In this document: one piece after another, positions 1-64,000 of the stretch
How positions within the stretch are numbered: the stretch's first letter is position 1
Layout: every line of letters starts with the position of its first letter
Assembly (NCBI RefSeq): GCF_001632775.1
Contig: NZ_CP015249.1
Span: 3,824,686 to 3,888,685, forward strand
Direction of reading: 5' to 3'
Length of the DNA: 64,000 nucleotides
Source: Dokdonella koreensis DS-123
GTDB lineage: Bacteria > Pseudomonadota > Gammaproteobacteria > Xanthomonadales > Rhodanobacteraceae
The notes under the pieces: model-generated
Seen by the model: only the letters and a program-made list of their open reading frames with translations
Database searches by the model: none
What the model was told of the DNA's origin: nothing
Program-made: the position numbers and the translations under genes

Positions 1-720
1 ATCCGCCTGCAGGTGCAGGCGATTGGGCGCGAACCCCTCGGGGAGCATGATCGTACCTTTGACCTGTTCGAAATACTTGAAGCCATACTCGATTCCGGAA
101 GCCGAGCCGCTGTCCACCAGCGATTTCCAGTCGAGCGTGACCAGCTTGCCGTCCCGGACGCCTTCGACGCTGAGCGTCAGGCGCCCGCGGATGTCCTGTC
201 CGCGCTTGATGTTCTGGGTCAGTGTCGCGACGAAGTTCCAGGCGCGCGAGCCGTCCACCGGCGTCAGCCGCAGGTCGTGCACGGCCAGGCCCTCGCGCCG
301 CGTCCCGCCGACCAGGCGCCCGTAGAACGCCAGGTCCGCGCGCAGGCTCGCGATTTCCTCGTCGCGCTCGCCGAGCGAGCGCCGCAGGTCTTCCATCGCC
401 ACCTTCGCGACCTGCTCGGAGCGCTGCAGCACGGCCGCACGCGCCTTGAGATCCTCGTTCTCGCCACGGACCTGTTCGAGCGAAAGCGCGCTGCGCGCAC
501 CGTCGCGCCCGCTCGCCAGCTGCGCACCGAGGTAGCCGGCCAGGAGCAGGCTGGCGAGCCAGGCGGCGCCGAGCAGCACCCAGCGTCGCCGCTCGCGGTT
601 GCGGTCCAGCGCACGGATGACGAGCGAAGGCGGTTGGCGGATCATCGGCGTCACCACGAACGACGGATCGGCAAGGATAACCCCAGGGCCGGCGATCCCC
701 ACATCCTCGCCGACGGGCAT
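1..720 (-). CDS. DUF6776-type membrane-anchored coiled-coil protein (3' end beyond window)
   Basis: The reading frame is open from base 720 to the left edge, so at least 240 residues are present and the C-terminus is missing. A charged N-terminus leads to one hydrophobic segment at about residues 46-64 (WVLLGAAWLASLLLAGYLGA). An Arg/Glu-rich coiled coil follows (about 75-115), then a beta-rich domain containing LVDSGSASGIEYGFKYF. This layout matches the DUF6776 family of Xanthomonadales, single-pass inner-membrane proteins with a periplasmic domain and no known function. The start is uncertain: an in-frame ATG at 645 would give a start closer to MIRQPP, and neither has a strong ribosome site. 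It is divergent from hemJ. Confidence 0.7.
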   Translation of the reverse strand, partial: MPVGEDVGIAGPGVILADPSFVVTPMIRQPPSLVIRALDRNRERRRWVLLGAAWLASLLLAGYLGAQLASGRDGARSALSLEQVRGENEDLKARAAVLQRSEQVAKVAMEDLRRSLGERDEEIASLRADLAFYGRLVGGTRREGLAVHDLRLTPVDGSRAWNFVATLTQNIKRGQDIRGRLTLSVEGVRDGKLVTLDWKSLVDSGSASGIEYGFKYFEQVKGTIMLPEGFAPNRLHLQAD

Positions 721-802
721 TGCCGGCCGGCGACGCATTCGCCGTCCGGGGCGGGCGGCGATAGACGATAATCGTGCGTTTCCCGAGGAGCCTGCCGCCG
801 CG

Positions 803-1219
803 ATGCTCTGGCTGAAAGCTTTCCATGTCGTCTTCGTCGTCACCTGGTTCGCGGGCCTGTTCTATCTGCCGCGCCTGTTCGTCCATCACGCCGAGGCGAC
901 GCAGCCGGACGTGCACGCACGGCTGGCCACGATGGAGCGGCGCCTGCTGGTGATGACGCACATCGGCGGCACGCTGGCGCTGCTGTTCGGCCTGCTGACG
1001 CTGTGGCAGATGCCCGCCTGGCTCGCCGCCGGCTGGATGCACGCCAAGCTGGCGCTGGTGCTGGCGCTGGTCGCCTACCACGTGCAGCTGGCGCGGATGG
1101 TCCGGCAGTTCGCCGCCGGCACCAACCACTGGTCGGGCCGCGCGTTGCGGATCTTCAACGAGCTGCCGGCCCCGGCCCTGGTCGCCATCGTCGTGCTGGT
1201 CGTGGTCAAGCCGTTCTAG
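803..1219 (+). CDS. hemJ: Protoporphyrinogen IX oxidase HemJ
   Basis: This 138-residue integral membrane protein has about four hydrophobic segments and starts MLWLKAFHVVFVVTWFAGLF, the hallmark of the HemJ (UPF0093) family. HemJ oxidises protoporphyrinogen IX to protoporphyrin IX, the penultimate step of heme synthesis, in bacteria lacking HemG or HemY. The early His of FHVV and the later HAKL segment match conserved positions of the family. Length is normal (about 140). A GAGGAG sequence 13 bases upstream supports this ATG. A second heme gene, hemF, lies at 49.6 kb but is not linked to it. Confidence 0.9.
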   Translation: MLWLKAFHVVFVVTWFAGLFYLPRLFVHHAEATQPDVHARLATMERRLLVMTHIGGTLALLFGLLTLWQMPAWLAAGWMHAKLALVLALVAYHVQLARMVRQFAAGTNHWSGRALRIFNELPAPALVAIVVLVVVKPF

Positions 1220-1271
1220 GGCAGGGGTCGATTCCCGCGCCGGTCGCGGGCGCCGTCCGGCGGCGGCGGCT

Positions 1272-1280
1272 TGCTATAGT
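1272..1280 (+). promoter_or_regulatory. Extended -10 promoter candidate for the REC/EAL gene
   Basis: TGCTATAGT is an extended -10 element (TGn plus TATAGT). No convincing -35 lies 17 bases upstream. It would give a leader of about 165 bases before the start at 1452. Confidence 0.4.
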
Positions 1281-1451
1281 CTTGCCGGCCTGGCGACGTA
1301 TCCGGGCCTCGCGCAGGGCAGTTCCGACACAGCTGAGTGCCCTGCGACAGAGGTGCCGCCATGCGTGGCCGGGCCAGCGGCGTGACCGGGTGCGGGCGGC
1401 GGCGGACCGTTCCATGGGAGCGCTTCTCGGAGTTCCCAGACAGGGGGAGCG

Positions 1452-4041
1452 ATGCAGGCCTACGACATCGACATCGACGACGGGGAAACCCGGCGCCGGA
1501 TGAGGACGGCGCTGTCGGCGCGGGCCGAGCGGCTCGCCGCGCGCGGCGAACGCCTGCTGGACGAAGGCTGGGACATCAATACGCTGATCCTGCTGGCCGA
1601 CGACGCCGGCTGGCTGGCCGGCGTCGGGCAGCACCTGGCCACGGCCGAGCTGGCCGCCCCGCTGGCGGCGATCGACGCCCTGCTGCAGCCGTTCCTCGAT
1701 CCGCCGCGGCTGCCCGATGCGGCGGCCCGTGCCGGCCTGGCCGCGCTGGTCGCCACGGTCGAAGCGGCCTGCGCCGGTGCCCGCGCCGACGATCCGGTCA
1801 CGCTGGCCTCGCAGGCGCTGGTCGAGCGGACACGGGCCGAGGAAAACGGCTTCCCGCTGCTGGCCAGCCCGCCGCCGGACTACTGGCGCCGGCATGCGAT
1901 CGAGCCGCAGGAGGCGCCGCTCCCGGTGGCGGCGGCCGCGCCGATGCCGGACCTGCCCGACGCGCGCACCGCCGCGGCCCGGACCGGGACCGATCCGGCC
2001 GCGGTGCCACCCGCGAGCGCGGAGGACGCCCTCCCGACCGGCGCGGAGCCGGCGCTGTGCTACTACCTCGGACCGGCCGGCGACCTGGCGCTGGCGATCG
2101 AGCAGCACCTGGCCCTGCGCGGCATCGGGTTCAGCCGCTTCGATCGCGCCGACGGCTTCAAGGGCCAGCTCACCCGGCAACCGCCCGGCCTGGTCGTCGT
2201 CGACGCCGGCTTCGAGACCGCGCTCGACGAGATCGGCGCCCTGGTCAAGAGCGCGCGCGAACGGGTGATGCACCGCGTGCACCTGGCCGCGTTCTCGGCC
2301 GGTGGCGACCTCAACGCGCGCCTGCACGCGATGCGCGCGGGCTGCGACGCCTTCATCGCGCTGCCCGCATCCACGCCGGCGGTGCTGGCACGGCTGGACG
2401 AGCTGGCCCATGCGCACACGCCCGACCCGTATCGCATCCTGATCATCGAGGACGACCGGACCCAGGCGCTGTTCGCCGATTCGATCCTGCGCAAGGGCGG
2501 CATGCAGACCCTGACGCTGACCGACGCGCTGGCGGTGCTCGACGAACTGGACCGGTTCCGTCCGGACCTGATCCTGATGGACCTGCACATGCCCGGTTGC
2601 GACGGCATGGAGCTGACGGCGCTCATCCGCGAGCGCGAGGCCTTCGTCTCGACGCCGATCGTGTTCCTGTCCGGCGAGCAGGACGCCGACAAGCATTTCG
2701 ACGCACTGAGCGCCGGCGGCGACGACTTCCTTTCCAAGCCGATCCGGCCCAAGCACCTGATATCGGCCGTCCTCAACCGCGTGCGCCGCGCGCGGCGCCA
2801 GCAGCGGCGCACGCCGGTGCCGGCCGAGGCGCGGGCGCTGTCCGGGCCGGTCGAGAAGCGCCAGTTGCTCGACCGGCTGTCGGGCCTGCTGGCGATGGAC
2901 GATGCCGGCCGTCGCGAGGGCGGCCTGCTGTTCTTCGGCGTCGAGTACACGGCGGCACCGCACGAGCGCATCGGCTGGTCGCGCCGCGATCGCCTGATCG
3001 AGGCGCTCGGCCGGCACCTGGGCGAGGCGATCGGCCCGGGCGACCTGGTGACGCGCTGCGGCGACAGCGGCTTCGCCGTGCTGACACGCGAGCGCGGCGT
3101 CGCGGCCCTGGAGGACTGGGCCGGCGCGCAGCGTACGCGCCTGCTCGCCGCGCTGGAGGAACCCGCGCTCGGCCTCGCCGTCGGGATCTGTCCGTTCAAT
3201 GCCGGCATCGGCGACGCCGGCGCGATGCTCGACGCCGCCGAACACGCCGCGGCCGGCACCGGCCTGACCGGCGTGGCCTCGGTGCAGGTCGCGTCCCCGG
3301 TCGATCCGGCACTGGGGCCGCGGCTGCGCGCCGCGCTCGCCGCCGACGGCCTGGACCTGGTGTTCCAGCCGATCGTCTCGCTGCACGGCGAGGAGCAGGC
3401 GCAGTTCCAGGTGCTGCTGCGCCTGGCCGGCGACGACGGCCGCCTGCACACCGCCGCGGAGATCATCCCGGCCGCCGAGCGGGAGGGACTGATGACCGCG
3501 GTCGACCAATGCGTGCTCGACCGCTGCCTGGCGATCGCCGCCGACCGCTACCGCCAGGAGCAGCCGCTGCGGCTGTTCGTCAGCCAGTCGCTGGCCAGCA
3601 CCTGCGATCCGGCGCACCTGGCCTGGCTGGAAGCGCGCCTGGCGGGCGATGCGCACCCGCGCGGCTGGTTGTCGATCGACCTGCGGCTGGCCGACTTCGA
3701 TGCCGAACCGGCCGCCGCCCGCGCGTTCGCGGTCGCGGCCCGCGACCTGGGCGTGCTGGTGACGATCAGCGGCTGCGACGGTCCCGCCGCCGCGCATGCG
3801 ATCGCCGCCGGTCCGGCGGTCGACTTCGTCAAGCTCGGCCCCGGCCCGGCCGGCGGCCGTACCGACGCCCAGTGGAGCGAACTGAAGGAGACGGTCGCCC
3901 TCGTCCATGCCGGCGGTGCCCGCGTGATCGCGCCGCGCATCGAGGATGCACGCGGCGCGGCGGCCCTGTGGGGCGCCGGCGTGGACTACATCCAGGGCAA
4001 CTTCGTGCAGCAGGCCACCGGCGACCTCGGCTACGACTTCC

Positions 4042-4058
<17 letters not shown>
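1452..4058 (+). CDS. Receiver protein with degenerate GGDEF and EAL domains
   Basis: The protein has 868 residues. An N-terminal helical region of unknown type (about 1-320) precedes a receiver domain (about 325-445) with IIEDD, phospho-acceptor Asp377 in LMDLHMP and Lys429 in SKP. Next comes a GGDEF-like domain in which the signature reads CGDSGF (from residue 536), then an EAL-like domain (about 630-865) in which EALLR reads QVLLR and the later metal and lysine motifs are eroded. Neither cyclase nor phosphodiesterase activity is expected. It probably works as a phosphorylation-dependent c-di-GMP-binding or protein-docking output, as known for FimX-type proteins. A strong AGGGGGAG ribosome site precedes the start. 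It overlaps the downstream kinase by 17 bases, so the two form a pair. Confidence 0.85.
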
Positions 4059-6396
<2,338 letters not shown>

Positions 6397-6543
6397 CGCG
6401 GCCCGCGAAAGCTTCCGCGGTGCCCGCCCGGCGCCGGTGCACCGGATGACGGCGGTCGCCGGATTCCACGGGCCGGCCCGGGCCGCTGCCGGACCTTCAG
6501 GCCCCCGGCGTGGCCGTGGTGCGGGCCGACCGGTCGCGCGACC

Positions 6544-7014
6544 TCAGCTGCCGACCTTGGTCTGCAGGTAGGCGACCTCGCCCAGATCGCGGATCAGGCT
6601 CTGCTGGGTCTCCAGCCAGTCGATGTGCTCCTCCTCGGACGCGAGGATGTCCTTGAACAGGTCGCGGCTGACGTAGTCGCCGACCTGCTCGCAGTGGACG
6701 ATGCCTTCCTTGAGGTCCGGCACCGCGGCCCGCTCGAGCGCGAGGTCGCAGTCGATGGCCTCCACCGGCTTCTCGGCGATCCGCAGCTTGCCCAGCTGCT
6801 GGAGATTGGGCAGGCCGTCGAGGAACAGGATGCGCTCGATCAGGCGATCGGCGTGCTTCATCTCGTCGATCGACTCGTGGTACTCGTGCTCGGCCAGTTC
6901 CTTGTAGCCCCAGTTCTTGTACATGCGGGCATGCAGGAAATACTGGTTGATCGCGGTCAGCTCGTTGTAGAGCACCTTGTTGAGATGCGCGATGACCTTG
7001 GCGTCGCCTTTCAT
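6544..7014 (-). CDS. bfr: Bacterioferritin
   Basis: This 156-residue protein is the full family length. Bacterioferritin is a 24-subunit heme-containing iron store that oxidises Fe(II). All ferroxidase ligands are at the canonical positions: Glu18, Glu51, His54, Glu94, Glu127 and His130. The inter-subunit heme ligand Met52 is also present (EMKHAD), so this is a catalytic heme-binding type. GAGGA precedes the ATG. Its release partner bfd lies just upstream on the same strand, but a terminator and a fresh promoter separate them, so bfr can be expressed independently of the Fur-type site. Confidence 0.96.
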
Positions 7015-7055
7015 GGAATCGTCCTCGCACCGCAGAAGGCGGCGCCGCCGAGGAC

Positions 7056-7084
7056 TATATCGGCGTCGAAAATTCCATGTTCAA
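7056..7084 (-). promoter_or_regulatory. Promoter for bfr
   Basis: On the minus strand TTGAAC (7084-7079) is followed after exactly 17 bases by GATATA (7061-7056), a good sigma-70 pair. Predicted transcription starts about 35 bases before the bfr ATG. The -35 box lies inside the T-tract of the bfd terminator. Confidence 0.55.
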
Positions 7085-7114
7085 ACGAAAATCGCACGCA
7101 TTGGCGCGTGCGAT
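7083..7114 (-). terminator. Rho-independent terminator after bfd
   Basis: Reading the minus strand, ATCGCACGC and GCGTGCGAT form a perfect 9-bp stem (7114-7106 with 7099-7091) around a 6-base loop, followed by TTTTCGTTT. It starts 17 bases after the bfd stop. Confidence 0.75.
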
Positions 7115-7130
7115 CAAGGCGCGACCGGCG

Positions 7131-7343
7131 TCAGGCGGCCAGGGCCAGCGGCAGCGGGAAATCGCGGCGTGCCGGCGTCGCGCGCAGTGCCTCGGCGAGG
7201 ATCTCGCCGGCCAGGGGGGCACAGGTGCCGCAGCAGTCCGAGCAGCCGGTCCGCTCGCTCAGCTCGGCCAGCGACGACACGCCATCGGCGGCGGCCTGGC
7301 GGATCTGGCGGTCGGTGACGGCGTTGCAGATGCACACGTACAT
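7131..7343 (-). CDS. bfd: Bacterioferritin-associated ferredoxin
   Basis: This 70-residue [2Fe-2S] protein has the Bfd pattern: Cys4 and Cys6 in VCICNAVT, and Cys38 and Cys41 in the CSDCCGTC stretch, with extra cysteines at 34 and 37. Bfd binds bacterioferritin and reduces its core so that iron is released under starvation. A Fur-like site lies 32 bases before the ATG, as expected for a gene induced by iron limitation. It is followed by a terminator, then bfr. Confidence 0.93.
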   Translation of the reverse strand: MYVCICNAVTDRQIRQAAADGVSSLAELSERTGCSDCCGTCAPLAGEILAEALRATPARRDFPLPLALAA

Positions 7344-7374
7344 GGAGCACTCCTGGAAGTGCCGCCATTGGAAT

Positions 7375-7393
7375 GCAAACGAGAATGATTGTC
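7375..7393 (-). promoter_or_regulatory. Fur box upstream of bfd
   Basis: The plus-strand sequence GCAAACGAGAATGATTGTC resembles the classic Fur operator (GATAATGATAATCATTATC and natural variants such as GCAAATGAGAATGATTATC). It sits directly upstream of bfd, whose function is iron release. Confidence 0.65.
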
Positions 7394-7931
7394 AACCCGA
7401 ACGGGCGCAGGCCAGCGGACCCAGCTCCCAGCCGCTCTCGCGCGGCGCCAGGGGGGCGATCAGCGCCGCGACCGGCGCCAGATGGTGCAGGGCCTGCTGG
7501 TAGACGCGGCGCTTGAACGTGACCACGTGGTCGGCCGGATACCAGAAATCGACCCAGCGCCACTGGTCGAATTCCGGATCATGGGTGAGGTCGAGCCGGA
7601 CGTCGGTGTCGCTGCCCAGCATCTGCAGCAGGAACCAGACCTGCTTCTGGCCGATGCAGATCGGACGCTGACGCTGGCGGACCAGGCGCTGCGGCAGGCG
7701 GTAGCGCAGCCAGCCGGGGGTGGCGCCGAGCACCTGAACGTGTTCGTTGCGCAGGCCGGTTTCTTCCTCCAGCTCGCGGTACATCGCCTCCAGCGGCGTC
7801 TCGTCGGTGCGCATGCCCCCTTGCGGGAACTGCCAGCCGTCACGCGTCACCCGGCGTGCCCAGAACACCCGGCCGTGCGGGTTGAGCAGGATGATGCCCA
7901 CATTGGGGCGATAGCCGTCGGGATCGATCAC
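7392..7931 (-). CDS. rppH: RNA pyrophosphohydrolase RppH
   Basis: This 179-residue Nudix hydrolase opens with [13 protein letters not shown], typical of RppH/NudH. The complete Nudix box spans residues 38-60 (Gly38, Glu44, Arg52-Glu53, Glu56-Glu57, Gly59). RppH removes pyrophosphate from 5'-triphosphorylated mRNA and so opens the route to RNase E decay. Length and motif order are normal for the family (about 160-180). The stop codon region abuts the Fur site of bfd, so this gene runs towards bfd. Confidence 0.94.
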
Positions 7932-8077
7932 GGTTCGCGCTCCGGTTGCGATTCATTCTTCCATAGCGCGCAGGACCGCGGCAAGAACGGGCAAACGGCG
8001 CCCTGCGACCGGCCCAGTCGGGCCGATCGGGAGCGTTGATCGCGGATCCGCGCGCGGAGCGGCGCGGACGGAGGACC

Positions 8078-8671
8078 TCAGTCGATCCGGAACTCGTTCA
8101 GCGTCACCGGAAACGTGCCGCTGACGTTCAGCGTGTACAGCCCGGCTCCGGGCTCGTCGCCGCCGGCCGCCGGGTAGTACGAGTCGACGTGGAAGTAGTA
8201 CGTCTGGCCCGGCGTGAAGGTCGAGGACACGGACGGCGTGCGCTGGCCGCCGACGTCGTCGGTGCCGGCGATGCAGCTGTTGGCATCGCCGCAGGTTTCC
8301 AGGATGTAGATCGCCGGGTCCCAGCTGTCGGCGCCGGACAGCGAGAACGTCAGGTTGTTGCCGCTGCCCGGCGTGAAGACCCACACGTCCTCCGGCCCCT
8401 TGCGGTTGTTGGGCTCCCAGGCGTACTCGTCGCACAGGCCGCCGGTGTCCGGCAGGCCGGGCACGTTGTTGGCACCCCCGCTGGTGTTCCCGCTCGCCGC
8501 CGACGGCGAGGCGACGATCGAGCCGGTCGGCGCGGCACAGCTGCCGGTCGGCACCAGCGGCACCGGCTCGCCCGGAACGGGGCCTACCACGGTCGCCGGC
8601 GAGCGCGCCTGCGCGGTGTCGGCGAGCGCCATGGCCGCCAGCAGCGCAAGAACGAGGGTTGTTGCCTTCAT
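8078..8671 (-). CDS. Secreted protein with PPC-like beta domain
   Basis: The protein has 197 residues. A signal peptide (MKATTLVLALLAAMALADTAQA) precedes a Pro-rich linker. A beta-sandwich follows with features of bacterial pre-peptidase C-terminal (PPC) domains: EDVWVFTPGSG, then DPAIYILETCG, then FTPGQTYYFHVDS. Three cysteines lie in the mature part. The tail FPVTLNEFRID closely resembles the tail of the secreted protein at 51.9 kb (TPVTLQSFSVE), so the two look like paralogues of a lineage-specific family. No enzymatic motif is present. It is divergent from a secreted peptidase, but no functional link is shown. Confidence 0.75.
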   Translation of the reverse strand: MKATTLVLALLAAMALADTAQARSPATVVGPVPGEPVPLVPTGSCAAPTGSIVASPSAASGNTSGGANNVPGLPDTGGLCDEYAWEPNNRKGPEDVWVFTPGSGNNLTFSLSGADSWDPAIYILETCGDANSCIAGTDDVGGQRTPSVSSTFTPGQTYYFHVDSYYPAAGGDEPGAGLYTLNVSGTFPVTLNEFRID

Positions 8672-8862
8672 CGATTGTTCCCCTTGAGAGTCCCCTGTGG
8701 AGCACCGGACGGCACAGACGGCGATGCCCGGCGCATCTGCCCGCGGTGTGGCCGGAGACTAGCAACGGCCGTCCGGAAAGAACAGCGCCATCAGGCCCGG
8801 CGCCTGCCGCAGGCGGTTCCGCTACCATGACGCCGGCCACCCTCTTCCGGTATCCGCCGCCG

Positions 8863-10224
8863 ATGCGCCTCCTCTCGACGATCGCCGTCCTGGGCCTGCT
8901 GGCCGGCACGCCCGTGGGCGTGGGTGCGGCCCCGGTCCTGGTCACGCTGGACGATGCCGGCCCGCAGGCCGTACAGGCGCTCAAGCAGGCCCCCGGTGTC
9001 GCCTGGTGGGCGGAGTTCGGCGACCGGCTGCTGCTGGTAGGCGACACCGATCGCGTGCTGCAGTCGCGCGGCGCGGCGCCGATGCAGGTGCTCGACGGCA
9101 TCGACCCGGATCGCCTGTTCCTGCACGCCGCCAGCTGTGCGCACGGCGTGGACGGCGACACCCCGCATGCGGATCCCGGCCTCCCGATCGCCCGCGTCGG
9201 CCATTGGGAGCTGCGCGCGTTGCGCGCCGGCGAGACGCTGCCCACCGCTGACAACAGCCATTGGCAGCCGCTGCCCCGCAACCGCGTCGCCATCGAGCGC
9301 TATCGCGGCAGCGGTGCGGCGGCCGATCCGCTGGTGCTGCCGCTGGTGGCGGCGATCGACCCGGCACGCTGGTACGCCGGCGTCGAGACGCTCGCCGCCT
9401 GGGACCGCAACAGCTTCGGCAGCGGCATCGTCCTGGCGCGCGACTGGATCGGCGGCGCGTTCGCCGCGACCGGCCTGGCCGTGACGCTGCCCGCGTTCAC
9501 GCTGCAGGGCCGCACGCTCAACAACGTCGTCGGGGTCTGGACCGGCACGCGCCGGCCGGACGAGTGGGTGATCGTCGGCGGCCACTATGATGCGATCCAG
9601 TCCGGCGGCGGCAGCGGCGCCATCGCACCGGGCGCCGACGACAACGCCTCCGGCTGCTCGGGCGTGATCGAGCTGGCACGCGCGCTGACCGCATTCCGGC
9701 CGCAGCGCACCGTGGTCTTCGTCTGCTACTCCGGCGAGGAACAGGGCCTGCACGGCAGCATCGCCCATGTGGCGGCGCTGCGCAGCGGCGGCGACCTGGC
9801 CAAGGTCACGGCGATGATCAACATGGACATGATCGGCTACAGCCGCGACGGCACGTTCGACGTGCTGCTGGAGACCAACGGGCAGAACCGCGCGTACATC
9901 GAGCGCTTCGCCGCCGTCGCCGCCGCCTACGCACCGGAGCTGGGTACCTTGCTCAGCACCAATCCGTTCGGATCGGATCATGTCCCGTACTTGCAGGCCG
10001 GTGTGCGCGCGCTGCTGACGATCCAGGGCGACGACACCACCTATCCGCACTACCACCGCGCGACGGATACCCCGGCGAACATGGATGCCGGCGGCTGGTC
10101 GCAATCGATCGGCGGTGCGATCCTGCGCATGAACGCGGCGATGCTGGCGGAACTGGCCGGGGCCGGCGACCGCGTCTTCGCCGACGGCCTCGACCCCGGG
10201 GACAACGGCGCCGCGGGCCGGTAG
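8863..10224 (+). CDS. Secreted M28 family metallopeptidase
   Basis: The protein has 453 residues. A signal peptide starts MRLLSTIAVLGLLAG, then comes a pro-region of about 180 residues and an M28 (aminopeptidase Ap1/Y-like) domain. The di-zinc site is complete: His241 (GGHYD), Asp259 (GADDNASG), catalytic Glu292 and ligand Glu293 (SGEEQG), Asp322 (NMDMIG) and His398 (HRATDT). It should remove N-terminal residues from peptides outside the cell or in the periplasm. An in-frame ATG at 8827 was rejected because it lies inside a GCTAnnnT promoter-like box at 8821-8828 and would bury the signal peptide. The C-terminus carries RVFADGLDP, a variant of the FA(D/N)GF tail motif. Confidence 0.88.
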   Translation: MRLLSTIAVLGLLAGTPVGVGAAPVLVTLDDAGPQAVQALKQAPGVAWWAEFGDRLLLVGDTDRVLQSRGAAPMQVLDGIDPDRLFLHAASCAHGVDGDTPHADPGLPIARVGHWELRALRAGETLPTADNSHWQPLPRNRVAIERYRGSGAAADPLVLPLVAAIDPARWYAGVETLAAWDRNSFGSGIVLARDWIGGAFAATGLAVTLPAFTLQGRTLNNVVGVWTGTRRPDEWVIVGGHYDAIQSGGGSGAIAPGADDNASGCSGVIELARALTAFRPQRTVVFVCYSGEEQGLHGSIAHVAALRSGGDLAKVTAMINMDMIGYSRDGTFDVLLETNGQNRAYIERFAAVAAAYAPELGTLLSTNPFGSDHVPYLQAGVRALLTIQGDDTTYPHYHRATDTPANMDAGGWSQSIGGAILRMNAAMLAELAGAGDRVFADGLDPGDNGAAGR

Positions 10225-10248
10225 CGGCACGCGGCCGCGAGGAAAACG

Positions 10249-10803
10249 ATGGCGACGACGATCGGATTGATCCTGGTGGCGGCGGCACTGGCGTGGGCCG
10301 TGCTCGTCTTCAACCGCCTGGTCCGGCTGCGCAACCAGATGCGCAATGCCTGGGCCGACATCGACGTCCAGCTCACGCGCCGGCACGACCTGGTGCCGCA
10401 GCTGGTGACGGCGGTGCAGGCCTATGCCGCGCACGAGCGGAGCGTGCTGGAAGCCGTGACCACGCTGCGCGGCGAGGCGCTGGGCCTGCGCAGCCCGGCA
10501 CGGCTGGCCTCGGTCGAGGCCGCGCTGGAGCAGGCGCTCGGCCGCGTGCTGGCATTGAAGGAAGCCTATCCGGACCTCAAGGCCAGCGAGCAGTTCATGC
10601 AGCTGCAGCAGGGCCTGGTGGACGTGGAAGAGCACCTCCAGTACGCACGGCGCTACTACAACGGCGCCGTGCGCGACTACAACGACGCGGTCCAGCGCGC
10701 GCCGGACCTCCTGGTCGCGCGCGGCTTCGGCTTCGCGGCCGGCGAGTTCTACCAGGCGCGCGAAGACGAACGGCCGGCCGTGCAGGTGGAGGTATCGCGA
10801 TGA
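10249..10803 (+). CDS. LemA family protein
   Basis: The protein has 184 residues: one N-terminal membrane helix (about 4-22), then a long helical domain with the LemA signatures RNAWADIDVQLTRRHDLVPQL and the later tract with YYN and VRDYN. LemA proteins are membrane-anchored four-helix bundles of unclear function found throughout bacteria. The stop overlaps the next gene's ATG (ATGA), so it is translationally coupled to a DUF2207 protein, a frequent pairing for the family. Unlike the second LemA at 31.1 kb it has no lipobox. Confidence 0.88.
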   Translation: MATTIGLILVAAALAWAVLVFNRLVRLRNQMRNAWADIDVQLTRRHDLVPQLVTAVQAYAAHERSVLEAVTTLRGEALGLRSPARLASVEAALEQALGRVLALKEAYPDLKASEQFMQLQQGLVDVEEHLQYARRYYNGAVRDYNDAVQRAPDLLVARGFGFAAGEFYQAREDERPAVQVEVSR

Positions 10804-12533
10804 AGACCCGATGCAACGCCGTCCTGGTCCGGCTCCTCGCCGGCATTGCCGGCCTGGCGCTGGCAGCCGCGACCGTCCAGGCCGACGAACGGATCCTCGC
10901 CTACGACAGCGAGGTGCAGATCGAGGCGAACGGCGACCTGACGGTCACCGAGCACATCACCGTGCGCGCCGAGGGCGACCAGATCAACCGTGGCATCTAC
11001 CGCGATTTCCCGACCCGCTACAAGGATCGCTACGGCAATCGCGTCGTCGTCGATTTCCAGATGCTCGGCGTCGAGCGCAACGGCGTCGAGGAACCGTGGT
11101 TCATCAAGCGCAAGGCCAACGGCCTGCGCATCAACACCGGCAGCGACGCCTTCATCGAGCGGCCGGCCGTGCACCGTTTCACGCTGCGCTACCGCACCTC
11201 GCGGCAGATCGGTTTCTTCGCCGACCACGACGAGCTGTACTGGAACGCGATCGGCACCGGCTGGGTGTTCCCGATCGACAGCGGCCAGGTCGAGGTCCGG
11301 CTGCCGCAGCCGGTCCCGACCGACCGGCTGCGCGCCGAGGGCTTCACCGGCGCACAAGGCGCCAAGGGCCAGGCCTACCAGGCCACGCTGCCGGCACCCG
11401 GCACCGCCCATTGGCAGCTGACCGCCCCGCTCGCACCGCGCGAGGGGTTCACGGTCGTGCTGTCGTTCCCGAAGGGCCTGCTGGCCGAGCCGACGCGCGA
11501 CCAGCGCATCGGCTGGTTCTTCCGCGACAACCGTGGCGTGCTGATCGCGCTGGCCGGCCTGCTGGTCCTGGCCGGCTACTGCGTGCTGCGCTGGCGGCGT
11601 GTCGGCCGTGATCCGAAGCCCGGCGTCATCATCGCGCGCTACGAGCCGCCGGCGGACCAGCCTGCCGCCGCCCTGCGCTACATGCGCAAGATGGCCTACG
11701 ACACGCGCTGCTTCAGCGCCGGCGTGCTCGAGCTGGCGGTGGCCGGCGTGCTGCGCATCGACCAGCAGCCGGCCGCGGACGACAAGGAGGGCTGGTCGCT
11801 CGTCCGCATCGGTACCGCCCCACTGCCGCCAACCCAGGCCGCGCTGGCCGAGGCGCTGTTCAAGGACGGCGACCACCTGGAACTCAAGAGCGAGAACGCC
11901 TCGCGCCTGCAGGGCGCGCGGACGGCGCACGGCAAGGCGCTGGAGCAGGCGTTCAACCCGGCCTTGTTCGTGCGCAACGGCACCAGCATCGTGGTCGCGT
12001 TCCTGATCGCGATCGCCGCCACGGTACTGGCGTTCGCGTTGTCCGGTGGCGGCGGCATCCCGCTGATCATGGCGCTGTCCGCCGCGATGCTGGCGGTCGC
12101 GCTGTGCTTCGCCTTTCTGGTGCATGCGCCGACGCCGGCCGGGCGGCAGCTGCTGGACCATATCGAGGGTCTCGGCCGCTACCTCGGCGTGGCCGAACGC
12201 GACGAACTGGCCGGTCTGCAAGGTCCGCCGGCACCGGCGCTCGACGCCGATCGCTACCAGCACCTGCTGCCCTATGCGGTGGCGCTGGACGTGGAGGAAG
12301 CCTGGACGCGCCGGTTCACCCAGGCCGTCGGCGCCGCCGCCGCCGCCGCGGCCACCAGCGCCATCGCCTGGTACCACGGGCACCACGGCATGAACCCGGC
12401 CGGCTTCACGCAGGCGCTGGGCACCGGCCTCAGCGCGACGATCGCCTCGGCGTCGACACCGCCCGGCAGCGCGTCGGGTGGTGGCGGCTTTTCCGGTGGC
12501 GGCGGCGGTGGTGGGGGCGGCGGCGGCCGCTGA
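10800..12533 (+). CDS. DUF2207 membrane protein with Gly-rich tail
   Basis: The protein has 577 residues. A signal peptide (about 1-28, ending VQADE) leads to an extracytoplasmic DUF2207 beta domain with the family motif DLTVTEHITVRAEGDQINRG near its N-terminus. A membrane helix follows (about 239-258), then a cytoplasmic segment, a helical pair (about 398-440) and a final tail of almost pure Gly with Ser and Phe (GGGGFSGGGG). DUF2207 proteins have no established activity. Coupling with lemA implies they act together at the envelope. The tail resembles that of the TPM protein at 30.2 kb, the partner of the other LemA. Confidence 0.85.
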   Translation: MKTRCNAVLVRLLAGIAGLALAAATVQADERILAYDSEVQIEANGDLTVTEHITVRAEGDQINRGIYRDFPTRYKDRYGNRVVVDFQMLGVERNGVEEPWFIKRKANGLRINTGSDAFIERPAVHRFTLRYRTSRQIGFFADHDELYWNAIGTGWVFPIDSGQVEVRLPQPVPTDRLRAEGFTGAQGAKGQAYQATLPAPGTAHWQLTAPLAPREGFTVVLSFPKGLLAEPTRDQRIGWFFRDNRGVLIALAGLLVLAGYCVLRWRRVGRDPKPGVIIARYEPPADQPAAALRYMRKMAYDTRCFSAGVLELAVAGVLRIDQQPAADDKEGWSLVRIGTAPLPPTQAALAEALFKDGDHLELKSENASRLQGARTAHGKALEQAFNPALFVRNGTSIVVAFLIAIAATVLAFALSGGGGIPLIMALSAAMLAVALCFAFLVHAPTPAGRQLLDHIEGLGRYLGVAERDELAGLQGPPAPALDADRYQHLLPYAVALDVEEAWTRRFTQAVGAAAAAAATSAIAWYHGHHGMNPAGFTQALGTGLSATIASASTPPGSASGGGGFSGGGGGGGGGGGR

Positions 12534-12553
12534 TCCGCGCCACCGCCACGCTT

Positions 12554-12568
12554 GCTCCCGGCGGGAGC
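12554..12568 (+). terminator. Small hairpin after the LemA/DUF2207 pair
   Basis: GCTCCC and GGGAGC form a 6-bp stem with a 3-base loop, followed after a few bases by CATTCTTT. It lies 20 bases after the DUF2207 stop. It is a weak terminator candidate because the T-tract is interrupted. Confidence 0.3.
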
Positions 12569-12612
12569 GATCGTCATTCTTTCCGCGTCATCCGCCGGCC
12601 GCCCGCACTTGC

Positions 12613-15141
12613 ATGATCGCTCCCGACGCCGCCGTCCGTCGTTCGCCGCTGCTCGGCCACTACGAGCTGGACCCGGCGCGGCACCATGAACTGCTCGACG
12701 CGGACGGCGAGCTGCGGCCGCACTGGGGCCATTTCATGGCCGGCATCGAGCGCAGCGGGCCGGCCCAGATGCGCCACCGCCTGGACCTGGTGGCGCGGCA
12801 GATCCGTGAGAACGGCGTCACCTACAACGTCTACGCCGATGCCAAGGGTGCCGATCGCCCCTGGGAGCTGGACCTGCTGCCGCAGATCATCGAAGCGGAC
12901 GACTGGGAAGCCCTGGCAGCCGGCATCGCCCAGCGCGCGCGCCTGCTCGACCGGGTACTGGCCGACCTGTACGGCCCGCAGACGCTGCTCGCCGGCGGGC
13001 TGCTGCCGCCGGAACTGATCTTCGGCCACGACCATTTCCTCTGGCCCTGCCAGGGCGTCGTGCCGCCGGGCGGCCGCCACCTGCACCTGTACGCCGCCGA
13101 CCTGGCGCGCGCGCCGGACGGCCGCTGGTGGGTGGTCGCGGACCGCACCCAGGCGCCGTCCGGCGCCGGCTACGCGGTGGAGAACCGGCAGATCATCTCG
13201 CGCGCGTTCCCCGAGCCGTTCCGCGACCTGCGCGTGCAGGACATCGGCGGGTTCTTCCGGACCCTGCAGACCACGCTGGAGCAGCTCGCGCCCGCCGCTG
13301 CCGGCGAGAGCCCGCTGGTCGTGCTGCTGACGCCCGGCCGCTTCAACGAGACCTATTTCGAGCACGTCTACCTGGCGCGCCTGCTCGGCATGCCGCTGGT
13401 GGAAGGCCAGGACCTCATCGTGCGCGCCGACACGGTCTTCATGAAGACCCTCGGCGGCCTGCGGCGCGTGCACGCGATCCTGCGCCGCGTCGACGACGAC
13501 TTCTGCGACCCGCTGGAACTGCGCGACGATTCGGCGCTGGGCGTGCCGGGCCTGCTGGCCGCCGTGCGCGCCGGCCGCGTGCTGGTCGCCAATGCACTGG
13601 GCAGCGGCGTGCTCGAGTCGCCCGGCCTGCTCGGCTTCCTGCCCGCGGTCTGCGAGCGGCTGCTGGGCGAGCCGCTGGCGCTGCCGGCGGTGGCCACCTG
13701 GTGGTGCGGCGAGCCGCCGGTCTGCGCCGAGGCGCTGGCGGAGCTGCAGCGCCTGGTCGTCAAGCCGGCCTTCCCGGCGCGCCGCGCCGATCCGCTGTTC
13801 GGCCCGGAACTCGGTCGCAGCCGCCTCAACGAACTGCGCGCCCGCATCGCCGCCGCACCGGGCCACTGGGTCGCGCAGGAACTGGTCCAGCTGTCGCAGG
13901 CCCCGGTCTGGCAGCGCCAGCACGCACGCGGCGCGATCGTCCCGCGCGCGATCAGCCTGCGCGTCTATGCGGTCGCCACCCCCGGCGGCGGCTACCAGGT
14001 CATGCCCGGTGCGCTGTCGCGCATCGCGGCCAAGGCCGGCGCGCCGGTGGTGTCGATGCAGCGCGGCGGCGGCAGCAAGGACACCTGGGTGCTGGCGCCG
14101 GCCCGCGCCGCCGGCGCCGAACCGCCGCAGCGGCGGCCGCTGGGCGCGCGCGACATCATCCGCCGCGACCAGTTCCTGCCGTCGCGGCTGATCGAGAACC
14201 TGTTCTGGACCGGCCGCTACGCCGAGCGCAGCGAGGACACGACGCGGCTGCTGCGCGTCGTGCTGGCCCGCTACGTCGAGACCGCCGGCGGCACCACGCC
14301 GGCCCTGGCCGCCGCGCTCGACACCTGCCGTCACCTGGAACTGGTCGCGGCGGATCGCCCGGTGCGCGAGGCGCTGTTCGCAGCCGTCACCGACACGTCC
14401 TCGCCCAACAGCCTGGCCAGCGTGCTGGCGGGCCTGTTCTGGTCGGCCGCGCAGGTGCGCGGCCGCCTGTCACAGGAGAACTGGCGCGGCCTGGTGGAGA
14501 TCCAGCGCGAAACGCAGGCGCTGACGCGCGACCGCGCCGACCTCGGCGAGACGCTGGACCTGCTCAACCGCGTGCTGATGGCCACCTCGGCCCTGGCCGG
14601 CTTCGCGTTCGACGACATGACCCGCGACGACGGCTGGCGCTTCCTGGTGATCGGCCGGCGCATCGAGCGGTTGCAGTTCGTCGCCGACGTGACGGCCTGG
14701 CTGCTGCGGCACCGGCCGCAGGCCGACGCGGCAACGCTCGAATGGCTGCTCGAGCTGGCCGACAGCATCATCACCTACCGCATGCGCTACCTGTCGCCGC
14801 CGCAGCTGATCCCGACGCTCGACCTGATCGTCTGCGATCCCGCCAATCCGCATTCGGTGGTGTTCCAGGCGCTGGAACTGGCGCGCGAGCTGGGCAGCGT
14901 GGACGCCGAGTTCGGCAGCCGCTGCGCCGAGCGCTTCGCGGCGGTCGCCGGCCGCCTGGGCGCCTGCGACCTGTCCGCGCTGGAAGAATCGCTGTTCGGC
15001 GAGGGCCTGCGCGCCGATGCCGGCGACGCGATCGCCGACCTGCTGGCCGGCAGCGCCGCGATCGCGCGCGAGGTATCCGACGAGCTGGCACTGCGGCACT
15101 TCGCGCACGTCGACGTCAGCCAGCCCACCGTGTCGGCCTGA
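12613..15141 (+). CDS. Circularly permuted ATP-grasp (type 2) fused to alpha-E domain
   Basis: The protein has 842 residues. The first about 490 form a circularly permuted type-2 ATP-grasp domain (DUF407-like), recognisable from VTYNVYADAKGADRPWELD, DRTQAPSGAGYAVENR, LTPGRFNETYFEHVYLAR and VKPAF. From about 520 an alpha-E helical domain (DUF403) follows, with SRLIENLFWTGRYAERSEDT. In many genomes the two are separate genes. Comparative genomics places them with a transglutaminase in predicted amide-bond-forming or peptide-tagging systems. Here the transglutaminase gene follows after 3 bases. The substrate is unknown. Confidence 0.9.
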   Translation: MIAPDAAVRRSPLLGHYELDPARHHELLDADGELRPHWGHFMAGIERSGPAQMRHRLDLVARQIRENGVTYNVYADAKGADRPWELDLLPQIIEADDWEALAAGIAQRARLLDRVLADLYGPQTLLAGGLLPPELIFGHDHFLWPCQGVVPPGGRHLHLYAADLARAPDGRWWVVADRTQAPSGAGYAVENRQIISRAFPEPFRDLRVQDIGGFFRTLQTTLEQLAPAAAGESPLVVLLTPGRFNETYFEHVYLARLLGMPLVEGQDLIVRADTVFMKTLGGLRRVHAILRRVDDDFCDPLELRDDSALGVPGLLAAVRAGRVLVANALGSGVLESPGLLGFLPAVCERLLGEPLALPAVATWWCGEPPVCAEALAELQRLVVKPAFPARRADPLFGPELGRSRLNELRARIAAAPGHWVAQELVQLSQAPVWQRQHARGAIVPRAISLRVYAVATPGGGYQVMPGALSRIAAKAGAPVVSMQRGGGSKDTWVLAPARAAGAEPPQRRPLGARDIIRRDQFLPSRLIENLFWTGRYAERSEDTTRLLRVVLARYVETAGGTTPALAAALDTCRHLELVAADRPVREALFAAVTDTSSPNSLASVLAGLFWSAAQVRGRLSQENWRGLVEIQRETQALTRDRADLGETLDLLNRVLMATSALAGFAFDDMTRDDGWRFLVIGRRIERLQFVADVTAWLLRHRPQADAATLEWLLELADSIITYRMRYLSPPQLIPTLDLIVCDPANPHSVVFQALELARELGSVDAEFGSRCAERFAAVAGRLGACDLSALEESLFGEGLRADAGDAIADLLAGSAAIAREVSDELALRHFAHVDVSQPTVSA

Positions 15142-15144
15142 CCC

Positions 15145-16068
15145 ATGAATGCCCGGACCCGACCGCGGCCGGACCACGCCCGCTACCGCGTGGTGCACGA
15201 GACCGAGTACCGCTATTCGAGCACCGTGTCGATGTCGCGGCAGACGGCGCACCTGGCGCCGCGCGACTGCCCCTGGCAGCGCAACCTGCGCCATGCGCTG
15301 CGCGTCGAGCCGCAGCCCACCTACCGGCATGCGAGCACGGACTGCTTCGGCAATCCGCTGGTTCGCCTGGAGATCGACCAGCCGCATCGCACGCTGCTGG
15401 CCGTCGCCGAATCGGACGTGGAGATCCGCGCGCGGACGCTGCCGGGCGACCCCGCGGCGTCGCCGGCCTGGGAGGCGGTGGCCGACCACCACGCCTATCG
15501 CGCCGGCCGCGTCCCCGATGCCGCCGCGCTGGAAGCCTACCGCTACCGGGCCGACTCGCCGTTCGTGCGCACCGGCATCGAGCTTGCGGACTTCGCGCGG
15601 GACTGCTTCGCGCCCGGCACGCCGCTGCTGGTCGCGGTCCGCCGGCTGATGAGCGCGATCCACCGCCAGTTCCGCTTCGACACCGAGGCGACCCAGGTCG
15701 CCACGCCGCTGCTCGACGTGCTCGCGCAGCGGCGCGGCGTCTGCCAGGACTTCGCGCACCTGATGATCGGCTGCCTGCGTGCGTTCGGCCTGCCGGCGCG
15801 CTACGTCAGCGGCTACCTGCTGACCACGCCGCCGCCCGGCCAGCCGCGCCTGATCGGCGCCGATGCCTCGCACGCCTGGGTGTCGGTCCATTGCCCGGGA
15901 CAGGGCTGGATCGACTTCGACCCGACCAACGACGTCCTGCCCGATCTGGGCCACGTGACCGTCGCCTGGGGACGCGACTTCGGCGACGTCTCGCCGCTGC
16001 GCGGCGTGATCCTCGGCGGCGGCGCCCACGAACTCGACGTGCGCGTGACGATGACGCCGCTCGGCTGA
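15145..16068 (+). CDS. Transglutaminase-like cysteine protease-fold protein
   Basis: The 307-residue protein has an N-terminal beta domain typical of bacterial transglutaminases (YRVVHETEYRYSSTVSMSRQ). The core domain carries the likely triad Cys200 (RGVCQDFAH), His243 (SHAWVSV) and Asp259 (DFDPTND). It has no signal peptide, so it is probably cytoplasmic. Bacterial members of this family usually hydrolyse or rearrange amide bonds rather than crosslink proteins. It starts 3 bases after the ATP-grasp/alpha-E gene. It ends 22 bases from the convergent diguanylate cyclase. Confidence 0.88.
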   Translation: MNARTRPRPDHARYRVVHETEYRYSSTVSMSRQTAHLAPRDCPWQRNLRHALRVEPQPTYRHASTDCFGNPLVRLEIDQPHRTLLAVAESDVEIRARTLPGDPAASPAWEAVADHHAYRAGRVPDAAALEAYRYRADSPFVRTGIELADFARDCFAPGTPLLVAVRRLMSAIHRQFRFDTEATQVATPLLDVLAQRRGVCQDFAHLMIGCLRAFGLPARYVSGYLLTTPPPGQPRLIGADASHAWVSVHCPGQGWIDFDPTNDVLPDLGHVTVAWGRDFGDVSPLRGVILGGGAHELDVRVTMTPLG

Positions 16069-16090
16069 GCCCCGCGCCGGGCGTGCCCGC

Positions 16091-18121
16091 CTACGGATGC
16101 CCGCCGGGCGTCGCCTCGCCGCCGGACGTGCCCGCGGCCGCCTCGACGACCCGGTAGCGGCCGCGACCGGCCGCCTTCGCGCGATACAACGCACCGTCGG
16201 CCTCGCGCACCAACCGGCTCGTGTCCTCGTCCCCGCGGACGATCGGCGCGATGCCGACGCTGACGCCGATCACCACCCGGCAGCCGTCCAGTTCGTAGGG
16301 GGCGCCGAGCGAGTCGATGATCGCCTCGGCCAGGCGCCCGTCATCGGCGCCGGCGTGCGGGTGCGAACGCACGATCGCGAACTCGTCCCCGCCGAGCCGG
16401 ATGATGACGTCGGTCGCGCCGGCCAGCGCCCGCAGGCGCTCGGCCGCGAGGCAGAGCAGGGCGTCACCGGTCGGATGGCCGTGGGTATCGTTGACCTCCT
16501 TGAAGCCGTCGAGGTCGAGCAGGAGCAAGGCGCCACGGCGGCCGTCGGCGGCCCCCGCGATGACGACGCGCATCCGGTCGGCGAGCTGAGCGCGGTTGGG
16601 CAGTCCGGTCAGCGGATCGTGCAGCGCCAGGTGCGCGAGCCGCTCCTGCTCCTGCCGGCGCTTGTCGACGTCCTCGAGGACGCCCACCCATTCCTCCGCC
16701 TCGCCGTCCTCGCCCGACACCGGCACGCCGCGCGCGCGTACCCACAGCCAGCGATCGTCGGCGGTGCGCACGCGGAACTCGGCATCGACCGGACTGCGCG
16801 CGGCCCGGCCCTGCTCCCAGCGCTGCGCGACCGATGCCAGGTCCTCGGGGTGGACCTGTTCGAGCCAGCCGTCGCCGATCGCCGCGGCGTCGGGCCGCCC
16901 GGTCAGCGGCTGCCAGCCGGCGACGGCGGTCACCGCACCGGAGACCGCGCGCCGCCAGAGCACCAAGGCACCCGCTTCGGCCAGCGCGCGATAGCGGCGC
17001 TCGCTGGCGATCAGCACCGCCGCGTTCAGCCGCTCGGCCTCGGCCTGGTGGCGCAGCGCCGATTCGGACCGGTCCAGGCTCTCGCGCAGCGCCTCGAACT
17101 CGGCGACCGAGGACACCAGTTCGCGCGGCTCGACCACGTCCGGCCGGATGCCGGCGACATGCTCGGCGCGCCGCGCCAGCGCCTGCACCGGCCGCAGGAT
17201 CCAGCGCGCCGCGATGATCGCCAGCAGCAGGGCGAGCAGGATCGCCAGGGCGCTGCCGGCGACCAGTCCCAGCAGCGGTCCCTGCCAGCGTGCGTCGAAG
17301 GCGTCGCGCGATTCGCCGACCACCACGACCCAGCCCGGCGTATTGGCCAGTACGCGGAAGCCGAAGATCACCGGTGCGCCTTCCACCGCGCGGGCCTCGA
17401 AGACCCCTGCGGCGCCGCCCACCGCCTGGAGTGCGGCCCAGTCCGGCACCGTCCGGCCGACCGCGCGATCCGGATCGCGCGAGCGCGCGATCAAGCGGCC
17501 TTGGCCGTCGGTGATCGCCACCAGGGTCTGTGCCGGCACGCTGCCGGCACGCCGCAGTGCGCGCACCAGGTATTCGGGGCGTGCCGTCAGCGCGAGGACG
17601 TCGCGACCGTCCCCGTCCGGGTACGGGACGGCGACGCCGAGGCGTACCGCGCCGTCGGCCTCGAACAGGTCCGACACCACCCAGCGGCCTTCGTCTGCCG
17701 CCTGCGCGACGGCGCCGCGCAGCGGTTCGGGCAGCGGCGCCGCCGGCGCGGACGCGGCGTGCAGGTCGAGCCGGCCGCCGAAGCGCTCGGCGATCTGTGC
17801 CAGGCCGGCCCGGGCCGGAACCGTCGCATCGTCGGTCCGGGCGGCCGGGGCCGCCAGGGTCGCGATCACTTCGACATTGGCCGCCAGCTCGCTCTCGACC
17901 GCGCGTGCCATCACCTGGGCCGAGGCGAGCAGCTGGTACCGGGACGCAGCGTGGTAGGCGCTGCCGGCGCGCCACACCGCGATCGCGATCGCGGCCAGGG
18001 CCGGCAGCAGGGCGATCACCACCAGGATCGCCAGATGGGCGCGCAAGCCGCGGCGCCGGGTCCGCGCCTGCGCGGGCCCGGCCGTCGCCGGGCGCAACGC
18101 CACTTCCTCCCATGCCGACAT
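16091..18121 (-). CDS. Membrane diguanylate cyclase (Cache-PAS-GGDEF)
   Basis: The protein has 676 residues. TM1 (about 31-51) and TM2 (about 282-306) flank a periplasmic dCache-like sensor. A HAMP-like linker, a PAS domain (about 380-500, with its PAC motif WVGVLEDVDKR) and a GGDEF domain follow. The signature GGDEF is intact (RLGGDEFAIV) and is preceded by DLDGFKEVNDTHGH, so it should make c-di-GMP from two GTP. The RxxD inhibitory site normally five residues before GGDEF is absent, so product feedback may be lost. The ATG at 18121 has GGAGCGG just upstream. The in-frame ATG at 18154 has no ribosome site. Confidence 0.92.
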   Translation of the reverse strand: MSAWEEVALRPATAGPAQARTRRRGLRAHLAILVVIALLPALAAIAIAVWRAGSAYHAASRYQLLASAQVMARAVESELAANVEVIATLAAPAARTDDATVPARAGLAQIAERFGGRLDLHAASAPAAPLPEPLRGAVAQAADEGRWVVSDLFEADGAVRLGVAVPYPDGDGRDVLALTARPEYLVRALRRAGSVPAQTLVAITDGQGRLIARSRDPDRAVGRTVPDWAALQAVGGAAGVFEARAVEGAPVIFGFRVLANTPGWVVVVGESRDAFDARWQGPLLGLVAGSALAILLALLLAIIAARWILRPVQALARRAEHVAGIRPDVVEPRELVSSVAEFEALRESLDRSESALRHQAEAERLNAAVLIASERRYRALAEAGALVLWRRAVSGAVTAVAGWQPLTGRPDAAAIGDGWLEQVHPEDLASVAQRWEQGRAARSPVDAEFRVRTADDRWLWVRARGVPVSGEDGEAEEWVGVLEDVDKRRQEQERLAHLALHDPLTGLPNRAQLADRMRVVIAGAADGRRGALLLLDLDGFKEVNDTHGHPTGDALLCLAAERLRALAGATDVIIRLGGDEFAIVRSHPHAGADDGRLAEAIIDSLGAPYELDGCRVVIGVSVGIAPIVRGDEDTSRLVREADGALYRAKAAGRGRYRVVEAAAGTSGGEATPGGHP

Positions 18122-18247
18122 GTCCGCTCCGTCGCCGCCAGCAACGAATGGCATGTATACGCAAATCCGGCCACCGGGAAAGAGACCGATGGGGCGGTTT
18201 TGCGAACCGGCGCACGGTCCTGGTGCCGGCGCCGGGCGCGCGGTGGT

Positions 18248-19648
18248 TCAGCTTTCCGGCACGTAGTGCACGCTGCAGATCCGCCCGTCGGCCGTCCGCA
18301 CGAGCAGGCGTTCGACGACGCCGGACGCGCCGCGCCGCACGGCGGCCGGCAGCGCGAACGGACAGTCGCTGCCCGCCGGCGCACCCGATTCGGCCGCCAC
18401 GCGATGCACCGGCGGCGCTTCGAAGTCGTCGGCGAAGAGCGGATCCGGGACGAGGTCCGGATCGTAGAGCTGTGCTCCGCCGCGCGGCACAGGCGGGTTG
18501 TCCGGGTCCAGGCCCCCGGCGACCAGCGCACGGCCGTCCGGCAGCGGCGCAACCACATGGTAGAGGTGCTTCCTCAGCATCGGCAGCCCGCCGGCGAGCG
18601 TGCCGCCGGCGACGTCGTACACGTCCGCCGAGGCCGCCAGGCCGCCGTCGCCGCCGGCGAACAGCACGGAACCGCCGGCCAGGGTCACGGCGAGGCCGAA
18701 GATCGGCCGATCGGGAACCGGCGTGCCCACGGCGGTGAACGTCCCGGCAGCCGGATCGAGGACCTCGACGGCCGCCGGCACGAGCGTCTGCTGCGCGTCG
18801 AGCGCTCCGTAGGCGACCAGCACGCGGCCGTCCGCCAGCGCGGCGGCTGCATGCCCGGCACGGGCGGTGGCCATCGTGCCGGCCAGCGGCACCAGCGCAC
18901 CGGTGACGGGATCGAAGCGCTCGGCGGTCGCCAGCGGGTGGTTGACGATCGTGACCGCGCCGCCGTCGTCGATGAATTCCTCGCGGTTGCCGCCGATCAC
19001 GACCGCGCCGCCGTCGACGAGCGCCGTGACCGTCGCCAGGCCACGCGAGGAACTCAGCGTCCCCGCGGCGACGAACTGGCCGGTGGCCGGGTCGTAGAGT
19101 TCCACCACGTCCGTGTCGCGCAGCGTGAACACGCCGCCGCCGAGGTCCGCGCAGGGATTGCAGCCGCGACCGCCGGCGACGATGACGCGTCCGTCGGCGA
19201 GCAGGGTCGCCGACGCGAGGTCACGCTCCACCAGTGGCGCGGCGGTCGCCGTGAAGGTGCCGGTGACCGGGTCGTAGAGTTCCGCCAGGGTCGGCGGCAC
19301 GTCGTTGAGCGGCGCGAACAGGTCGCCGCCGTTGAACACCAGCACGCGGCCGTCCGCCAACCGCACGGCGGTGTGGTCCTGGCGCGCGGTGAGCATGTCG
19401 CCGGTCGCCGTGAAGGTGCCGGTGGCCGGATCGTAGAGCTCGGCCTTGCGCGTCTTGGACGCCGCGGCCGGGCTGATGCGGCCGCCGGTGATCAGCACCC
19501 GGCCGTCCGCCAGCGGCGTGGCGACCGCCTTCTGCCGTGCGGTGACCATCGTGCCGGTGGCGACGAAGCCGCCGGCGGCTGCGGGCGGCAGGCCGGCGCC
19601 GAGCGCGAGGATGAGTAGGAATGGACCTGGAACGTTTCGGAAGCGCAT
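18248..19648 (-). CDS. Secreted kelch-repeat beta-propeller protein
   Basis: The protein has 466 residues. A signal peptide (MRFRNVPGPFLLILALGAG) is followed by seven repeats of the kelch core, of the type LADGRVLITGG, LADGRVIVAGG and LPDGRALVAGG, one per predicted blade. Between them recur ELYDPATGTFTATG units. This predicts a seven-bladed kelch propeller used for binding. After the propeller comes PDPLFADDFEAP, a variant of the FA(D/N)GF motif, then a further about 60 residues with two cysteines that may form a disulfide. The ligand is unknown. It is encoded upstream of the diguanylate cyclase on the same strand, with 126 bases between. Confidence 0.82.
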   Translation of the reverse strand: MRFRNVPGPFLLILALGAGLPPAAAGGFVATGTMVTARQKAVATPLADGRVLITGGRISPAAASKTRKAELYDPATGTFTATGDMLTARQDHTAVRLADGRVLVFNGGDLFAPLNDVPPTLAELYDPVTGTFTATAAPLVERDLASATLLADGRVIVAGGRGCNPCADLGGGVFTLRDTDVVELYDPATGQFVAAGTLSSSRGLATVTALVDGGAVVIGGNREEFIDDGGAVTIVNHPLATAERFDPVTGALVPLAGTMATARAGHAAAALADGRVLVAYGALDAQQTLVPAAVEVLDPAAGTFTAVGTPVPDRPIFGLAVTLAGGSVLFAGGDGGLAASADVYDVAGGTLAGGLPMLRKHLYHVVAPLPDGRALVAGGLDPDNPPVPRGGAQLYDPDLVPDPLFADDFEAPPVHRVAAESGAPAGSDCPFALPAAVRRGASGVVERLLVRTADGRICSVHYVPES

Positions 19649-19828
19649 GGACGATATTCCCAATGGACGTGAGGCGCCGGACGGCGCGATCGAGGGCGTG
19701 CGGGCCGTGAACTGGATACGCCACGGCCGGCCGCAGGCGCATTCGCGTTGCGCTAGATCACCGCATGATCGGCATTGCGCGGCGGCAAGCCGTTGATCTT
19801 CAAGGAGACCGGAAGAACGCGCCTGCGA

Positions 19829-22231
19829 TCAGGACGCGGCCCCCGAAAGCGCCAGGAAATCCGGCCGGCGCAGTTCCTCGGGGACGTCGCGCTCACCGGC
19901 CAGCCGGATGACACGATCCAGGCTGCGGCGCCAGGCGGCCGGCCGGCCGAGCGCACGCAGCACGCGCAGCTCCAGCAGCGCCGCGGTGAAGCTGCGTTGC
20001 GGCAGCGGCCCCAGGGCAGCGAGCACGCCGCCGGCCCGGTCGATCGCACCGTGCGCCATCAGCCACGGCACGTAGGCCTCGGCGATCCGCTCGCGATCGA
20101 TCGGGATCGCGCCGGTGACCGCGGATGCGGCCTCGAACGCGCGGTCGGCCGCGGCGGCATCACCGGCGGCGATCGCGAGGTCGGCGTCGATCAGGTGCAG
20201 ATAGACCGTCGCATAGGCCGGTTCCGCCAACCGCCTCGCCAGCTGCGCGCGGATCGCCACTGCGGCCGGCCGGTCGCCCGGCAGCACGGCACGCGCGCGC
20301 AGCAGGTGCAGGTACGCCAGGTCGCGCCCGTCGCCGGTGGCGCAGGCGTCGGCCTCGCACAGCACGCCGAGTGCCTGATCGATTTCGCGCCGCGTCAGTC
20401 CGGATTCGCCGCGACTCCAGGCATAGCGCGCGGCGATCGAGTGAACGCGGTAGCGGTTCGGCAGCGGCCCGTCGGCGGCGCCCTGGCCACCGCGCTCGAG
20501 CAGCGGCTGGGCGTCCCGCAGGCGTCCGTTGGCGATCAGCACTTCCGCGCGCGCCAGCTCGATCGACGTGCGCAGGTGCGGCCACCGGCTGCGCTCGGCC
20601 AGCGCGGCGAGACGGCCGTCCTCGGCCAGCGCGGAGACCGGATCGGCGAGATCGAGCAGGGTGGTCGCCAGATGGACCCGCGCGACGATCTCGTCGTCGA
20701 CCGCCTGGAACAGGGCCAGGCGGTCGGCCGTGCGCTGCAGCCGCGGCAGCGCCTCCTCCACCCGCCCCTGCTGGCGCAGCGCGATGCCGAAATTGGAATC
20801 CACACGTGCCGCGTCGAGCCAGTTGCCGGCACCGGCGTGGATCTCCTGCGCGCGGGCGTAGTCGGCGAACGCCGCTTCGTAGCGCCCCTGCAACGAGGCG
20901 GCGATCGCCCGGCCGTGATAGGCGCTGCCCAGTGCCGCAGCGCCCGCATCGGCGGTCTCCAGCAGGTCGATCGCCTGCTGCGAACGCTGCAGAACCGCCT
21001 CGGTATCCCGCCGCACCAGCGCCAGGTTCGCCAGGCCGATCAGCGCACGCGCGCGCAGCACCGGCGCGTCCTGCACCGCGGCACGCTCGGCCAGTGCGGC
21101 GAAGCCGGCCTCGGCCTGCTCGAAGCGGCCGGCCCGGAACGCCATCGCGGCGAGCTGGATGTCGAGCTCGGGCGCATCCGGATGGGCATCGCGCGCGGCC
21201 ATCAGCAGGTCCGCCGCGGCATCGGGCCGGCCGCCGAGGAAGATCGCCTCGGCCTTCTTGAGCACGAAATCGAGCGCCGCGTCGCGCGCCGGAACCGGAG
21301 CTGACGGCGGCGAAGGCACCAGGCGGGCGGCGAGGCGGTCGGCCGCGTCGCGCGCGGCGTCGAGTACCTGGCCCGCCTCGGCGGCGACCTCCAGCGGCTC
21401 GGCGCCGTATACGACCGCGAGACGGACCCGCCAGCCCGCACCGGCCGGCTCGATGCGCGTGGACACGACGCGCCCCGCCGCCGCCGCGGCGGCGAGCCGG
21501 GCATGATCCGCCGGCGCCAGTTCGTCGATCGCCAGTCCGCGCGTCAGCGCCGCCGCGTTGTCGCTCGGCACCACGGCCTGCCCGGCCTCGGCCAGACGCT
21601 CGCCGACCAGGGCCATGACACCGAGCCGCAGCCAATCCTGGGCGGCGTCGGCCACCAGGATCGCCGGCAGGACCAAGTCGGGCCGGGGCATCGCCGCCGA
21701 CGCGACCACCGCCTGGGCGGCCTCGTCCGCGGGCGGCGGCGGAGCGGGCGCGGGCCGCAGCCAGGCGCCGGCGCCGATGACCAGCACCGCCGTCGCGGCC
21801 AGTCCTGCATGCACGCGCCACCTGGGCCTGGCGGTGGCGGATGCGGCCGTGTCGGCCACGGCGGAGGGCAGCGCCCGCGGCGACGCGGCGACGGTCCGGC
21901 CCGGCTCGATCCGCTGTGTCGGCGCGACCCATTGATAGCCGAACCCCGGCAGCGTGCGGATCACCTCCTGCTGGTCGCCGCTGTCGTCCAGCAGGCGCCG
22001 TGCACGCACGATCAGCTGCCCGAGCAGGTTGTCGCCGGCGTCCTCGCGCCCCCAGATGACCGCGATCAGCTCGTCGCGGCCGACCGCGCGCCCGCGGTGC
22101 TCGATCAGGTGGGCGACGCAGTCGAACAGGCGGTTCGGCAGCGTGACCGCCGCACCGTCGCTGCGGACCAGGCGCCGCGTGGCGATGTCGATGCGGAAAT
22201 CGCCGAATGCGTAGACCGGGTCAGCAGACAT
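19829..22231 (-). CDS. CadC/ToxR-like transmembrane regulator with TPR sensor
   Basis: The protein has 800 residues. An OmpR/PhoB-type winged helix occupies about 1-105 (FGDFRIDIATRRLVR, LPNRLFDCVAHLIEHRGRAVGRDELI, RTLPGFGYQW). A linker and one membrane helix (about 142-158) follow, then a large periplasmic region rich in Ala/Leu/Arg helical repeats that look like tetratricopeptide repeats (for instance ALGSAYHGRAIAASLQGRYEAAF). The design matches membrane-bound transcription activators of the CadC/ToxR type. Target and signal are unknown. A near-consensus promoter places the transcript start within a base or two of the ATG, so the mRNA may be leaderless. Confidence 0.85.
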   Translation of the reverse strand: MSADPVYAFGDFRIDIATRRLVRSDGAAVTLPNRLFDCVAHLIEHRGRAVGRDELIAVIWGREDAGDNLLGQLIVRARRLLDDSGDQQEVIRTLPGFGYQWVAPTQRIEPGRTVAASPRALPSAVADTAASATARPRWRVHAGLAATAVLVIGAGAWLRPAPAPPPPADEAAQAVVASAAMPRPDLVLPAILVADAAQDWLRLGVMALVGERLAEAGQAVVPSDNAAALTRGLAIDELAPADHARLAAAAAAGRVVSTRIEPAGAGWRVRLAVVYGAEPLEVAAEAGQVLDAARDAADRLAARLVPSPPSAPVPARDAALDFVLKKAEAIFLGGRPDAAADLLMAARDAHPDAPELDIQLAAMAFRAGRFEQAEAGFAALAERAAVQDAPVLRARALIGLANLALVRRDTEAVLQRSQQAIDLLETADAGAAALGSAYHGRAIAASLQGRYEAAFADYARAQEIHAGAGNWLDAARVDSNFGIALRQQGRVEEALPRLQRTADRLALFQAVDDEIVARVHLATTLLDLADPVSALAEDGRLAALAERSRWPHLRTSIELARAEVLIANGRLRDAQPLLERGGQGAADGPLPNRYRVHSIAARYAWSRGESGLTRREIDQALGVLCEADACATGDGRDLAYLHLLRARAVLPGDRPAAVAIRAQLARRLAEPAYATVYLHLIDADLAIAAGDAAAADRAFEAASAVTGAIPIDRERIAEAYVPWLMAHGAIDRAGGVLAALGPLPQRSFTAALLELRVLRALGRPAAWRRSLDRVIRLAGERDVPEELRRPDFLALSGAAS

Positions 22232-22238
22232 GCGACGG

Positions 22239-22268
22239 TTGATACGTCGCGCGTGCGCGGAGTGTCAA
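22239..22268 (-). promoter_or_regulatory. Promoter of the CadC-like regulator, probably leaderless
   Basis: On the minus strand a perfect TTGACA (22268-22263) is followed after 17-18 bases by GTATCAA (TATCAA at 22244-22239). The predicted start of transcription is at about 22232, next to the ATG at 22231. Confidence 0.6.
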
Positions 22269-22272
22269 GCGC

Positions 22273-22305
22273 GCGGCCGGCCCGCCGGCAGGGCGGGCCG
22301 GCCGC
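22273..22305 (-). terminator. Strong hairpin after the acyl-CoA dehydrogenase gene
   Basis: A perfect 14-bp G+C inverted repeat (22273-22286 with 22292-22305) surrounds a 5-base loop, starting 4 bases after the dehydrogenase stop. There is no T-tract. It insulates the dehydrogenase from the regulator promoter that begins 5 bases further on. Confidence 0.55.
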
Positions 22306-22309
22306 GGGT

Positions 22310-23470
22310 TCAGCGCACGCCGCTTTCGTTGCGCGCGATCACCAGGCGCTGGATCTCGCTGGTACCCTCGTAGATCTCGGTGATCTTGGCATCGCGGAAA
22401 TAGCGCTCCAGCGGCATCTCCTTGGAGTAGCCCATGCCGCCGTGGATCTGGACCGCCTGGTGGGCGACGAACATCGCCGTCTCCGACGCGTAGAGCTTGG
22501 CGATCGACGCCTCGGTACTGAAGCGGCCGCCGGTGCGCGCCGCCTCGGTCTTGGCGAAGGCCGCGCGCAGCGTCAGCAGCGTGGCGGCGTCGAGCCGGCA
22601 CTTCATGTCGGCGATCTTGGCCTGGATCATCTGGAACGAGCCGATCGCGTGGCCGAAGGCCTTGCGCTCGCGCACGTAGACCAGGCTCGCCTCGTAGGCG
22701 GCGCGCGCGATGCCGACCGCCTGCGAGGCGATGCCGATGCGGCCGGCGTCGAGCACGCCCATCGCGATGCCGAAGCCCTTGCCTTCCTTGCCGAGCAGGT
22801 CGGCGGCCGGGCAGACGTACTCGTTGAGCTCGATCTCGCAGGTGGCCGACGCGCGGATGCCGAGCTTGGGCTCGGTCTTGCCGGCGTGGAAGCCCGGCCG
22901 GCCGGTGTCGATGATGAAGGCCGACACGCCCTTGGCGCCGATCCCCGGCGTGGTGATCGCGAACAGCACGATGTACTTGGCCACCGGGCCGGACGTGATC
23001 CAGCTCTTCTTGCCGTTGATGACCCAGTCGCCGTTCGCGTTGCGCGCCGCTCGGGTGTGCATGTTCGAGGCATCCGAGCCCGACTGCGGCTCGGTCAGCG
23101 CATAGGCGCCGATCGCCTCGCCGGAGGCGATCGCGCGCACGTACTTCTGCTTCTGCTCCTCGCTGCCGTAGCTCAGGATGCCGTTGCAGAACAGCGAATT
23201 GTTGACCGACATGATCGTGGAATGGGCGGCATCGGCCTCGGCGATCTCCATCATCGCCAGCGCATAGGCCACCGTGTCCATGCCGGCGCCGCCGTACTCG
23301 GGCGCCACCTCGATGCCCATCAGGCCGAGCTGGCCCATCTCGCGGATCGTCTCGAGGGGGAACTCGCCACTGCGGTCGAAGGCCGCCGCGATCGGCGCGA
23401 TGCGCTTCTGCGCGAACTCGCGTGCGATGGACTGGATCGAAAGCTGGTCTTCGCTGAAACGAAAATCCAT
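22310..23470 (-). CDS. Acyl-CoA dehydrogenase
   Basis: This 386-residue flavoprotein has the short/branched-chain acyl-CoA dehydrogenase layout. Signature 1 reads AYALTEPQSGSDAS, the FAD contact region reads WITSGPVA, and signature 2 reads QIHGGMGYSKEMPLERYFRDAKI. The catalytic base is Glu368 in IYEGTSEIQR, the butyryl-CoA-dehydrogenase position. It introduces the alpha-beta double bond in acyl-CoA degradation and passes electrons to ETF. No other beta-oxidation gene is adjacent, so chain-length preference cannot be deduced. It is divergent from the methionine operon. Confidence 0.93.
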   Translation of the reverse strand: MDFRFSEDQLSIQSIAREFAQKRIAPIAAAFDRSGEFPLETIREMGQLGLMGIEVAPEYGGAGMDTVAYALAMMEIAEADAAHSTIMSVNNSLFCNGILSYGSEEQKQKYVRAIASGEAIGAYALTEPQSGSDASNMHTRAARNANGDWVINGKKSWITSGPVAKYIVLFAITTPGIGAKGVSAFIIDTGRPGFHAGKTEPKLGIRASATCEIELNEYVCPAADLLGKEGKGFGIAMGVLDAGRIGIASQAVGIARAAYEASLVYVRERKAFGHAIGSFQMIQAKIADMKCRLDAATLLTLRAAFAKTEAARTGGRFSTEASIAKLYASETAMFVAHQAVQIHGGMGYSKEMPLERYFRDAKITEIYEGTSEIQRLVIARNESGVR

Positions 23471-23607
23471 GGGGACGCCCTGGAAAAAAGGACGCGAATT
23501 CTAGCGCGCAGGGCCCGTCCGGCCTAATGCACCGCAATATCCGCCGGATCGCGGTCCGCGCGCCGCCGCCGCCGTGACACCTGGCGCGCCGCGGCGGTGC
23601 AGGTGCA

Positions 23608-23636
23608 TTGACGCCGCCGGGCGCGCCCGATAGGCT
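23608..23636 (+). promoter_or_regulatory. Promoter of the methionine operon
   Basis: TTGACG (23608-23613), a 17-base spacer, then TAGGCT (23631-23636). Predicted transcription begins near 23643, inside the inverted repeat described next, giving a leader of about 28 bases. Confidence 0.55.
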
Positions 23637-23641
23637 GATCC

Positions 23642-23657
23642 ATCTTTCAATCAAGAT
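23642..23657 (+). promoter_or_regulatory. Candidate ArsR-type operator over the transcription start
   Basis: ATCTT TCAATC AAGAT is a 5-bp inverted repeat with a 6-base spacer. It directly follows the -10 box, an ideal place for an ArsR-family repressor to act on its own operon. Confidence 0.45.
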
Positions 23658-23670
23658 AAAGGGATAAACC

Positions 23671-24600
23671 TTGGACCTGGCCGCGACCTCGGCCCTGCTG
23701 CGGCTGCTGTCGGACGCGACCCGCGTGCGGCTGCTGGCGCTGCTGGAGCGCGAGGAACTGACCGTCGCGGAGCTGTCCGCCGTGCTGCGGCTGGCGCAGC
23801 CACGCGTGTCCACGCACCTGGCCAAGCTCAAGGAGGCCGACCTGGTCCGCGACCGGCGCGCCGGCGTGTCGTCCTACTACCGGTTCAACGGCGAGCTCGA
23901 CGCACGTGCCAGCGCGCTGCTGCACGCGCTGCGCGCGAACATCGACGATGCCCTGCTGCGCGAGGACGAGCGCCGGCTGCCGTCGGTGCTGGCGCAGCGC
24001 GCCCGCGCCGAGGGATGGGCCGACACCGTGGCCGGCGACATGGAACGCCACTACTCGCCCGGACGCACCTGGGAGACGCTGGCGCGCTCGATGACGCGAC
24101 TGGTCGACCCGGGCGACGTGCTCGACATCGCCTCCGGCGACGGCGTGCTCGCCGAACTGCTGGCGCCGCGCGCGCGCTCGATCGTCTGCGTGGACGCCAG
24201 CCCGCGCGTGGTCGCCGCCGCGCGCGCGCGGCTGGCGCCGTTCGGCAACGTCGAGGTCCTCGACGGCGACATGCACGCGCTCGACCTCGGCGAGCGGCGC
24301 TTCGACCTCGTCCTGCTGATGCACGCGCTGACCTACAGCGAGCGCCCGGCGGCCGTCGTCACCGAGGCGGCGCGGCTGCTGCGGCCCGGCGGCCGCCTGC
24401 TGGCGGCGACGCTGGCGCGCCATGCCCACCGTACCGCGGTCGAGCCGTTCGACCACCGCAACCTCGGCTTCAAGCCCGACGACCTGCGCGGCTTCGCCAC
24501 CGCCGCCGGCCTCAGCGTCCTGGCCTGCGAGCGCATCACGCGCGAGAGCAAGGCGCCGCATTTCGAAGTGATTTCCCTGCTGGCATGCAAAGACCGATGA
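23671..24600 (+). CDS. ArsR-family regulator fused to SAM-dependent methyltransferase
   Basis: The protein has 309 residues. A winged helix (about 1-95) contains [20 protein letters not shown] and the recognition helix [20 protein letters not shown] class I methyltransferase domain follows, with motif [16 protein letters not shown] and acidic motif II VCVDAS. No metal-site CxC is present, so arsenic sensing is unlikely. Its place as first gene of a methionine synthase operon, with a dyad over the promoter, suggests autoregulation by S-adenosylmethionine or S-adenosylhomocysteine, the role known for SahR-type ArsR proteins. The start is TTG, with AAAGGGA six bases before it. No ATG occurs in frame until residue 127. 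Confidence 0.85.
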
Positions 24601-25682
24601 ACGCACGCACCCTGCCCTGGCTGCATCCAACGCGCGTCGCCGCGCTCGAAGCCGCGCTGGCACGCCGCATCCTGATCATCGACGGTGCGATGGGGACGAT
24701 GATCCAGGGCTGGAAGCTCGACGAGCCCGATTACCGCGGCGAGCGCTTCGCCGACGGCTACGACAGCCGCCACGTGCACGGTCCGCAGTGCGGCCACGAC
24801 CTCAAGGGCAACAACGACCTGCTGCTGCTGACGCGCCCGGACGTGATCGCCGCGGTGCACACCGCCTACCTGGAGGCCGGCGCCGACCTGGTCGAGACCA
24901 ACACCTTCAACGCCACCTCCGTCAGCCAGGCCGACTATCACCTCGAGCACCTGGTCTACGAGCTCAACAAGGAAGGCGCGCGACTGGCACGCGCCTGCTG
25001 CGACGCGATCGAAGCCACCACGCCGGACCGGCCGCGCTTCGTGATCGGCGTGCTCGGGCCGACCAGCCGCACCGCCTCGATCAGCCCCGACGTCAACGAC
25101 CCGGGCTTTCGCAACACCAGCTTCGACGAGCTGCGCTCGGCCTACCGCGAAGCGACCGACGGCCTGATCGACGGCGGCGCCGACACGATCATGGTCGAGA
25201 CGATCTTCGACACCCTGAACGCCAAGGCCGCCCTGTTCGCGATCGAGGAAGCCTTCGACGCGCGCGGCGGGCGCCTGCCGATCATGATCTCCGGCACCAT
25301 CACGGACCGGTCCGGCCGCACGCTGTCGGGCCAGACCGCCGAGGCGTTCTACGCCTCGATGGCGCACAGCCGGCCGCTGTCGATCGGCCTCAACTGCGCG
25401 CTCGGCGCCGCCGACATGCGCGAGCACGTGGAAACGCTGGCACGCGTCGCCACCGGCTACGTCAGCGCGCACCCGAACGCCGGCCTGCCGAACGCCTTCG
25501 GCGAGTACGACGAGACACCCGAGGAAATGGCCGCCACGCTGCGCGAGTTCGCCGAGTCGGGCCTGCTGAACCTGGTCGGCGGCTGCTGCGGCACCACGCC
25601 GGCGCACATCCGCGCGATCGCCGAGGTGGTGCACGGCCTGCCGCCGCGCCGGCTGCCGGGCGCACTGCAGGAGGCCGCATGA
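24597..25682 (+). CDS. metH: Methionine synthase, homocysteine-binding module (split MetH)
   Basis: The 361-residue protein equals the N-terminal domain of cobalamin-dependent methionine synthase. [11 protein letters not shown] opens the barrel. The zinc ligands that activate homocysteine are Cys267 (LNCALG) and Cys330/Cys331 (GGCCGTT), with the same 63-residue spacing as in E. coli MetH. It lacks the folate, B12 and reactivation modules, which are encoded separately at 26278-29016. Both polypeptides must associate to transfer methyl from methyltetrahydrofolate to homocysteine. Its ATG overlaps the stop of the ArsR fusion. An ATG four codons earlier is also possible. Confidence 0.94.
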
Positions 25683-26277
25683 AGATCCTGCTGGTCGGCG
25701 CCAGCGGCACGCTGGGCCGTGCCGTTGCGGCCAACCTCGGCGAGCGGCACGCGGTGATCGGTGCCGGCCGCAGCAGCGGCGACCACCGCGTCGACCTGCG
25801 CGACGAGGCCAGCGTGCGCGCCCTGTTCGACGCGACCGGCCCGCTCGACGCGATCGTCGCCACCACCGGCAGCGTGCACTTCGGACCGCTCGCCGGCATG
25901 ACCGCGGCGCAGTTCGACCAGGGCCTGCAGGACAAGCTGCTGGGCCAGGTGCGGCTGGTGCTGATCGGCCAGCACCACCTGCGTGACGCCGGCTCGATCA
26001 CGCTGACGACCGGCATCCTGGCCGACCAGCCGATCCGCCTGGGCGCCAACGCGACGGCCGTCAACGCGGCCATCGAGGGCTTCGCGCGCGCCGCCGCCTG
26101 CGAGCTGCCGCGCGGCCTGCGCATCAACGTCGTCAGTCCCAGCGTGCTGGCCGAGGCCTGGGACGCCTATCGCGACTTCTTCCCCGGCTTCGAGGCCGTG
26201 CCCGCCGCACGCGCCGCCCTGGCCTACCAGCGCAGCGTCGAAGGCGTGCAGACCGGCCAGGTCTACAAGGTCTGGTA

Positions 26278-26278
<1 letters not shown>
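25679..26278 (+). CDS. SDR-fold protein inserted between the two metH genes, catalytic residues lost
   Basis: This 199-residue Rossmann protein has the SDR nucleotide motif GASGTLG near residues 8-14 and the general SDR order. The catalytic YxxxK is replaced: the segment aligned with YSASKAAVEGF reads [11 protein letters not shown], giving Ala for Tyr and Asn for Lys. The expected catalytic Ser region reads ITLTTGI. It may bind a dinucleotide without reducing anything, or use a different mechanism. It overlaps both metH genes (ATGA before, TAATG after), so it is made in step with them. A role in MetH assembly or redox reactivation is possible but is only inferred from position. Confidence 0.8.
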
Positions 26279-29016
<2,738 letters not shown>

Positions 29017-29185
29017 CCGGATACCCGGCCGGGCCACGCAATGGCGTGCCGGCAGCGTGCGCGGCGCCGATCATGCCGTCATCGCCGTCGCCGGCATTTC
29101 GCCGATGACCCGTCCCGCCCGGGAACTGGGCGACCCTCGGCGAGGACTAACCGCCGTCGCAAACGCACACGAAGGAACGGACATC

Positions 29186-29635
29186 ATGCTCCATCATGCA
29201 TTCGGCTGGATCGCGGGCCTGGCGTTCGCCGGCAACGTGCTCGCACAGGTACCGGACAACCTCGATCTTGCGTTCAAGATCAGCATCGACGGCCGCCTCG
29301 TCGGCGAACCCCGTCTCGTCGTCGCCCCCGGCGTGCCGGCACAGTCCGCCGTGCGCGGCGGTGGCGGCGGCGACTACCGGCTGGATGTCCGGGCCGACCC
29401 GGTCGCCGGTGCCGACCCGGCGAGCGTCGTCATCGCCGCCACGCTCTACGATTTTGTCGACGGCACCTGGCGACAGGTTGCCGAACCGACGTTGCAGGTC
29501 GCGCTCGACGGCCGACCGGCGTCGATCCGTGTCGGCGACCCGGAACGCAACGCCGCGCGCTACGCGATCGAGGTCTCGGCAACGCCCGTTCCAGCCATTC
29601 CAAGCAAGGCGAATCCCGACGACGCCGGCCGCTAG
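29186..29635 (+). CDS. Small secreted or periplasmic protein of unknown function
   Basis: The protein has 149 residues. A signal peptide (MLHHAFGWIAGLAFAGNVLAQ) precedes a beta-rich domain starting LDLAFKISIDGRLVGEPRLVV. The N-terminal strand pattern resembles secretin-associated or TonB-independent periplasmic proteins that begin 'lkv.isidG', but no family can be assigned with confidence. AAGGAA lies about 10 bases before the ATG. It stands alone between the metH operon and the oppositely directed TPM genes. Confidence 0.6.
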   Translation: MLHHAFGWIAGLAFAGNVLAQVPDNLDLAFKISIDGRLVGEPRLVVAPGVPAQSAVRGGGGGDYRLDVRADPVAGADPASVVIAATLYDFVDGTWRQVAEPTLQVALDGRPASIRVGDPERNAARYAIEVSATPVPAIPSKANPDDAGR

Positions 29636-29715
29636 CCTCGCCGCGCGGCCACACGCCATCAAGGCCTCCGGCGCGCGCTATCGACGCCGGCCGTGCAGGG
29701 TGCCCGGCGGCGCAG

Positions 29716-30204
29716 CTACAGGATCACCGGCCGGTCCGGCAGTTCGTCGGGGTTGTCGCGGCGGTCGGCCGGGAAGTGCAGGGCCAGCACGGTGTTGGCC
29801 TCTTCCACCGCGGCGACCGCGCCGGCCTGGAACTGGCCGGCCGTGAAGCGCTGGCGCAGCCGCTCGCAGACGCCCTGCCAGTACGCATCGTCGATGCGCG
29901 CGGCGATGCCGCGATCGGCGACGATCTCGATGGCGTGCTCGGCCAGCAGCACGTAGATCAACACGCCGGTGTTCTCGCGCGTATCCCAGACACGCAGGTG
30001 CGCGAACACGTCCGCGGCGCGCTCGCGCACGCTCCGGCGCGCCAGCGCGAGCCGCCACGGCAAGGCACCCTCGACGGCGAAACAGACCTCGCCGCGATGC
30101 CGGCGCTCGCCGGCGGCGACCGCGTGCTGGATCGCATCGAGCGTCGCCGGCGGGAAATGGCGGGCGGCCGGATCGCCTGCGAACAGATGCCGTAGCCAAC
30201 GCAT
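29716..30204 (-). CDS. TPM-domain protein, short form
   Basis: The protein has 162 residues, with a TPM (formerly DUF477, TLP18.3/Psb32) fold containing FAHLRVWDTRENTGVLIYVLLAEHAIE and the later AYWQGVCERL. It has no signal peptide and no membrane helix. Plant and bacterial TPM domains have been reported as acid phosphatases, but most bacterial members are uncharacterised. It is the third gene of a lemA-TPM-TPM run, 10 bases after the longer TPM gene. The ATG at 30204 has GGTGAGG at proper spacing. The one at 30210 would be too close to it. Confidence 0.82.
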   Translation of the reverse strand: MRWLRHLFAGDPAARHFPPATLDAIQHAVAAGERRHRGEVCFAVEGALPWRLALARRSVRERAADVFAHLRVWDTRENTGVLIYVLLAEHAIEIVADRGIAARIDDAYWQGVCERLRQRFTAGQFQAGAVAAVEEANTVLALHFPADRRDNPDELPDRPVIL

Positions 30205-30214
30205 GCTCATGCCC

Positions 30215-31129
30215 TCACCAGCTGCCCGAGGCACCGCCGCCGGCGGAGATGCCGCCACCGCCGCTGAAACCGCCGCCACCACCGCCACCACCGCCACCGC
30301 CCCAGCCGCCACCACCGCCGAAGCCGCCACCACCACCCCAGCCCCCCCAGCCGCCGCCGTTGGCGAAGCCGCCACCGCCGCCGCCACCGATGAAGCCGAT
30401 CAGCGCGCCGACCAGGCCGAGCCCGAGGCCGATCGGCACCAGGCCGCTGATCAGCCAGGCGACGCCACCGGCGGCCAGGCCGGCCAGCCCGGCGCGCGGC
30501 GTGGGCTTGAGGCGCCCGAACAGGCTGCGCGCCCACACGGCGGCGATGAAGCCGAACAGCAGCGCGCTGCCGAAATCGCCGGCCGGGCGGCGCTCGCGGC
30601 CGCCGCTCCACGGTTCCGGCAGGGGCTCGCCGTCGACCAGCTTGGTCAGCGCACCGACCGCATCGCGAATGCCGCCGTAGAAGTCGCCCTCGCGAAAACG
30701 CGGGGTGATGTACTCGCGGATGATCCGCGCCGACGCCGCGTCGGGGATCGCGCCTTCCAGGCCGCGCGCCACCTCGATGCGCACGCGACGATCGTTCTTG
30801 GCCACGATCAGCACCGCACCGTCGTCGACGCCCTGGCGGCCGAGCTTCCATTGGTCGTAGACGCGGATGGCATAGGCCGCGATGTCCTCCGGTGCGGTGG
30901 TCGGCACGATCAGCACGGCCAGCTGCGCACCCTTGCGCTGCTCCAGCGCAGCCAACTCGGCCTCCAGGCCGGCGCGCTGGCCGGCGTCCAGCGTGGCGGT
31001 CAGATCGACCACCCGCCCGGCCAGCGCCGGCACCGGTTGCGGCCCGTCCTGCGCGGCCACGCCGGCGACGGCGAACAGCAGCCAGGCCAGCAGCACCGGC
31101 CGGGCCCAGGCGGCCCGCAGCGTGGCCAT
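30215..31129 (-). CDS. TPM-domain membrane protein with Gly-rich tail (YgcG-like)
   Basis: The protein has 304 residues. A signal peptide (VLLAWLLFAVAGVAAQ) leads to an extracytoplasmic TPM domain (about 38-160) with LEQRKGAQLAVLIVPTT, AYAIRVYDQWKLG and GAVLIVAKNDRRVRIEV. Two or three membrane helices follow (about 185-245), then a tail made almost wholly of Gly, Trp, Phe and Ser, ending GASGSW. This matches YgcG/TPM proteins that are routinely encoded next to LemA. The low-complexity tail explains the repetitive DNA at 30.24-30.41 kb. Confidence 0.9.
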   Translation of the reverse strand: MATLRAAWARPVLLAWLLFAVAGVAAQDGPQPVPALAGRVVDLTATLDAGQRAGLEAELAALEQRKGAQLAVLIVPTTAPEDIAAYAIRVYDQWKLGRQGVDDGAVLIVAKNDRRVRIEVARGLEGAIPDAASARIIREYITPRFREGDFYGGIRDAVGALTKLVDGEPLPEPWSGGRERRPAGDFGSALLFGFIAAVWARSLFGRLKPTPRAGLAGLAAGGVAWLISGLVPIGLGLGLVGALIGFIGGGGGGGFANGGGWGGWGGGGGFGGGGGWGGGGGGGGGGGFSGGGGISAGGGASGSW

Positions 31130-31140
31130 CGGCGTGCCCG

Positions 31141-31749
31141 TCAGTTGCCGGCGGGCGCGGGCTTGCTGAAATCGACGGCCGGCGCGGTCGAGATCGCCTT
31201 CTCGTTCTCGACCGAGAAGTTGGCCTTGGTCGCGTAGCCGAACAACTTGGCGGTGAGGTTCTGCGGGAAGCTGCGCACGTAGGTGTTGTAGTCCTGCACC
31301 GCAGCGACGTAGCGGTTGCGCGCCACCGCGATGCGGTTCTCGGTGCCTTCCAGCTGCGCCTGCAGGTTCTGGAACAGGCCATCGGCCTTGAGCTGCGGGT
31401 AGTTCTCCGAGACCGCCATCAACCGTGTCAGCGCGCTCGACAGCTCGCCCTGCGCGGCCTGGAACTTGGCCAGGATCGCCGGATCGCTCAGCATGTCCGG
31501 CGTGATCTTCAGCGTGCCGACCTGGGCGCGCGCCTGGGTCACCTGCGTGAAGACCGTCTCCTCGTGGCTGGCGTAGCCCTTGACGGTATTGACCAGGTTG
31601 GGCACCAGGTCGGCGCGCCGCTGGTACTGGTTGAGCACCTCCGACCAGGCCGCCGTCACCGCCTCGTCCTTCTGCTGGATCGCGTTGTAGCCGCAGCCGG
31701 AAAGCAACACGAGCGCCAGCCCGACCAGCACCCACCGGATCGTACGCAT
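31141..31749 (-). CDS. LemA family lipoprotein
   Basis: The protein has 202 residues. Residues 1-19 form a lipoprotein signal with lipobox LLSGC (lipidated Cys19). The LemA helical domain follows, with AWSEVLNQYQRRADLVPNLVNTVKGYA and RYVAAVQDYNTYVRSFPQN. It lies 11 bases upstream of the TPM gene, the classic lemA-ygcG arrangement. The window therefore holds two LemA systems with different partners (DUF2207 at 10.2 kb, TPM here). Confidence 0.92.
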   Translation of the reverse strand: MRTIRWVLVGLALVLLSGCGYNAIQQKDEAVTAAWSEVLNQYQRRADLVPNLVNTVKGYASHEETVFTQVTQARAQVGTLKITPDMLSDPAILAKFQAAQGELSSALTRLMAVSENYPQLKADGLFQNLQAQLEGTENRIAVARNRYVAAVQDYNTYVRSFPQNLTAKLFGYATKANFSVENEKAISTAPAVDFSKPAPAGN

Positions 31750-31859
31750 CGCACCTCTCCCGTATCGATGGCCCCGGGCGCACTCTGCGCCGCGACGGAC
31801 CGGCACGCAAGTATCGGCACGCTGGCCGGCCGCGCGCTGAACGCCCGCCGGCGGGGTGC

Positions 31860-32168
31860 TCAGGAAACCGCGCGATCGCGGCGATGGCGCAGGTCCACCA
31901 CCAGGTTGTAGATCGCCACCACGGACGGGAACAGGTTCGAGAGGATGCCGACCGAATCGTTCTTGCCGAACGTGAAGTAGCTGACCAGCAGCAGGCTGCC
32001 GAAGACCGACAGCCACCAGAACGCACGCGGCATGTGCACGCGCTTGAGCTTGCGCGTGGCGTACATCTGCACGAACCAGCGGCTGGTGAACAGGAAGACG
32101 CCCAGGTAGCCGACCAGCTTCCACGGCGTGACGCCGACACTGTGCACGTAGAAAAGGACTTCGTTCAT
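31860..32168 (-). CDS. LAB_N-domain membrane protein (lipid A biosynthesis N-terminal-like)
   Basis: The protein has 102 residues and three hydrophobic segments. The sequence TPWKLVGYLGVFLFTSRWFVQMYATR marks the LAB_N (COG3952) family, small membrane proteins named after the N-terminal part of some lipid-A-disaccharide synthases. They are often encoded beside glycosyltransferases or lipid-modifying genes, but no activity is proven. Here the neighbours are lemA and cysNC, so no lipid pathway link is visible. The ATG at 32168 is preferred. An in-frame ATG at about 32213 would add 15 residues of low-complexity sequence. Confidence 0.8.
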   Translation of the reverse strand: MNEVLFYVHSVGVTPWKLVGYLGVFLFTSRWFVQMYATRKLKRVHMPRAFWWLSVFGSLLLVSYFTFGKNDSVGILSNLFPSVVAIYNLVVDLRHRRDRAVS

Positions 32169-32263
32169 CGGATCGCTCGGAATGGGATCAGGCTGCGCGG
32201 CTGCCGATTGTAGGGGCATCGCGGTAACGGCATCGCCGCGCGGCGCCGATGCCGCGGCGCAAG

Positions 32264-32287
32264 CCGCAAACCGCAAACCGCAAACCG
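32264..32287 (+). repeat. Short tandem repeat, CCGCAAA x 3.4
   Basis: Three exact copies of the heptamer CCGCAAA plus CCG lie in the 186-base gap between the LAB_N and cysNC genes. Seven is not a multiple of three, so copy-number change would not be tolerated in a gene. Nothing else is recognisable in the gap. Confidence 0.7.
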
Positions 32288-32354
32288 CCGATGCTGGGCC
32301 GGGGTGCGTCGGAAAACCGTCGCCCCGGGGCCCGGGGCGCCGGGATGCGCGGCG

Positions 32355-34253
32355 TCAACCGGCCGCCAGGATCTTCTGGCGGCGCAGCTGCGCGAGGACC
32401 TGCTCGACCGCCCGGTCGACGTCGGTGTCCTCGGTCCGCACGTGGACCTCGGCTGCCTCCGGCGCCTCGTACGGCGAGTCGATGCCGGTGAAGTTCTTCA
32501 GCTCGCCGCGGCGGGCCTTGGCGTACAGGCCCTTGGGGTCGCGCCGTTCGACGGTGGCCAGCGGCGTGTCGACGTAGACCTCGACGAACTCGCCCTCGGC
32601 GACACGCCGGCGCGCCAGCGCGCGCTCGGACCGGAACGGCGAGATGAACGCACAGATGACGACCAGGCCGGCATCGACCATCAGGCCGGCGACCTCGGCG
32701 ATGCGGCGGATGTTCTCGACGCGGTCGGCGGCGGTGAAGCCCAGGTCCTTGTTGAGACCGTGGCGCACGTTGTCGCCGTCCAGCAGGTAGGTGTGGACGC
32801 CGAGCGCGTGCAGGCGCTGCTCGAGCCGGTTGGCGATCGTCGACTTGCCGGAACCGGACAGGCCGGTCAGCCAGACCACGCCGGGGCCGTGGCCGTTGCG
32901 GTGCGCGCGCGCCGCCTTGTCGAGCGCGAGCGCCTGCCAGTGCACGTTCTGCGAGCGGCGCAGCGCGAAGTGCAGCAGGCCGGCCGCGACCGTGCGGTTG
33001 CTGACGCGGTCGATCACGATGAAGCTGCCCATGTCGCGATTGTCGGCATAGGGGTCGAACGGCACGGTGCGGTCCAGCGTCAGCGTGCAGACGCCGATCG
33101 CGTTCAACGCCAGCGTCCGCGCCGCCAGGTGATCGAGGCTGTCCGGGTCGACCTGGTACTTGGGCGGGCCGAGCGCACCGCCGGTGGTGGTGGCGCCGAG
33201 CTTCACGAGGTAGCCGCGCCCCGGCAGCATCGGCGCCTCGTCCATCCAGACCACGGTCGCCTCGAACTGGTCGGCAACGGCCGGCGGAGCGGCCGCGGCG
33301 GCGATGACGTCGCCGCGGCTGACGTCGACCGCCTCGGCCAGTGTCAGCGTGACCGACTGGCCGCGGACCGCCTCGTCGAGGTCGCCCGCATAGCCGACGA
33401 TGCGCTCGACCGTCGCGGCGTGGCCGGACGGCAGTACGCACACGGCGTCGCCGGGACGCACGCGGCCGCCGAGCACGCGGCCGGCATACCCGCGGAAGTC
33501 CGGGCCGGGCCGGTTGACCCACTGCACCAGGAAACGCAGCGGCGCCTCGTCCGGCAGCGCGTCGACCACCACCGATTCGAGGTGCCCGATCAGGCTCGGC
33601 CCGCGGTACCACGGCGTGTTCGGGCTGGGTGCCGCGACCATGTTGTCGCCGCGCAGCGCCGACAGCGGGATCGCGACGACCGCCTCGAGGCCGATGCGCG
33701 CCGCGAACGCGCGATAGTCCGCCTCGATCCGCTCGAACGCCTCGCGCGAGTAGTCCACCAGGTCCAGCTTGTTGACCGCCAGCACCACGTGGCGGATGCC
33801 GAGCAGCGCGACCAGGTGGCTGTGCCGGCGCGTCTGCGTCAGCACGCCCTGGCGCGCGTCGACCAGGATCACCGCCAGGTCCGCCGTGGAGGCCCCGGTG
33901 ACCATGTTGCGCGTGTACTGCACGTGGCCCGGCGTGTCGGCGACGATGAACCGCCGCTGCGGCGTCGCGAAGAACCGGTAGGCCACGTCGATCGTGATGC
34001 CCTGCTCGCGCTCGGCCGACAGGCCGTCGACCAGCAGGGCGAAGTCCAGGTCCGTGCCCTGCGTGCCGAGCCGCCGCGAATCGGCGGCCAGCGCGTCGAG
34101 CTGGTCTTCCAGCAGCGTGCGCGTGTCGTAGAGCAGCCGGCCGATCAGCGTGCTCTTGCCGTCGTCCACGCTGCCGCAGGTGATGAAGCGCAGCAGGCCC
34201 TGCGCCGGCGCGGTCTGCGCGGCGTCGCCGGCCGATGCGGTCCGTGTCGCCAT
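32355..34253 (-). CDS. cysNC: Bifunctional sulfate adenylyltransferase subunit 1 / APS kinase (CysN-CysC)
   Basis: The protein has 632 residues. The N-terminal about 440 form the CysN GTPase, with G1 [10 protein letters not shown]3 DTPGH and G4 NKLD, which drives sulfate adenylylation by CysD. The C-terminal about 190 form CysC, with P-loop [19 protein letters not shown] and FISPFR, which phosphorylates APS to PAPS. The fusion is common in Xanthomonadales. The ATG overlaps the cysD stop (ATGA). Together with cysD it carries sulfate activation for cysteine synthesis and sulfation. Reductase genes are not in the window. Confidence 0.97.
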
Positions 34254-35155
34254 CAGAAGTAGCCCTCGGCCTTCTTCTTCTCCATCGAGCCGCTGCTGTC
34301 GTGGTCGATCAGGCGGCCCTCGCGCTCGCTGGTGCGGGCGCGCAGCATCTCGGCGATCACCGCCTCGACGGTGTCGGCCTGCGACTCGATCGCCGCCGTC
34401 AGCGGCCAGCAGCCCAGCGTGCGGAAACGCACCGTCCGCAGCACCGGCGTCTCGCCCTCGGCCAGCGGCATGCGATCGTCGTCGACGACGATCAGGCGGC
34501 CCTCACGCACCACTACCGGCCGTGGCGCGGCGAAGTACAGCGGCACGACCGGGATCTGCTCGCGCGCGATGTACTGCCACACGTCCAGCTCGGTCCAGTT
34601 CGACAGCGGGAACACACGCAGGCTCTCGCCTGGGTGCTTGCGCGTGTTGTACAGCCGCCACAGCTCCGGCCGCTGCGCCTTCGGATCCCAGCGGTGCTGC
34701 GCATTGCGGAACGAGAACACGCGTTCCTTCGCGCGCGACTTCTCCTCGTCGCGCCGCGCGCCGCCGAAGGCGACGTCGAAGCCGTGCCGGTCCAGCGCCT
34801 GCTTGAGACCCTGGGTCTTCCAGAGGTCGGTATGCAGCGCCGAGCCATGCGTGAACGGACCGATGCCCTGCGCCTGTGCGTCCGGATTGCGATGCACGAT
34901 CAGCGCCATGCCCGCCTCCTGCGCCATGCGATCGCGCAGCGCGTACATCGCGCGGAACTTCCAGGTGGTGTCCACGTGCAGCAGCGGGAACGGCGGCCGC
35001 GCCGGGAAGAACGCCTTGCGCGCCAGGTGCAGCATCACGGCGCTGTCCTTGCCGACCGAGTACAGCATCACCGGCCGCTCGGCCTCGGCCACCGCCTCCC
35101 GCAGGATGTCGATGCTTTCGGCTTCCAGGGCGTCGAGGTGGCTCAAGGCGGGCAT
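34253..35155 (-). CDS. cysD: Sulfate adenylyltransferase subunit 2 CysD
   Basis: The protein has 300 residues, the family length. The PP-loop [17 protein letters not shown] binds ATP, and the signatures [26 protein letters not shown] and the C-terminal [21 protein letters not shown] region are all present. It adenylylates sulfate to APS, powered by GTP hydrolysis in CysN. It is first in the cysD-cysNC operon. The ATG at MPALSHL is preferred to an upstream in-frame start at 35197. Confidence 0.96.
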
Positions 35156-35234
35156 CGGGCGATTGTAGGCGCGGCCGCGACGGCCGTCATGGCGCACCGC
35201 CGGGATCGTGCCGCCGGGATCGCGCTGGCGAGAA

Positions 35235-35978
35235 TCAGGAATCGGGACCCGCCTGCCGGGCGCGCCGGCGCGCCCACAGGTTCAGCGACTCGACCGCGAT
35301 CGAGAAGCCCATCGCGAAATAGACGTAGCCGCGCGGGATGTGCAGCTCGAAACCGTCGGCGATCAGCACCATGCCGACCAGGATCAGGAACGCCAGCGCC
35401 AGCATGCGGATGGTGGGATGGTTGTCGATGAACTCGCCGACCGTGTTGGCCGCGAAGATCATGACCGCCACCGCCAGCACGATCGCCGCGACCATGATCG
35501 GGATCTGGTTGACCATGCCCACCGCGGTGATCACCGAGTCGAGCGAGAACACGATGTCGATCACCGCGATCTGGGCGATGACGAAGCCGAACGAGGCGAA
35601 CACGCGCCCTTCCTCGCTGTCGCCGCCGCGCGCGCCTTCGAGCTCCTGGTGGATCTCCATGACCGCCTTGACCAGCAGGAACAGGCCGCCGGCCACCAGG
35701 ATGATGTCGCGCAGCGAGATCACCTGGCCCGCCGCGGTGAACAGGCCCATGCGCTCGTCGTCGAAACCCGCCAGCGTCGCCAGCACCAGCAGCAGGGCGA
35801 TGCGCGTGATGCAGGCCAGGGCCAGGCCCACCCGGCGCGCGGCCGGCCGCTGCGCCGGCGCCAGCCGGCTGACCGCGATCGAGACGAAGACCAGGTTGTC
35901 GACGCCCAGGACGATCTCCAGCGCCGCCAGCGTGAGCAGCGCGATCCAGGCCTGCGGGTCGGAGAGGAGTTCGATCAT
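35235..35978 (-). CDS. TerC-family integral membrane protein
   Basis: The protein has 247 residues and about seven hydrophobic segments. Two acidic motifs lie within helices: [14 protein letters not shown] near residue 20 and [13 protein letters not shown] near residue 145. These are the signature of TerC/Alx/YgdQ-type proteins, several of which export manganese. Length fits the YgdQ/YoaE branch rather than the longer Alx type. The exact substrate cannot be read from sequence. No tellurite genes are nearby. It stands as a single gene. Confidence 0.9.
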
Positions 35979-36088
35979 CGGTGCTGGTAAGGGCTGGAAT
36001 CAGGCCGCGCGCGCGGCGGGCACGGCGTCACGGGGCCCGCGCCGCAACGGCGCGCCCGCGTGGCATCGCGGCGGCACCGGCCACTGCA

Positions 36089-36460
36089 TCAGCCGAAGCG
36101 CTGCCAGAGGATCAGCCCCCAGCACAGCGCGACGTTGACCAGCAGCAGGAACACCGCCGCCGATCCCATGTCCTTGGCACGTCCGGCCAGCTCGTGGAAC
36201 TCCGGGCTGACCTTGTCCACCACCGCCTCGACCGCCGAGTTGAGCAGCTCCATCGCCAGCACCAGCAGCAGGCTGCCGGCCAGCAGCGCCTTCTCGACGG
36301 CGCCCTGGCCGAGCCACAGTCCGGCCGGCAGCAGCACCACGCAGACCAGTACTTCCAGCCGGAACGAGGCCTCGTACGACCAGGCTGCGCGCAGTCCCTT
36401 CCAGGACCACTTCAGCGCCCGGACGATCTGGCGCGGGCCGCGCGGCTCGATGCTCGGCAT
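36089..36460 (-). CDS. dgkA: Diacylglycerol kinase DgkA
   Basis: The protein has 123 residues and three membrane helices. The catalytic block MELLNSAVEAVVD places Glu71, Asn74 and Glu78 where E. coli DgkA has Glu69, Asn72 and Glu76. It phosphorylates diacylglycerol released during membrane-derived oligosaccharide or LPS modification, recycling it to phosphatidic acid. It follows gcvPB by 21 bases on the same strand, a spacing that suggests shared transcription without functional relation. Confidence 0.95.
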   Translation of the reverse strand: MPSIEPRGPRQIVRALKWSWKGLRAAWSYEASFRLEVLVCVVLLPAGLWLGQGAVEKALLAGSLLLVLAMELLNSAVEAVVDKVSPEFHELAGRAKDMGSAAVFLLLVNVALCWGLILWQRFG

Positions 36461-36481
36461 GTCGCCCGTCCGCCGACGCGC

Positions 36482-37945
36482 TCAGGCCGCCGCGGGCGAT
36501 TGCCAGGCGATGTCCAGCTCGCGCGCGGCCTTGACGTCGTCGAGGCGGCGCACCGGCATCGTCAGCGGCGCGTCCTTCATCGCCTGCGGATCGGACGCCG
36601 ACAGGGCCAGCAGCTCGGTCATGACCTCGACGAAACCGTCCAGCGTCTCCTTGCTCTCGGTCTCGGTCGGCTCGATCAGCAGACACTCGGGCACCAGCAG
36701 CGGGAAGTAGTTGGTCGGCGCGTGGATGTTGCGGTCGAGCAGGCTCTTGGAGAAATCCAGCGCGGTGATGCCGTTGGCCTTCTTCTGGCGCGCGACCGTC
36801 ACGATGAACTCGTGGCTGGCGCGGCGCTCGGGATAGGCCAGGTCGAAGCCGGCATCGGCCAGGCGGCGTGCCAGGTAGTTGGCGTTGAGCGTGGCGTACT
36901 CGGCGACGCGGCGCATGCCCTCGCGGCCGAGCAGGCGGGCGTAGATGTACGCGCGCAGCAGCACGCCGGCATTGCCGGCGAACGTGGTCAGCCGGCCGAT
37001 CGACAGCGGGCGGTCCTTGCGGCGCACCCAGCCGTAGCGGCCGTCGTCCTTCTTCTCGATCATCGGCACCGGCAGGAACGGCTTGAGGCGCTCGGACACG
37101 CCGACCGCACCCGCGCCCGGACCACCGCCGCCGTGCGGCGTCGAGAAGGTCTTGTGCAGGTTCATGTGGATCGCGTCGAAACCCATGTCGCCCGGACGCA
37201 CCTTGCCGAGGATCGCGTTGAGGTTGGCGCCGTCGTAGTAGAGCAGGCCGCCGGCCTCGTGCACGAGCCTGGCGATCTCCTGGATGCGCCGCTCGAACAC
37301 GCCGATCGTGGACGGGTTGGTCAGCATGATGCCGGCGGTCTTCGGGCCCAGCGCCTTCTTGAGCGCCTCCACGTCGATGTCGCCGTCGTCCTTGGTCGGG
37401 ATCTCGCGCACCGTGCAGCCGCACATCGTCGCCGTGGCCGGGTTGGTGCCGTGGGCGGCGTCCGGCACGATGATCTCGGTGCGCTCGGTGTCGCCGCGGT
37501 GCCGGTGGTAGGCGACGATCATCGCCACGCCGGCCAGCTCGCCCTGGGCGCCGGCCATCGGCGCCAGCGACACGCCGCCCTTCATGCCGGTGACGTCGGC
37601 GAGGATCTCCTGCAGGTCGTACATGCAACCCAGGAAGCCCTGGCTCAGCGACTCGGGCGCATACGGATGGCGCGCCAGGAAGCCGTCCAGCATCGCCAGC
37701 GTGTGGCAGGCGCGCGGGTTGTACTTCATCGTGCACGACCCGAGCGGATAGAACTGCGTGTCGATCGAGAAGTTCTTGCGCGACAGGTTGGTGTAGTGGC
37801 GGACCGTCTGCAGTTCCGACACTTCCGGCAGCGCGGGCGGCGTCTGCCGGCGCAGGCTCGCGGGGAGGTCGGACGGGATCGCGGTATCGGCCGGAAGCTG
37901 CGCGGCCGCGGTGCGGCCGGGCTGGGAAAGCTCGAAGATCAGCAT
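36482..37945 (-). CDS. gcvPB: Glycine dehydrogenase (decarboxylating) subunit 2
   Basis: The 487-residue PLP enzyme is the C-terminal half of P-protein in organisms with split GcvP. PLP attaches to Lys265 in [16 protein letters not shown]. Other marks are [14 protein letters not shown]-type sequence ([14 protein letters not shown]) and [11 protein letters not shown]. With subunit 1 it decarboxylates glycine and passes the aminomethyl group to GcvH. The partner gcvPA and gcvH/gcvT are not in this window, so the system is scattered. It is divergent from the PAP2 phosphatase gene. Confidence 0.95.
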
Positions 37946-38113
37946 GGACAGGCACGCCAGGTGAGGAAAAATCAGCGCGCAATGATGCCACAAAGCACCC
38001 CGGCCACGCCGCCCGCGGCATGCCGCCGCCCGGGTGCCGATGCCCGCGCCGGCACCCGGGCGGACCCGACGCGGGGGTCGCCCGCTACGATAGGCCACCT
38101 TTCCCCGGAACCG

Positions 38114-38755
38114 ATGCGCATGAGCCGACGCCTGCTGCTGTGGACCGCCGCGATCGCCGCGGCGCTGATGCTGGCGGGCCTGGCCGGCCTGGACTATCCG
38201 CTGGCGCGCGCGATCCGCGCCGCCGGGCTGGAGAACGCGGCGCTGTTCCGCGAGGGCCTGGCCGTGCTCGACACCGCGCTCGGCATGCACCTGTGGTTCT
38301 GGCTGGCCGGCGTGGCGGCGATCGGCATCGGCCTGGTCGCCCTGGCCTGGAAGCGCCTGCCCCTGCCGCCCCGGCTGGGGGCCGTCCTGCTCGCCGCCGG
38401 CCTGGTGCAGGTGGCCACGATCGCGACGATGATCCAGGGCAAGGACGCCTTCGGCCGGCTGCGTCCGTTCCAGGTGCTCGAATCGGGCGACTGGTCGCGG
38501 ATCTGGTTCGCCGGCGGCGGCTCGTTCCCGTCCGGCCATGCGGCGTTCTACTTCGGCCTGTTCCTGCCGCTGGCCGCGGTCGCGCGACCGGTCTGGCTGC
38601 GCGTGGTGCTACTGGCGATCCCGCTGTTCGTGGTCGTCGCGCGGATCGACCTCGCACGGCATTTCCTGTCCGATGTCGCCACGTCGGCGCTGATCGCCGC
38701 GCTGTATGCGCTTCTGGCTTCGTTCGCATTCCGTCGCTGGCTGCCACCGCGCTGA
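38114..38755 (+). CDS. PAP2-family membrane phosphatase
   Basis: The protein has 213 residues and five or six membrane helices. All three motifs of the lipid phosphatase/phosphotransferase superfamily are present: KDAFGRLRP, then SFPSGHAAF, then [13 protein letters not shown], although the expected Ser of the third motif (SRxxxxxH) is Ala. It probably removes phosphate from a lipid such as phosphatidate, PgpB type, or undecaprenyl pyrophosphate. A second ATG two codons on is equally possible. GCTACGAT at 38084-38091 is a likely -10 box. Confidence 0.88.
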
Positions 38756-38842
38756 ACGAGGCTCGCAGCGACGTTGCGACGAACCCCTTCGCCTCTTCCG
38801 TCGCATAACAAACCAGCCCTGCGGGTGACCGACTCGGGCCGG

Positions 38843-38871
38843 TTGTGACATCGCCACGGGCTAGGTAGGCT
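38843..38871 (+). promoter_or_regulatory. Promoter of the island protease gene
   Basis: TTGTGA (38843-38848), a 17-base spacer, then TAGGCT (38866-38871). The same TAGGCT serves the methionine operon promoter. An AGGGGAAACAGGG stretch before the ATG supplies the ribosome site. Confidence 0.45.
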
Positions 38872-38895
38872 GCGTGAGTCACAGGGGAAACAGGG

Positions 38896-40452
38896 ATGCA
38901 CATCGTGCAACGACCGCTATTGATTTCGTTCTTTTTTGCGTGTGCGGGATTCACGGCTACCGCGTCGGCCAGCGAGCAGGAACAGGCGCCACGCCTGTTC
39001 GTCACGACCGAAAAACAACCTCCTCCTTCCGAACCCGGTCCCTGGCTGCAAAGCTGGCACATCACCATCGATCAGCAGGCCATCCAGCAGCCGGCCGAGA
39101 CGATCACTCTGAATGTTCCGGGCCAGCGCGAGATCGTCGTGCGACAGATGTACTGGTCGCCGAAGGCCGGCTATCTCTCGCAGTTGGTTGGTGATGGCCC
39201 TGAAGTCATCTGGCTACCAGATCCGAGCGCGAAGCCGGACGACTTCGCTTGGGAGTGGTACGGCCGCTCCGAAGGCCATACGGTCTCGATCGTCTTCAAC
39301 TACGGCGTGATCGCCGCACGTATCTGGACCCCCGAGCACAAGTACGCCTTGCAGCCCAGGCCGGGCGATGTCACCGAGCTGGCCGAGGTCAATCCGGACT
39401 GGTGGCAGATGCATCCGGATCGCGAGGAGCAGCACCCTGGTCAAGCGGCAACCGACACGCCGCTTCACGGCACTCCCGATGGTCTGACCCCGTCCGGGCC
39501 ACCCACCTGGGACCTTGGTTGCACGGCCCCACTGCCGACGACGGCGAGCACGATCGATGTGCTGGTGATGTATACGACGGACGTACTCGGCCAGTATGGT
39601 TCTCATGCTGGCGTCGAGACAGAAGCGATCAGAGCGATCAAAGATGCCAACGATAGTTTGCGAAACAGTGGCATCTGGTCGGTGCGCTTCTTTCTACGCG
39701 GCGTGGAACAGGTTCCACCACCGGCTGATCCCTTTTTCAACTATGGGCTAGTCAACATAGAGCAAGCCATGTTCCATCTTGCAGGCGTTCAGGGTACGAC
39801 CACGAATTATCCAGGTTGGATTTACAACGGTAATCCGGCGGTCAGCAGCCGACGCAATGCGCTACAGGCGGATGTGGTCGCACTGGCCCGCATAGATATC
39901 TCCGGTGATGACACATGTGGCGTCGCCTTCGTACAGCGTTTGTATGACTTGATTGGCGGCAGAATCGAACCCGGACCGGAGTTCGAGCGCAAGTCTTACC
40001 TTGTCTTCGATCCGCGCTGCGGTGTCGACCGGCTTAATCTCGCACACGAACTCGGTCATTTACTCGGCATGGAACACGACCCGCGCAATGCCGGCATGCC
40101 GGGCACCGCCTTTACGTCATGTCCTTGGTCCTATGGGCATCGCAACTCCAGCTCCAATCCCAATGCGGCCTTTCGTACCGTGATGTCGTACGCTGACATG
40201 GGCAGCGGCTCCGGGCCAATCTGCACCGGGAAGCACGCGTGCCCACTGATCGATGCCTACTCCAATCCAGCCTATGCGTGGAACGGTGCGATCGTTCCAA
40301 ACCCCACCCCAGGTGCTCTACCCATCGGCGTCGCGACGGGAGGATCTGCGGGACCCGCAGCGCGAGCGAACGATACCCTTGCGCGACTGGCACCCATCGT
40401 CGCTGCATTCCGGACCAGACCAGACCTGATCTTCGCCAATGGATTCCAATAG
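38896..40452 (+). CDS. Secreted metzincin metalloprotease
   Basis: The protein has 518 residues. A signal peptide (MHIVQRPLLISFFFACAGFTATASA) and a pro-region of about 190 residues precede the catalytic domain. The zinc site HELGHLLGMEHD gives His384, Glu385, His388 and His394, and a Met-turn VMSY follows, so this is a metzincin (reprolysin/M12B-like). Paired cysteines flank the site. The protein ends exactly with DLIFANGFQ, the clearest example in the window of the FA(D/N)GF tail. Base composition is clearly lower in G+C than the neighbours. It overlaps the next gene by 14 bases. Confidence 0.85.
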   Translation: MHIVQRPLLISFFFACAGFTATASASEQEQAPRLFVTTEKQPPPSEPGPWLQSWHITIDQQAIQQPAETITLNVPGQREIVVRQMYWSPKAGYLSQLVGDGPEVIWLPDPSAKPDDFAWEWYGRSEGHTVSIVFNYGVIAARIWTPEHKYALQPRPGDVTELAEVNPDWWQMHPDREEQHPGQAATDTPLHGTPDGLTPSGPPTWDLGCTAPLPTTASTIDVLVMYTTDVLGQYGSHAGVETEAIRAIKDANDSLRNSGIWSVRFFLRGVEQVPPPADPFFNYGLVNIEQAMFHLAGVQGTTTNYPGWIYNGNPAVSSRRNALQADVVALARIDISGDDTCGVAFVQRLYDLIGGRIEPGPEFERKSYLVFDPRCGVDRLNLAHELGHLLGMEHDPRNAGMPGTAFTSCPWSYGHRNSSSNPNAAFRTVMSYADMGSGSGPICTGKHACPLIDAYSNPAYAWNGAIVPNPTPGALPIGVATGGSAGPAARANDTLARLAPIVAAFRTRPDLIFANGFQ

Positions 40453-41884
40453 ACTGCTCATCGCGGTTCTCGCCGCGTCGCTGGCCGGCTCCGCCGATGC
40501 GGCGTTGACAGTCGGCCCGCCGATGCTGGAGACCTATGGCTACGAAGGCGAACCTTCCTATGGGCCGTGCGGAAACGCCGTGCTGTCCGACGACGCGCAC
40601 TGGCTGACTTTCTCGTGCTTCTCCAGGGATATCGTGCCTGGCGACGACAACGATCGCTATGACACCTTCCTGCTCGACCGCCAAACGAGGCAGACCCAGC
40701 GCGTCAGCGTTGACAGCCTCGGCCAAGAGCATCGGTTCGACAGTAACAGGGGAGTTGCGTCCGCCGATGGACGCCGTGTCGTATTCAACTCCAACGCCAA
40801 ACTCGACCCCTCGATCCCTTGGGATTACTACAAGCTCGGCATCAGCAATGTCTTTCTGCGCGACCTGGAGCGAGGCACTACCTCGCTAATCGGCCTGAAC
40901 AGCCGGAGAGAATCGGAACGGCTCGGCACGAGACTGGTGACCGCTCACCATCGCCGCGAAGAAGTGCTTCTTCTTAGCGGCGCCAACTTATTGGGAGAGG
41001 ATACCAATGGCCCTCTCATGGAAGATCTTTACGTACGCAACTGGCGTACAGCGGCAATCGAGCTCGTATCGACATCAACCGAAGGACATCAAGGAAACTG
41101 CTATACACAAGGGGATTCCATCATCTCCGACAGTGGCCGTTACATCGTGTTCATGAGTTGCGCGAGCAATCTCTCCGACGACAACCCACTCCGCACGGGC
41201 AACCTGTTCCTGCGCGACCGCTGGCTCGGCACGACTCGTCGTCTGACACGTCCCTGGACCGGCGGAGAATTTATCGCATCGCCGTCCTACTACCTAGATT
41301 CCACTGCCGGAAGAATCATTGGCGATCGCTATGTCCCCTTCGGCGCGACCAGCGGCGAATTGGTGCCAGGCGTTGGCACCATTCAGGCCAACACCTATCT
41401 GCTCGACATCCAGACCGGTCAGATCGAGTTAATCTCTCGCGGATGGGATGGATCGACACACTCGGCCGAAGGCTGGCGCCCCTCGATGAGCGCCGACGGT
41501 CGCTACCTGGCCTTCTACTCGCGATCACCCGACATCATGGTCGATCCGGGGCCGGGGCCCGCCGTGTATCTCAAGGATCGCTTCACCGGCGAGACCGTCA
41601 ACGTCACCGCCACGCTGGCCAGGCCTCTGTATTTCTACTTTGCGCAAGTCAACCTCTCTGCCGATGGCTCGACGCTAGCCTTTACCTGGCGCTACGACGA
41701 CGACGCGCCGCAACCGTATGCGGGCCGCCAGCTGATCTACACCGTCTCGATCCATGGCACGCCGATTGCGCCGCCAGAGCCCGAGCCGGTACCGGCGACT
41801 GCCCCGATGGCCCGATTCGCGGCCTTTGTGGCACTGCTGCTCGGTGCCTGGATCGCCTTGCGACGGCGCCGGAACACAACGTAA
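40439..41884 (+). CDS. Surface beta-propeller protein with IPTL-CTERM-like sorting tail
   Basis: The protein has 481 residues. After a signal peptide (LLIAVLAASLAGSADA) come at least five TolB/PD40-type strands, such as ASADGRRVVFNSN, SDSGRYIVFMSC, SADGRYLAFYSR and SADGSTLAFTW, predicting a beta-propeller. The C-terminus is PEPEPVPATAP, one membrane helix, then RRRRNTT: the proline linker, helix and Arg cluster of IPTL-CTERM-type sorting signals. It should be exported and processed or anchored. It is translationally coupled to the metalloprotease and shares its lower G+C, so the pair probably moved together. Ligand unknown. Confidence 0.8.
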   Translation: MDSNRLLIAVLAASLAGSADAALTVGPPMLETYGYEGEPSYGPCGNAVLSDDAHWLTFSCFSRDIVPGDDNDRYDTFLLDRQTRQTQRVSVDSLGQEHRFDSNRGVASADGRRVVFNSNAKLDPSIPWDYYKLGISNVFLRDLERGTTSLIGLNSRRESERLGTRLVTAHHRREEVLLLSGANLLGEDTNGPLMEDLYVRNWRTAAIELVSTSTEGHQGNCYTQGDSIISDSGRYIVFMSCASNLSDDNPLRTGNLFLRDRWLGTTRRLTRPWTGGEFIASPSYYLDSTAGRIIGDRYVPFGATSGELVPGVGTIQANTYLLDIQTGQIELISRGWDGSTHSAEGWRPSMSADGRYLAFYSRSPDIMVDPGPGPAVYLKDRFTGETVNVTATLARPLYFYFAQVNLSADGSTLAFTWRYDDDAPQPYAGRQLIYTVSIHGTPIAPPEPEPVPATAPMARFAAFVALLLGAWIALRRRRNTT

Positions 41885-41956
41885 AGCCTTGCAAAACCCG
41901 GCAAGCTTCGTTCCGGCCGGCCCGTTCCCGGCAGGGGCGGCGCTATGCTTGGCCGC

Positions 41957-42661
41957 ATGAACAAGAACCGCATCCTGCTGGCCGACGACGACGTCGAGCT
42001 GGCGCAGTTGCTGCGCGACTTCCTGGTGCGCGAAGGCTTCGAGGTCGTGCTGGCGCATGATGCCGAGGCCGCGGTGGCCGCCGTGCGCGGCGACAAGCCG
42101 TTCGACGCACTGGTGCTGGACGTGATGCTGCCCGGGCGCTCGGGGCTGGACGTGCTGCGCGAGCTGCGCCGCGACAGCACGTTGCCGGTGCTGATGCTGA
42201 CCGCGCTGGGCGAGGACATCGACCGCATCCTCGGCCTGGAGCTGGGCGCCGACGACTACATCCCCAAGCCGTGCAACCCGCGCGAGCTGGCCGCGCGCCT
42301 GCGCGCCGTGCTGCGCCGCGCGCACGGCGAGAACGGCGGCGAGGCGATGACCGACCTGCAGTGCGAGAACGTCACGCTGCGCGCCGCCTCGCGCAGCGTC
42401 GCCGTGGACGGCGAGCCGGTCACGCTGACGGCGACCGAGTTCGACCTGCTGGCCCTGCTGATGCGCGAGGCGGGCCGCGTCGTGACCAAGGAGCGCATCT
42501 CGCAGACCGTGCTGGGCCGGCCGCTGGGCCCGTACGACCGCTCGATCGACGTGCACGTGTCGAACCTGCGGCGCAAGCTGGGCAATGCCGCCGACGGCCA
42601 GTCGCACATCACGACGATCCATCGCAGCGGCTACCTGTTCCGCAAGCTCGACGAGCACTGA
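41957..42661 (+). CDS. cpxR: OmpR-family response regulator, CpxR-like
   Basis: The 234-residue protein has a receiver domain with the acidic pair in LLADDDVEL, phospho-acceptor Asp55 (VLDVMLPG) and a KP switch lysine. The winged-helix domain contains LTATEFDLLALLM and DRSIDVHVSNLRRKLG. It matches CpxR in length (E. coli 232) and in the MNK start. An ATG at 41945 is also possible, but it lies inside GCTATGCT (41942-41949), a -10-like box whose transcript would begin at about 41957 without leader. The partner kinase follows after one base. Confidence 0.85.
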   Translation: MNKNRILLADDDVELAQLLRDFLVREGFEVVLAHDAEAAVAAVRGDKPFDALVLDVMLPGRSGLDVLRELRRDSTLPVLMLTALGEDIDRILGLELGADDYIPKPCNPRELAARLRAVLRRAHGENGGEAMTDLQCENVTLRAASRSVAVDGEPVTLTATEFDLLALLMREAGRVVTKERISQTVLGRPLGPYDRSIDVHVSNLRRKLGNAADGQSHITTIHRSGYLFRKLDEH

Positions 42662-42662
42662 C

Positions 42663-44060
42663 ATGCGGCGGCTGTTCTGGCGCATCTTCGCGGCGTTCTG
42701 GCTGGCCATGGTGGTCCTGATCCTGGCACTGGTCTGGATCACCACACGCAACTTCGAGACCGAGAAGATCCCGGGCCTGGAAGTGACGCGGCTGCAGGCG
42801 ACGATGGACGACCAGCTCGCCCGCGTCGCGCGCGACCTGCGCCGGAACGGCCCCGACGGCCCGCACCGCTGGCTGCGCGCCAGCGACGACCGCGGGCCGG
42901 TGCGGCTGTTCCTGCTCGACGACGGCGGCCACGACCTGCTCGGCCGGCGCGTGCCGGCGGATGCGGCCGACGCGGCGCGCACGGCGCTCCTCGGCCTGGA
43001 CCCGGCCGACCCGGTGCGCGACGCGATGGCCGCCGATCCCGACTCGGACCGCGTGCGCCTGCGCCTGGTCATCCTGCGCGACGGGCGTCGCTATGCCGCG
43101 GTGGCGGTGTTCGACGGTTCCTCGTTCGGCCGCCTGCTGTACCACCGCCCGTTCACGTTCTGGAGCCACATCGGCGTGGCGCTGGTGATCAGCACCCTGG
43201 TCAGCCTGCTGCTGGCGTTCTACGTCGCCCATCCGCTCGGGCGCATCCGCTCCAGCATGCGCAGCTTCGCCGAGGGCGACCTCGATTCGCGCGTGGGCCG
43301 GCTGCGCTTCGGCCGCAGCGCCGAGATGACCGGGCTGGCCGGCGAGTTCGACCGCATGGCCGAGCGCATCAAGGCGCTGGTCGAGAACAACCGCCGGCTC
43401 GTGCGCGATGTCTCGCACGAGCTGCGTTCGCCGCTGGCACGCCTGCGTGTGGCACTGGAGCTGGCGCGCGAAGGCGAGCCGGCCGAGGCGCGTCGGTCGC
43501 TGGACCGTATCGACCGCGAGGCCGACCGGCTGGAAGCGATGCTGGCGCAGGCGATCGAGCTGTCGCGGCTGGAGACCGCCACCGAGCCGCGGCGCGAGCG
43601 CATCGCGCTCGACGAGCTGCTCGGCCACGCGATCACCAATGCCGACTACGAGGGCGCGCCACGCGGCCGCAAGGTGGTCCTGGCCGCCTCCGCGCCGATC
43701 CGCCTGCACGGCGCACCGGATGCCCTCTACAGCGCTGTCGAGAACATCATCCGCAACGCCCTGGCGTACACCGCCGACGGCACCACGGTCGAGGTCGCGC
43801 TGCAGCGCGACGCGGCCGATCCGGGCATCGCACGCATCGTCGTGCGCGACCACGGTCCCGGTGTGCCGGAAGGCGAACTGGTGCGGATCTTCGACCCCTT
43901 CTACCGCACCGACGCCGCACGCACGCGCTCCAGCGGCGGCACCGGCCTCGGCCTGGCCATCGCGCGCCGCGCCGTCGTCAACCACGGCGGCCACATCATC
44001 GCCTGCAATGCCGAAGGCGGCGGCCTCGAAGTGACCATCAGCCTGCCGGTCGACGCCTAG
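42663..44060 (+). CDS. cpxA: Sensor histidine kinase, CpxA-like
   Basis: The protein has 465 residues. TM1 (about 7-27) and TM2 (about 168-188) bound a periplasmic domain of about 140 residues, followed by HAMP (about 189-241). HisKA carries His252 in VSHELRSPLARLRVALELA, a CpxA-like box, and the ATPase carries NIIRNALAYT, DHGPGVP and GGTGLGLAI. CpxA monitors envelope protein stress and phosphorylates CpxR. The periplasmic domain is not obviously like E. coli CpxA, so the stimulus may differ. It starts one base after the regulator's stop. Confidence 0.88.
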   Translation: MRRLFWRIFAAFWLAMVVLILALVWITTRNFETEKIPGLEVTRLQATMDDQLARVARDLRRNGPDGPHRWLRASDDRGPVRLFLLDDGGHDLLGRRVPADAADAARTALLGLDPADPVRDAMAADPDSDRVRLRLVILRDGRRYAAVAVFDGSSFGRLLYHRPFTFWSHIGVALVISTLVSLLLAFYVAHPLGRIRSSMRSFAEGDLDSRVGRLRFGRSAEMTGLAGEFDRMAERIKALVENNRRLVRDVSHELRSPLARLRVALELAREGEPAEARRSLDRIDREADRLEAMLAQAIELSRLETATEPRRERIALDELLGHAITNADYEGAPRGRKVVLAASAPIRLHGAPDALYSAVENIIRNALAYTADGTTVEVALQRDAADPGIARIVVRDHGPGVPEGELVRIFDPFYRTDAARTRSSGGTGLGLAIARRAVVNHGGHIIACNAEGGGLEVTISLPVDA

Positions 44061-44106
44061 AGCCCGCTATCATCGGCGATCCCTCCGCCCTGGCCGGGAG
44101 CCGATC

Positions 44107-45138
44107 ATGCGCGCCGTCTCCGCTTCGCCCACCTCCACTCCCCCGCGCCATCGGCTCGCGGGCCGGCGGTGCCGCTGGCTCGCGGTGCTGGCCGCGGTGC
44201 TGACCCTGCCGGCGCCGGCTGCCGATCCGCCGGCCCTGCCGGCACCCGCGACTTTCCGCTTCGAGAGCCAGCGCCAATCACTGGCGATGAGCTATCTCGA
44301 CATCGCACCGGCGGCGCCCGCCAAGGGCCGCACGGCCGTGCTGCTGCACGGCAAGAACTTCTGCGCCGGCTACTGGCAGGACACGGCCGCGACGCTCGCC
44401 GGCCACGGCTTCCGCGTGATCGTGCCCGAGCAGATCGGCTTCTGCGGCTCGGACAAGCCCGAACGCTACCAGTTCAGCCTGCACCAGCTGGCGGCCAATA
44501 CGCAGGCCCTGCTCGACCGGCTCGGCATCGAGCGCGCCGAGCTGGTCGGCCACTCGATGGGCGGCATGCTGGCACTGCGCTTCGCGCTGCTGTATCCGCA
44601 GAGGACGGCGCGGCTGGTGCTGGTCAACCCGATCGGCCTGGAGGACTGGAAAGCCAAGGGCGCGCCGTACCGCACGATCGACGCCGCCTATGCGGCGGAG
44701 CTCGAGAGCAGCTACGAGAGCATTGCGCGCTACCAGCGCGCGAACTACTACGACGGCGACTGGACGCCGGCCTACGAGGCGCTGGCGCGCCAGCTCGCGG
44801 CGGTCTATGCCGGGCCCGACGGCAAGGCCTACGCGTGGAACGCGGCCCTGACGGCGGACATGATCTACACGCAGCCGGTCGTGCACGAATTCGAACGCAT
44901 CGCCGTGCCGACGACGCTGATCATCGGCCAGCGCGACCGCACCGCGATCGGGCGGGAAGGCGCGCCGAAGGCGGTGGCCGACGCGCTCGGCGACTACCCG
45001 GCGCTCGGCCGCGATGCCGCGCGGCGCATTCCCGGGGCGCGCCTGATCGAGCTGCCGGGCCTCGGCCACCTGCCGCAGATCGAGGCACCGGACCGCTTCC
45101 GCGCCGAGCTGCTCAAGGCCTTCGAGCTGGCGCGCTGA
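44107..45138 (+). CDS. Secreted alpha/beta hydrolase
   Basis: The protein has 343 residues. A hydrophobic segment after an Arg-rich N-terminus (about 24-39, ending LPAPAADPP) looks like a long signal peptide. The alpha/beta-hydrolase fold follows, with oxyanion region LLHGKNFCAGYW, nucleophile elbow GHSMGGM, acid in IIGQRDRT and His in GLGHLPQIE. Substrate cannot be told from sequence. The fold covers esterases, epoxide and haloalkane hydrolases and lactonases. It sits between two two-component systems, 2 bases before the RegB-like gene, so it may be cotranscribed with it. Confidence 0.87.
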   Translation: MRAVSASPTSTPPRHRLAGRRCRWLAVLAAVLTLPAPAADPPALPAPATFRFESQRQSLAMSYLDIAPAAPAKGRTAVLLHGKNFCAGYWQDTAATLAGHGFRVIVPEQIGFCGSDKPERYQFSLHQLAANTQALLDRLGIERAELVGHSMGGMLALRFALLYPQRTARLVLVNPIGLEDWKAKGAPYRTIDAAYAAELESSYESIARYQRANYYDGDWTPAYEALARQLAAVYAGPDGKAYAWNAALTADMIYTQPVVHEFERIAVPTTLIIGQRDRTAIGREGAPKAVADALGDYPALGRDAARRIPGARLIELPGLGHLPQIEAPDRFRAELLKAFELAR

Positions 45139-45139
45139 C

Positions 45140-46447
45140 GTGGCCACGTCCTTCCCCGACAGCGCCGACACCGGTCCGCACGGCCCGCGCCAGCTGGTTT
45201 CCACCCTTGCCTGGCTGCGTCTGTGCGCGGTTGCCGGCCAGGCCCTGACGGTCGCCTTCGTCGCGACCTGGCTGGACCTGCCGATCGCCGTGCTGCCGCT
45301 GGCCACGGGCATCGCGGTGCTGGCGGCGTTCGCACTGTTCGCGTTCTGGCGCCTGACCCGGCCCTGGCCGGTCGGCAGCGTGGAAGCCGTCGTGCACATC
45401 GCGATCGACACGATCGTGCTCGGCTACCTGCTCTACCTCACCGGCGGCGCGACCAATCCGTTCGTGTCGCTGCTGGTGATGCCGATCACGCTGACCGCCG
45501 CGGCGCTGCCGCGCCTGTACGTCGCCGCCGTGGCGACGCTCGCCGCGGCGACCTACCTGGTGCTGCTGCGCTGGTACCAGCCGCTGCCGTACGTGCATTC
45601 GGACCACACCTACAACGTCTTCAACCTGCACGTCGCCGGCATGGCGATCAGCTTCGTCATCACCGCCGGCCTGCTCGGCTTCTTCATCGCCGGCCTGGCC
45701 GCCGCGCTGCGCGCGCGCCAGGCCGCCTCCGAGCACGAGCGCGAGCGCGCGCTGCGCGACGAAGGCATCCTGGCGATCGCCACGCAAGCCGCCGGCACCG
45801 CCCACGAACTCAACACGCCGCTGTCGACGATGCGCACGCTGCTGACCGAGCTGCGCCGCGAGCACGGCCAGGACCCGCAGCTGACCGAGGACCTCGCCCT
45901 GCTGGCCGGCCAGGCCGACCGCTGCCGCGACATCCTGCGCGAGCTGGTGGCCGTCGGCCGCACCCAGCTCGCCGGCAAGGCGGACCGCACCACGATCGGC
46001 GCCTATGTGGACGCCGCCCGCCGGTCGTTCGCGCTGTTGCGGCCGGAGATCGAGCTGGACTACCGGCCCGACGAGACGCTGGCGGACCGTCCGGTCCACA
46101 TCGTCCCGGCGTTGCGCCACGCCCTGGTCAACCTGCTCAACAACGCCGGTGATGCCTCGCGCAGCGCGGGACAGGTGCGCATCACGCTGGAAGCGGCGAT
46201 CAGCGGCGGCCATCTGGAACTGCGCGTGCGCGACTTCGGCCACGGCCTGGACGCACCGCAAGGCCCGCCCGCGATCGGGTTCGTCAGCACCAAGCGCGAC
46301 GGCCTCGGCCTCGGCCTGGCGCTGACCAAGGCCACCGCCGAGCGCCTCGGCGGCGAGCTGGTCGCGCAGCGCCCGGAAGGCGGCGGCACGCTGCAGCGAT
46401 TGCGCCTGCCCTTGCGGGTACTGGACAATGCCGGACACGATGTCTGA
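45140..46447 (+). CDS. regB: RegB/PrrB-like redox sensor histidine kinase
   Basis: The protein has 435 residues and six predicted membrane helices (about 22-205). GGATNPFVSLLVMPI between helices is the quinone-binding GGxxNPF motif of the RegB family. The H-box reads AGTAHELNTPLSTM with His222, again RegB-type. The ATPase has NLLNNAGDAS, DFGHG and GLGLGLAL. RegB homologues sense the oxidation state of the ubiquinone pool and control respiration. The redox Cys of Rhodobacter RegB is not evident in the dimerisation region. The start is GTG, 2 bases after the hydrolase stop. It overlaps the regulator by 20 bases. Confidence 0.9.
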   Translation: MATSFPDSADTGPHGPRQLVSTLAWLRLCAVAGQALTVAFVATWLDLPIAVLPLATGIAVLAAFALFAFWRLTRPWPVGSVEAVVHIAIDTIVLGYLLYLTGGATNPFVSLLVMPITLTAAALPRLYVAAVATLAAATYLVLLRWYQPLPYVHSDHTYNVFNLHVAGMAISFVITAGLLGFFIAGLAAALRARQAASEHERERALRDEGILAIATQAAGTAHELNTPLSTMRTLLTELRREHGQDPQLTEDLALLAGQADRCRDILRELVAVGRTQLAGKADRTTIGAYVDAARRSFALLRPEIELDYRPDETLADRPVHIVPALRHALVNLLNNAGDASRSAGQVRITLEAAISGGHLELRVRDFGHGLDAPQGPPAIGFVSTKRDGLGLGLALTKATAERLGGELVAQRPEGGGTLQRLRLPLRVLDNAGHDV

Positions 46448-46997
46448 ACTCCCGACCCGGATCCTGCTGATCGACGACGACGAGGTCTTCGTGCGCGTGC
46501 TGTCGCGCGCGCTGACCGCTCGCGGCTTCGCGGTGGCGACCGCGCACGACCGCAGTTCCGCCCTCGCCGCCTGCGCCGAGCAGCACCCCGAGCACGCCGT
46601 GCTCGACCTCAAGCTCGGCAGCGAGAACGGCCTGGCCCTGATCCCCGAGCTGCTGGCGGCCAGTCCCGGCCTGCGCATCCTGCTGCTGACCGGTTATGCC
46701 TCGATCGCAACCGCGGTGGAAGCGATCAAGCGCGGCGCCCACGACTACCTCGCCAAACCGGTCGATGCCGACCAGGTCATGCACGCCCTGCTCGGCGACG
46801 GCCGCGACGACGCGGACCTGGAAGCGGCCCTGCCGGATGCGCCGCCACCGCTCAAGCGCCTGGAATGGGAGCACATCCAGCGCGTACTGGCCGAGTGCGA
46901 CGGCAACATCTCCGAGACCGCACGCCGCCTCGGCCTGCACCGGCGCACACTGCAACGCAAGCTGGCCAAGCGGCCGGTGCGCGAAGCCGGGCACTGA
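46428..46997 (+). CDS. regA: RegA/PrrA-like response regulator
   Basis: The protein has 189 residues. The receiver contains LLIDDDEVFVRVL and phospho-acceptor Asp60 (HAVLDLKLG). After a Pro-rich hinge (PDAPPPLKRLEW), a Fis-type helix-turn-helix reads ISETARRLGLHRRTLQRKLAKR, the nearly invariant DNA-binding helix of RegA/PrrA/RoxR. It should switch respiratory genes with oxygen or redox state. The start overlaps the kinase's end. An ATG four codons later (MSELPTR) is equally plausible. Confidence 0.92.
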   Translation: MPDTMSELPTRILLIDDDEVFVRVLSRALTARGFAVATAHDRSSALAACAEQHPEHAVLDLKLGSENGLALIPELLAASPGLRILLLTGYASIATAVEAIKRGAHDYLAKPVDADQVMHALLGDGRDDADLEAALPDAPPPLKRLEWEHIQRVLAECDGNISETARRLGLHRRTLQRKLAKRPVREAGH

Positions 46998-47425
46998 CGC
47001 CACCCCCGCAACGCCCGCGCCGGCGTTTCCGGCCAACGCGTCGAATCGCACTTCGGCGTCTCTGTGCGGCGTCATCGGCCGGGATAAGACCGGCGGTGCC
47101 TGGCGCTCGCTCTACCCGCTCGTACACACCAGGCCGGATACGCTGCCGATCGACGCCGGACTGGCACCGATGCCCGGAAGATCCATTCCGTGCACCTGCC
47201 GCACGGGTCGCCGGAACGGTGGCCGGCAACAAAACCTGATCCCGCGCTCGCCCGGCGCGGTGCCAGAGGAGTAGGCTGGCGCGGGGTGCCGGGACACCCT
47301 GCCGGCCTCGTGCAGCCATGTACGGTTCCGGCGACCTGCAAACGCCGTCACCGGCCTGCGACAGGGGACGTCGGCGACGGCGGGTCGAGCGTCCATTCGC
47401 GTTCTTCACTCTGAAGGGGATATCC
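46998..47425 (+). other. Gap of 428 bases without a recognisable gene
   Basis: No reading frame here has credible codon use or family resemblance. TAGGCT at 47272-47277 resembles the -10 boxes elsewhere in the window but lacks a -35 partner. GAAGGGGATATCC at the right end is the ribosome site of the next gene. A long leader or a small RNA cannot be excluded. Confidence 0.5.
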
Positions 47426-47701
47426 ATGGAAAACATGCTGGTGAAAATCATCATCGATCTGGTGGCCGGCCTGATCGGCGGCAATGTTGCCGGACCGTTG
47501 AACAAGAGCGGCAACCTGGGGCCGGTGCTGAACTCGATCCTCGGTGCCGTCGGCGGCATCGCCGGCGGGCAAGGCCTGGACGCAGCGGGCATCCTCGACC
47601 AGCTCGGCATCGGCGGCGGTACCGCCGGCCACGCCGGCGCGGCCGCGATCATCGGCGCCCTGCTGCCGCTGATCATCGGTTTCTTCAAGAAAAAGGCCTG
47701 A
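47426..47701 (+). CDS. Small Gly/Ile-rich hydrophobic protein of unknown function
   Basis: The protein has 91 residues. It starts MENMLVKIIIDLVAGLIGGNVAG and ends IIGALLPLIIGFFKKKA, with a Gly/Ala-rich middle (GAVGGIAGGQGLDAAG). There is no cleavable signal peptide. The ends could be amphipathic or membrane-embedded helices. A strong ribosome site (AAGGGGA) shows it is a real gene. The composition recalls short membrane-active or DUF937-like proteins, but no family can be named. A GC hairpin follows the stop directly. Confidence 0.7.
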   Translation: MENMLVKIIIDLVAGLIGGNVAGPLNKSGNLGPVLNSILGAVGGIAGGQGLDAAGILDQLGIGGGTAGHAGAAAIIGALLPLIIGFFKKKA

Positions 47702-47704
47702 CCC

Positions 47705-47723
47705 GGCCCGCGCCGCGCGGGCC
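47705..47723 (+). terminator. GC hairpin after the small protein gene
   Basis: GGCCCGCG and CGCGGGCC form a perfect 8-bp repeat with a 3-base loop, beginning 4 bases after the stop. There is no T-tract, so it may protect the mRNA 3' end rather than terminate. Confidence 0.35.
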
Positions 47724-47901
47724 TGCCGCGCGGTGCATCCGGGACCGGCGCATCGTCCAGTCAGGGCCTGTCCCGGCCCTTCTCGACATGCACGGTCACG
47801 GTACCGCCCCGCGACCGGCGCCGCAGATCAATGCGGCGGCACCGCCACCCCGCGATTGACCCATTCCTGGATCGCCCCGGCAGGCTGTTTCTCGACAGTT
47901 G

Positions 47902-48777
47902 CTAGCGATCGGGCAGCGGGATGAACTCGGTCTCGCCCGGCACCTGGTCGAACCGGCCCTCGCTCCAGTCGCGCTTGGCCTGCTCGATGCGCTCGCGCGA
48001 GGACGAGACGAAGTTCCACCACATGAAACGCTCGCCGTCGAGCGGATCGCCGCCGAACAGGAACAGGCGCGTAGGTACCAGCGCATGCAGCGCGAACGTG
48101 CCGCGCGCGGGCAGCACCAGCATCTGCCCCGCCGTGAGCGTATGGCCGCCGATGGCGACCGCGCCGTCGGCCACGTGGATGCCGCGCTCGCGATGCTCCT
48201 CGTCGATGGTCAGGCGCGCGCCGGCGTCGCACTCGATCGCCACGTAGAGCGTGCGCGCGAACACCGCGACCGGCGAGCGCAGGCCGAACGCATCGCCGGC
48301 GACCACGCGCAGGCGCACGCGTCCCTCGTCGAGGGTGAGCGAAGGCAGGGTCGCGGCCGGATGGTGATGGAAGGCCGGCGTGGTTTCCTCGTCGGCCTGC
48401 GGCAGCGCGACCCAGGTCTGGATACCGTGCATGCGCTGGCCGGCCGCGCGCTCGGCCGCCGGCGTGCGCTCGGAGTGGACGATGCCACGTCCGGCCGTCA
48501 TCCAGTTGACGTCGCCCGGCCGGATCACCTGGTCGAACCCCAGGCTGTCGCGGTGCTCGATCGCGCCCTCGAACAGGTACGTCACCGTCGCCAGGCCGAT
48601 ATGCGGATGCGGCCGCACGTCCATGCCGACGCCGGCCGGCATCGCCGCCGGGCCGATGTGGTCGAAGAACACGAACGGCCCCAGGTGACGGCACTTCATG
48701 TGCGGCAGGAAGCGGGCCACCTCCAGATGGCCCACATCATGGATGCGCGGCTCGATCGTCAGGAAATCGTCGGACAT
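47902..48777 (-). CDS. Pirin family protein
   Basis: The 291-residue bicupin has the four metal ligands His57, His59, His101 and Glu103 in RPHPHIGLATVTY and AGRGIVHSE, as in pirins. It has no signal peptide. Bacterial pirins include quercetin 2,3-dioxygenases and proteins that modulate redox enzymes, so catalytic function is likely but the substrate is open. The ATG at MSDDFLTIEP is the family start. The upstream gap holds a nested inverted repeat that may regulate it. Confidence 0.9.
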   Translation of the reverse strand: MSDDFLTIEPRIHDVGHLEVARFLPHMKCRHLGPFVFFDHIGPAAMPAGVGMDVRPHPHIGLATVTYLFEGAIEHRDSLGFDQVIRPGDVNWMTAGRGIVHSERTPAAERAAGQRMHGIQTWVALPQADEETTPAFHHHPAATLPSLTLDEGRVRLRVVAGDAFGLRSPVAVFARTLYVAIECDAGARLTIDEEHRERGIHVADGAVAIGGHTLTAGQMLVLPARGTFALHALVPTRLFLFGGDPLDGERFMWWNFVSSSRERIEQAKRDWSEGRFDQVPGETEFIPLPDR

Positions 48778-48819
48778 GGGCGGCCTCGGCCGATGGACGG
48801 TGGCGCTACAGCATACCGG

Positions 48820-48869
48820 CCGCACCGGTCGTTGCGTGCTGTACGCAACGCCACGTCCGTCCGGTGCGG
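48820..48869. repeat. Nested inverted repeat between pirin and DUF2782 genes
   Basis: Outer arms CCGCACCGG (48820-48828) and CCGGTGCGG (48861-48869) are perfect 9-bp complements. Inside them GTTGCGT (48831-48837) and ACGCAAC (48843-48849) form a perfect 7-bp stem with a 5-base loop. It lies 43 bases upstream of the pirin ATG. Confidence 0.6.
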
Positions 48870-48944
48870 TCCACCGGATCGGGCCGCGAGGAGGGCCCGG
48901 GTGCCGTTTTGTTGGCGGGGGTCAAACCGCATACAGCCGTGGTT

Positions 48945-48953
48945 TGCTAGGCT
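48945..48953 (+). promoter_or_regulatory. Extended -10 candidate for the DUF2782 gene
   Basis: TGC then TAGGCT (TAGGCT at 48948-48953) lies 24 bases before the ATG. A CAAACC/GGTTTG inverted repeat (48923-48928 and 48941-48946) overlaps it and could be an operator. Confidence 0.4.
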
Positions 48954-48977
48954 GCCATCCCCGTCCGGAGATCGACC

Positions 48978-49472
48978 ATGGCCCGCCACCTGCTTCTCGC
49001 TTCGTTCCTCGTCCTGGCGATGCCGGCCGGCGCGGCCGAGCCGGCCCGTCAACAGACGCCGGTGCCGCCGCCCCCGACCCTGGAGGACCCCGGCATCACC
49101 GCCGCCTCCGCCGTCGAACCGGGCAAGGCCGCCGAACCGCGCAGGACCACCGACGCGCCGCCGCCTGCCGGCATCGACCAGCCGCTGCCGAAACCCGACA
49201 CGCGCCCGGCCCGCGATCGCAACGCCCGCAACAGCGCCAACGCCGCCGCCGTTGCCGAACGCACCGCCGCCAGCGACGTGGCGGTCCGCAAGGAAGGCAC
49301 CGATACCGTCGAGGAATACCGGCAGAACGGCCGCGTCTGGATGATCCGCATCGTCCGCCCGGACGGCACCGACCAGACCTTCATGGACATGACCGGCAAC
49401 GGCCGCCTCACCCGCGATCCCAACGAAGGACCGGTGGCCCCGGTGTACTTCCGCCTCTACGAGTGGAACTGA
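48978..49472 (+). CDS. DUF2782 family secreted protein
   Basis: The protein has 164 residues. A signal peptide (MARHLLLASFLVLAMPAGAAEP) precedes a long Pro/Ala-rich disordered stretch (about 24-100) and a C-terminal domain. That domain carries the DUF2782 signature VEEYRQNGRVWMIRIVRPDG and DMTGNGRLTRD, a short beta structure found in many gammaproteobacteria. No function is known. It ends with FRLYEWN, usual for the family. It is convergent with hemF. Confidence 0.85.
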   Translation: MARHLLLASFLVLAMPAGAAEPARQQTPVPPPPTLEDPGITAASAVEPGKAAEPRRTTDAPPPAGIDQPLPKPDTRPARDRNARNSANAAAVAERTAASDVAVRKEGTDTVEEYRQNGRVWMIRIVRPDGTDQTFMDMTGNGRLTRDPNEGPVAPVYFRLYEWN

Positions 49473-49564
49473 CCGGCCCCGTCCGCTGCCGTCGGACCGC
49501 TCGCGAACACCTGGACGCGCTCGCCGCCCGCATGCCCGCGGGCGGCCGGTTCCCGGATCGCTGA

Positions 49565-49587
49565 CCGCCGGCTTCGAATGCCGGCGG
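49565..49587. terminator. Hairpin between convergent DUF2782 and hemF genes
   Basis: CCGCCGGC and GCCGGCGG form a perfect 8-bp stem around a 7-base loop. It lies 92 bases after the DUF2782 stop and 7 bases after the hemF stop, and so could serve both. It has no T-tract on either side. Confidence 0.4.
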
Positions 49588-49594
49588 GTGTCGC

Positions 49595-51486
<1,892 letters not shown>

Positions 51487-51912
51487 AAAGCCACTTGCGG
51501 ATTTTCCTGGATCGATCGCTGCGGAGGCGATGAAGCTCGGTCACGCGAGTCTTGCCGTACGGGTCCTAGGCCCGCGCCACGTCCCGACCCCGGGGTGACG
51601 GCGGCATGCCCTACATCGACCCAGCCGCCACATTCCATCGAATGACATGCCCATTTTCCAATGGTGGCACTCAAGCCGCGATGCGCTGCCGAAGGCAGCC
51701 TGCGATTTCCATTGAGAATAATGTCGTGTTCGATGGCCGATTCGCGTATCCCGTACCGAAGACTTCGGTGCGGGCTCGCGATGGCGCCTACAGGCATGCG
51801 CTCGCCGCCGAAACGTCCGGTTTCCAATGAAACCAAATCGTTCGATTGCCTTGTGCCAGCACGACGCTACACTCGCGCTGCACGAATACCTTCAACCAGA
51901 CTAGGGGTCTGT
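51487..51912 (+). other. Lower-GC gap of 426 bases with two dyads
   Basis: No gene is recognisable. The stretch 51.6-51.85 kb is distinctly lower in G+C than its surroundings. It holds ACCGAAG A CTTCGGT (51755-51769) and GGTTTC CAAT GAAACC (51819-51834). The promoter of the next gene lies at its right end. Confidence 0.5.
51846..51873 (+). promoter_or_regulatory. Promoter for the secreted protein at 51.9 kb
   Basis: TTGCCT (51846-51851), a 16-base spacer and TACACT (51868-51873, within GCTACACT). It would give a leader of about 33 bases before the ATG at 51913. Confidence 0.4.
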
Positions 51913-52518
51913 ATGAAAATGCGTCGTTGCATCCCGTTGCTGCCGTTGCTGGCCTGTGCCATTGCACTTCCGGTCCAGGCCGAGAAGATCGACGCTCCAC
52001 GCATCGGCGCGCCGGTGCCGCCGTCGCAGGCGCCCACTGCCGATACGCCGATCAGCTACCCGGGCGGCCCGGTGCCGGCCAACGTCACCGGCACGCTCGG
52101 CCCCGGCAGCGCGACGTTCAACCGGCCGTTGTCCGGATGCACCAGCCTTTCGGCGGTCGGCACGGCCACGCCGTACGACACGATCACGCTGACCAATACC
52201 GGCGCCAGCGCCGCCAGCATCAACCTGGCGATGGGTGCGGCCGGCACGCCGACGACCTGCGCGTCCGGCGCGGCCGGTTCGGATACGTTCGTGGCGGTCT
52301 ACAACGGCAGCTTCAATCCGGCCAGCCCGCTGGCCAACTGCGCCTTCGCCGAGGACGACGTCAACGGTCCCTGCGCGGCGGTCAGCAACGTCCCGGTCGC
52401 GCCGGGCGCCACGATCGTCATCGTGCTGACGACGTTCTACAACGAAGCCTCGTTCGCCTACGAAGCCTCGTTCGCCGGCACCACGCCGGTCACGCTGCAA
52501 AGCTTCAGCGTCGAGTAG
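51913..52518 (+). CDS. Secreted beta-sandwich protein, paralogue of the 8.1 kb protein
   Basis: The protein has 201 residues. A signal peptide (MKMRRCIPLLPLLACAIALPVQAE) precedes a Pro-rich linker and a beta-sandwich rich in Thr, Ser and Ala, with four cysteines that may pair. The tail TPVTLQSFSVE matches the FPVTLNEFRID tail of the protein at 8.1 kb. Both proteins share size, linker type and the pre-tail strand, so they look like one lineage-specific secreted family. GGGG lies 8 bases before the ATG. No catalytic motif is seen. Confidence 0.72.
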   Translation: MKMRRCIPLLPLLACAIALPVQAEKIDAPRIGAPVPPSQAPTADTPISYPGGPVPANVTGTLGPGSATFNRPLSGCTSLSAVGTATPYDTITLTNTGASAASINLAMGAAGTPTTCASGAAGSDTFVAVYNGSFNPASPLANCAFAEDDVNGPCAAVSNVPVAPGATIVIVLTTFYNEASFAYEASFAGTTPVTLQSFSVE

Positions 52519-52574
52519 CCCCTGCGGCGGCCGCTGCCTGCGGGCGGCGGCCGTGCCGGTGCGGCGGATGGAGG

Positions 52575-53519
52575 TCAGCGGCGGTCGGCAGGCGCTGCCG
52601 CGGCAGCGTCCCAGAAGTCGTGGAAGTTGAACCAGTTGTCGGGGTGCTCGCGCACGATCCGCTCCAGGCGGTGGGCATAGCGCTGCACGGCGGCCTGCAG
52701 TTCGGCGTCGCGGTCGGCGCGCGCGAAGGCGAGCTCGTCGGCGAAGACCTCGAAGGCGAGGTCGTAGCGGGCACCGCCACGATAGATCCCCCAGCACAGG
52801 ATCACCGGCACCTTCAGCAGTGCGGCGACCAGGAACGGTGCTGTCGGGAAACGCGCCGGGGCGCCGAGGAAATCGACGGCGACGGTGTTCTCGTGCGGCC
52901 GGGCCCGATCGGCCAGCACGGCGACCATCGCCCCTTCGCGCAGTGCGCGGTCGATCGCGAAGACCAGTTCCGGCCCCGGCCGCGAGGCGTCGATGACGCG
53001 GCCGGCCAGGGTGGGATTGAGCGCGTGCAGCAGCTCGGTCATCGCCGGCGTCTTCTGCGTATCGAGCACCACGCGTACATCCAGGTCGGCGCGGCTGCCG
53101 GGGAGCGCGCGCAGCACCTCGAAACTGCCCACGTGCGCACCGAGCAGCAGGATGCCGCGGTCCGGCCGCAGCCGCGCGCGCAGGTCGTCCAGGCCGGCCA
53201 CGCGCACGTCGAAGCGGCGGTGGCGCCCGGCCAGCAGGTAGACGCGGTCGAGCGTGGTCGCGGCGTAGGCGTGCAGATGGCGCAGCACGGCCCAGGCGCT
53301 GGGTGGACGGCCGGTGACGCGTGCCAGGAAAGCCCGCGAGGCCCGCCGCTCCGGCGCCCGCCGCAGGAAGAAGTACAGCGTGACCGGATACAGCAGCGCG
53401 CGCGCGAGCGGGCGGCCGCCACGCAGCGCGATCGTGCGCAGCAGCCACAGCGCAAAGCGCCCGCCGCCTTCGGGTCGGTCGCTCCAGTGCTCGCCGGCGG
53501 GTCGCGCCGATTCGGTCAT
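52575..53519 (-). CDS. Lipid A lauroyl/myristoyl-type acyltransferase, pigment locus
   Basis: The protein has 314 residues in the LpxL/HtrB acyltransferase fold. GILLLGAHVGSFEVLRAL carries a HxxxxE-type catalytic motif, VLADRARPHENTVAVDFLGAPARFPTAPF is the usual substrate segment, and the end reads DNWFNFHDFWD. In aryl-polyene loci such enzymes are thought to attach the polyene or a fatty acid to the lipid carrier. A second family member lies at 58.9 kb. This one is transcribed away from the cluster. GGGGAG precedes the ATG. Confidence 0.85.
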   Translation of the reverse strand: MTESARPAGEHWSDRPEGGGRFALWLLRTIALRGGRPLARALLYPVTLYFFLRRAPERRASRAFLARVTGRPPSAWAVLRHLHAYAATTLDRVYLLAGRHRRFDVRVAGLDDLRARLRPDRGILLLGAHVGSFEVLRALPGSRADLDVRVVLDTQKTPAMTELLHALNPTLAGRVIDASRPGPELVFAIDRALREGAMVAVLADRARPHENTVAVDFLGAPARFPTAPFLVAALLKVPVILCWGIYRGGARYDLAFEVFADELAFARADRDAELQAAVQRYAHRLERIVREHPDNWFNFHDFWDAAAAAPADRR

Positions 53520-53681
53520 CGCTTGGCTCCCCGGCCTTCGTGAACGCGCCCGCGATGCCGGACGCCGTGACCGCATGCGGCGCCGACCGGGCCGCGTGCG
53601 GCCGGCGAGGATAGCAGGGCCGGTTGCCGCACCGATCACGTAAGATGCGCGGTTTGCGAGGGGCGGCGCGGTTTTGCACGA

Positions 53682-54392
53682 ATGACGATGCGTTTCGGGG
53701 TGTCTCATTGGGCGATGTGGCCGGAACGGCTGGCCGAACCGGCATCGCCCGGGGCCGCCGGCGGCGATCCGTTGCCCGCCCTGGCGGCGATGCCGGCGAT
53801 GATGCGGCGGCGGGTGGAGCCGCTCGGCCGCATCGCCCTGCACGCGGCCTACGCCAGCCGCGGCGCCGACGCGCCGCTGCCGGTCGTCTTCGCCTCGCGC
53901 TATGGCGACGTGGCACGCTCGATCACGTTGCTGCGCCAACTGGTGGGCGGCGAGACGCCGTCGCCGACGGCGTTCAGCTTGTCGGTCCACAACGCGATCG
54001 GCGCGCTGTGGTCGATCGCCTCGGGCGATACGGCGCCGTACACGGCGATCGCGGCCGGCGACGAAACGGTGGAAGCGGCGTTCATCGAGGCGCTGGGCCT
54101 GCTGGCCGACGGAACGCCGGCGGCGATGGTGGTGTGCTACGACGAGCCGCTGCCGCCGCCATACGACATCTACGCCGGGCACGCCGACACGGCGCATGCC
54201 TGGGCCTGCCGCGTGGCACCGATAGACGAAGGCGGCTTCAGCCTGACCTCGCGTTTGGCCGGCACGGACGCGGTGGCCGCACCGGCGGACCGCGTGGCCG
54301 ACCGCCGCGTGCTGGAGTTCTTCCATTCGGACGCCGAGCGCCTGACCCACCAGGCCGGTGCACGCGTATGGGAGTGGCGGCGCCATGCGTGA
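53682..54392 (+). CDS. Ketosynthase-like chain-length factor (ApeC type)
   Basis: The protein has 236 residues, a short thiolase-fold protein of the Ketoacyl-synt_2 family with RIALHAAYASRG, VVFASRYGDVARSITLLRQL and FSLSVHNAIGALWSIA. The Cys-His-His triad of active ketosynthases is missing, so it should be the non-catalytic partner of a full ketosynthase. In characterised aryl-polyene systems ApeC pairs with the ketosynthase ApeO in this way. The partner is not in the window and is expected beyond the right edge. Start at 53682 or at the ATG two codons later. TAAGAT at 53641-53646 may be the -10 box of the operon. Confidence 0.82.
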   Translation: MTMRFGVSHWAMWPERLAEPASPGAAGGDPLPALAAMPAMMRRRVEPLGRIALHAAYASRGADAPLPVVFASRYGDVARSITLLRQLVGGETPSPTAFSLSVHNAIGALWSIASGDTAPYTAIAAGDETVEAAFIEALGLLADGTPAAMVVCYDEPLPPPYDIYAGHADTAHAWACRVAPIDEGGFSLTSRLAGTDAVAAPADRVADRRVLEFFHSDAERLTHQAGARVWEWRRHA

Positions 54393-55206
54393 GGCGATCG
54401 ATCGCGGCTGGCGGGTGATCGGCACCGGGCTGTCGTTCGCGACGTTCGGCGTCGGCGGCGTGCTGCTGGGGCTGGTGTGGTTTCCGCTGCTGGGGCTCAT
54501 CGTCCGCGACCGCGCGCGCCGGACGCGCCTGGCGCGGCGCTCGGTGCACCATGCCTTCCGGCTGTTCGTCGAATGGATGCGCGTGCTCGGCGTGCTGGAC
54601 TATCGCGTCGAGGGCCTGGAGCGGCTGGACCGCAAGGGCCTGCTGATCCTGGCCAACCACCCCACCCTGCTCGACGTGGTGTTCCTGGTCTCGCTGGTGC
54701 CGGAGGCGGACTGCGTGGTGCGCTCGGGGCTGGCGCGCAATCCGTTCACGCGCGGTCCGGTGCGTGCGACCGACTACCTCTGCAACGACTCGGGCGCAGG
54801 CCTGATCGAGGACTGCATCGCCTCGCTGAAGGCGGGCAGCAACCTCATCATCTTCCCGGAAGGCACGCGCACGCCGGTGGACGGGCCGATGAAGCTGCAG
54901 CGCGGCGCGGGGAACATCGCGGCCCGGGCGCCGTGCGACATCACGCCGGTGACGATCCGCTGCGTGCCGCGCAGCCTGACCAAGGGCCTGCCGTGGTGGC
55001 GCGTGCCGCCGCGGCGCATGCAGTACACGATCCGCGTCGGCGAGGACATCCCGGTGGCCGGCTTCCTCGAAGCGGCCGGCGGCGAGGCGAGCGTGGCCGC
55101 GCGCCGGATCACCGATGGCCTGCACCGCTATTTCTCGTCCTTGGACGAGCCCGGGGAGGCCTTCTCGCCCCTGGCGGAAGCGCGACAGCAGCCGACGGCG
55201 GGATGA
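54385..55206 (+). CDS. 1-acylglycerol-3-phosphate acyltransferase-like enzyme
   Basis: The protein has 273 residues: an N-terminal membrane segment (about 12-35), then the PlsC fold with NHPTLLD (HX4D catalytic motif) and FPEGTRT (acceptor binding). It belongs to the acyltransferases regularly found in aryl-polyene clusters, where it may make or modify the lipid anchor. It overlaps the chain-length-factor gene by 8 bases. A 135-base gap with an AT-rich patch separates it from the ACP genes. Confidence 0.88.
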   Translation: MREAIDRGWRVIGTGLSFATFGVGGVLLGLVWFPLLGLIVRDRARRTRLARRSVHHAFRLFVEWMRVLGVLDYRVEGLERLDRKGLLILANHPTLLDVVFLVSLVPEADCVVRSGLARNPFTRGPVRATDYLCNDSGAGLIEDCIASLKAGSNLIIFPEGTRTPVDGPMKLQRGAGNIAARAPCDITPVTIRCVPRSLTKGLPWWRVPPRRMQYTIRVGEDIPVAGFLEAAGGEASVAARRITDGLHRYFSSLDEPGEAFSPLAEARQQPTAG

Positions 55207-55341
55207 ACCGGGGTCCCGGCCCGCGGCGCGGGCCGGCCGGCGACCGTGCGCTCGGCCGGCCGGACGCGCGGCATCCACCCCCAAAAAGTTCTTAACACCC
55301 TCTAAACTTCGCCCCCACCGAACACCAGGGCCCCATCCCCC

Positions 55342-55605
55342 ATGCACGACCCGCTGGAGCAGGAGATCAAGCTGTTGATCATCGAGGCGCTCAACCTGGA
55401 AGACGTCGACGCTGCCGACATCGACCCGGAGGCCCCGCTGTTCGTCGACGGCCTGGGGCTGGACTCGATCGATGCGCTGGAGCTGGGCCTGGCCCTGCAG
55501 AAGCGCTACGGCGTGACGCTGTCGGCCGAGTCGGAGGAAACCCGCCGCCATTTTGCCAGCGTCCGCGCCCTGGCCGGCTTCGTCGCCGCCTCGCGGACTG
55601 CGTGA
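55342..55605 (+). CDS. Acyl carrier protein 1 of the pigment cluster
   Basis: The 87-residue protein has the ACP helix pattern and phosphopantetheine site GLDSIDALEL, with Ser42. It is one of two ACPs that carry the growing polyene chain. The ribosome-binding region upstream contains a CAGGGCC sequence. AT-rich DNA at about 55,280-55,310 (TTAACACCCTCTAAACT) could hold a second promoter. The next ACP starts 14 bases after its stop. Confidence 0.92.
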   Translation: MHDPLEQEIKLLIIEALNLEDVDAADIDPEAPLFVDGLGLDSIDALELGLALQKRYGVTLSAESEETRRHFASVRALAGFVAASRTA

Positions 55606-55619
55606 ACCCCGGAAAACCC

Positions 55620-55865
55620 ATGACCCCCGAGGACATCTTCCAGCGCCTGTCGGCGATCCTGCAGGAAACCTTCGAGATCGACCCGGCCGCGATCCGGCCG
55701 GAGGCGCGGCTGTACGAGGACCTGGACATCGACAGCATCGATGCGGTCGACCTGATCGTGAAGCTCAAGCCGATCGTCGGCGTGCGCCTGCAACCGGATG
55801 CGTTCAAGTCGGTGCGCACGCTGCAGGATGTCGTCGACGCGCTGCACGGCCTGCTCAACGACTGA
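55620..55865 (+). CDS. Acyl carrier protein 2 of the pigment cluster
   Basis: The 81-residue protein has phosphopantetheine Ser39 in DLDIDSIDAVDLI. Paired ACPs are the rule in aryl-polyene clusters (ApeE/ApeF), where one may take starter loading and the other elongation. The ATG is preferred to an upstream GTG at 55602 because MTPEDIF is a usual ACP start and GGAAAACCC lies before it. It is 75 bases from the COG4648 gene. Confidence 0.92.
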   Translation: MTPEDIFQRLSAILQETFEIDPAAIRPEARLYEDLDIDSIDAVDLIVKLKPIVGVRLQPDAFKSVRTLQDVVDALHGLLND

Positions 55866-55940
55866 GCGTGCCGTGACCCGACCTGCCGCGCCCGGCATTG
55901 CGCCGCCGCACCGCGGCCGGCCGGCGCACCCGCTGCCGCC

Positions 55941-56498
55941 ATGCGCGTCGCACTGATCGCCCTGCTGACGCTGGCCTATCCGCTGCTGGTGTGGCTGGGC
56001 ATGGCGCATTTCGAGCCGCGCTGGCTGGCCGTGCTGCTGGCGGCGCTGGCGCTGGCGCGGGCGGCGGCCACGCGCGAGCGGCTCTGGCTGGTCGCCGCGG
56101 CGGGGGCGCTGGGCCTGGCGGCGTTCGCTGCGTTCGGCAACGCGCTGCTGCCGCTCAAGCTGTACCCGGCGCTGGTCAATGCGGTGCTGCTGGCGGTGTT
56201 CGCCGCCAGCCTGATCCATCCGCCGAGCGCGATCGAGCGCCTGGCACGGCTGCGCGAGCCGGACCTGGCGCCGGCTGCGGTCGCCTATACGCGCAAGGTC
56301 ACCTGGGTGTGGTGCGGCTTCTTCGTCCTCAACGGCAGCCTGGCGCTGGCGACGGCGCTGTGGGCCGATGCGGCCACCTGGGCGCTCTACAACGGCCTGA
56401 TCGCGTATGGGCTGATCGGCGCGCTGTTCGCCGGCGAATGGCTGGTGCGCCGGCGCGTACGCGCGCGCCACGCGGCGGCTTCGCGGGGCGGACGATGA
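55941..56498 (+). CDS. COG4648 membrane protein of the pigment cluster
   Basis: The protein has 185 residues and five or six hydrophobic helices with charged loops. It carries the conserved YTRKVTWVWCGFFVLNGSLA near the C-terminal half. COG4648 proteins are found almost only in aryl-polyene and xanthomonadin clusters. Their role is unknown. Its stop overlaps the ATG of the ligase-dehydratase gene (ATGA), suggesting tight stoichiometry. Confidence 0.85.
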   Translation: MRVALIALLTLAYPLLVWLGMAHFEPRWLAVLLAALALARAAATRERLWLVAAAGALGLAAFAAFGNALLPLKLYPALVNAVLLAVFAASLIHPPSAIERLARLREPDLAPAAVAYTRKVTWVWCGFFVLNGSLALATALWADAATWALYNGLIAYGLIGALFAGEWLVRRRVRARHAAASRGGR

Positions 56499-58180
56499 CG
56501 GCGGCGCCGTTCATCGCCCTGGACCGCCTGCTGGCCGAGGGGCGTGCGCCGGACCACCCGGTGGCGCTGCGCGCCGGCACGGTGCTGACGTTCGCCGACT
56601 TCGCGGCCGCCGCGGCGGCCTGGCGGACGTGCTTCGCGGCGGCCGCCAGGACCGATGCGGCGCTCTACTTCGAGGACAGCTTCGACTTCGCCGCGGCGCT
56701 GTTCGGCGCCTGGCATGCCGGGACGCGGGTATGGCTGCCGGCCGACACGCTGCCGGCGACGCGCGCGCGCCTGGACGCCTGCGTGGGCGCCTGGGCCGGC
56801 GACGTGCCGGCCGCCCTGGCGCCGCGGACGGCGGCAGCCGCGGACTGGAACACGCTGGACCCGGACTGGGACGGCCTGGCGGTCTATACCTCGGGCTCCA
56901 GCGGCGAGCCGGTGGCCATCGGCAAGCGGTTGCGGCAGGTGTTCGACGAGGCGGCGACGCTCGAGCAGGCCTTCCCGGCGCTCGGGCCGGCCGCGGTCGT
57001 CGAGGCGACGGTCTCGCACCAGCACATCTACGGCCTGCTGTTCCGCGTGCTGTGGCCGCTGGCGGCCGGGCGGCCGTTCGCGACGGCCCGCCTGGCGTTC
57101 CCGGAGGACATCGTGGCGGCGCTGGGACGGCGCCCGGCGGTGCTGGTGGCCAGTCCCGCCCACTTGAAGCGCCTGCCGCCGAACCTGCCGTGGGACGCGG
57201 CACGCACGCAGCTGCGGGGGCTTTTCTCGTCCGGCGGCCCGCTGCCGGCCGAGGCGCTGCCGGACTGCCGCCGCCTGCTCGGCCGGGCGCCGACCGAGGT
57301 CTACGGCAGCTCCGAGACCGGCGGCATCGCCTGGCGCCGGCGCGAGGACACGGACGAGGCGCCGTGGCAACCGCTGCCCGGCGTGGCGATCCGCATCGAC
57401 GCCGACCAGCTGTGGGTCCGCTCGCCGCACCTGGCGGACACGGACTGGCAGCCGAGCGCGGACCGCGCGCGGGCGGAAGGCGCGGGCTTCGTGCTGCTCG
57501 GCCGCAGCGACCGCATCGCCAAGATCGAGGAGAAGCGCATCTCGCTGGACGCGATCGAGCACGCCCTGGCCACCGACGATCGGGTCGAAGCGGCACGCCT
57601 GGTGGTGCTGCCCGGCGCGCGCAGCCAGATCGGCGCGGTGGTGGTGCCCAGCGCGGCGGGCTGGGCCTGCCTGGACGCGCATGGCCGCCGTGCATTCAAC
57701 ACCGCCCTGCGCGATGCGCTGGCCGGCCACGTGGAAGCCAGCGCCCGCCCGCGCCGCTGGCGCGCGACCTGGGCGCTGCCGGTGAACAGCCAGGGCAAGA
57801 CCACCGAGGCGGCACTGCTGGCGCTGTTCGACCCGCGACGGCCGTTCGCGCGCCTGCTGACGCGTGATGCATGCCAGGCGCGCCTGCGGCTGGTGGCGGA
57901 CGCCACCCTGCCCTGGTTCGACGGTCATTTCCCGCAGGCGCCGATTCTCCCGGGCGTGACCCAGGTCGACTGGGCGATCGGCTTCGGCCGCGAGCTGTTC
58001 GCGCTGCCGGCGCGGTTCGAAGGCCTGGAGGCACTGAAGTTCCAGCAGGTCATCGTGCCGGGTGCCGATCTGCTGCTGGAGCTGGAGTTCGTGCCCGAGC
58101 GTGGCCAGCTCGCATTCCGGCTGGGCTCGGCGGCCGGCGCCCACGCCAGCGGCCGCATCGTCTTTTCCGGATCGCCATGA
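56495..58180 (+). CDS. Acyl-CoA/ACP ligase fused to hot-dog dehydratase
   Basis: The protein has 561 residues. Residues 1-about 440 form an AMP-forming ligase: P-loop YTSGSSGEPVAIGKR, YGSSETGGIAWRR and late lysine region VNSQGKTTE. The last about 120 are a 3-hydroxyacyl-ACP dehydratase-like domain, LPWFDGHFPQAPILPGVTQVDWA, with His in GHFP. In aryl-polyene systems these functions (ApeH and ApeI) load the aryl starter and dehydrate the chain. One polypeptide doing both links starter loading to elongation. It is coupled to genes on both sides by ATGA overlaps. Confidence 0.9.
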   Translation: MTAAPFIALDRLLAEGRAPDHPVALRAGTVLTFADFAAAAAAWRTCFAAAARTDAALYFEDSFDFAAALFGAWHAGTRVWLPADTLPATRARLDACVGAWAGDVPAALAPRTAAAADWNTLDPDWDGLAVYTSGSSGEPVAIGKRLRQVFDEAATLEQAFPALGPAAVVEATVSHQHIYGLLFRVLWPLAAGRPFATARLAFPEDIVAALGRRPAVLVASPAHLKRLPPNLPWDAARTQLRGLFSSGGPLPAEALPDCRRLLGRAPTEVYGSSETGGIAWRRREDTDEAPWQPLPGVAIRIDADQLWVRSPHLADTDWQPSADRARAEGAGFVLLGRSDRIAKIEEKRISLDAIEHALATDDRVEAARLVVLPGARSQIGAVVVPSAAGWACLDAHGRRAFNTALRDALAGHVEASARPRRWRATWALPVNSQGKTTEAALLALFDPRRPFARLLTRDACQARLRLVADATLPWFDGHFPQAPILPGVTQVDWAIGFGRELFALPARFEGLEALKFQQVIVPGADLLLELEFVPERGQLAFRLGSAAGAHASGRIVFSGSP

Positions 58181-58914
58181 AGACCTGCGCGGTCATCCCG
58201 GTCTACAACCACGGCGAGGCGGTGGGCGCGGTGGTGGAGGCGATCAAGGTGCACGGCCTGCCGTGCATCCTGGTCGACGACGGCAGCGAGCCGGGCTGCG
58301 CGGCCGTGCTGGACCTCCTGGCCGCGTCCGATCCGGACCGCGTGCGCCTGGTGCGCCTGGCCGTCAACCAGGGCAAGGGCGGCGCCATGATCGCCGGCTT
58401 GCGCGCGGCCCACGACTGCGGCTTCACGCACGCGCTGCAGATCGACGCCGACGGCCAGCACGACACGCGCGACATCCCGTGCTTCCTGGAACTGTCCGCG
58501 CGCCACCCCGACCGGGTGATCTGCGGCTGTCCGATCTTCGACGACTCGGTGCCCAAGGGCCGCCTGTACGGACGCTACGCGACCCACGTCTGGGTCTGGA
58601 TCAACACGCTGTCGCTGGCGATCCGCGACTCGATGTGCGGCTTCCGCGTCTATCCGCTGGCGCCGACCGTGGCCCTGATCGACCGGGTCCGGCTGGGCCG
58701 GCGCATGGATTTCGACAGCGAGGTACTGGTGCGCCTGCACTGGCGCGGCGTCGGCATCGTCAACCTGCCCACCCAGGTGCGCTACCCGGCCGACGGCGTG
58801 TCGCACTTCGACGTGCTGCGCGACAACCTGCTGATCTCGCGCATGCATGCCCGGCTGTTCTTCGGCATGCTGGCCCGCCTGCCGCAGCTGCTCTGGCGCA
58901 AGGTGGCGTCATGA
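58177..58914 (+). CDS. Family 2 glycosyltransferase of the pigment cluster
   Basis: The 245-residue GT-A enzyme has CAVIPVYNHGEAVGAVV, ILVDDGSEPG, QIDADGQHDTRD and QGKGGAMIAGL. Families of this kind in aryl-polyene loci are believed to glycosylate the head group or lipid carrier. It lacks extended membrane anchors. ATGA couples it to the ligase-dehydratase, and its stop overlaps the next ATG. It resembles the stand-alone glycosyltransferase at 50.7 kb. Confidence 0.9.
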   Translation: MKTCAVIPVYNHGEAVGAVVEAIKVHGLPCILVDDGSEPGCAAVLDLLAASDPDRVRLVRLAVNQGKGGAMIAGLRAAHDCGFTHALQIDADGQHDTRDIPCFLELSARHPDRVICGCPIFDDSVPKGRLYGRYATHVWVWINTLSLAIRDSMCGFRVYPLAPTVALIDRVRLGRRMDFDSEVLVRLHWRGVGIVNLPTQVRYPADGVSHFDVLRDNLLISRMHARLFFGMLARLPQLLWRKVAS

Positions 58915-59849
58915 GCGTGCGGCACTGGGCGCAGATCGGCGAGAACACCTTCGTCGCCGGCATCTGGCTGCTGTACTGGATCCATCGCCTGCTCGGCCGC
59001 TGGCCGTTCCGCCTGGCGCTGTACCCGGTGATCGCGGCCTACTGGCTGGCCCGCGGCGACGTGCGGGCGGCCTCGCTGCAGTACCTGGCGCGCCTGCAGG
59101 CGGCGACCGGCGCGCTCGGCCACGCGCCGACCTGGCGCGACGGCCTGCGCCACGTGGGCCTGTTCGCCGAGACGCTGCTGGACAAGCTGCTGGCGGTGTC
59201 GGGACGCTACCGCTTCGCCAACGTGCACACCGAGGGGCGCGAGGAGATCTATGCGATCGCCGGCCGCGGTGTCGGCGGCCTGCTGGTCACGGCGCACCTG
59301 GGCTGCCTGGAGATCGGCCGCGCGATGGCCGGGCACCGCGGCGTGTTCCGGCTCAACATCCTCGTGCACACGCGCCATGCGGCGCAGTTCAACCGCCTGC
59401 TCAAGCGCCTCAACCCGGACCAGGACGTCAACCTGATCGAGGTCACCGCGATCGGCCCGGAAACCGCCCTGCTGCTGGGCGAGAAGGTGGCGGCCGGCGA
59501 GTACGTGGTGATCGCCGGCGACCGCGTGCCGGTGTTCGCGAGCCAGACGGTCCAGGTCGACTTCCTCGGCCATCCGGCGCCGCTGCCGGCCGGCCCCTGG
59601 GTGCTGGCGGCCCTGCTCAAGTGCCCGGTGCACCTGCTGGCCTGCATCCACGAGCACGGCAGCTACACGATCCGCTTCGAGCCGCTGGCCGATCGCGTGG
59701 AGCTGCCGCGCGGCCGCCGCGGCGAGGCCATTGCCGACTATGCTTCGCGTTACGTCGCCGCGCTGACCGGGATGCTGAAGCGTTCACCCTATGACTGGTT
59801 CAATTTCTTCCCTTTCTGGGATCAGACGAATGGCTCCGACCGCACCTGA
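58911..59849 (+). CDS. Lipid A-type acyltransferase of the pigment cluster
   Basis: The 312-residue LpxL/HtrB-fold protein has one N-terminal membrane segment, HLGCLEIGRAMAG (the HxxxxE-type active site), IAGDRVPVF and PYDWFNFFPFWDQ at the end. It probably transfers an acyl or polyene group to a membrane lipid. Together with the divergent copy at 52.6 kb and the PlsC-type enzyme at 54.4 kb, three acyltransferases serve one locus. It overlaps the ammonia-lyase gene by 20 bases. Confidence 0.88.
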   Translation: MSVRHWAQIGENTFVAGIWLLYWIHRLLGRWPFRLALYPVIAAYWLARGDVRAASLQYLARLQAATGALGHAPTWRDGLRHVGLFAETLLDKLLAVSGRYRFANVHTEGREEIYAIAGRGVGGLLVTAHLGCLEIGRAMAGHRGVFRLNILVHTRHAAQFNRLLKRLNPDQDVNLIEVTAIGPETALLLGEKVAAGEYVVIAGDRVPVFASQTVQVDFLGHPAPLPAGPWVLAALLKCPVHLLACIHEHGSYTIRFEPLADRVELPRGRRGEAIADYASRYVAALTGMLKRSPYDWFNFFPFWDQTNGSDRT

Positions 59850-61374
59850 CCCGGTCCGCTTCGACGGCCACCCCCTCGCCATCGAGGACGTCGTCGCGCT
59901 GGCGCGACGGCAGCGCCCGGCGCAGCTGTCGGCCGATCCGGCGTTCCGCGCGCGGATCGGCCGCGGCGCGGCGTTCCTCGACCGCCTGCTGGCGACCGAT
60001 GGGGTGATCTACGGCGTGACCACCGGCTACGGCGACTCGTGCACGGTGACGATCCCGCCGGCACTGGTCGCCGAGCTGCCGCACCACCTGTACGCCTACC
60101 ACGGCTGCGGCACCGGCCGGCTGCTGACGCCGGAGGAGACGCGCGCGGTGCTGGCGACGCGCATGGCTTCGCTGGCGGTCGGCATGTCCGGCGTCAGCAC
60201 CGGCCTGCTCGAACAGTTCGAGCGCCTGCTGCACCACGACATCCTGCCGCTGATCCCGGCGGAAGGCTCGGTCGGCGCCAGCGGCGACCTGACGCCGCTG
60301 TCGTACGTGGCGGCGGTGCTGTGCGGCGAGCGCGAGGTCTGGCACGGCGGCGTCCGGCGCGACACGGCGGACGTGTTCGCCGAGCTGCGCATCGCGCCGC
60401 TGCGGCTGCGTCCCAAGGAAGGGCTGGCGATCATGAACGGCACGGCGGTCATGACCGCGCTGGCCTGCCTGGCCTGGACGCGGGCCGACTACCTGGGCCG
60501 CCTGGCCACGCGGCTGACCGCGTTCAACGTGCTGGCCAGCGCCGGCAACGCGCACCATTTCGACGAAAAGCTCTTTGCCGCCAAGCCGCACCCGGGCCAG
60601 CAGCGCGTCGCCGCGCGCCTGCGCGAGGACCTGGCCAGCGACCGCCCGCCGCGCAACGAGCAACGCCTGCAGGATCGCTATTCGCTGCGCTGCGCACCGC
60701 ACGTGATCGGCGTCCTGGAGGACGTGCTGCCGTTCCTGCGCGGGCTGATCGAGAACGAGCTCAACAGCGCCAACGACAACCCGCTGGTCGATCCGGACGA
60801 CGAGCGCGTGCTGCACGGCGGGCACTTCTACGGCGGCCACATCGCATTCGCGATGGACGCCCTGAAGAACGCGGTCGCCAACATCGCCGACCTGCTCGAC
60901 CGCCAGCTGGCGCTGCTCGTGGACACGCGCTTCAACCACGGCCTGCCGAGCAACCTGAGCGCCGCGGAAGGCCCGCGCGCGGCGATCAACCACGGCCTCA
61001 AGGCGCTGCAGATCAGCGTCTCGGCCTGGACCGCCGAGGCGCTGAAGCTGACCATGCCGGCCTCGGTGTTCTCGCGCTCGACCGAGTGCCACAACCAGGA
61101 CAAGGTCAGCATGGGCACGATCGCCGCGCGCGACGCGCTGCGCGTGCTGGAACTGACCGAGCAGGTGGCGGCGGCGATGCTGATCGCCGCGCGCCAGGGC
61201 ATCGCGCTGCGTGCCCGCGCCGACGCGCGGCTGGCGCTCAGCCCGCCGCTGGCGGCGATGCAGGCGGACCTGGAGCGGCGCATCGCCCTGGTCGACGAGG
61301 ACCGCGCGCTGGACACCGACCTCGGCCGCCTGCTGGCGGCGATCCGCGACGAGGCCTGGAGCCTGTATGCCTGA
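59830..61374 (+). CDS. MIO-type aromatic amino acid ammonia-lyase
   Basis: The protein has 514 residues. The self-made MIO cofactor site is Ala150-Ser151-Gly152 in SVGASGDLTPLSY. Tyr in GVIYGVTTGYGD and the downstream NQD region (HNQDKVSMG) are also present. It therefore deaminates an aromatic amino acid to an aryl acrylate. At the substrate-selectivity loop it reads YAYHGCG with His91 then Gly. His here is typical of tyrosine lyases rather than the Ser-His of histidine lyases, but Gly is unusual, so the name histidine ammonia-lyase would be misleading. Its place suggests it supplies the polyene's aryl starter (for instance 4-coumarate). Confidence 0.9.
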   Translation: MAPTAPDPVRFDGHPLAIEDVVALARRQRPAQLSADPAFRARIGRGAAFLDRLLATDGVIYGVTTGYGDSCTVTIPPALVAELPHHLYAYHGCGTGRLLTPEETRAVLATRMASLAVGMSGVSTGLLEQFERLLHHDILPLIPAEGSVGASGDLTPLSYVAAVLCGEREVWHGGVRRDTADVFAELRIAPLRLRPKEGLAIMNGTAVMTALACLAWTRADYLGRLATRLTAFNVLASAGNAHHFDEKLFAAKPHPGQQRVAARLREDLASDRPPRNEQRLQDRYSLRCAPHVIGVLEDVLPFLRGLIENELNSANDNPLVDPDDERVLHGGHFYGGHIAFAMDALKNAVANIADLLDRQLALLVDTRFNHGLPSNLSAAEGPRAAINHGLKALQISVSAWTAEALKLTMPASVFSRSTECHNQDKVSMGTIAARDALRVLELTEQVAAAMLIAARQGIALRARADARLALSPPLAAMQADLERRIALVDEDRALDTDLGRLLAAIRDEAWSLYA

Positions 61375-61804
61375 CGCCGGCGCCCCCGTGCCGGACCGGT
61401 TCAGCCATGCGATTGAGCTGACGCCGGCCTTCCACGACCTCGACCCGATGAACGTGGTCTGGCACGGCCACTACCTCAAGTACCTGGAGCTGGCGCGCTG
61501 CGCGCTGCTGCAGCGGTTCGACTACGACTACCCGCAGATGCGCGAGTCGGGCTACTTCTGGCCGATCGTCGACCTGCGCAGCAAGTACATCCGCCCGGCG
61601 ACCTGGGGCCGCCCACTCAGCGTGCGCGCGACGATCGTCGAGTGGGAGAACCGCCTGAAGATCGACTACCTCATCAGCGATGCCACCAGCGGCGAGCGGA
61701 TGACGCGCGCGCATACGATCCAGGTCGCCGTCGAGATCGCCAGCGGCCAGATGCAGTACGTCTGCCCGCGTGTCCTGTGGGAACGCCTCGGAGTCCATCC
61801 ATGA
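61367..61804 (+). CDS. 4HBT-type acyl thioesterase of the pigment cluster
   Basis: The 145-residue single hot-dog protein has FHDLDPMNVVWHGHYLKYLE, the 4-hydroxybenzoyl-CoA thioesterase signature with its catalytic Asp. It may release the polyene from ACP or edit misloaded chains. It overlaps both neighbours (8 and 4 bases). Confidence 0.9.
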   Translation: MPDAGAPVPDRFSHAIELTPAFHDLDPMNVVWHGHYLKYLELARCALLQRFDYDYPQMRESGYFWPIVDLRSKYIRPATWGRPLSVRATIVEWENRLKIDYLISDATSGERMTRAHTIQVAVEIASGQMQYVCPRVLWERLGVHP

Positions 61805-62457
61805 AGATCATCCCGTTCGTCCTGGCGGTGCTGCTGCCGGCACTGGCCGCCGCCGGCCCGGCGATCGGCGCGGGCGAGGCGGCGGCTCCTGCGCCGGCCA
61901 CCGACGTCGATGCCCTGGCTTCGCGCATCCGCGCCCAGCTCGACCAGCCGGCCGTGCTGCGTGGCCGCTTCGAGCAGACCAAGCAGGTGGCCGGCTTCAG
62001 CCGGCCGCTGCGGTCGAGCGGCGACTTCCTCGTCGCACGCGACCACGGCGTGCTCTGGCGCACGCGCGAACCGTTCGCCGGCGAGCTGCGCCTGACACGC
62101 GAGGAAATCGTCGCGACCGAAGGCGGCGAGACCGCGTTCCGCTTGAGCGCCCAGGAGGAACCGACCGTGCGCGTCATCAACGGCCTGATGTTCTCGCTGC
62201 TCAACGGCGACGTCGATCGCCTGGGCGAGCACTTCACGATCGCCGGCGAGAGCGGCGCGGAGGGCTGGACGCTGGCGCTGACGCCGCGGCAGCCGGCACT
62301 GGCCAAGCTGCTGGCCGGCGTGACGCTGGCGGGCGACCGCCACGTGCGCCGCATCGAACTGGCCGAGGCCAATGGCGACCGTACCGGGATCGTCTTCAGC
62401 GAGCAGCGCGACACGCCCGCCGCGTTGACGGCCGAGGAGGCCCGGCGCTTTGAGTGA
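61801..62457 (+). CDS. LolA-like outer-membrane lipoprotein carrier
   Basis: The 218-residue periplasmic protein has a signal peptide (MKIIPFVLAVLLPALAAAG) and a LolA fold: LRGRFEQTKQVAGFSRPLRSSGDFLVAR, then GVLWRTREPF. In aryl-polyene clusters a dedicated LolA is thought to carry the lipid-linked pigment across the periplasm. It is not the housekeeping LolA. GAGGAGG near its end serves as the ribosome site for the exporter gene, which it overlaps by 8 bases. Confidence 0.88.
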   Translation: MKIIPFVLAVLLPALAAAGPAIGAGEAAAPAPATDVDALASRIRAQLDQPAVLRGRFEQTKQVAGFSRPLRSSGDFLVARDHGVLWRTREPFAGELRLTREEIVATEGGETAFRLSAQEEPTVRVINGLMFSLLNGDVDRLGEHFTIAGESGAEGWTLALTPRQPALAKLLAGVTLAGDRHVRRIELAEANGDRTGIVFSEQRDTPAALTAEEARRFE

Positions 62458-64000
62458 CGTGCCGCTCCGGGCGCGCCGGCTGGCGATCGGCTGGCTGCTG
62501 GTGGTCCTGGCGATGGCCGGCCACGGCCTGTGGCTGTGGAGCGGCGACCGCCTGCACCTGGAAACCGACATGCTGGCGATGCTGCCGCAGCGCGCCGGCG
62601 ACCGTGCCGCGCAGGACGCGACGCGGCAATTGGCCGACGCTGCCGGGCGGCGCGTGGTGGTGCTGGTCGGCGCGCCGGACTGGCCGTCGGCACGCACCGC
62701 GGCCGACGCCTACGCCGCGGCGGTCGGCGCCGCGGGGCCGTCGCTGGCCCTGCGCTACCGCGTCGGCGACGACCTGGCCGACGACTGGATCGGCTTCTTC
62801 ACACCGTACCGCCACCAACTGCTGACCGATGCGCAACGCGCGCAGATGGAAACCGAGCCGGCCGACCGGCTGGCCGCGCGCGCGGTGGAAGCGCTGTACC
62901 GGCCGTTCGGCCTGCCGCGCGTGGGCACCTGGCAGGACGATCCGCTGAACCTGTTCGGCGGCTGGCTGGCCGCGCGCGCGGCCGAGAGCCCGGTGCGCGT
63001 GGTCGACGGCCGCCTGTCGGTGGCCGGGGACGGCCGCCAGTACGCACTGCTGATGCTGGAGCAGCACGGGCCGGCATTCTCGATCGCGGCCCAGCGCGCG
63101 CTGATGCCGGTGCTCGATGCCGCGCGCGCGGCGGCACTGGCGGCGGTGCCGGCGGCCGAGGTCGTCAACGCCGGCGTTCCGCTCTACGCCGCGCACGCCG
63201 CCGAGCAGGCGCACCGCGAGGTGCACACGATCGGCCTGGGCTCGCTGGCCGGCATCCTGGTGCTGACCGTGCTGGCGTTCAACGGCCTGCGGCCGCGCCT
63301 GCTGGTGGCGCTGTCGATCGGCGTCGGCCTGCTGGCGGCGATCTCGGTCTGTGCGCTGCTGTTCGAGCGGATCCACCTGATCACGCTGGTGTTCGGCGCC
63401 AGCCTGGTCGGCGTCGCCGAGAACTACGGCACCAACTGGTTCTGCAACCGGCTGGGCCGGCCGCCGGAGGAGCGCTGGGCGATGCGCCGGCGCCAGGCGC
63501 CGGTCATGTGGCTGGCGATGCTGACCACGGTGATCGGCTATGCGCTGCTGGCGCTGGCGCCGTTCCCGGGCCTGCGCCAGATCGCGGTGTTCTCCGGCGT
63601 GGGCCTGCTGGCCGCATTCGTGACGGTGCTGTGGTGGTTCCCGTTCCTGGACCGGCGGCGGATCGAGTTCAACCGCTTCGCCGCCTGGCTCGGCAGCCGT
63701 CGCGCGCTGTGGCCGGCCCTCGGGCGCAACGCGTTCACCGTGGTGTTCGCCGTGGCGGTGACCGGACTGGTCGGCGCGGGCCTGGCCCGGCTGCGCAGCA
63801 ACGACGACATCCGCCTGCTGCAGAACTCGCCGCCGACGCTGATCGAGCAGCAGCTCCGGCTCGGCGCACTGCTCGACCTGCCCAGCCCGGCGCAGTTCTA
63901 CCTGGTGACGGCGCCGAGCGAGGACGGCGTGCTGGCCGCGGAGGAAGCCGTCAAGCAGCGCCTGGCGGCCCGGGTCGCCGACGGCACGCTCGACGGCTGG
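62450..64000 (+). CDS. MMPL/RND-type exporter of the pigment cluster (5' part, cut by window edge)
   Basis: The frame is open for 517 residues to the right edge. A first membrane helix (about 11-31) leads to a large periplasmic domain. A block of helices follows (about 258-405) with ASLVGVAENYGTNWF in the second or third, then the next periplasmic domain begins. This is the MMPL half-repeat, and the full protein should be about 780-800 residues. It is the likely exporter of the polyene lipid. The start is TTG with GAGGAGG nine bases upstream. A GTG three codons later is less well placed. Confidence 0.85.
   Translation, partial: MSDVPLRARRLAIGWLLVVLAMAGHGLWLWSGDRLHLETDMLAMLPQRAGDRAAQDATRQLADAAGRRVVVLVGAPDWPSARTAADAYAAAVGAAGPSLALRYRVGDDLADDWIGFFTPYRHQLLTDAQRAQMETEPADRLAARAVEALYRPFGLPRVGTWQDDPLNLFGGWLAARAAESPVRVVDGRLSVAGDGRQYALLMLEQHGPAFSIAAQRALMPVLDAARAAALAAVPAAEVVNAGVPLYAAHAAEQAHREVHTIGLGSLAGILVLTVLAFNGLRPRLLVALSIGVGLLAAISVCALLFERIHLITLVFGASLVGVAENYGTNWFCNRLGRPPEERWAMRRRQAPVMWLAMLTTVIGYALLALAPFPGLRQIAVFSGVGLLAAFVTVLWWFPFLDRRRIEFNRFAAWLGSRRALWPALGRNAFTVVFAVAVTGLVGAGLARLRSNDDIRLLQNSPPTLIEQQLRLGALLDLPSPAQFYLVTAPSEDGVLAAEEAVKQRLAARVADGTLDGW

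What the first reader, a model, noticed from the sequence alone, without database searches (positions are those of the whole stretch)
8863..40452. C-terminal FA(D/N)GF-type motif on secreted proteins
The metzincin ends DLIFANGFQ, the M28 peptidase ends with RVFADGLDP plus seven residues, and the kelch protein has PLFADDFEAP before a short extra domain. All three have signal peptides and are otherwise unrelated. The shared tail could be a sorting or processing signal, possibly for type II secretion or surface attachment.
Basis: partly seen in the sequence, partly recalled or inferred. Interest (0 to 1): 0.55.

Follow-up and report, generated by a model that had tools for sequence, protein, structure and literature searches.

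The report
C-terminal export tag on secreted proteins
Dozens of otherwise unrelated secreted proteins in one group of soil and water bacteria end in the same short tag, and the tag is found almost only in species that carry one particular protein-export machine, so it may be the address label that this machine reads.

Summary
D-x-[ILV]-F-x-[DN]-G-F-[DE], 0-12 residues before the stop, is a genome-wide C-terminal tag: 82 sites of F-x-[DN]-G-F-[DE] against 1 for the reversed pattern; 15 of 334 sampled protein ends against 3 in 4,375 other 25-residue blocks. Carriers mostly have signal peptides and unrelated folds. AlphaFold leaves the tail of the window M28 peptidase disordered. Ten tails match no NCBIfam model and no relevant Pfam model. 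The membrane helix and basic cluster of LPXTG, PEP-CTERM, GlyGly-CTERM and MYXO-CTERM are absent.

In 197 family genomes, tag-rich ones (7 or more strict hits) nearly coincide with those holding a second type II secretion system whose GspC has a PDZ domain: 39 of 43 with its GspD, 3 of 154 without, these three 85-90% complete. Both traits change together on a tree, but only twice; some genomes have such a system without tags (G427, G463, genus g246). Best reading: a linear targeting signal read by that system. The sorting role is strongly supported; the T2SS link is inferred.

The parts
8866..10224 (+). Secreted M28 aminopeptidase with signal peptide and C-terminal tag
   Evidence: Pfam Peptidase_M28 1.6e-38; AlphaFold mean pLDDT 81.4, mostly above 80 in the catalytic part; PDB matches to Aeromonas/Vibrio aminopeptidase and Legionella LapA/LapB
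10168..10197 (+). Tag of the M28 protein, D-R-V-F-A-D-G-L-D-P, 8 residues before the stop; residues 436-452 predicted disordered
   Evidence: sequence; pLDDT under 50 for 436-452; D435 and F438 invariant in 12 homologues
18248..19648 (-). Secreted kelch protein (start at the internal ATG)
   Evidence: Kelch_6 1.2e-16; ORF
18419..18445 (-). Internal tag of the kelch protein, D-P-L-F-A-D-D-F-E, followed by 56 more residues holding two Cys
   Evidence: sequence; other internal tags followed by further sequence in L047, L051, L063, L066, L091
38896..40452 (+). Secreted metzincin (reprolysin-like) with signal peptide and tag
   Evidence: Reprolysin_5 9.5e-10; Mep72 model 1.5e-9, far below its cut-off
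40423..40449 (+). Tag of the metzincin, D-L-I-F-A-N-G-F-Q, ending at the stop
   Evidence: sequence; relatives end IFANGFQ, IFLDNFQ, IFANNFQ, LFANGFN, IFASGFEP

Best explanation
The tail D-x-[ILV]-F-x-[DN]-G-F-[DE] is a linear C-terminal targeting signal. Steps and their standing: (1) the proteins cross the inner membrane by an N-terminal signal peptide (read from sequence); (2) they fold in the periplasm with the tail left as a flexible appendage (AlphaFold, one protein); (3) the tail is recognised by the second type II secretion system of these bacteria, most likely by its GspC, which has a PDZ domain, and/or by its secretin GspD (inferred from co-occurrence and from published PDZ-dependent substrate recognition); (4) the folded protein leaves through that secretin, to the medium or the cell surface (inferred). 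Several residues often follow the motif and some copies are internal, so it is read as an exposed strand or turn, not as a free C-terminal carboxylate.
For: Genome-wide, end-located, protein-level signal: 82 relaxed sites vs 1 control, 15 vs 0.04 expected; codons at each motif position vary, so selection is on the protein. D/E at -3 in 127 of 142 tails and I/L/V at -1 in 141 of 142, though neither position was in any search pattern that fetched them. Of 34 carriers scanned at E up to 1, 4 match NCBI 'choice-of-anchor' J, 2 choice-of-anchor D, 1 NxxGxxAF. Co-occurrence with GspD2 (60% or more identity to the own one): at 7 or more strict hits, 39 of 43 GspD2+ and 3 of 154 GspD2- genomes are rich (at 5 or more, 40 of 43 and 7 of 154, the extra four from genus g238); in genomes at least 90% complete, 29 of 32 and 1 of 136; within genus g229, counts 1-16 in 10 GspD2+ and 0-2 in 6 GspD2-, p 0.003. 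The three low GspD2+ g229 genomes G361, G373, G464 have 27, 14, 25 relaxed sites vs controls 1, 0, 1, while GspD2- G281, G304, G334 have 2, 6, 2 vs 3, 4, 1. Both traits change on the same two branches of an XpsD tree. The second system has GspC, D, E at one locus and G-K at another. GspC2 has a C-terminal PDZ like EpsC, PulC and OutC. [quoted passage not shown] the EpsC PDZ is needed for secretion of VesB (PMC12369372, passages).
Against: Co-occurrence rests on two independent transitions, so shared ancestry with some other gene is not excluded. Genomes with a related second system but no tags: G427 (GspD 54% identical, T2SS-like operon, 1 relaxed site vs 3 control), G463 (GspD2+, 2 vs 1; an 80%-complete MAG), genus g246 (GspD 42-47%; G298 2 vs 0, G315 1 vs 1); G297 has a canonical GspG and a GspD below cut-off. 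Tagged genomes without a detected GspD2: G383, G309, G387 (85-90% complete) and, among genomes reached through named loci, G470 and G474. Marinicella has the tag, but its GspD is only 42-48% identical to GspD2, no closer than g246 and little closer than Pseudomonas (40-42%) or Klebsiella (38-41%), and does not group with GspD2. GspF, L and M of the second system were not located in the own genome. No direct evidence of binding or secretion. Some M28-domain secreted proteins in tagged genomes have no tag (L434, L435, L427, L439, L442, L425).
Confidence: 0.5

Rival explanations
1. The tail is a processing and anchoring signal for an enzyme not yet found (a soluble periplasmic or outer-membrane transpeptidase or protease), which cleaves in or after the motif and links the protein to the surface; the second T2SS is only co-inherited or acts downstream.
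For: The motif is followed by 0-12 possibly removable residues and sometimes by a longer stretch; 'choice-of-anchor' families elsewhere carry anchoring signals (families; the meaning of the name is recalled); the tag and the T2SS share one ancestry; the GlyGly-CTERM and MYXO-CTERM precedents combine T2SS export with C-terminal processing.
Against: No membrane helix or basic cluster follows the motif, unlike the sortase, exosortase, rhombosortase and myxosortase signals described. Clustering of neighbours of tagged genes gave no clear partner, but its gene picking by longest ORF is unreliable at this GC, so that negative is weak. Exosortase, sortase and rhombosortase families were not profiled, for lack of searches.
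Confidence: 0.27
2. The tail is a structural or protective C-terminal cap (for instance against periplasmic tail-specific proteases) with no sorting role.
For: Predicted disordered end; present on many folds.
Against: Its sequence is strongly conserved (D/E at -3 in 127 of 142, I/L/V at -1 in 141 of 142), too specific for general protection; nearly absent from sister genera; only 12 of 91 predicted soluble exported proteins in the sample carry it.
Confidence: 0.13
3. A short 3'-end sequence spread by recombination or duplication, without function.
For: Occurs on many genes of one clade.
Against: Synonymous codons vary at every position; kept over deep divergence, in Marinicella stretches of 0.39-0.54 GC as well as in stretches of up to 0.74 GC; upstream sequences unrelated (mean column identity 8%).
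Confidence: 0.04

Closest known systems
GlyGly-CTERM / rhombosortase (TIGR03501; Vibrio, Shewanella)
   Same: C-terminal signal on unrelated secreted proteins, several per genome, lineage-patchy; tied to T2SS export (VesB)
   Different: Known one is tripartite (Gly-rich motif, membrane helix, basic cluster) and paired with an intramembrane protease; here about 9 residues, no helix, no basic cluster, no such enzyme identified
MYXO-CTERM / myxosortase (TIGR03901; Myxococcota)
   Same: Dozens of tagged proteins per genome, T2SS export to the surface, at least one internal copy
   Different: Invariant lipidated Cys, membrane helix and Arg cluster; none present here
PEP-CTERM / exosortase and LPXTG / sortase
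   Same: Short motif at the C-terminus of unrelated exported proteins
   Different: Helix plus basic tail absent; motif unrelated
T2SS substrate determinants (PelI loop 3, VesB Ig fold; PDZ of OutC/EpsC)
   Same: Recognition of a folded periplasmic substrate by GspC PDZ and GspD is the mechanism proposed here
   Different: Those determinants are described as structural, without a common linear sequence; here one linear motif is shared by dozens of proteins of different folds

Membership tests
Tripartite CTERM sorting signals (LPXTG, PEP-CTERM, GlyGly-CTERM, MYXO-CTERM) | hydrophobic transmembrane helix after the motif | tested here: not met
   142 tails with the core within 12 residues of the stop (the regular expression allowed no more); what follows is mostly G, P, A, T, E, D; of the 33 end-located own-genome hits none has more than 13 residues after the motif
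Tripartite CTERM sorting signals (LPXTG, PEP-CTERM, GlyGly-CTERM, MYXO-CTERM) | basic cluster at the very C-terminus | tested here: not met
   88 of 142 end right after the core (inflated by the pattern); a few end in a single R or H, no cluster seen among the ends printed
Tripartite CTERM sorting signals (LPXTG, PEP-CTERM, GlyGly-CTERM, MYXO-CTERM) | match to the curated C-terminal model | tested here: not met
   10 tails of 36 residues: no NCBIfam match up to E 10; Pfam one irrelevant match at 0.25
Type IX secretion C-terminal domain | match to the Por secretion tail / CTD models | tested here: not met
   no match; no CTD family among the 25 listed of 51 NCBIfam and 25 listed of 59 Pfam families for 34 carriers
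Type II secretion substrate | N-terminal signal peptide | tested here: met
   29 of 33 own-genome carriers by a crude scorer, at least two doubtful; no dedicated predictor available
Type II secretion substrate | secretion depends on GspD/GspE | not testable with these tools
   needs knock-outs
Second T2SS (GspC2-D2-E2, G2-K2) as a true T2SS | components match T2SS models better than type IV pilus models | tested here: met
   GspE 687.6 bits (cut-off 630.25; PilB 513.4), GspD 561.5 (351.35; PilQ 236.5), GspG 185.6 (88.85), GspH 87.2 (80), GspI 85.4 (44.35), GspJ 122.2 (64.85), GspK 245.2 (130); GspC below cut-off (83.5 of 150; 60.1 of 101.6) but with HR and PDZ domains
Second T2SS (GspC2-D2-E2, G2-K2) as a true T2SS | GspF, GspL, GspM present in the own genome | not tested
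   GspF-like protein near the C-D-E genes in L322, L325, L326, L327; not looked for elsewhere in the own genome

The most novel reading that the evidence does not exclude
A lineage-wide linear C-terminal address tag for type II secretion: one 9-residue motif, bound by the PDZ domain of GspC2 and/or by GspD2, recruits some 80 or more structurally unrelated folded proteins to a second, dedicated T2SS, in contrast to the prevailing view that T2SS signals are structural.
Probability: 0.42. Interest if true: 0.9.

Novelty: new variant of a known kind. Interest (0 to 1): 0.74.

Why it matters
How type II secretion systems pick their substrates is open; [quoted passage not shown] A short portable motif on dozens of proteins of different folds, tracking one T2SS subtype, would make recognition testable by adding and removing a few residues, would predict secretomes from sequence in Dokdonella, Tahibacter, Rudaea, Chiayiivirga and relatives, and could serve as an export tag in biotechnology. 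Even if the reader of the tag is not the T2SS, it is a C-terminal signal for which the ten tails tested found no relevant Pfam or NCBIfam model.

Tried and rejected
Chance: rejected. Exact C-terminal recognition as by DegS-type PDZ ligands (ligand type recalled): unlikely, since 0-12 residues follow the core and internal copies exist. A partner gene beside tagged genes: of 158 loci, 60 had a picked tag gene; clustering their 315 proteins gave two recurrent untagged clusters, each at 4 loci, one a probable Ser/Thr kinase by eye. That step picked genes by longest ORF, which later showed to be unreliable at this GC, so the negative is weak. Wide distribution over Gammaproteobacteria: in a sample of 274 class genomes none but the own exceeds 6 strict hits; of 20 stretches fetched from 9 of those genomes, the 21 matches are mostly internal or in tiny ORFs, 3 of them ProA by eye; of 30 loci with a stop-linked pattern only L127 (genome G005, another family) looks real. 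GlyGly-CTERM relationship: two carriers hit the SVAGG GlyGly-CTERM family weakly (best E 0.012), but the tails match nothing.

Errors of my own: the gene caller was trained on antisense ORFs and those results are discarded; it was retrained and the sample redone. In the XpsD tree the row G364 is probably a wrong reading frame (branch length 10) and should be ignored. The comparison of choice_anch_J ends between rich and poor genomes failed because stretches were short and frames wrong; no conclusion is drawn from it. In one search the two G364 loci gave the same end. In one search the Ala after the first F and the many zero-length ends are inflated by the search patterns. Not done: profiling of exosortase, sortase and rhombosortase families (all 12 genome searches used); VIA fold comparison.

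Papers: PMC7949064, PMC12369372, PMC11980579 and PMC3237569 were seen as found passages only; all others as search listings. No listed paper in eight searches was about such a tag; one search was swamped by unrelated words, only 25 of its 6,205 papers were listed, and the library holds only open-licence papers.
Full report
What was checked. The window lies in a 4.45-Mb single-contig genome (G000). Its genus, g1 in the tool's numbering, also holds genomes whose contigs have the same lengths as NCBI 'Dokdonella sp.' MAG contigs (G404:C1 600,980 and G359:C3 710,072 bases), so the organism is a Dokdonella-like member of the Lysobacterales (inference).

More than chance. TTYGCNRAYGGNTTY occurs 43 times in the genome and its reverse once; 33 of the 43 lie within 13 residues of a stop in frame, and 10 are internal or run on. 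The relaxed form F-x-[DN]-G-F-[DE] occurs 82 times against 1. In a sample chosen without regard to the motif (19 evenly spaced 20-kb stretches) plus the window, 444 kb in all, a retrained gene caller gives 334 complete genes; 15 of them, one in the window, end in a tail against 0.04 expected from shuffled ends, and only 3 matches occur in 4,375 other 25-residue blocks. The caller misses genes, the window metzincin among them. Fourteen in 380 kb scales crudely to about 160 carriers of the looser form. Of 91 predicted soluble exported proteins in the sample 12 carry a tail. Thirteen of the 15 carriers have a recognisable or borderline signal peptide; two have unresolved N-termini.

Anatomy. 142 non-redundant tails from all fetched loci give D-x-[ILV]-F-x-[DN]-G-F-[DE], then 0-12 residues. 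Positions -3 (D in 115, D or E in 127 of 142) and -1 (I, L or V in 141 of 142) were in no search pattern that fetched them. The position after the first F is Ala in most, partly because of the patterns, but C, D, K, V, S, E and R are seen. Synonymous codons vary at each position. Carriers are unrelated over their length (mean column identity 8% for 34): reprolysins, M28, S8, kelch, FG-GAP, delta-60 propellers, HAF repeats, endonuclease I, and NCBI 'choice-of-anchor' J, D and NxxGxxAF families. AlphaFold puts the last confident helix of the M28 peptidase at 412-431 and leaves 436-452 below pLDDT 50. Some copies are internal and followed by 184-301 more residues (L047, L051, L063, L066, L091); the window kelch protein, with 56 residues after its tag, is a small version of this.

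Distribution. In 197 genomes of the family, the strict pattern gives 15-103 hits in genus g247 (one exception with 0), 16-58 in g235, 23-41 in g1, 21 and 21 in g237, 0-16 in g229, and 0-6 in the other 21 genera. Of 25 loci opened in rich genomes (one per genome) 21 have the hit at a protein end and 4 do not (L080, L085, L091, L093); of 5 in poor genomes none does. In the class sample of 274 genomes none but the own exceeds 6. Marinicella genomes have 45-102 relaxed hits against 5-10 control, Chiayiivirga flava 71 against 0, Tahibacter harae 54 against 0, G005 8 against 0, and a Pseudomonas and a Klebsiella genome 9 against 6 and 7 against 0; the single hit opened in each of these last two has no signal peptide.

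Partner. The T2SS secretin model TIGR02517 on 41 genomes showed that 16 of 17 tag-rich ones have, besides the Xps-like secretin that nearly all share, a second GspD scoring 561-588 bits; 22 of 24 poor ones lack it, the two exceptions being G298 (genus g246, 542 bits) and G165 (another family, 547 bits, in a cluster with Xps-like gene order). With the own second GspD as query over 197 genomes, 43 have a relative of 60% identity or more; 39 of these have at least 7 strict hits, against 3 of 154 without it (Fisher 5e-33, which ignores relatedness); the three (G383, G309, G387) are 85-90% complete. At a threshold of 5 hits the numbers are 40 of 43 and 7 of 154, the extra four being g238 genomes; the relaxed hit opened in each of three of these is not a tagged end. 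Of the four GspD2+ genomes with fewer than 7, three (g229) have 14-27 relaxed hits against 0-1 control and one (G463, 80% complete) has 2 against 1. Within g229 the ten GspD2+ genomes have 1-16 strict hits and the six others 0-2. On an XpsD tree of 38 rows both traits change on the same two branches: agreement is full but the number of independent events is two. GspG tells the same story: 14 of 16 rich genomes have a second GspG above 170 bits, one (G457) a contig-cut one and one (G348) none; G297 and G298 have one without tags.

Reach beyond the family and exceptions. Of 28 genomes reached through tag-bearing named loci, plus G005, all but two (G470, G474) have a GspD relative well above the Xps-like level of about 30%: 51-77% in the Lysobacterales types and G005, 43-50% in three Marinicella and one fragmentary MAG (G478). 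In a GspD tree 21 of 22 rows of the GspD2 clade are from tagged genomes; the exception G427 has a full-looking second operon (GspD by BLAST, the rest by eye) and no tags. Marinicella and G005 fall outside that clade, g246 (no tags) is separate, and some joins are unsure because of long branches. So a second T2SS is not sufficient, and in Marinicella the matching system is only canonical-like.

The second system in the own genome. gspC2-D2-E2 lie at C1 about 697.3-701.7 kb (L318:9271-13716) and gspG2-K2 at about 3,140.1-3,143.1 kb (L469:5067-8072); F, L and M were not located. GspC2 has a membrane helix, an HR domain and a C-terminal PDZ whose best sequence and structural relatives are OutC, PulC and EpsC. 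In Vibrio the EpsC PDZ is required for VesB secretion and captured a fusion carrying the VesB Ig fold, and PelI interacts with GspC and GspD (PMC12369372 and PMC7949064, found passages). Hence the proposed reader of the tag.

Orthologues. Of 46 genomes, M28 relatives at E 1e-20 are found in 16. The closest ones (L415-L419, L421-L424, L430, L431), in tag-rich genomes and one Marinicella, end in the tag or a decayed form (LFADGFQ, IFEDGFE, IFSDGFD, IFSDSFE, VFADAFD, IFADGLQ, IFGDGVD, IFADGAG, IFADL, IFSHDFD); one further copy (G359, L432/L437) is broken before its end. The one relative in a tag-poor genome (G294, 31%) has none. More distant relatives in tagged genomes are mixed: L428, L429, L433, L436, L438, L440 and L441 end in a tag or a close form, while L425, L427, L434, L435, L439 and L442 do not. 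Metzincin relatives were found in five genomes, all tag-rich; the six ends read are IFANGFQ twice, IFLDNFQ, IFANNFQ, LFANGFN and IFASGFEP.

Verdict. A real C-terminal signal for which I found no model; strong as a sorting signal, moderate as the address tag of a second T2SS; no experiment yet. Rechecking the calls changed several counts in this report but none that bears on the odds, which are unchanged.

Noticed in passing
window 40439-41884 (+): The gene just after the metzincin encodes a secreted PD40 propeller protein that ends in a hydrophobic helix and an Arg cluster (...FVALLLGAWIALRRRRNTT), a tripartite anchor architecture with only a sub-threshold MYXO-CTERM match (E 0.6); tagged and helix-anchored exported proteins sit side by side.
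   Followed up: partly
L047, L051, L063, L066, L091, L059, L407; window 18248-18445: Internal tags followed by further sequence, with similar residues after the internal tag in L059 and L407 (different genera, by eye). Either fused domains or a cleavable or readable internal signal.
   Followed up: partly
L434, L435, L427, L439, L442: Other M28-domain secreted proteins in tagged genomes end in what look like P-domain or PPC-type C-terminal domains without a tag (L440 and L428 appear to have such an end plus a tag); domain names recalled, not searched.
   Followed up: no
L464 (G427): A full-looking second T2SS operon with a GspD2-clade secretin in a genome of genus g239 with no tags: a natural contrast for testing what the tag is for.
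   Followed up: partly
L318:15653-19190; L322, L324, L326: A Ser/Thr kinase gene, and in L318, L322 and L326 also a small gene that looks like a sigma factor by eye, lie near the gspC2-D2-E2 genes; possible regulators.
   Followed up: no
L036 (G000 C1 about 782.7 kb): A short ORF whose end matches the metzincin tail lies about 2 kb from a full metzincin paralogue. One of the 34 carriers matches IS3 and one IS481 transposase models (member not named); by its sequence this is probably L036, so a mobile element seems to abut a tagged gene end.
   Followed up: no
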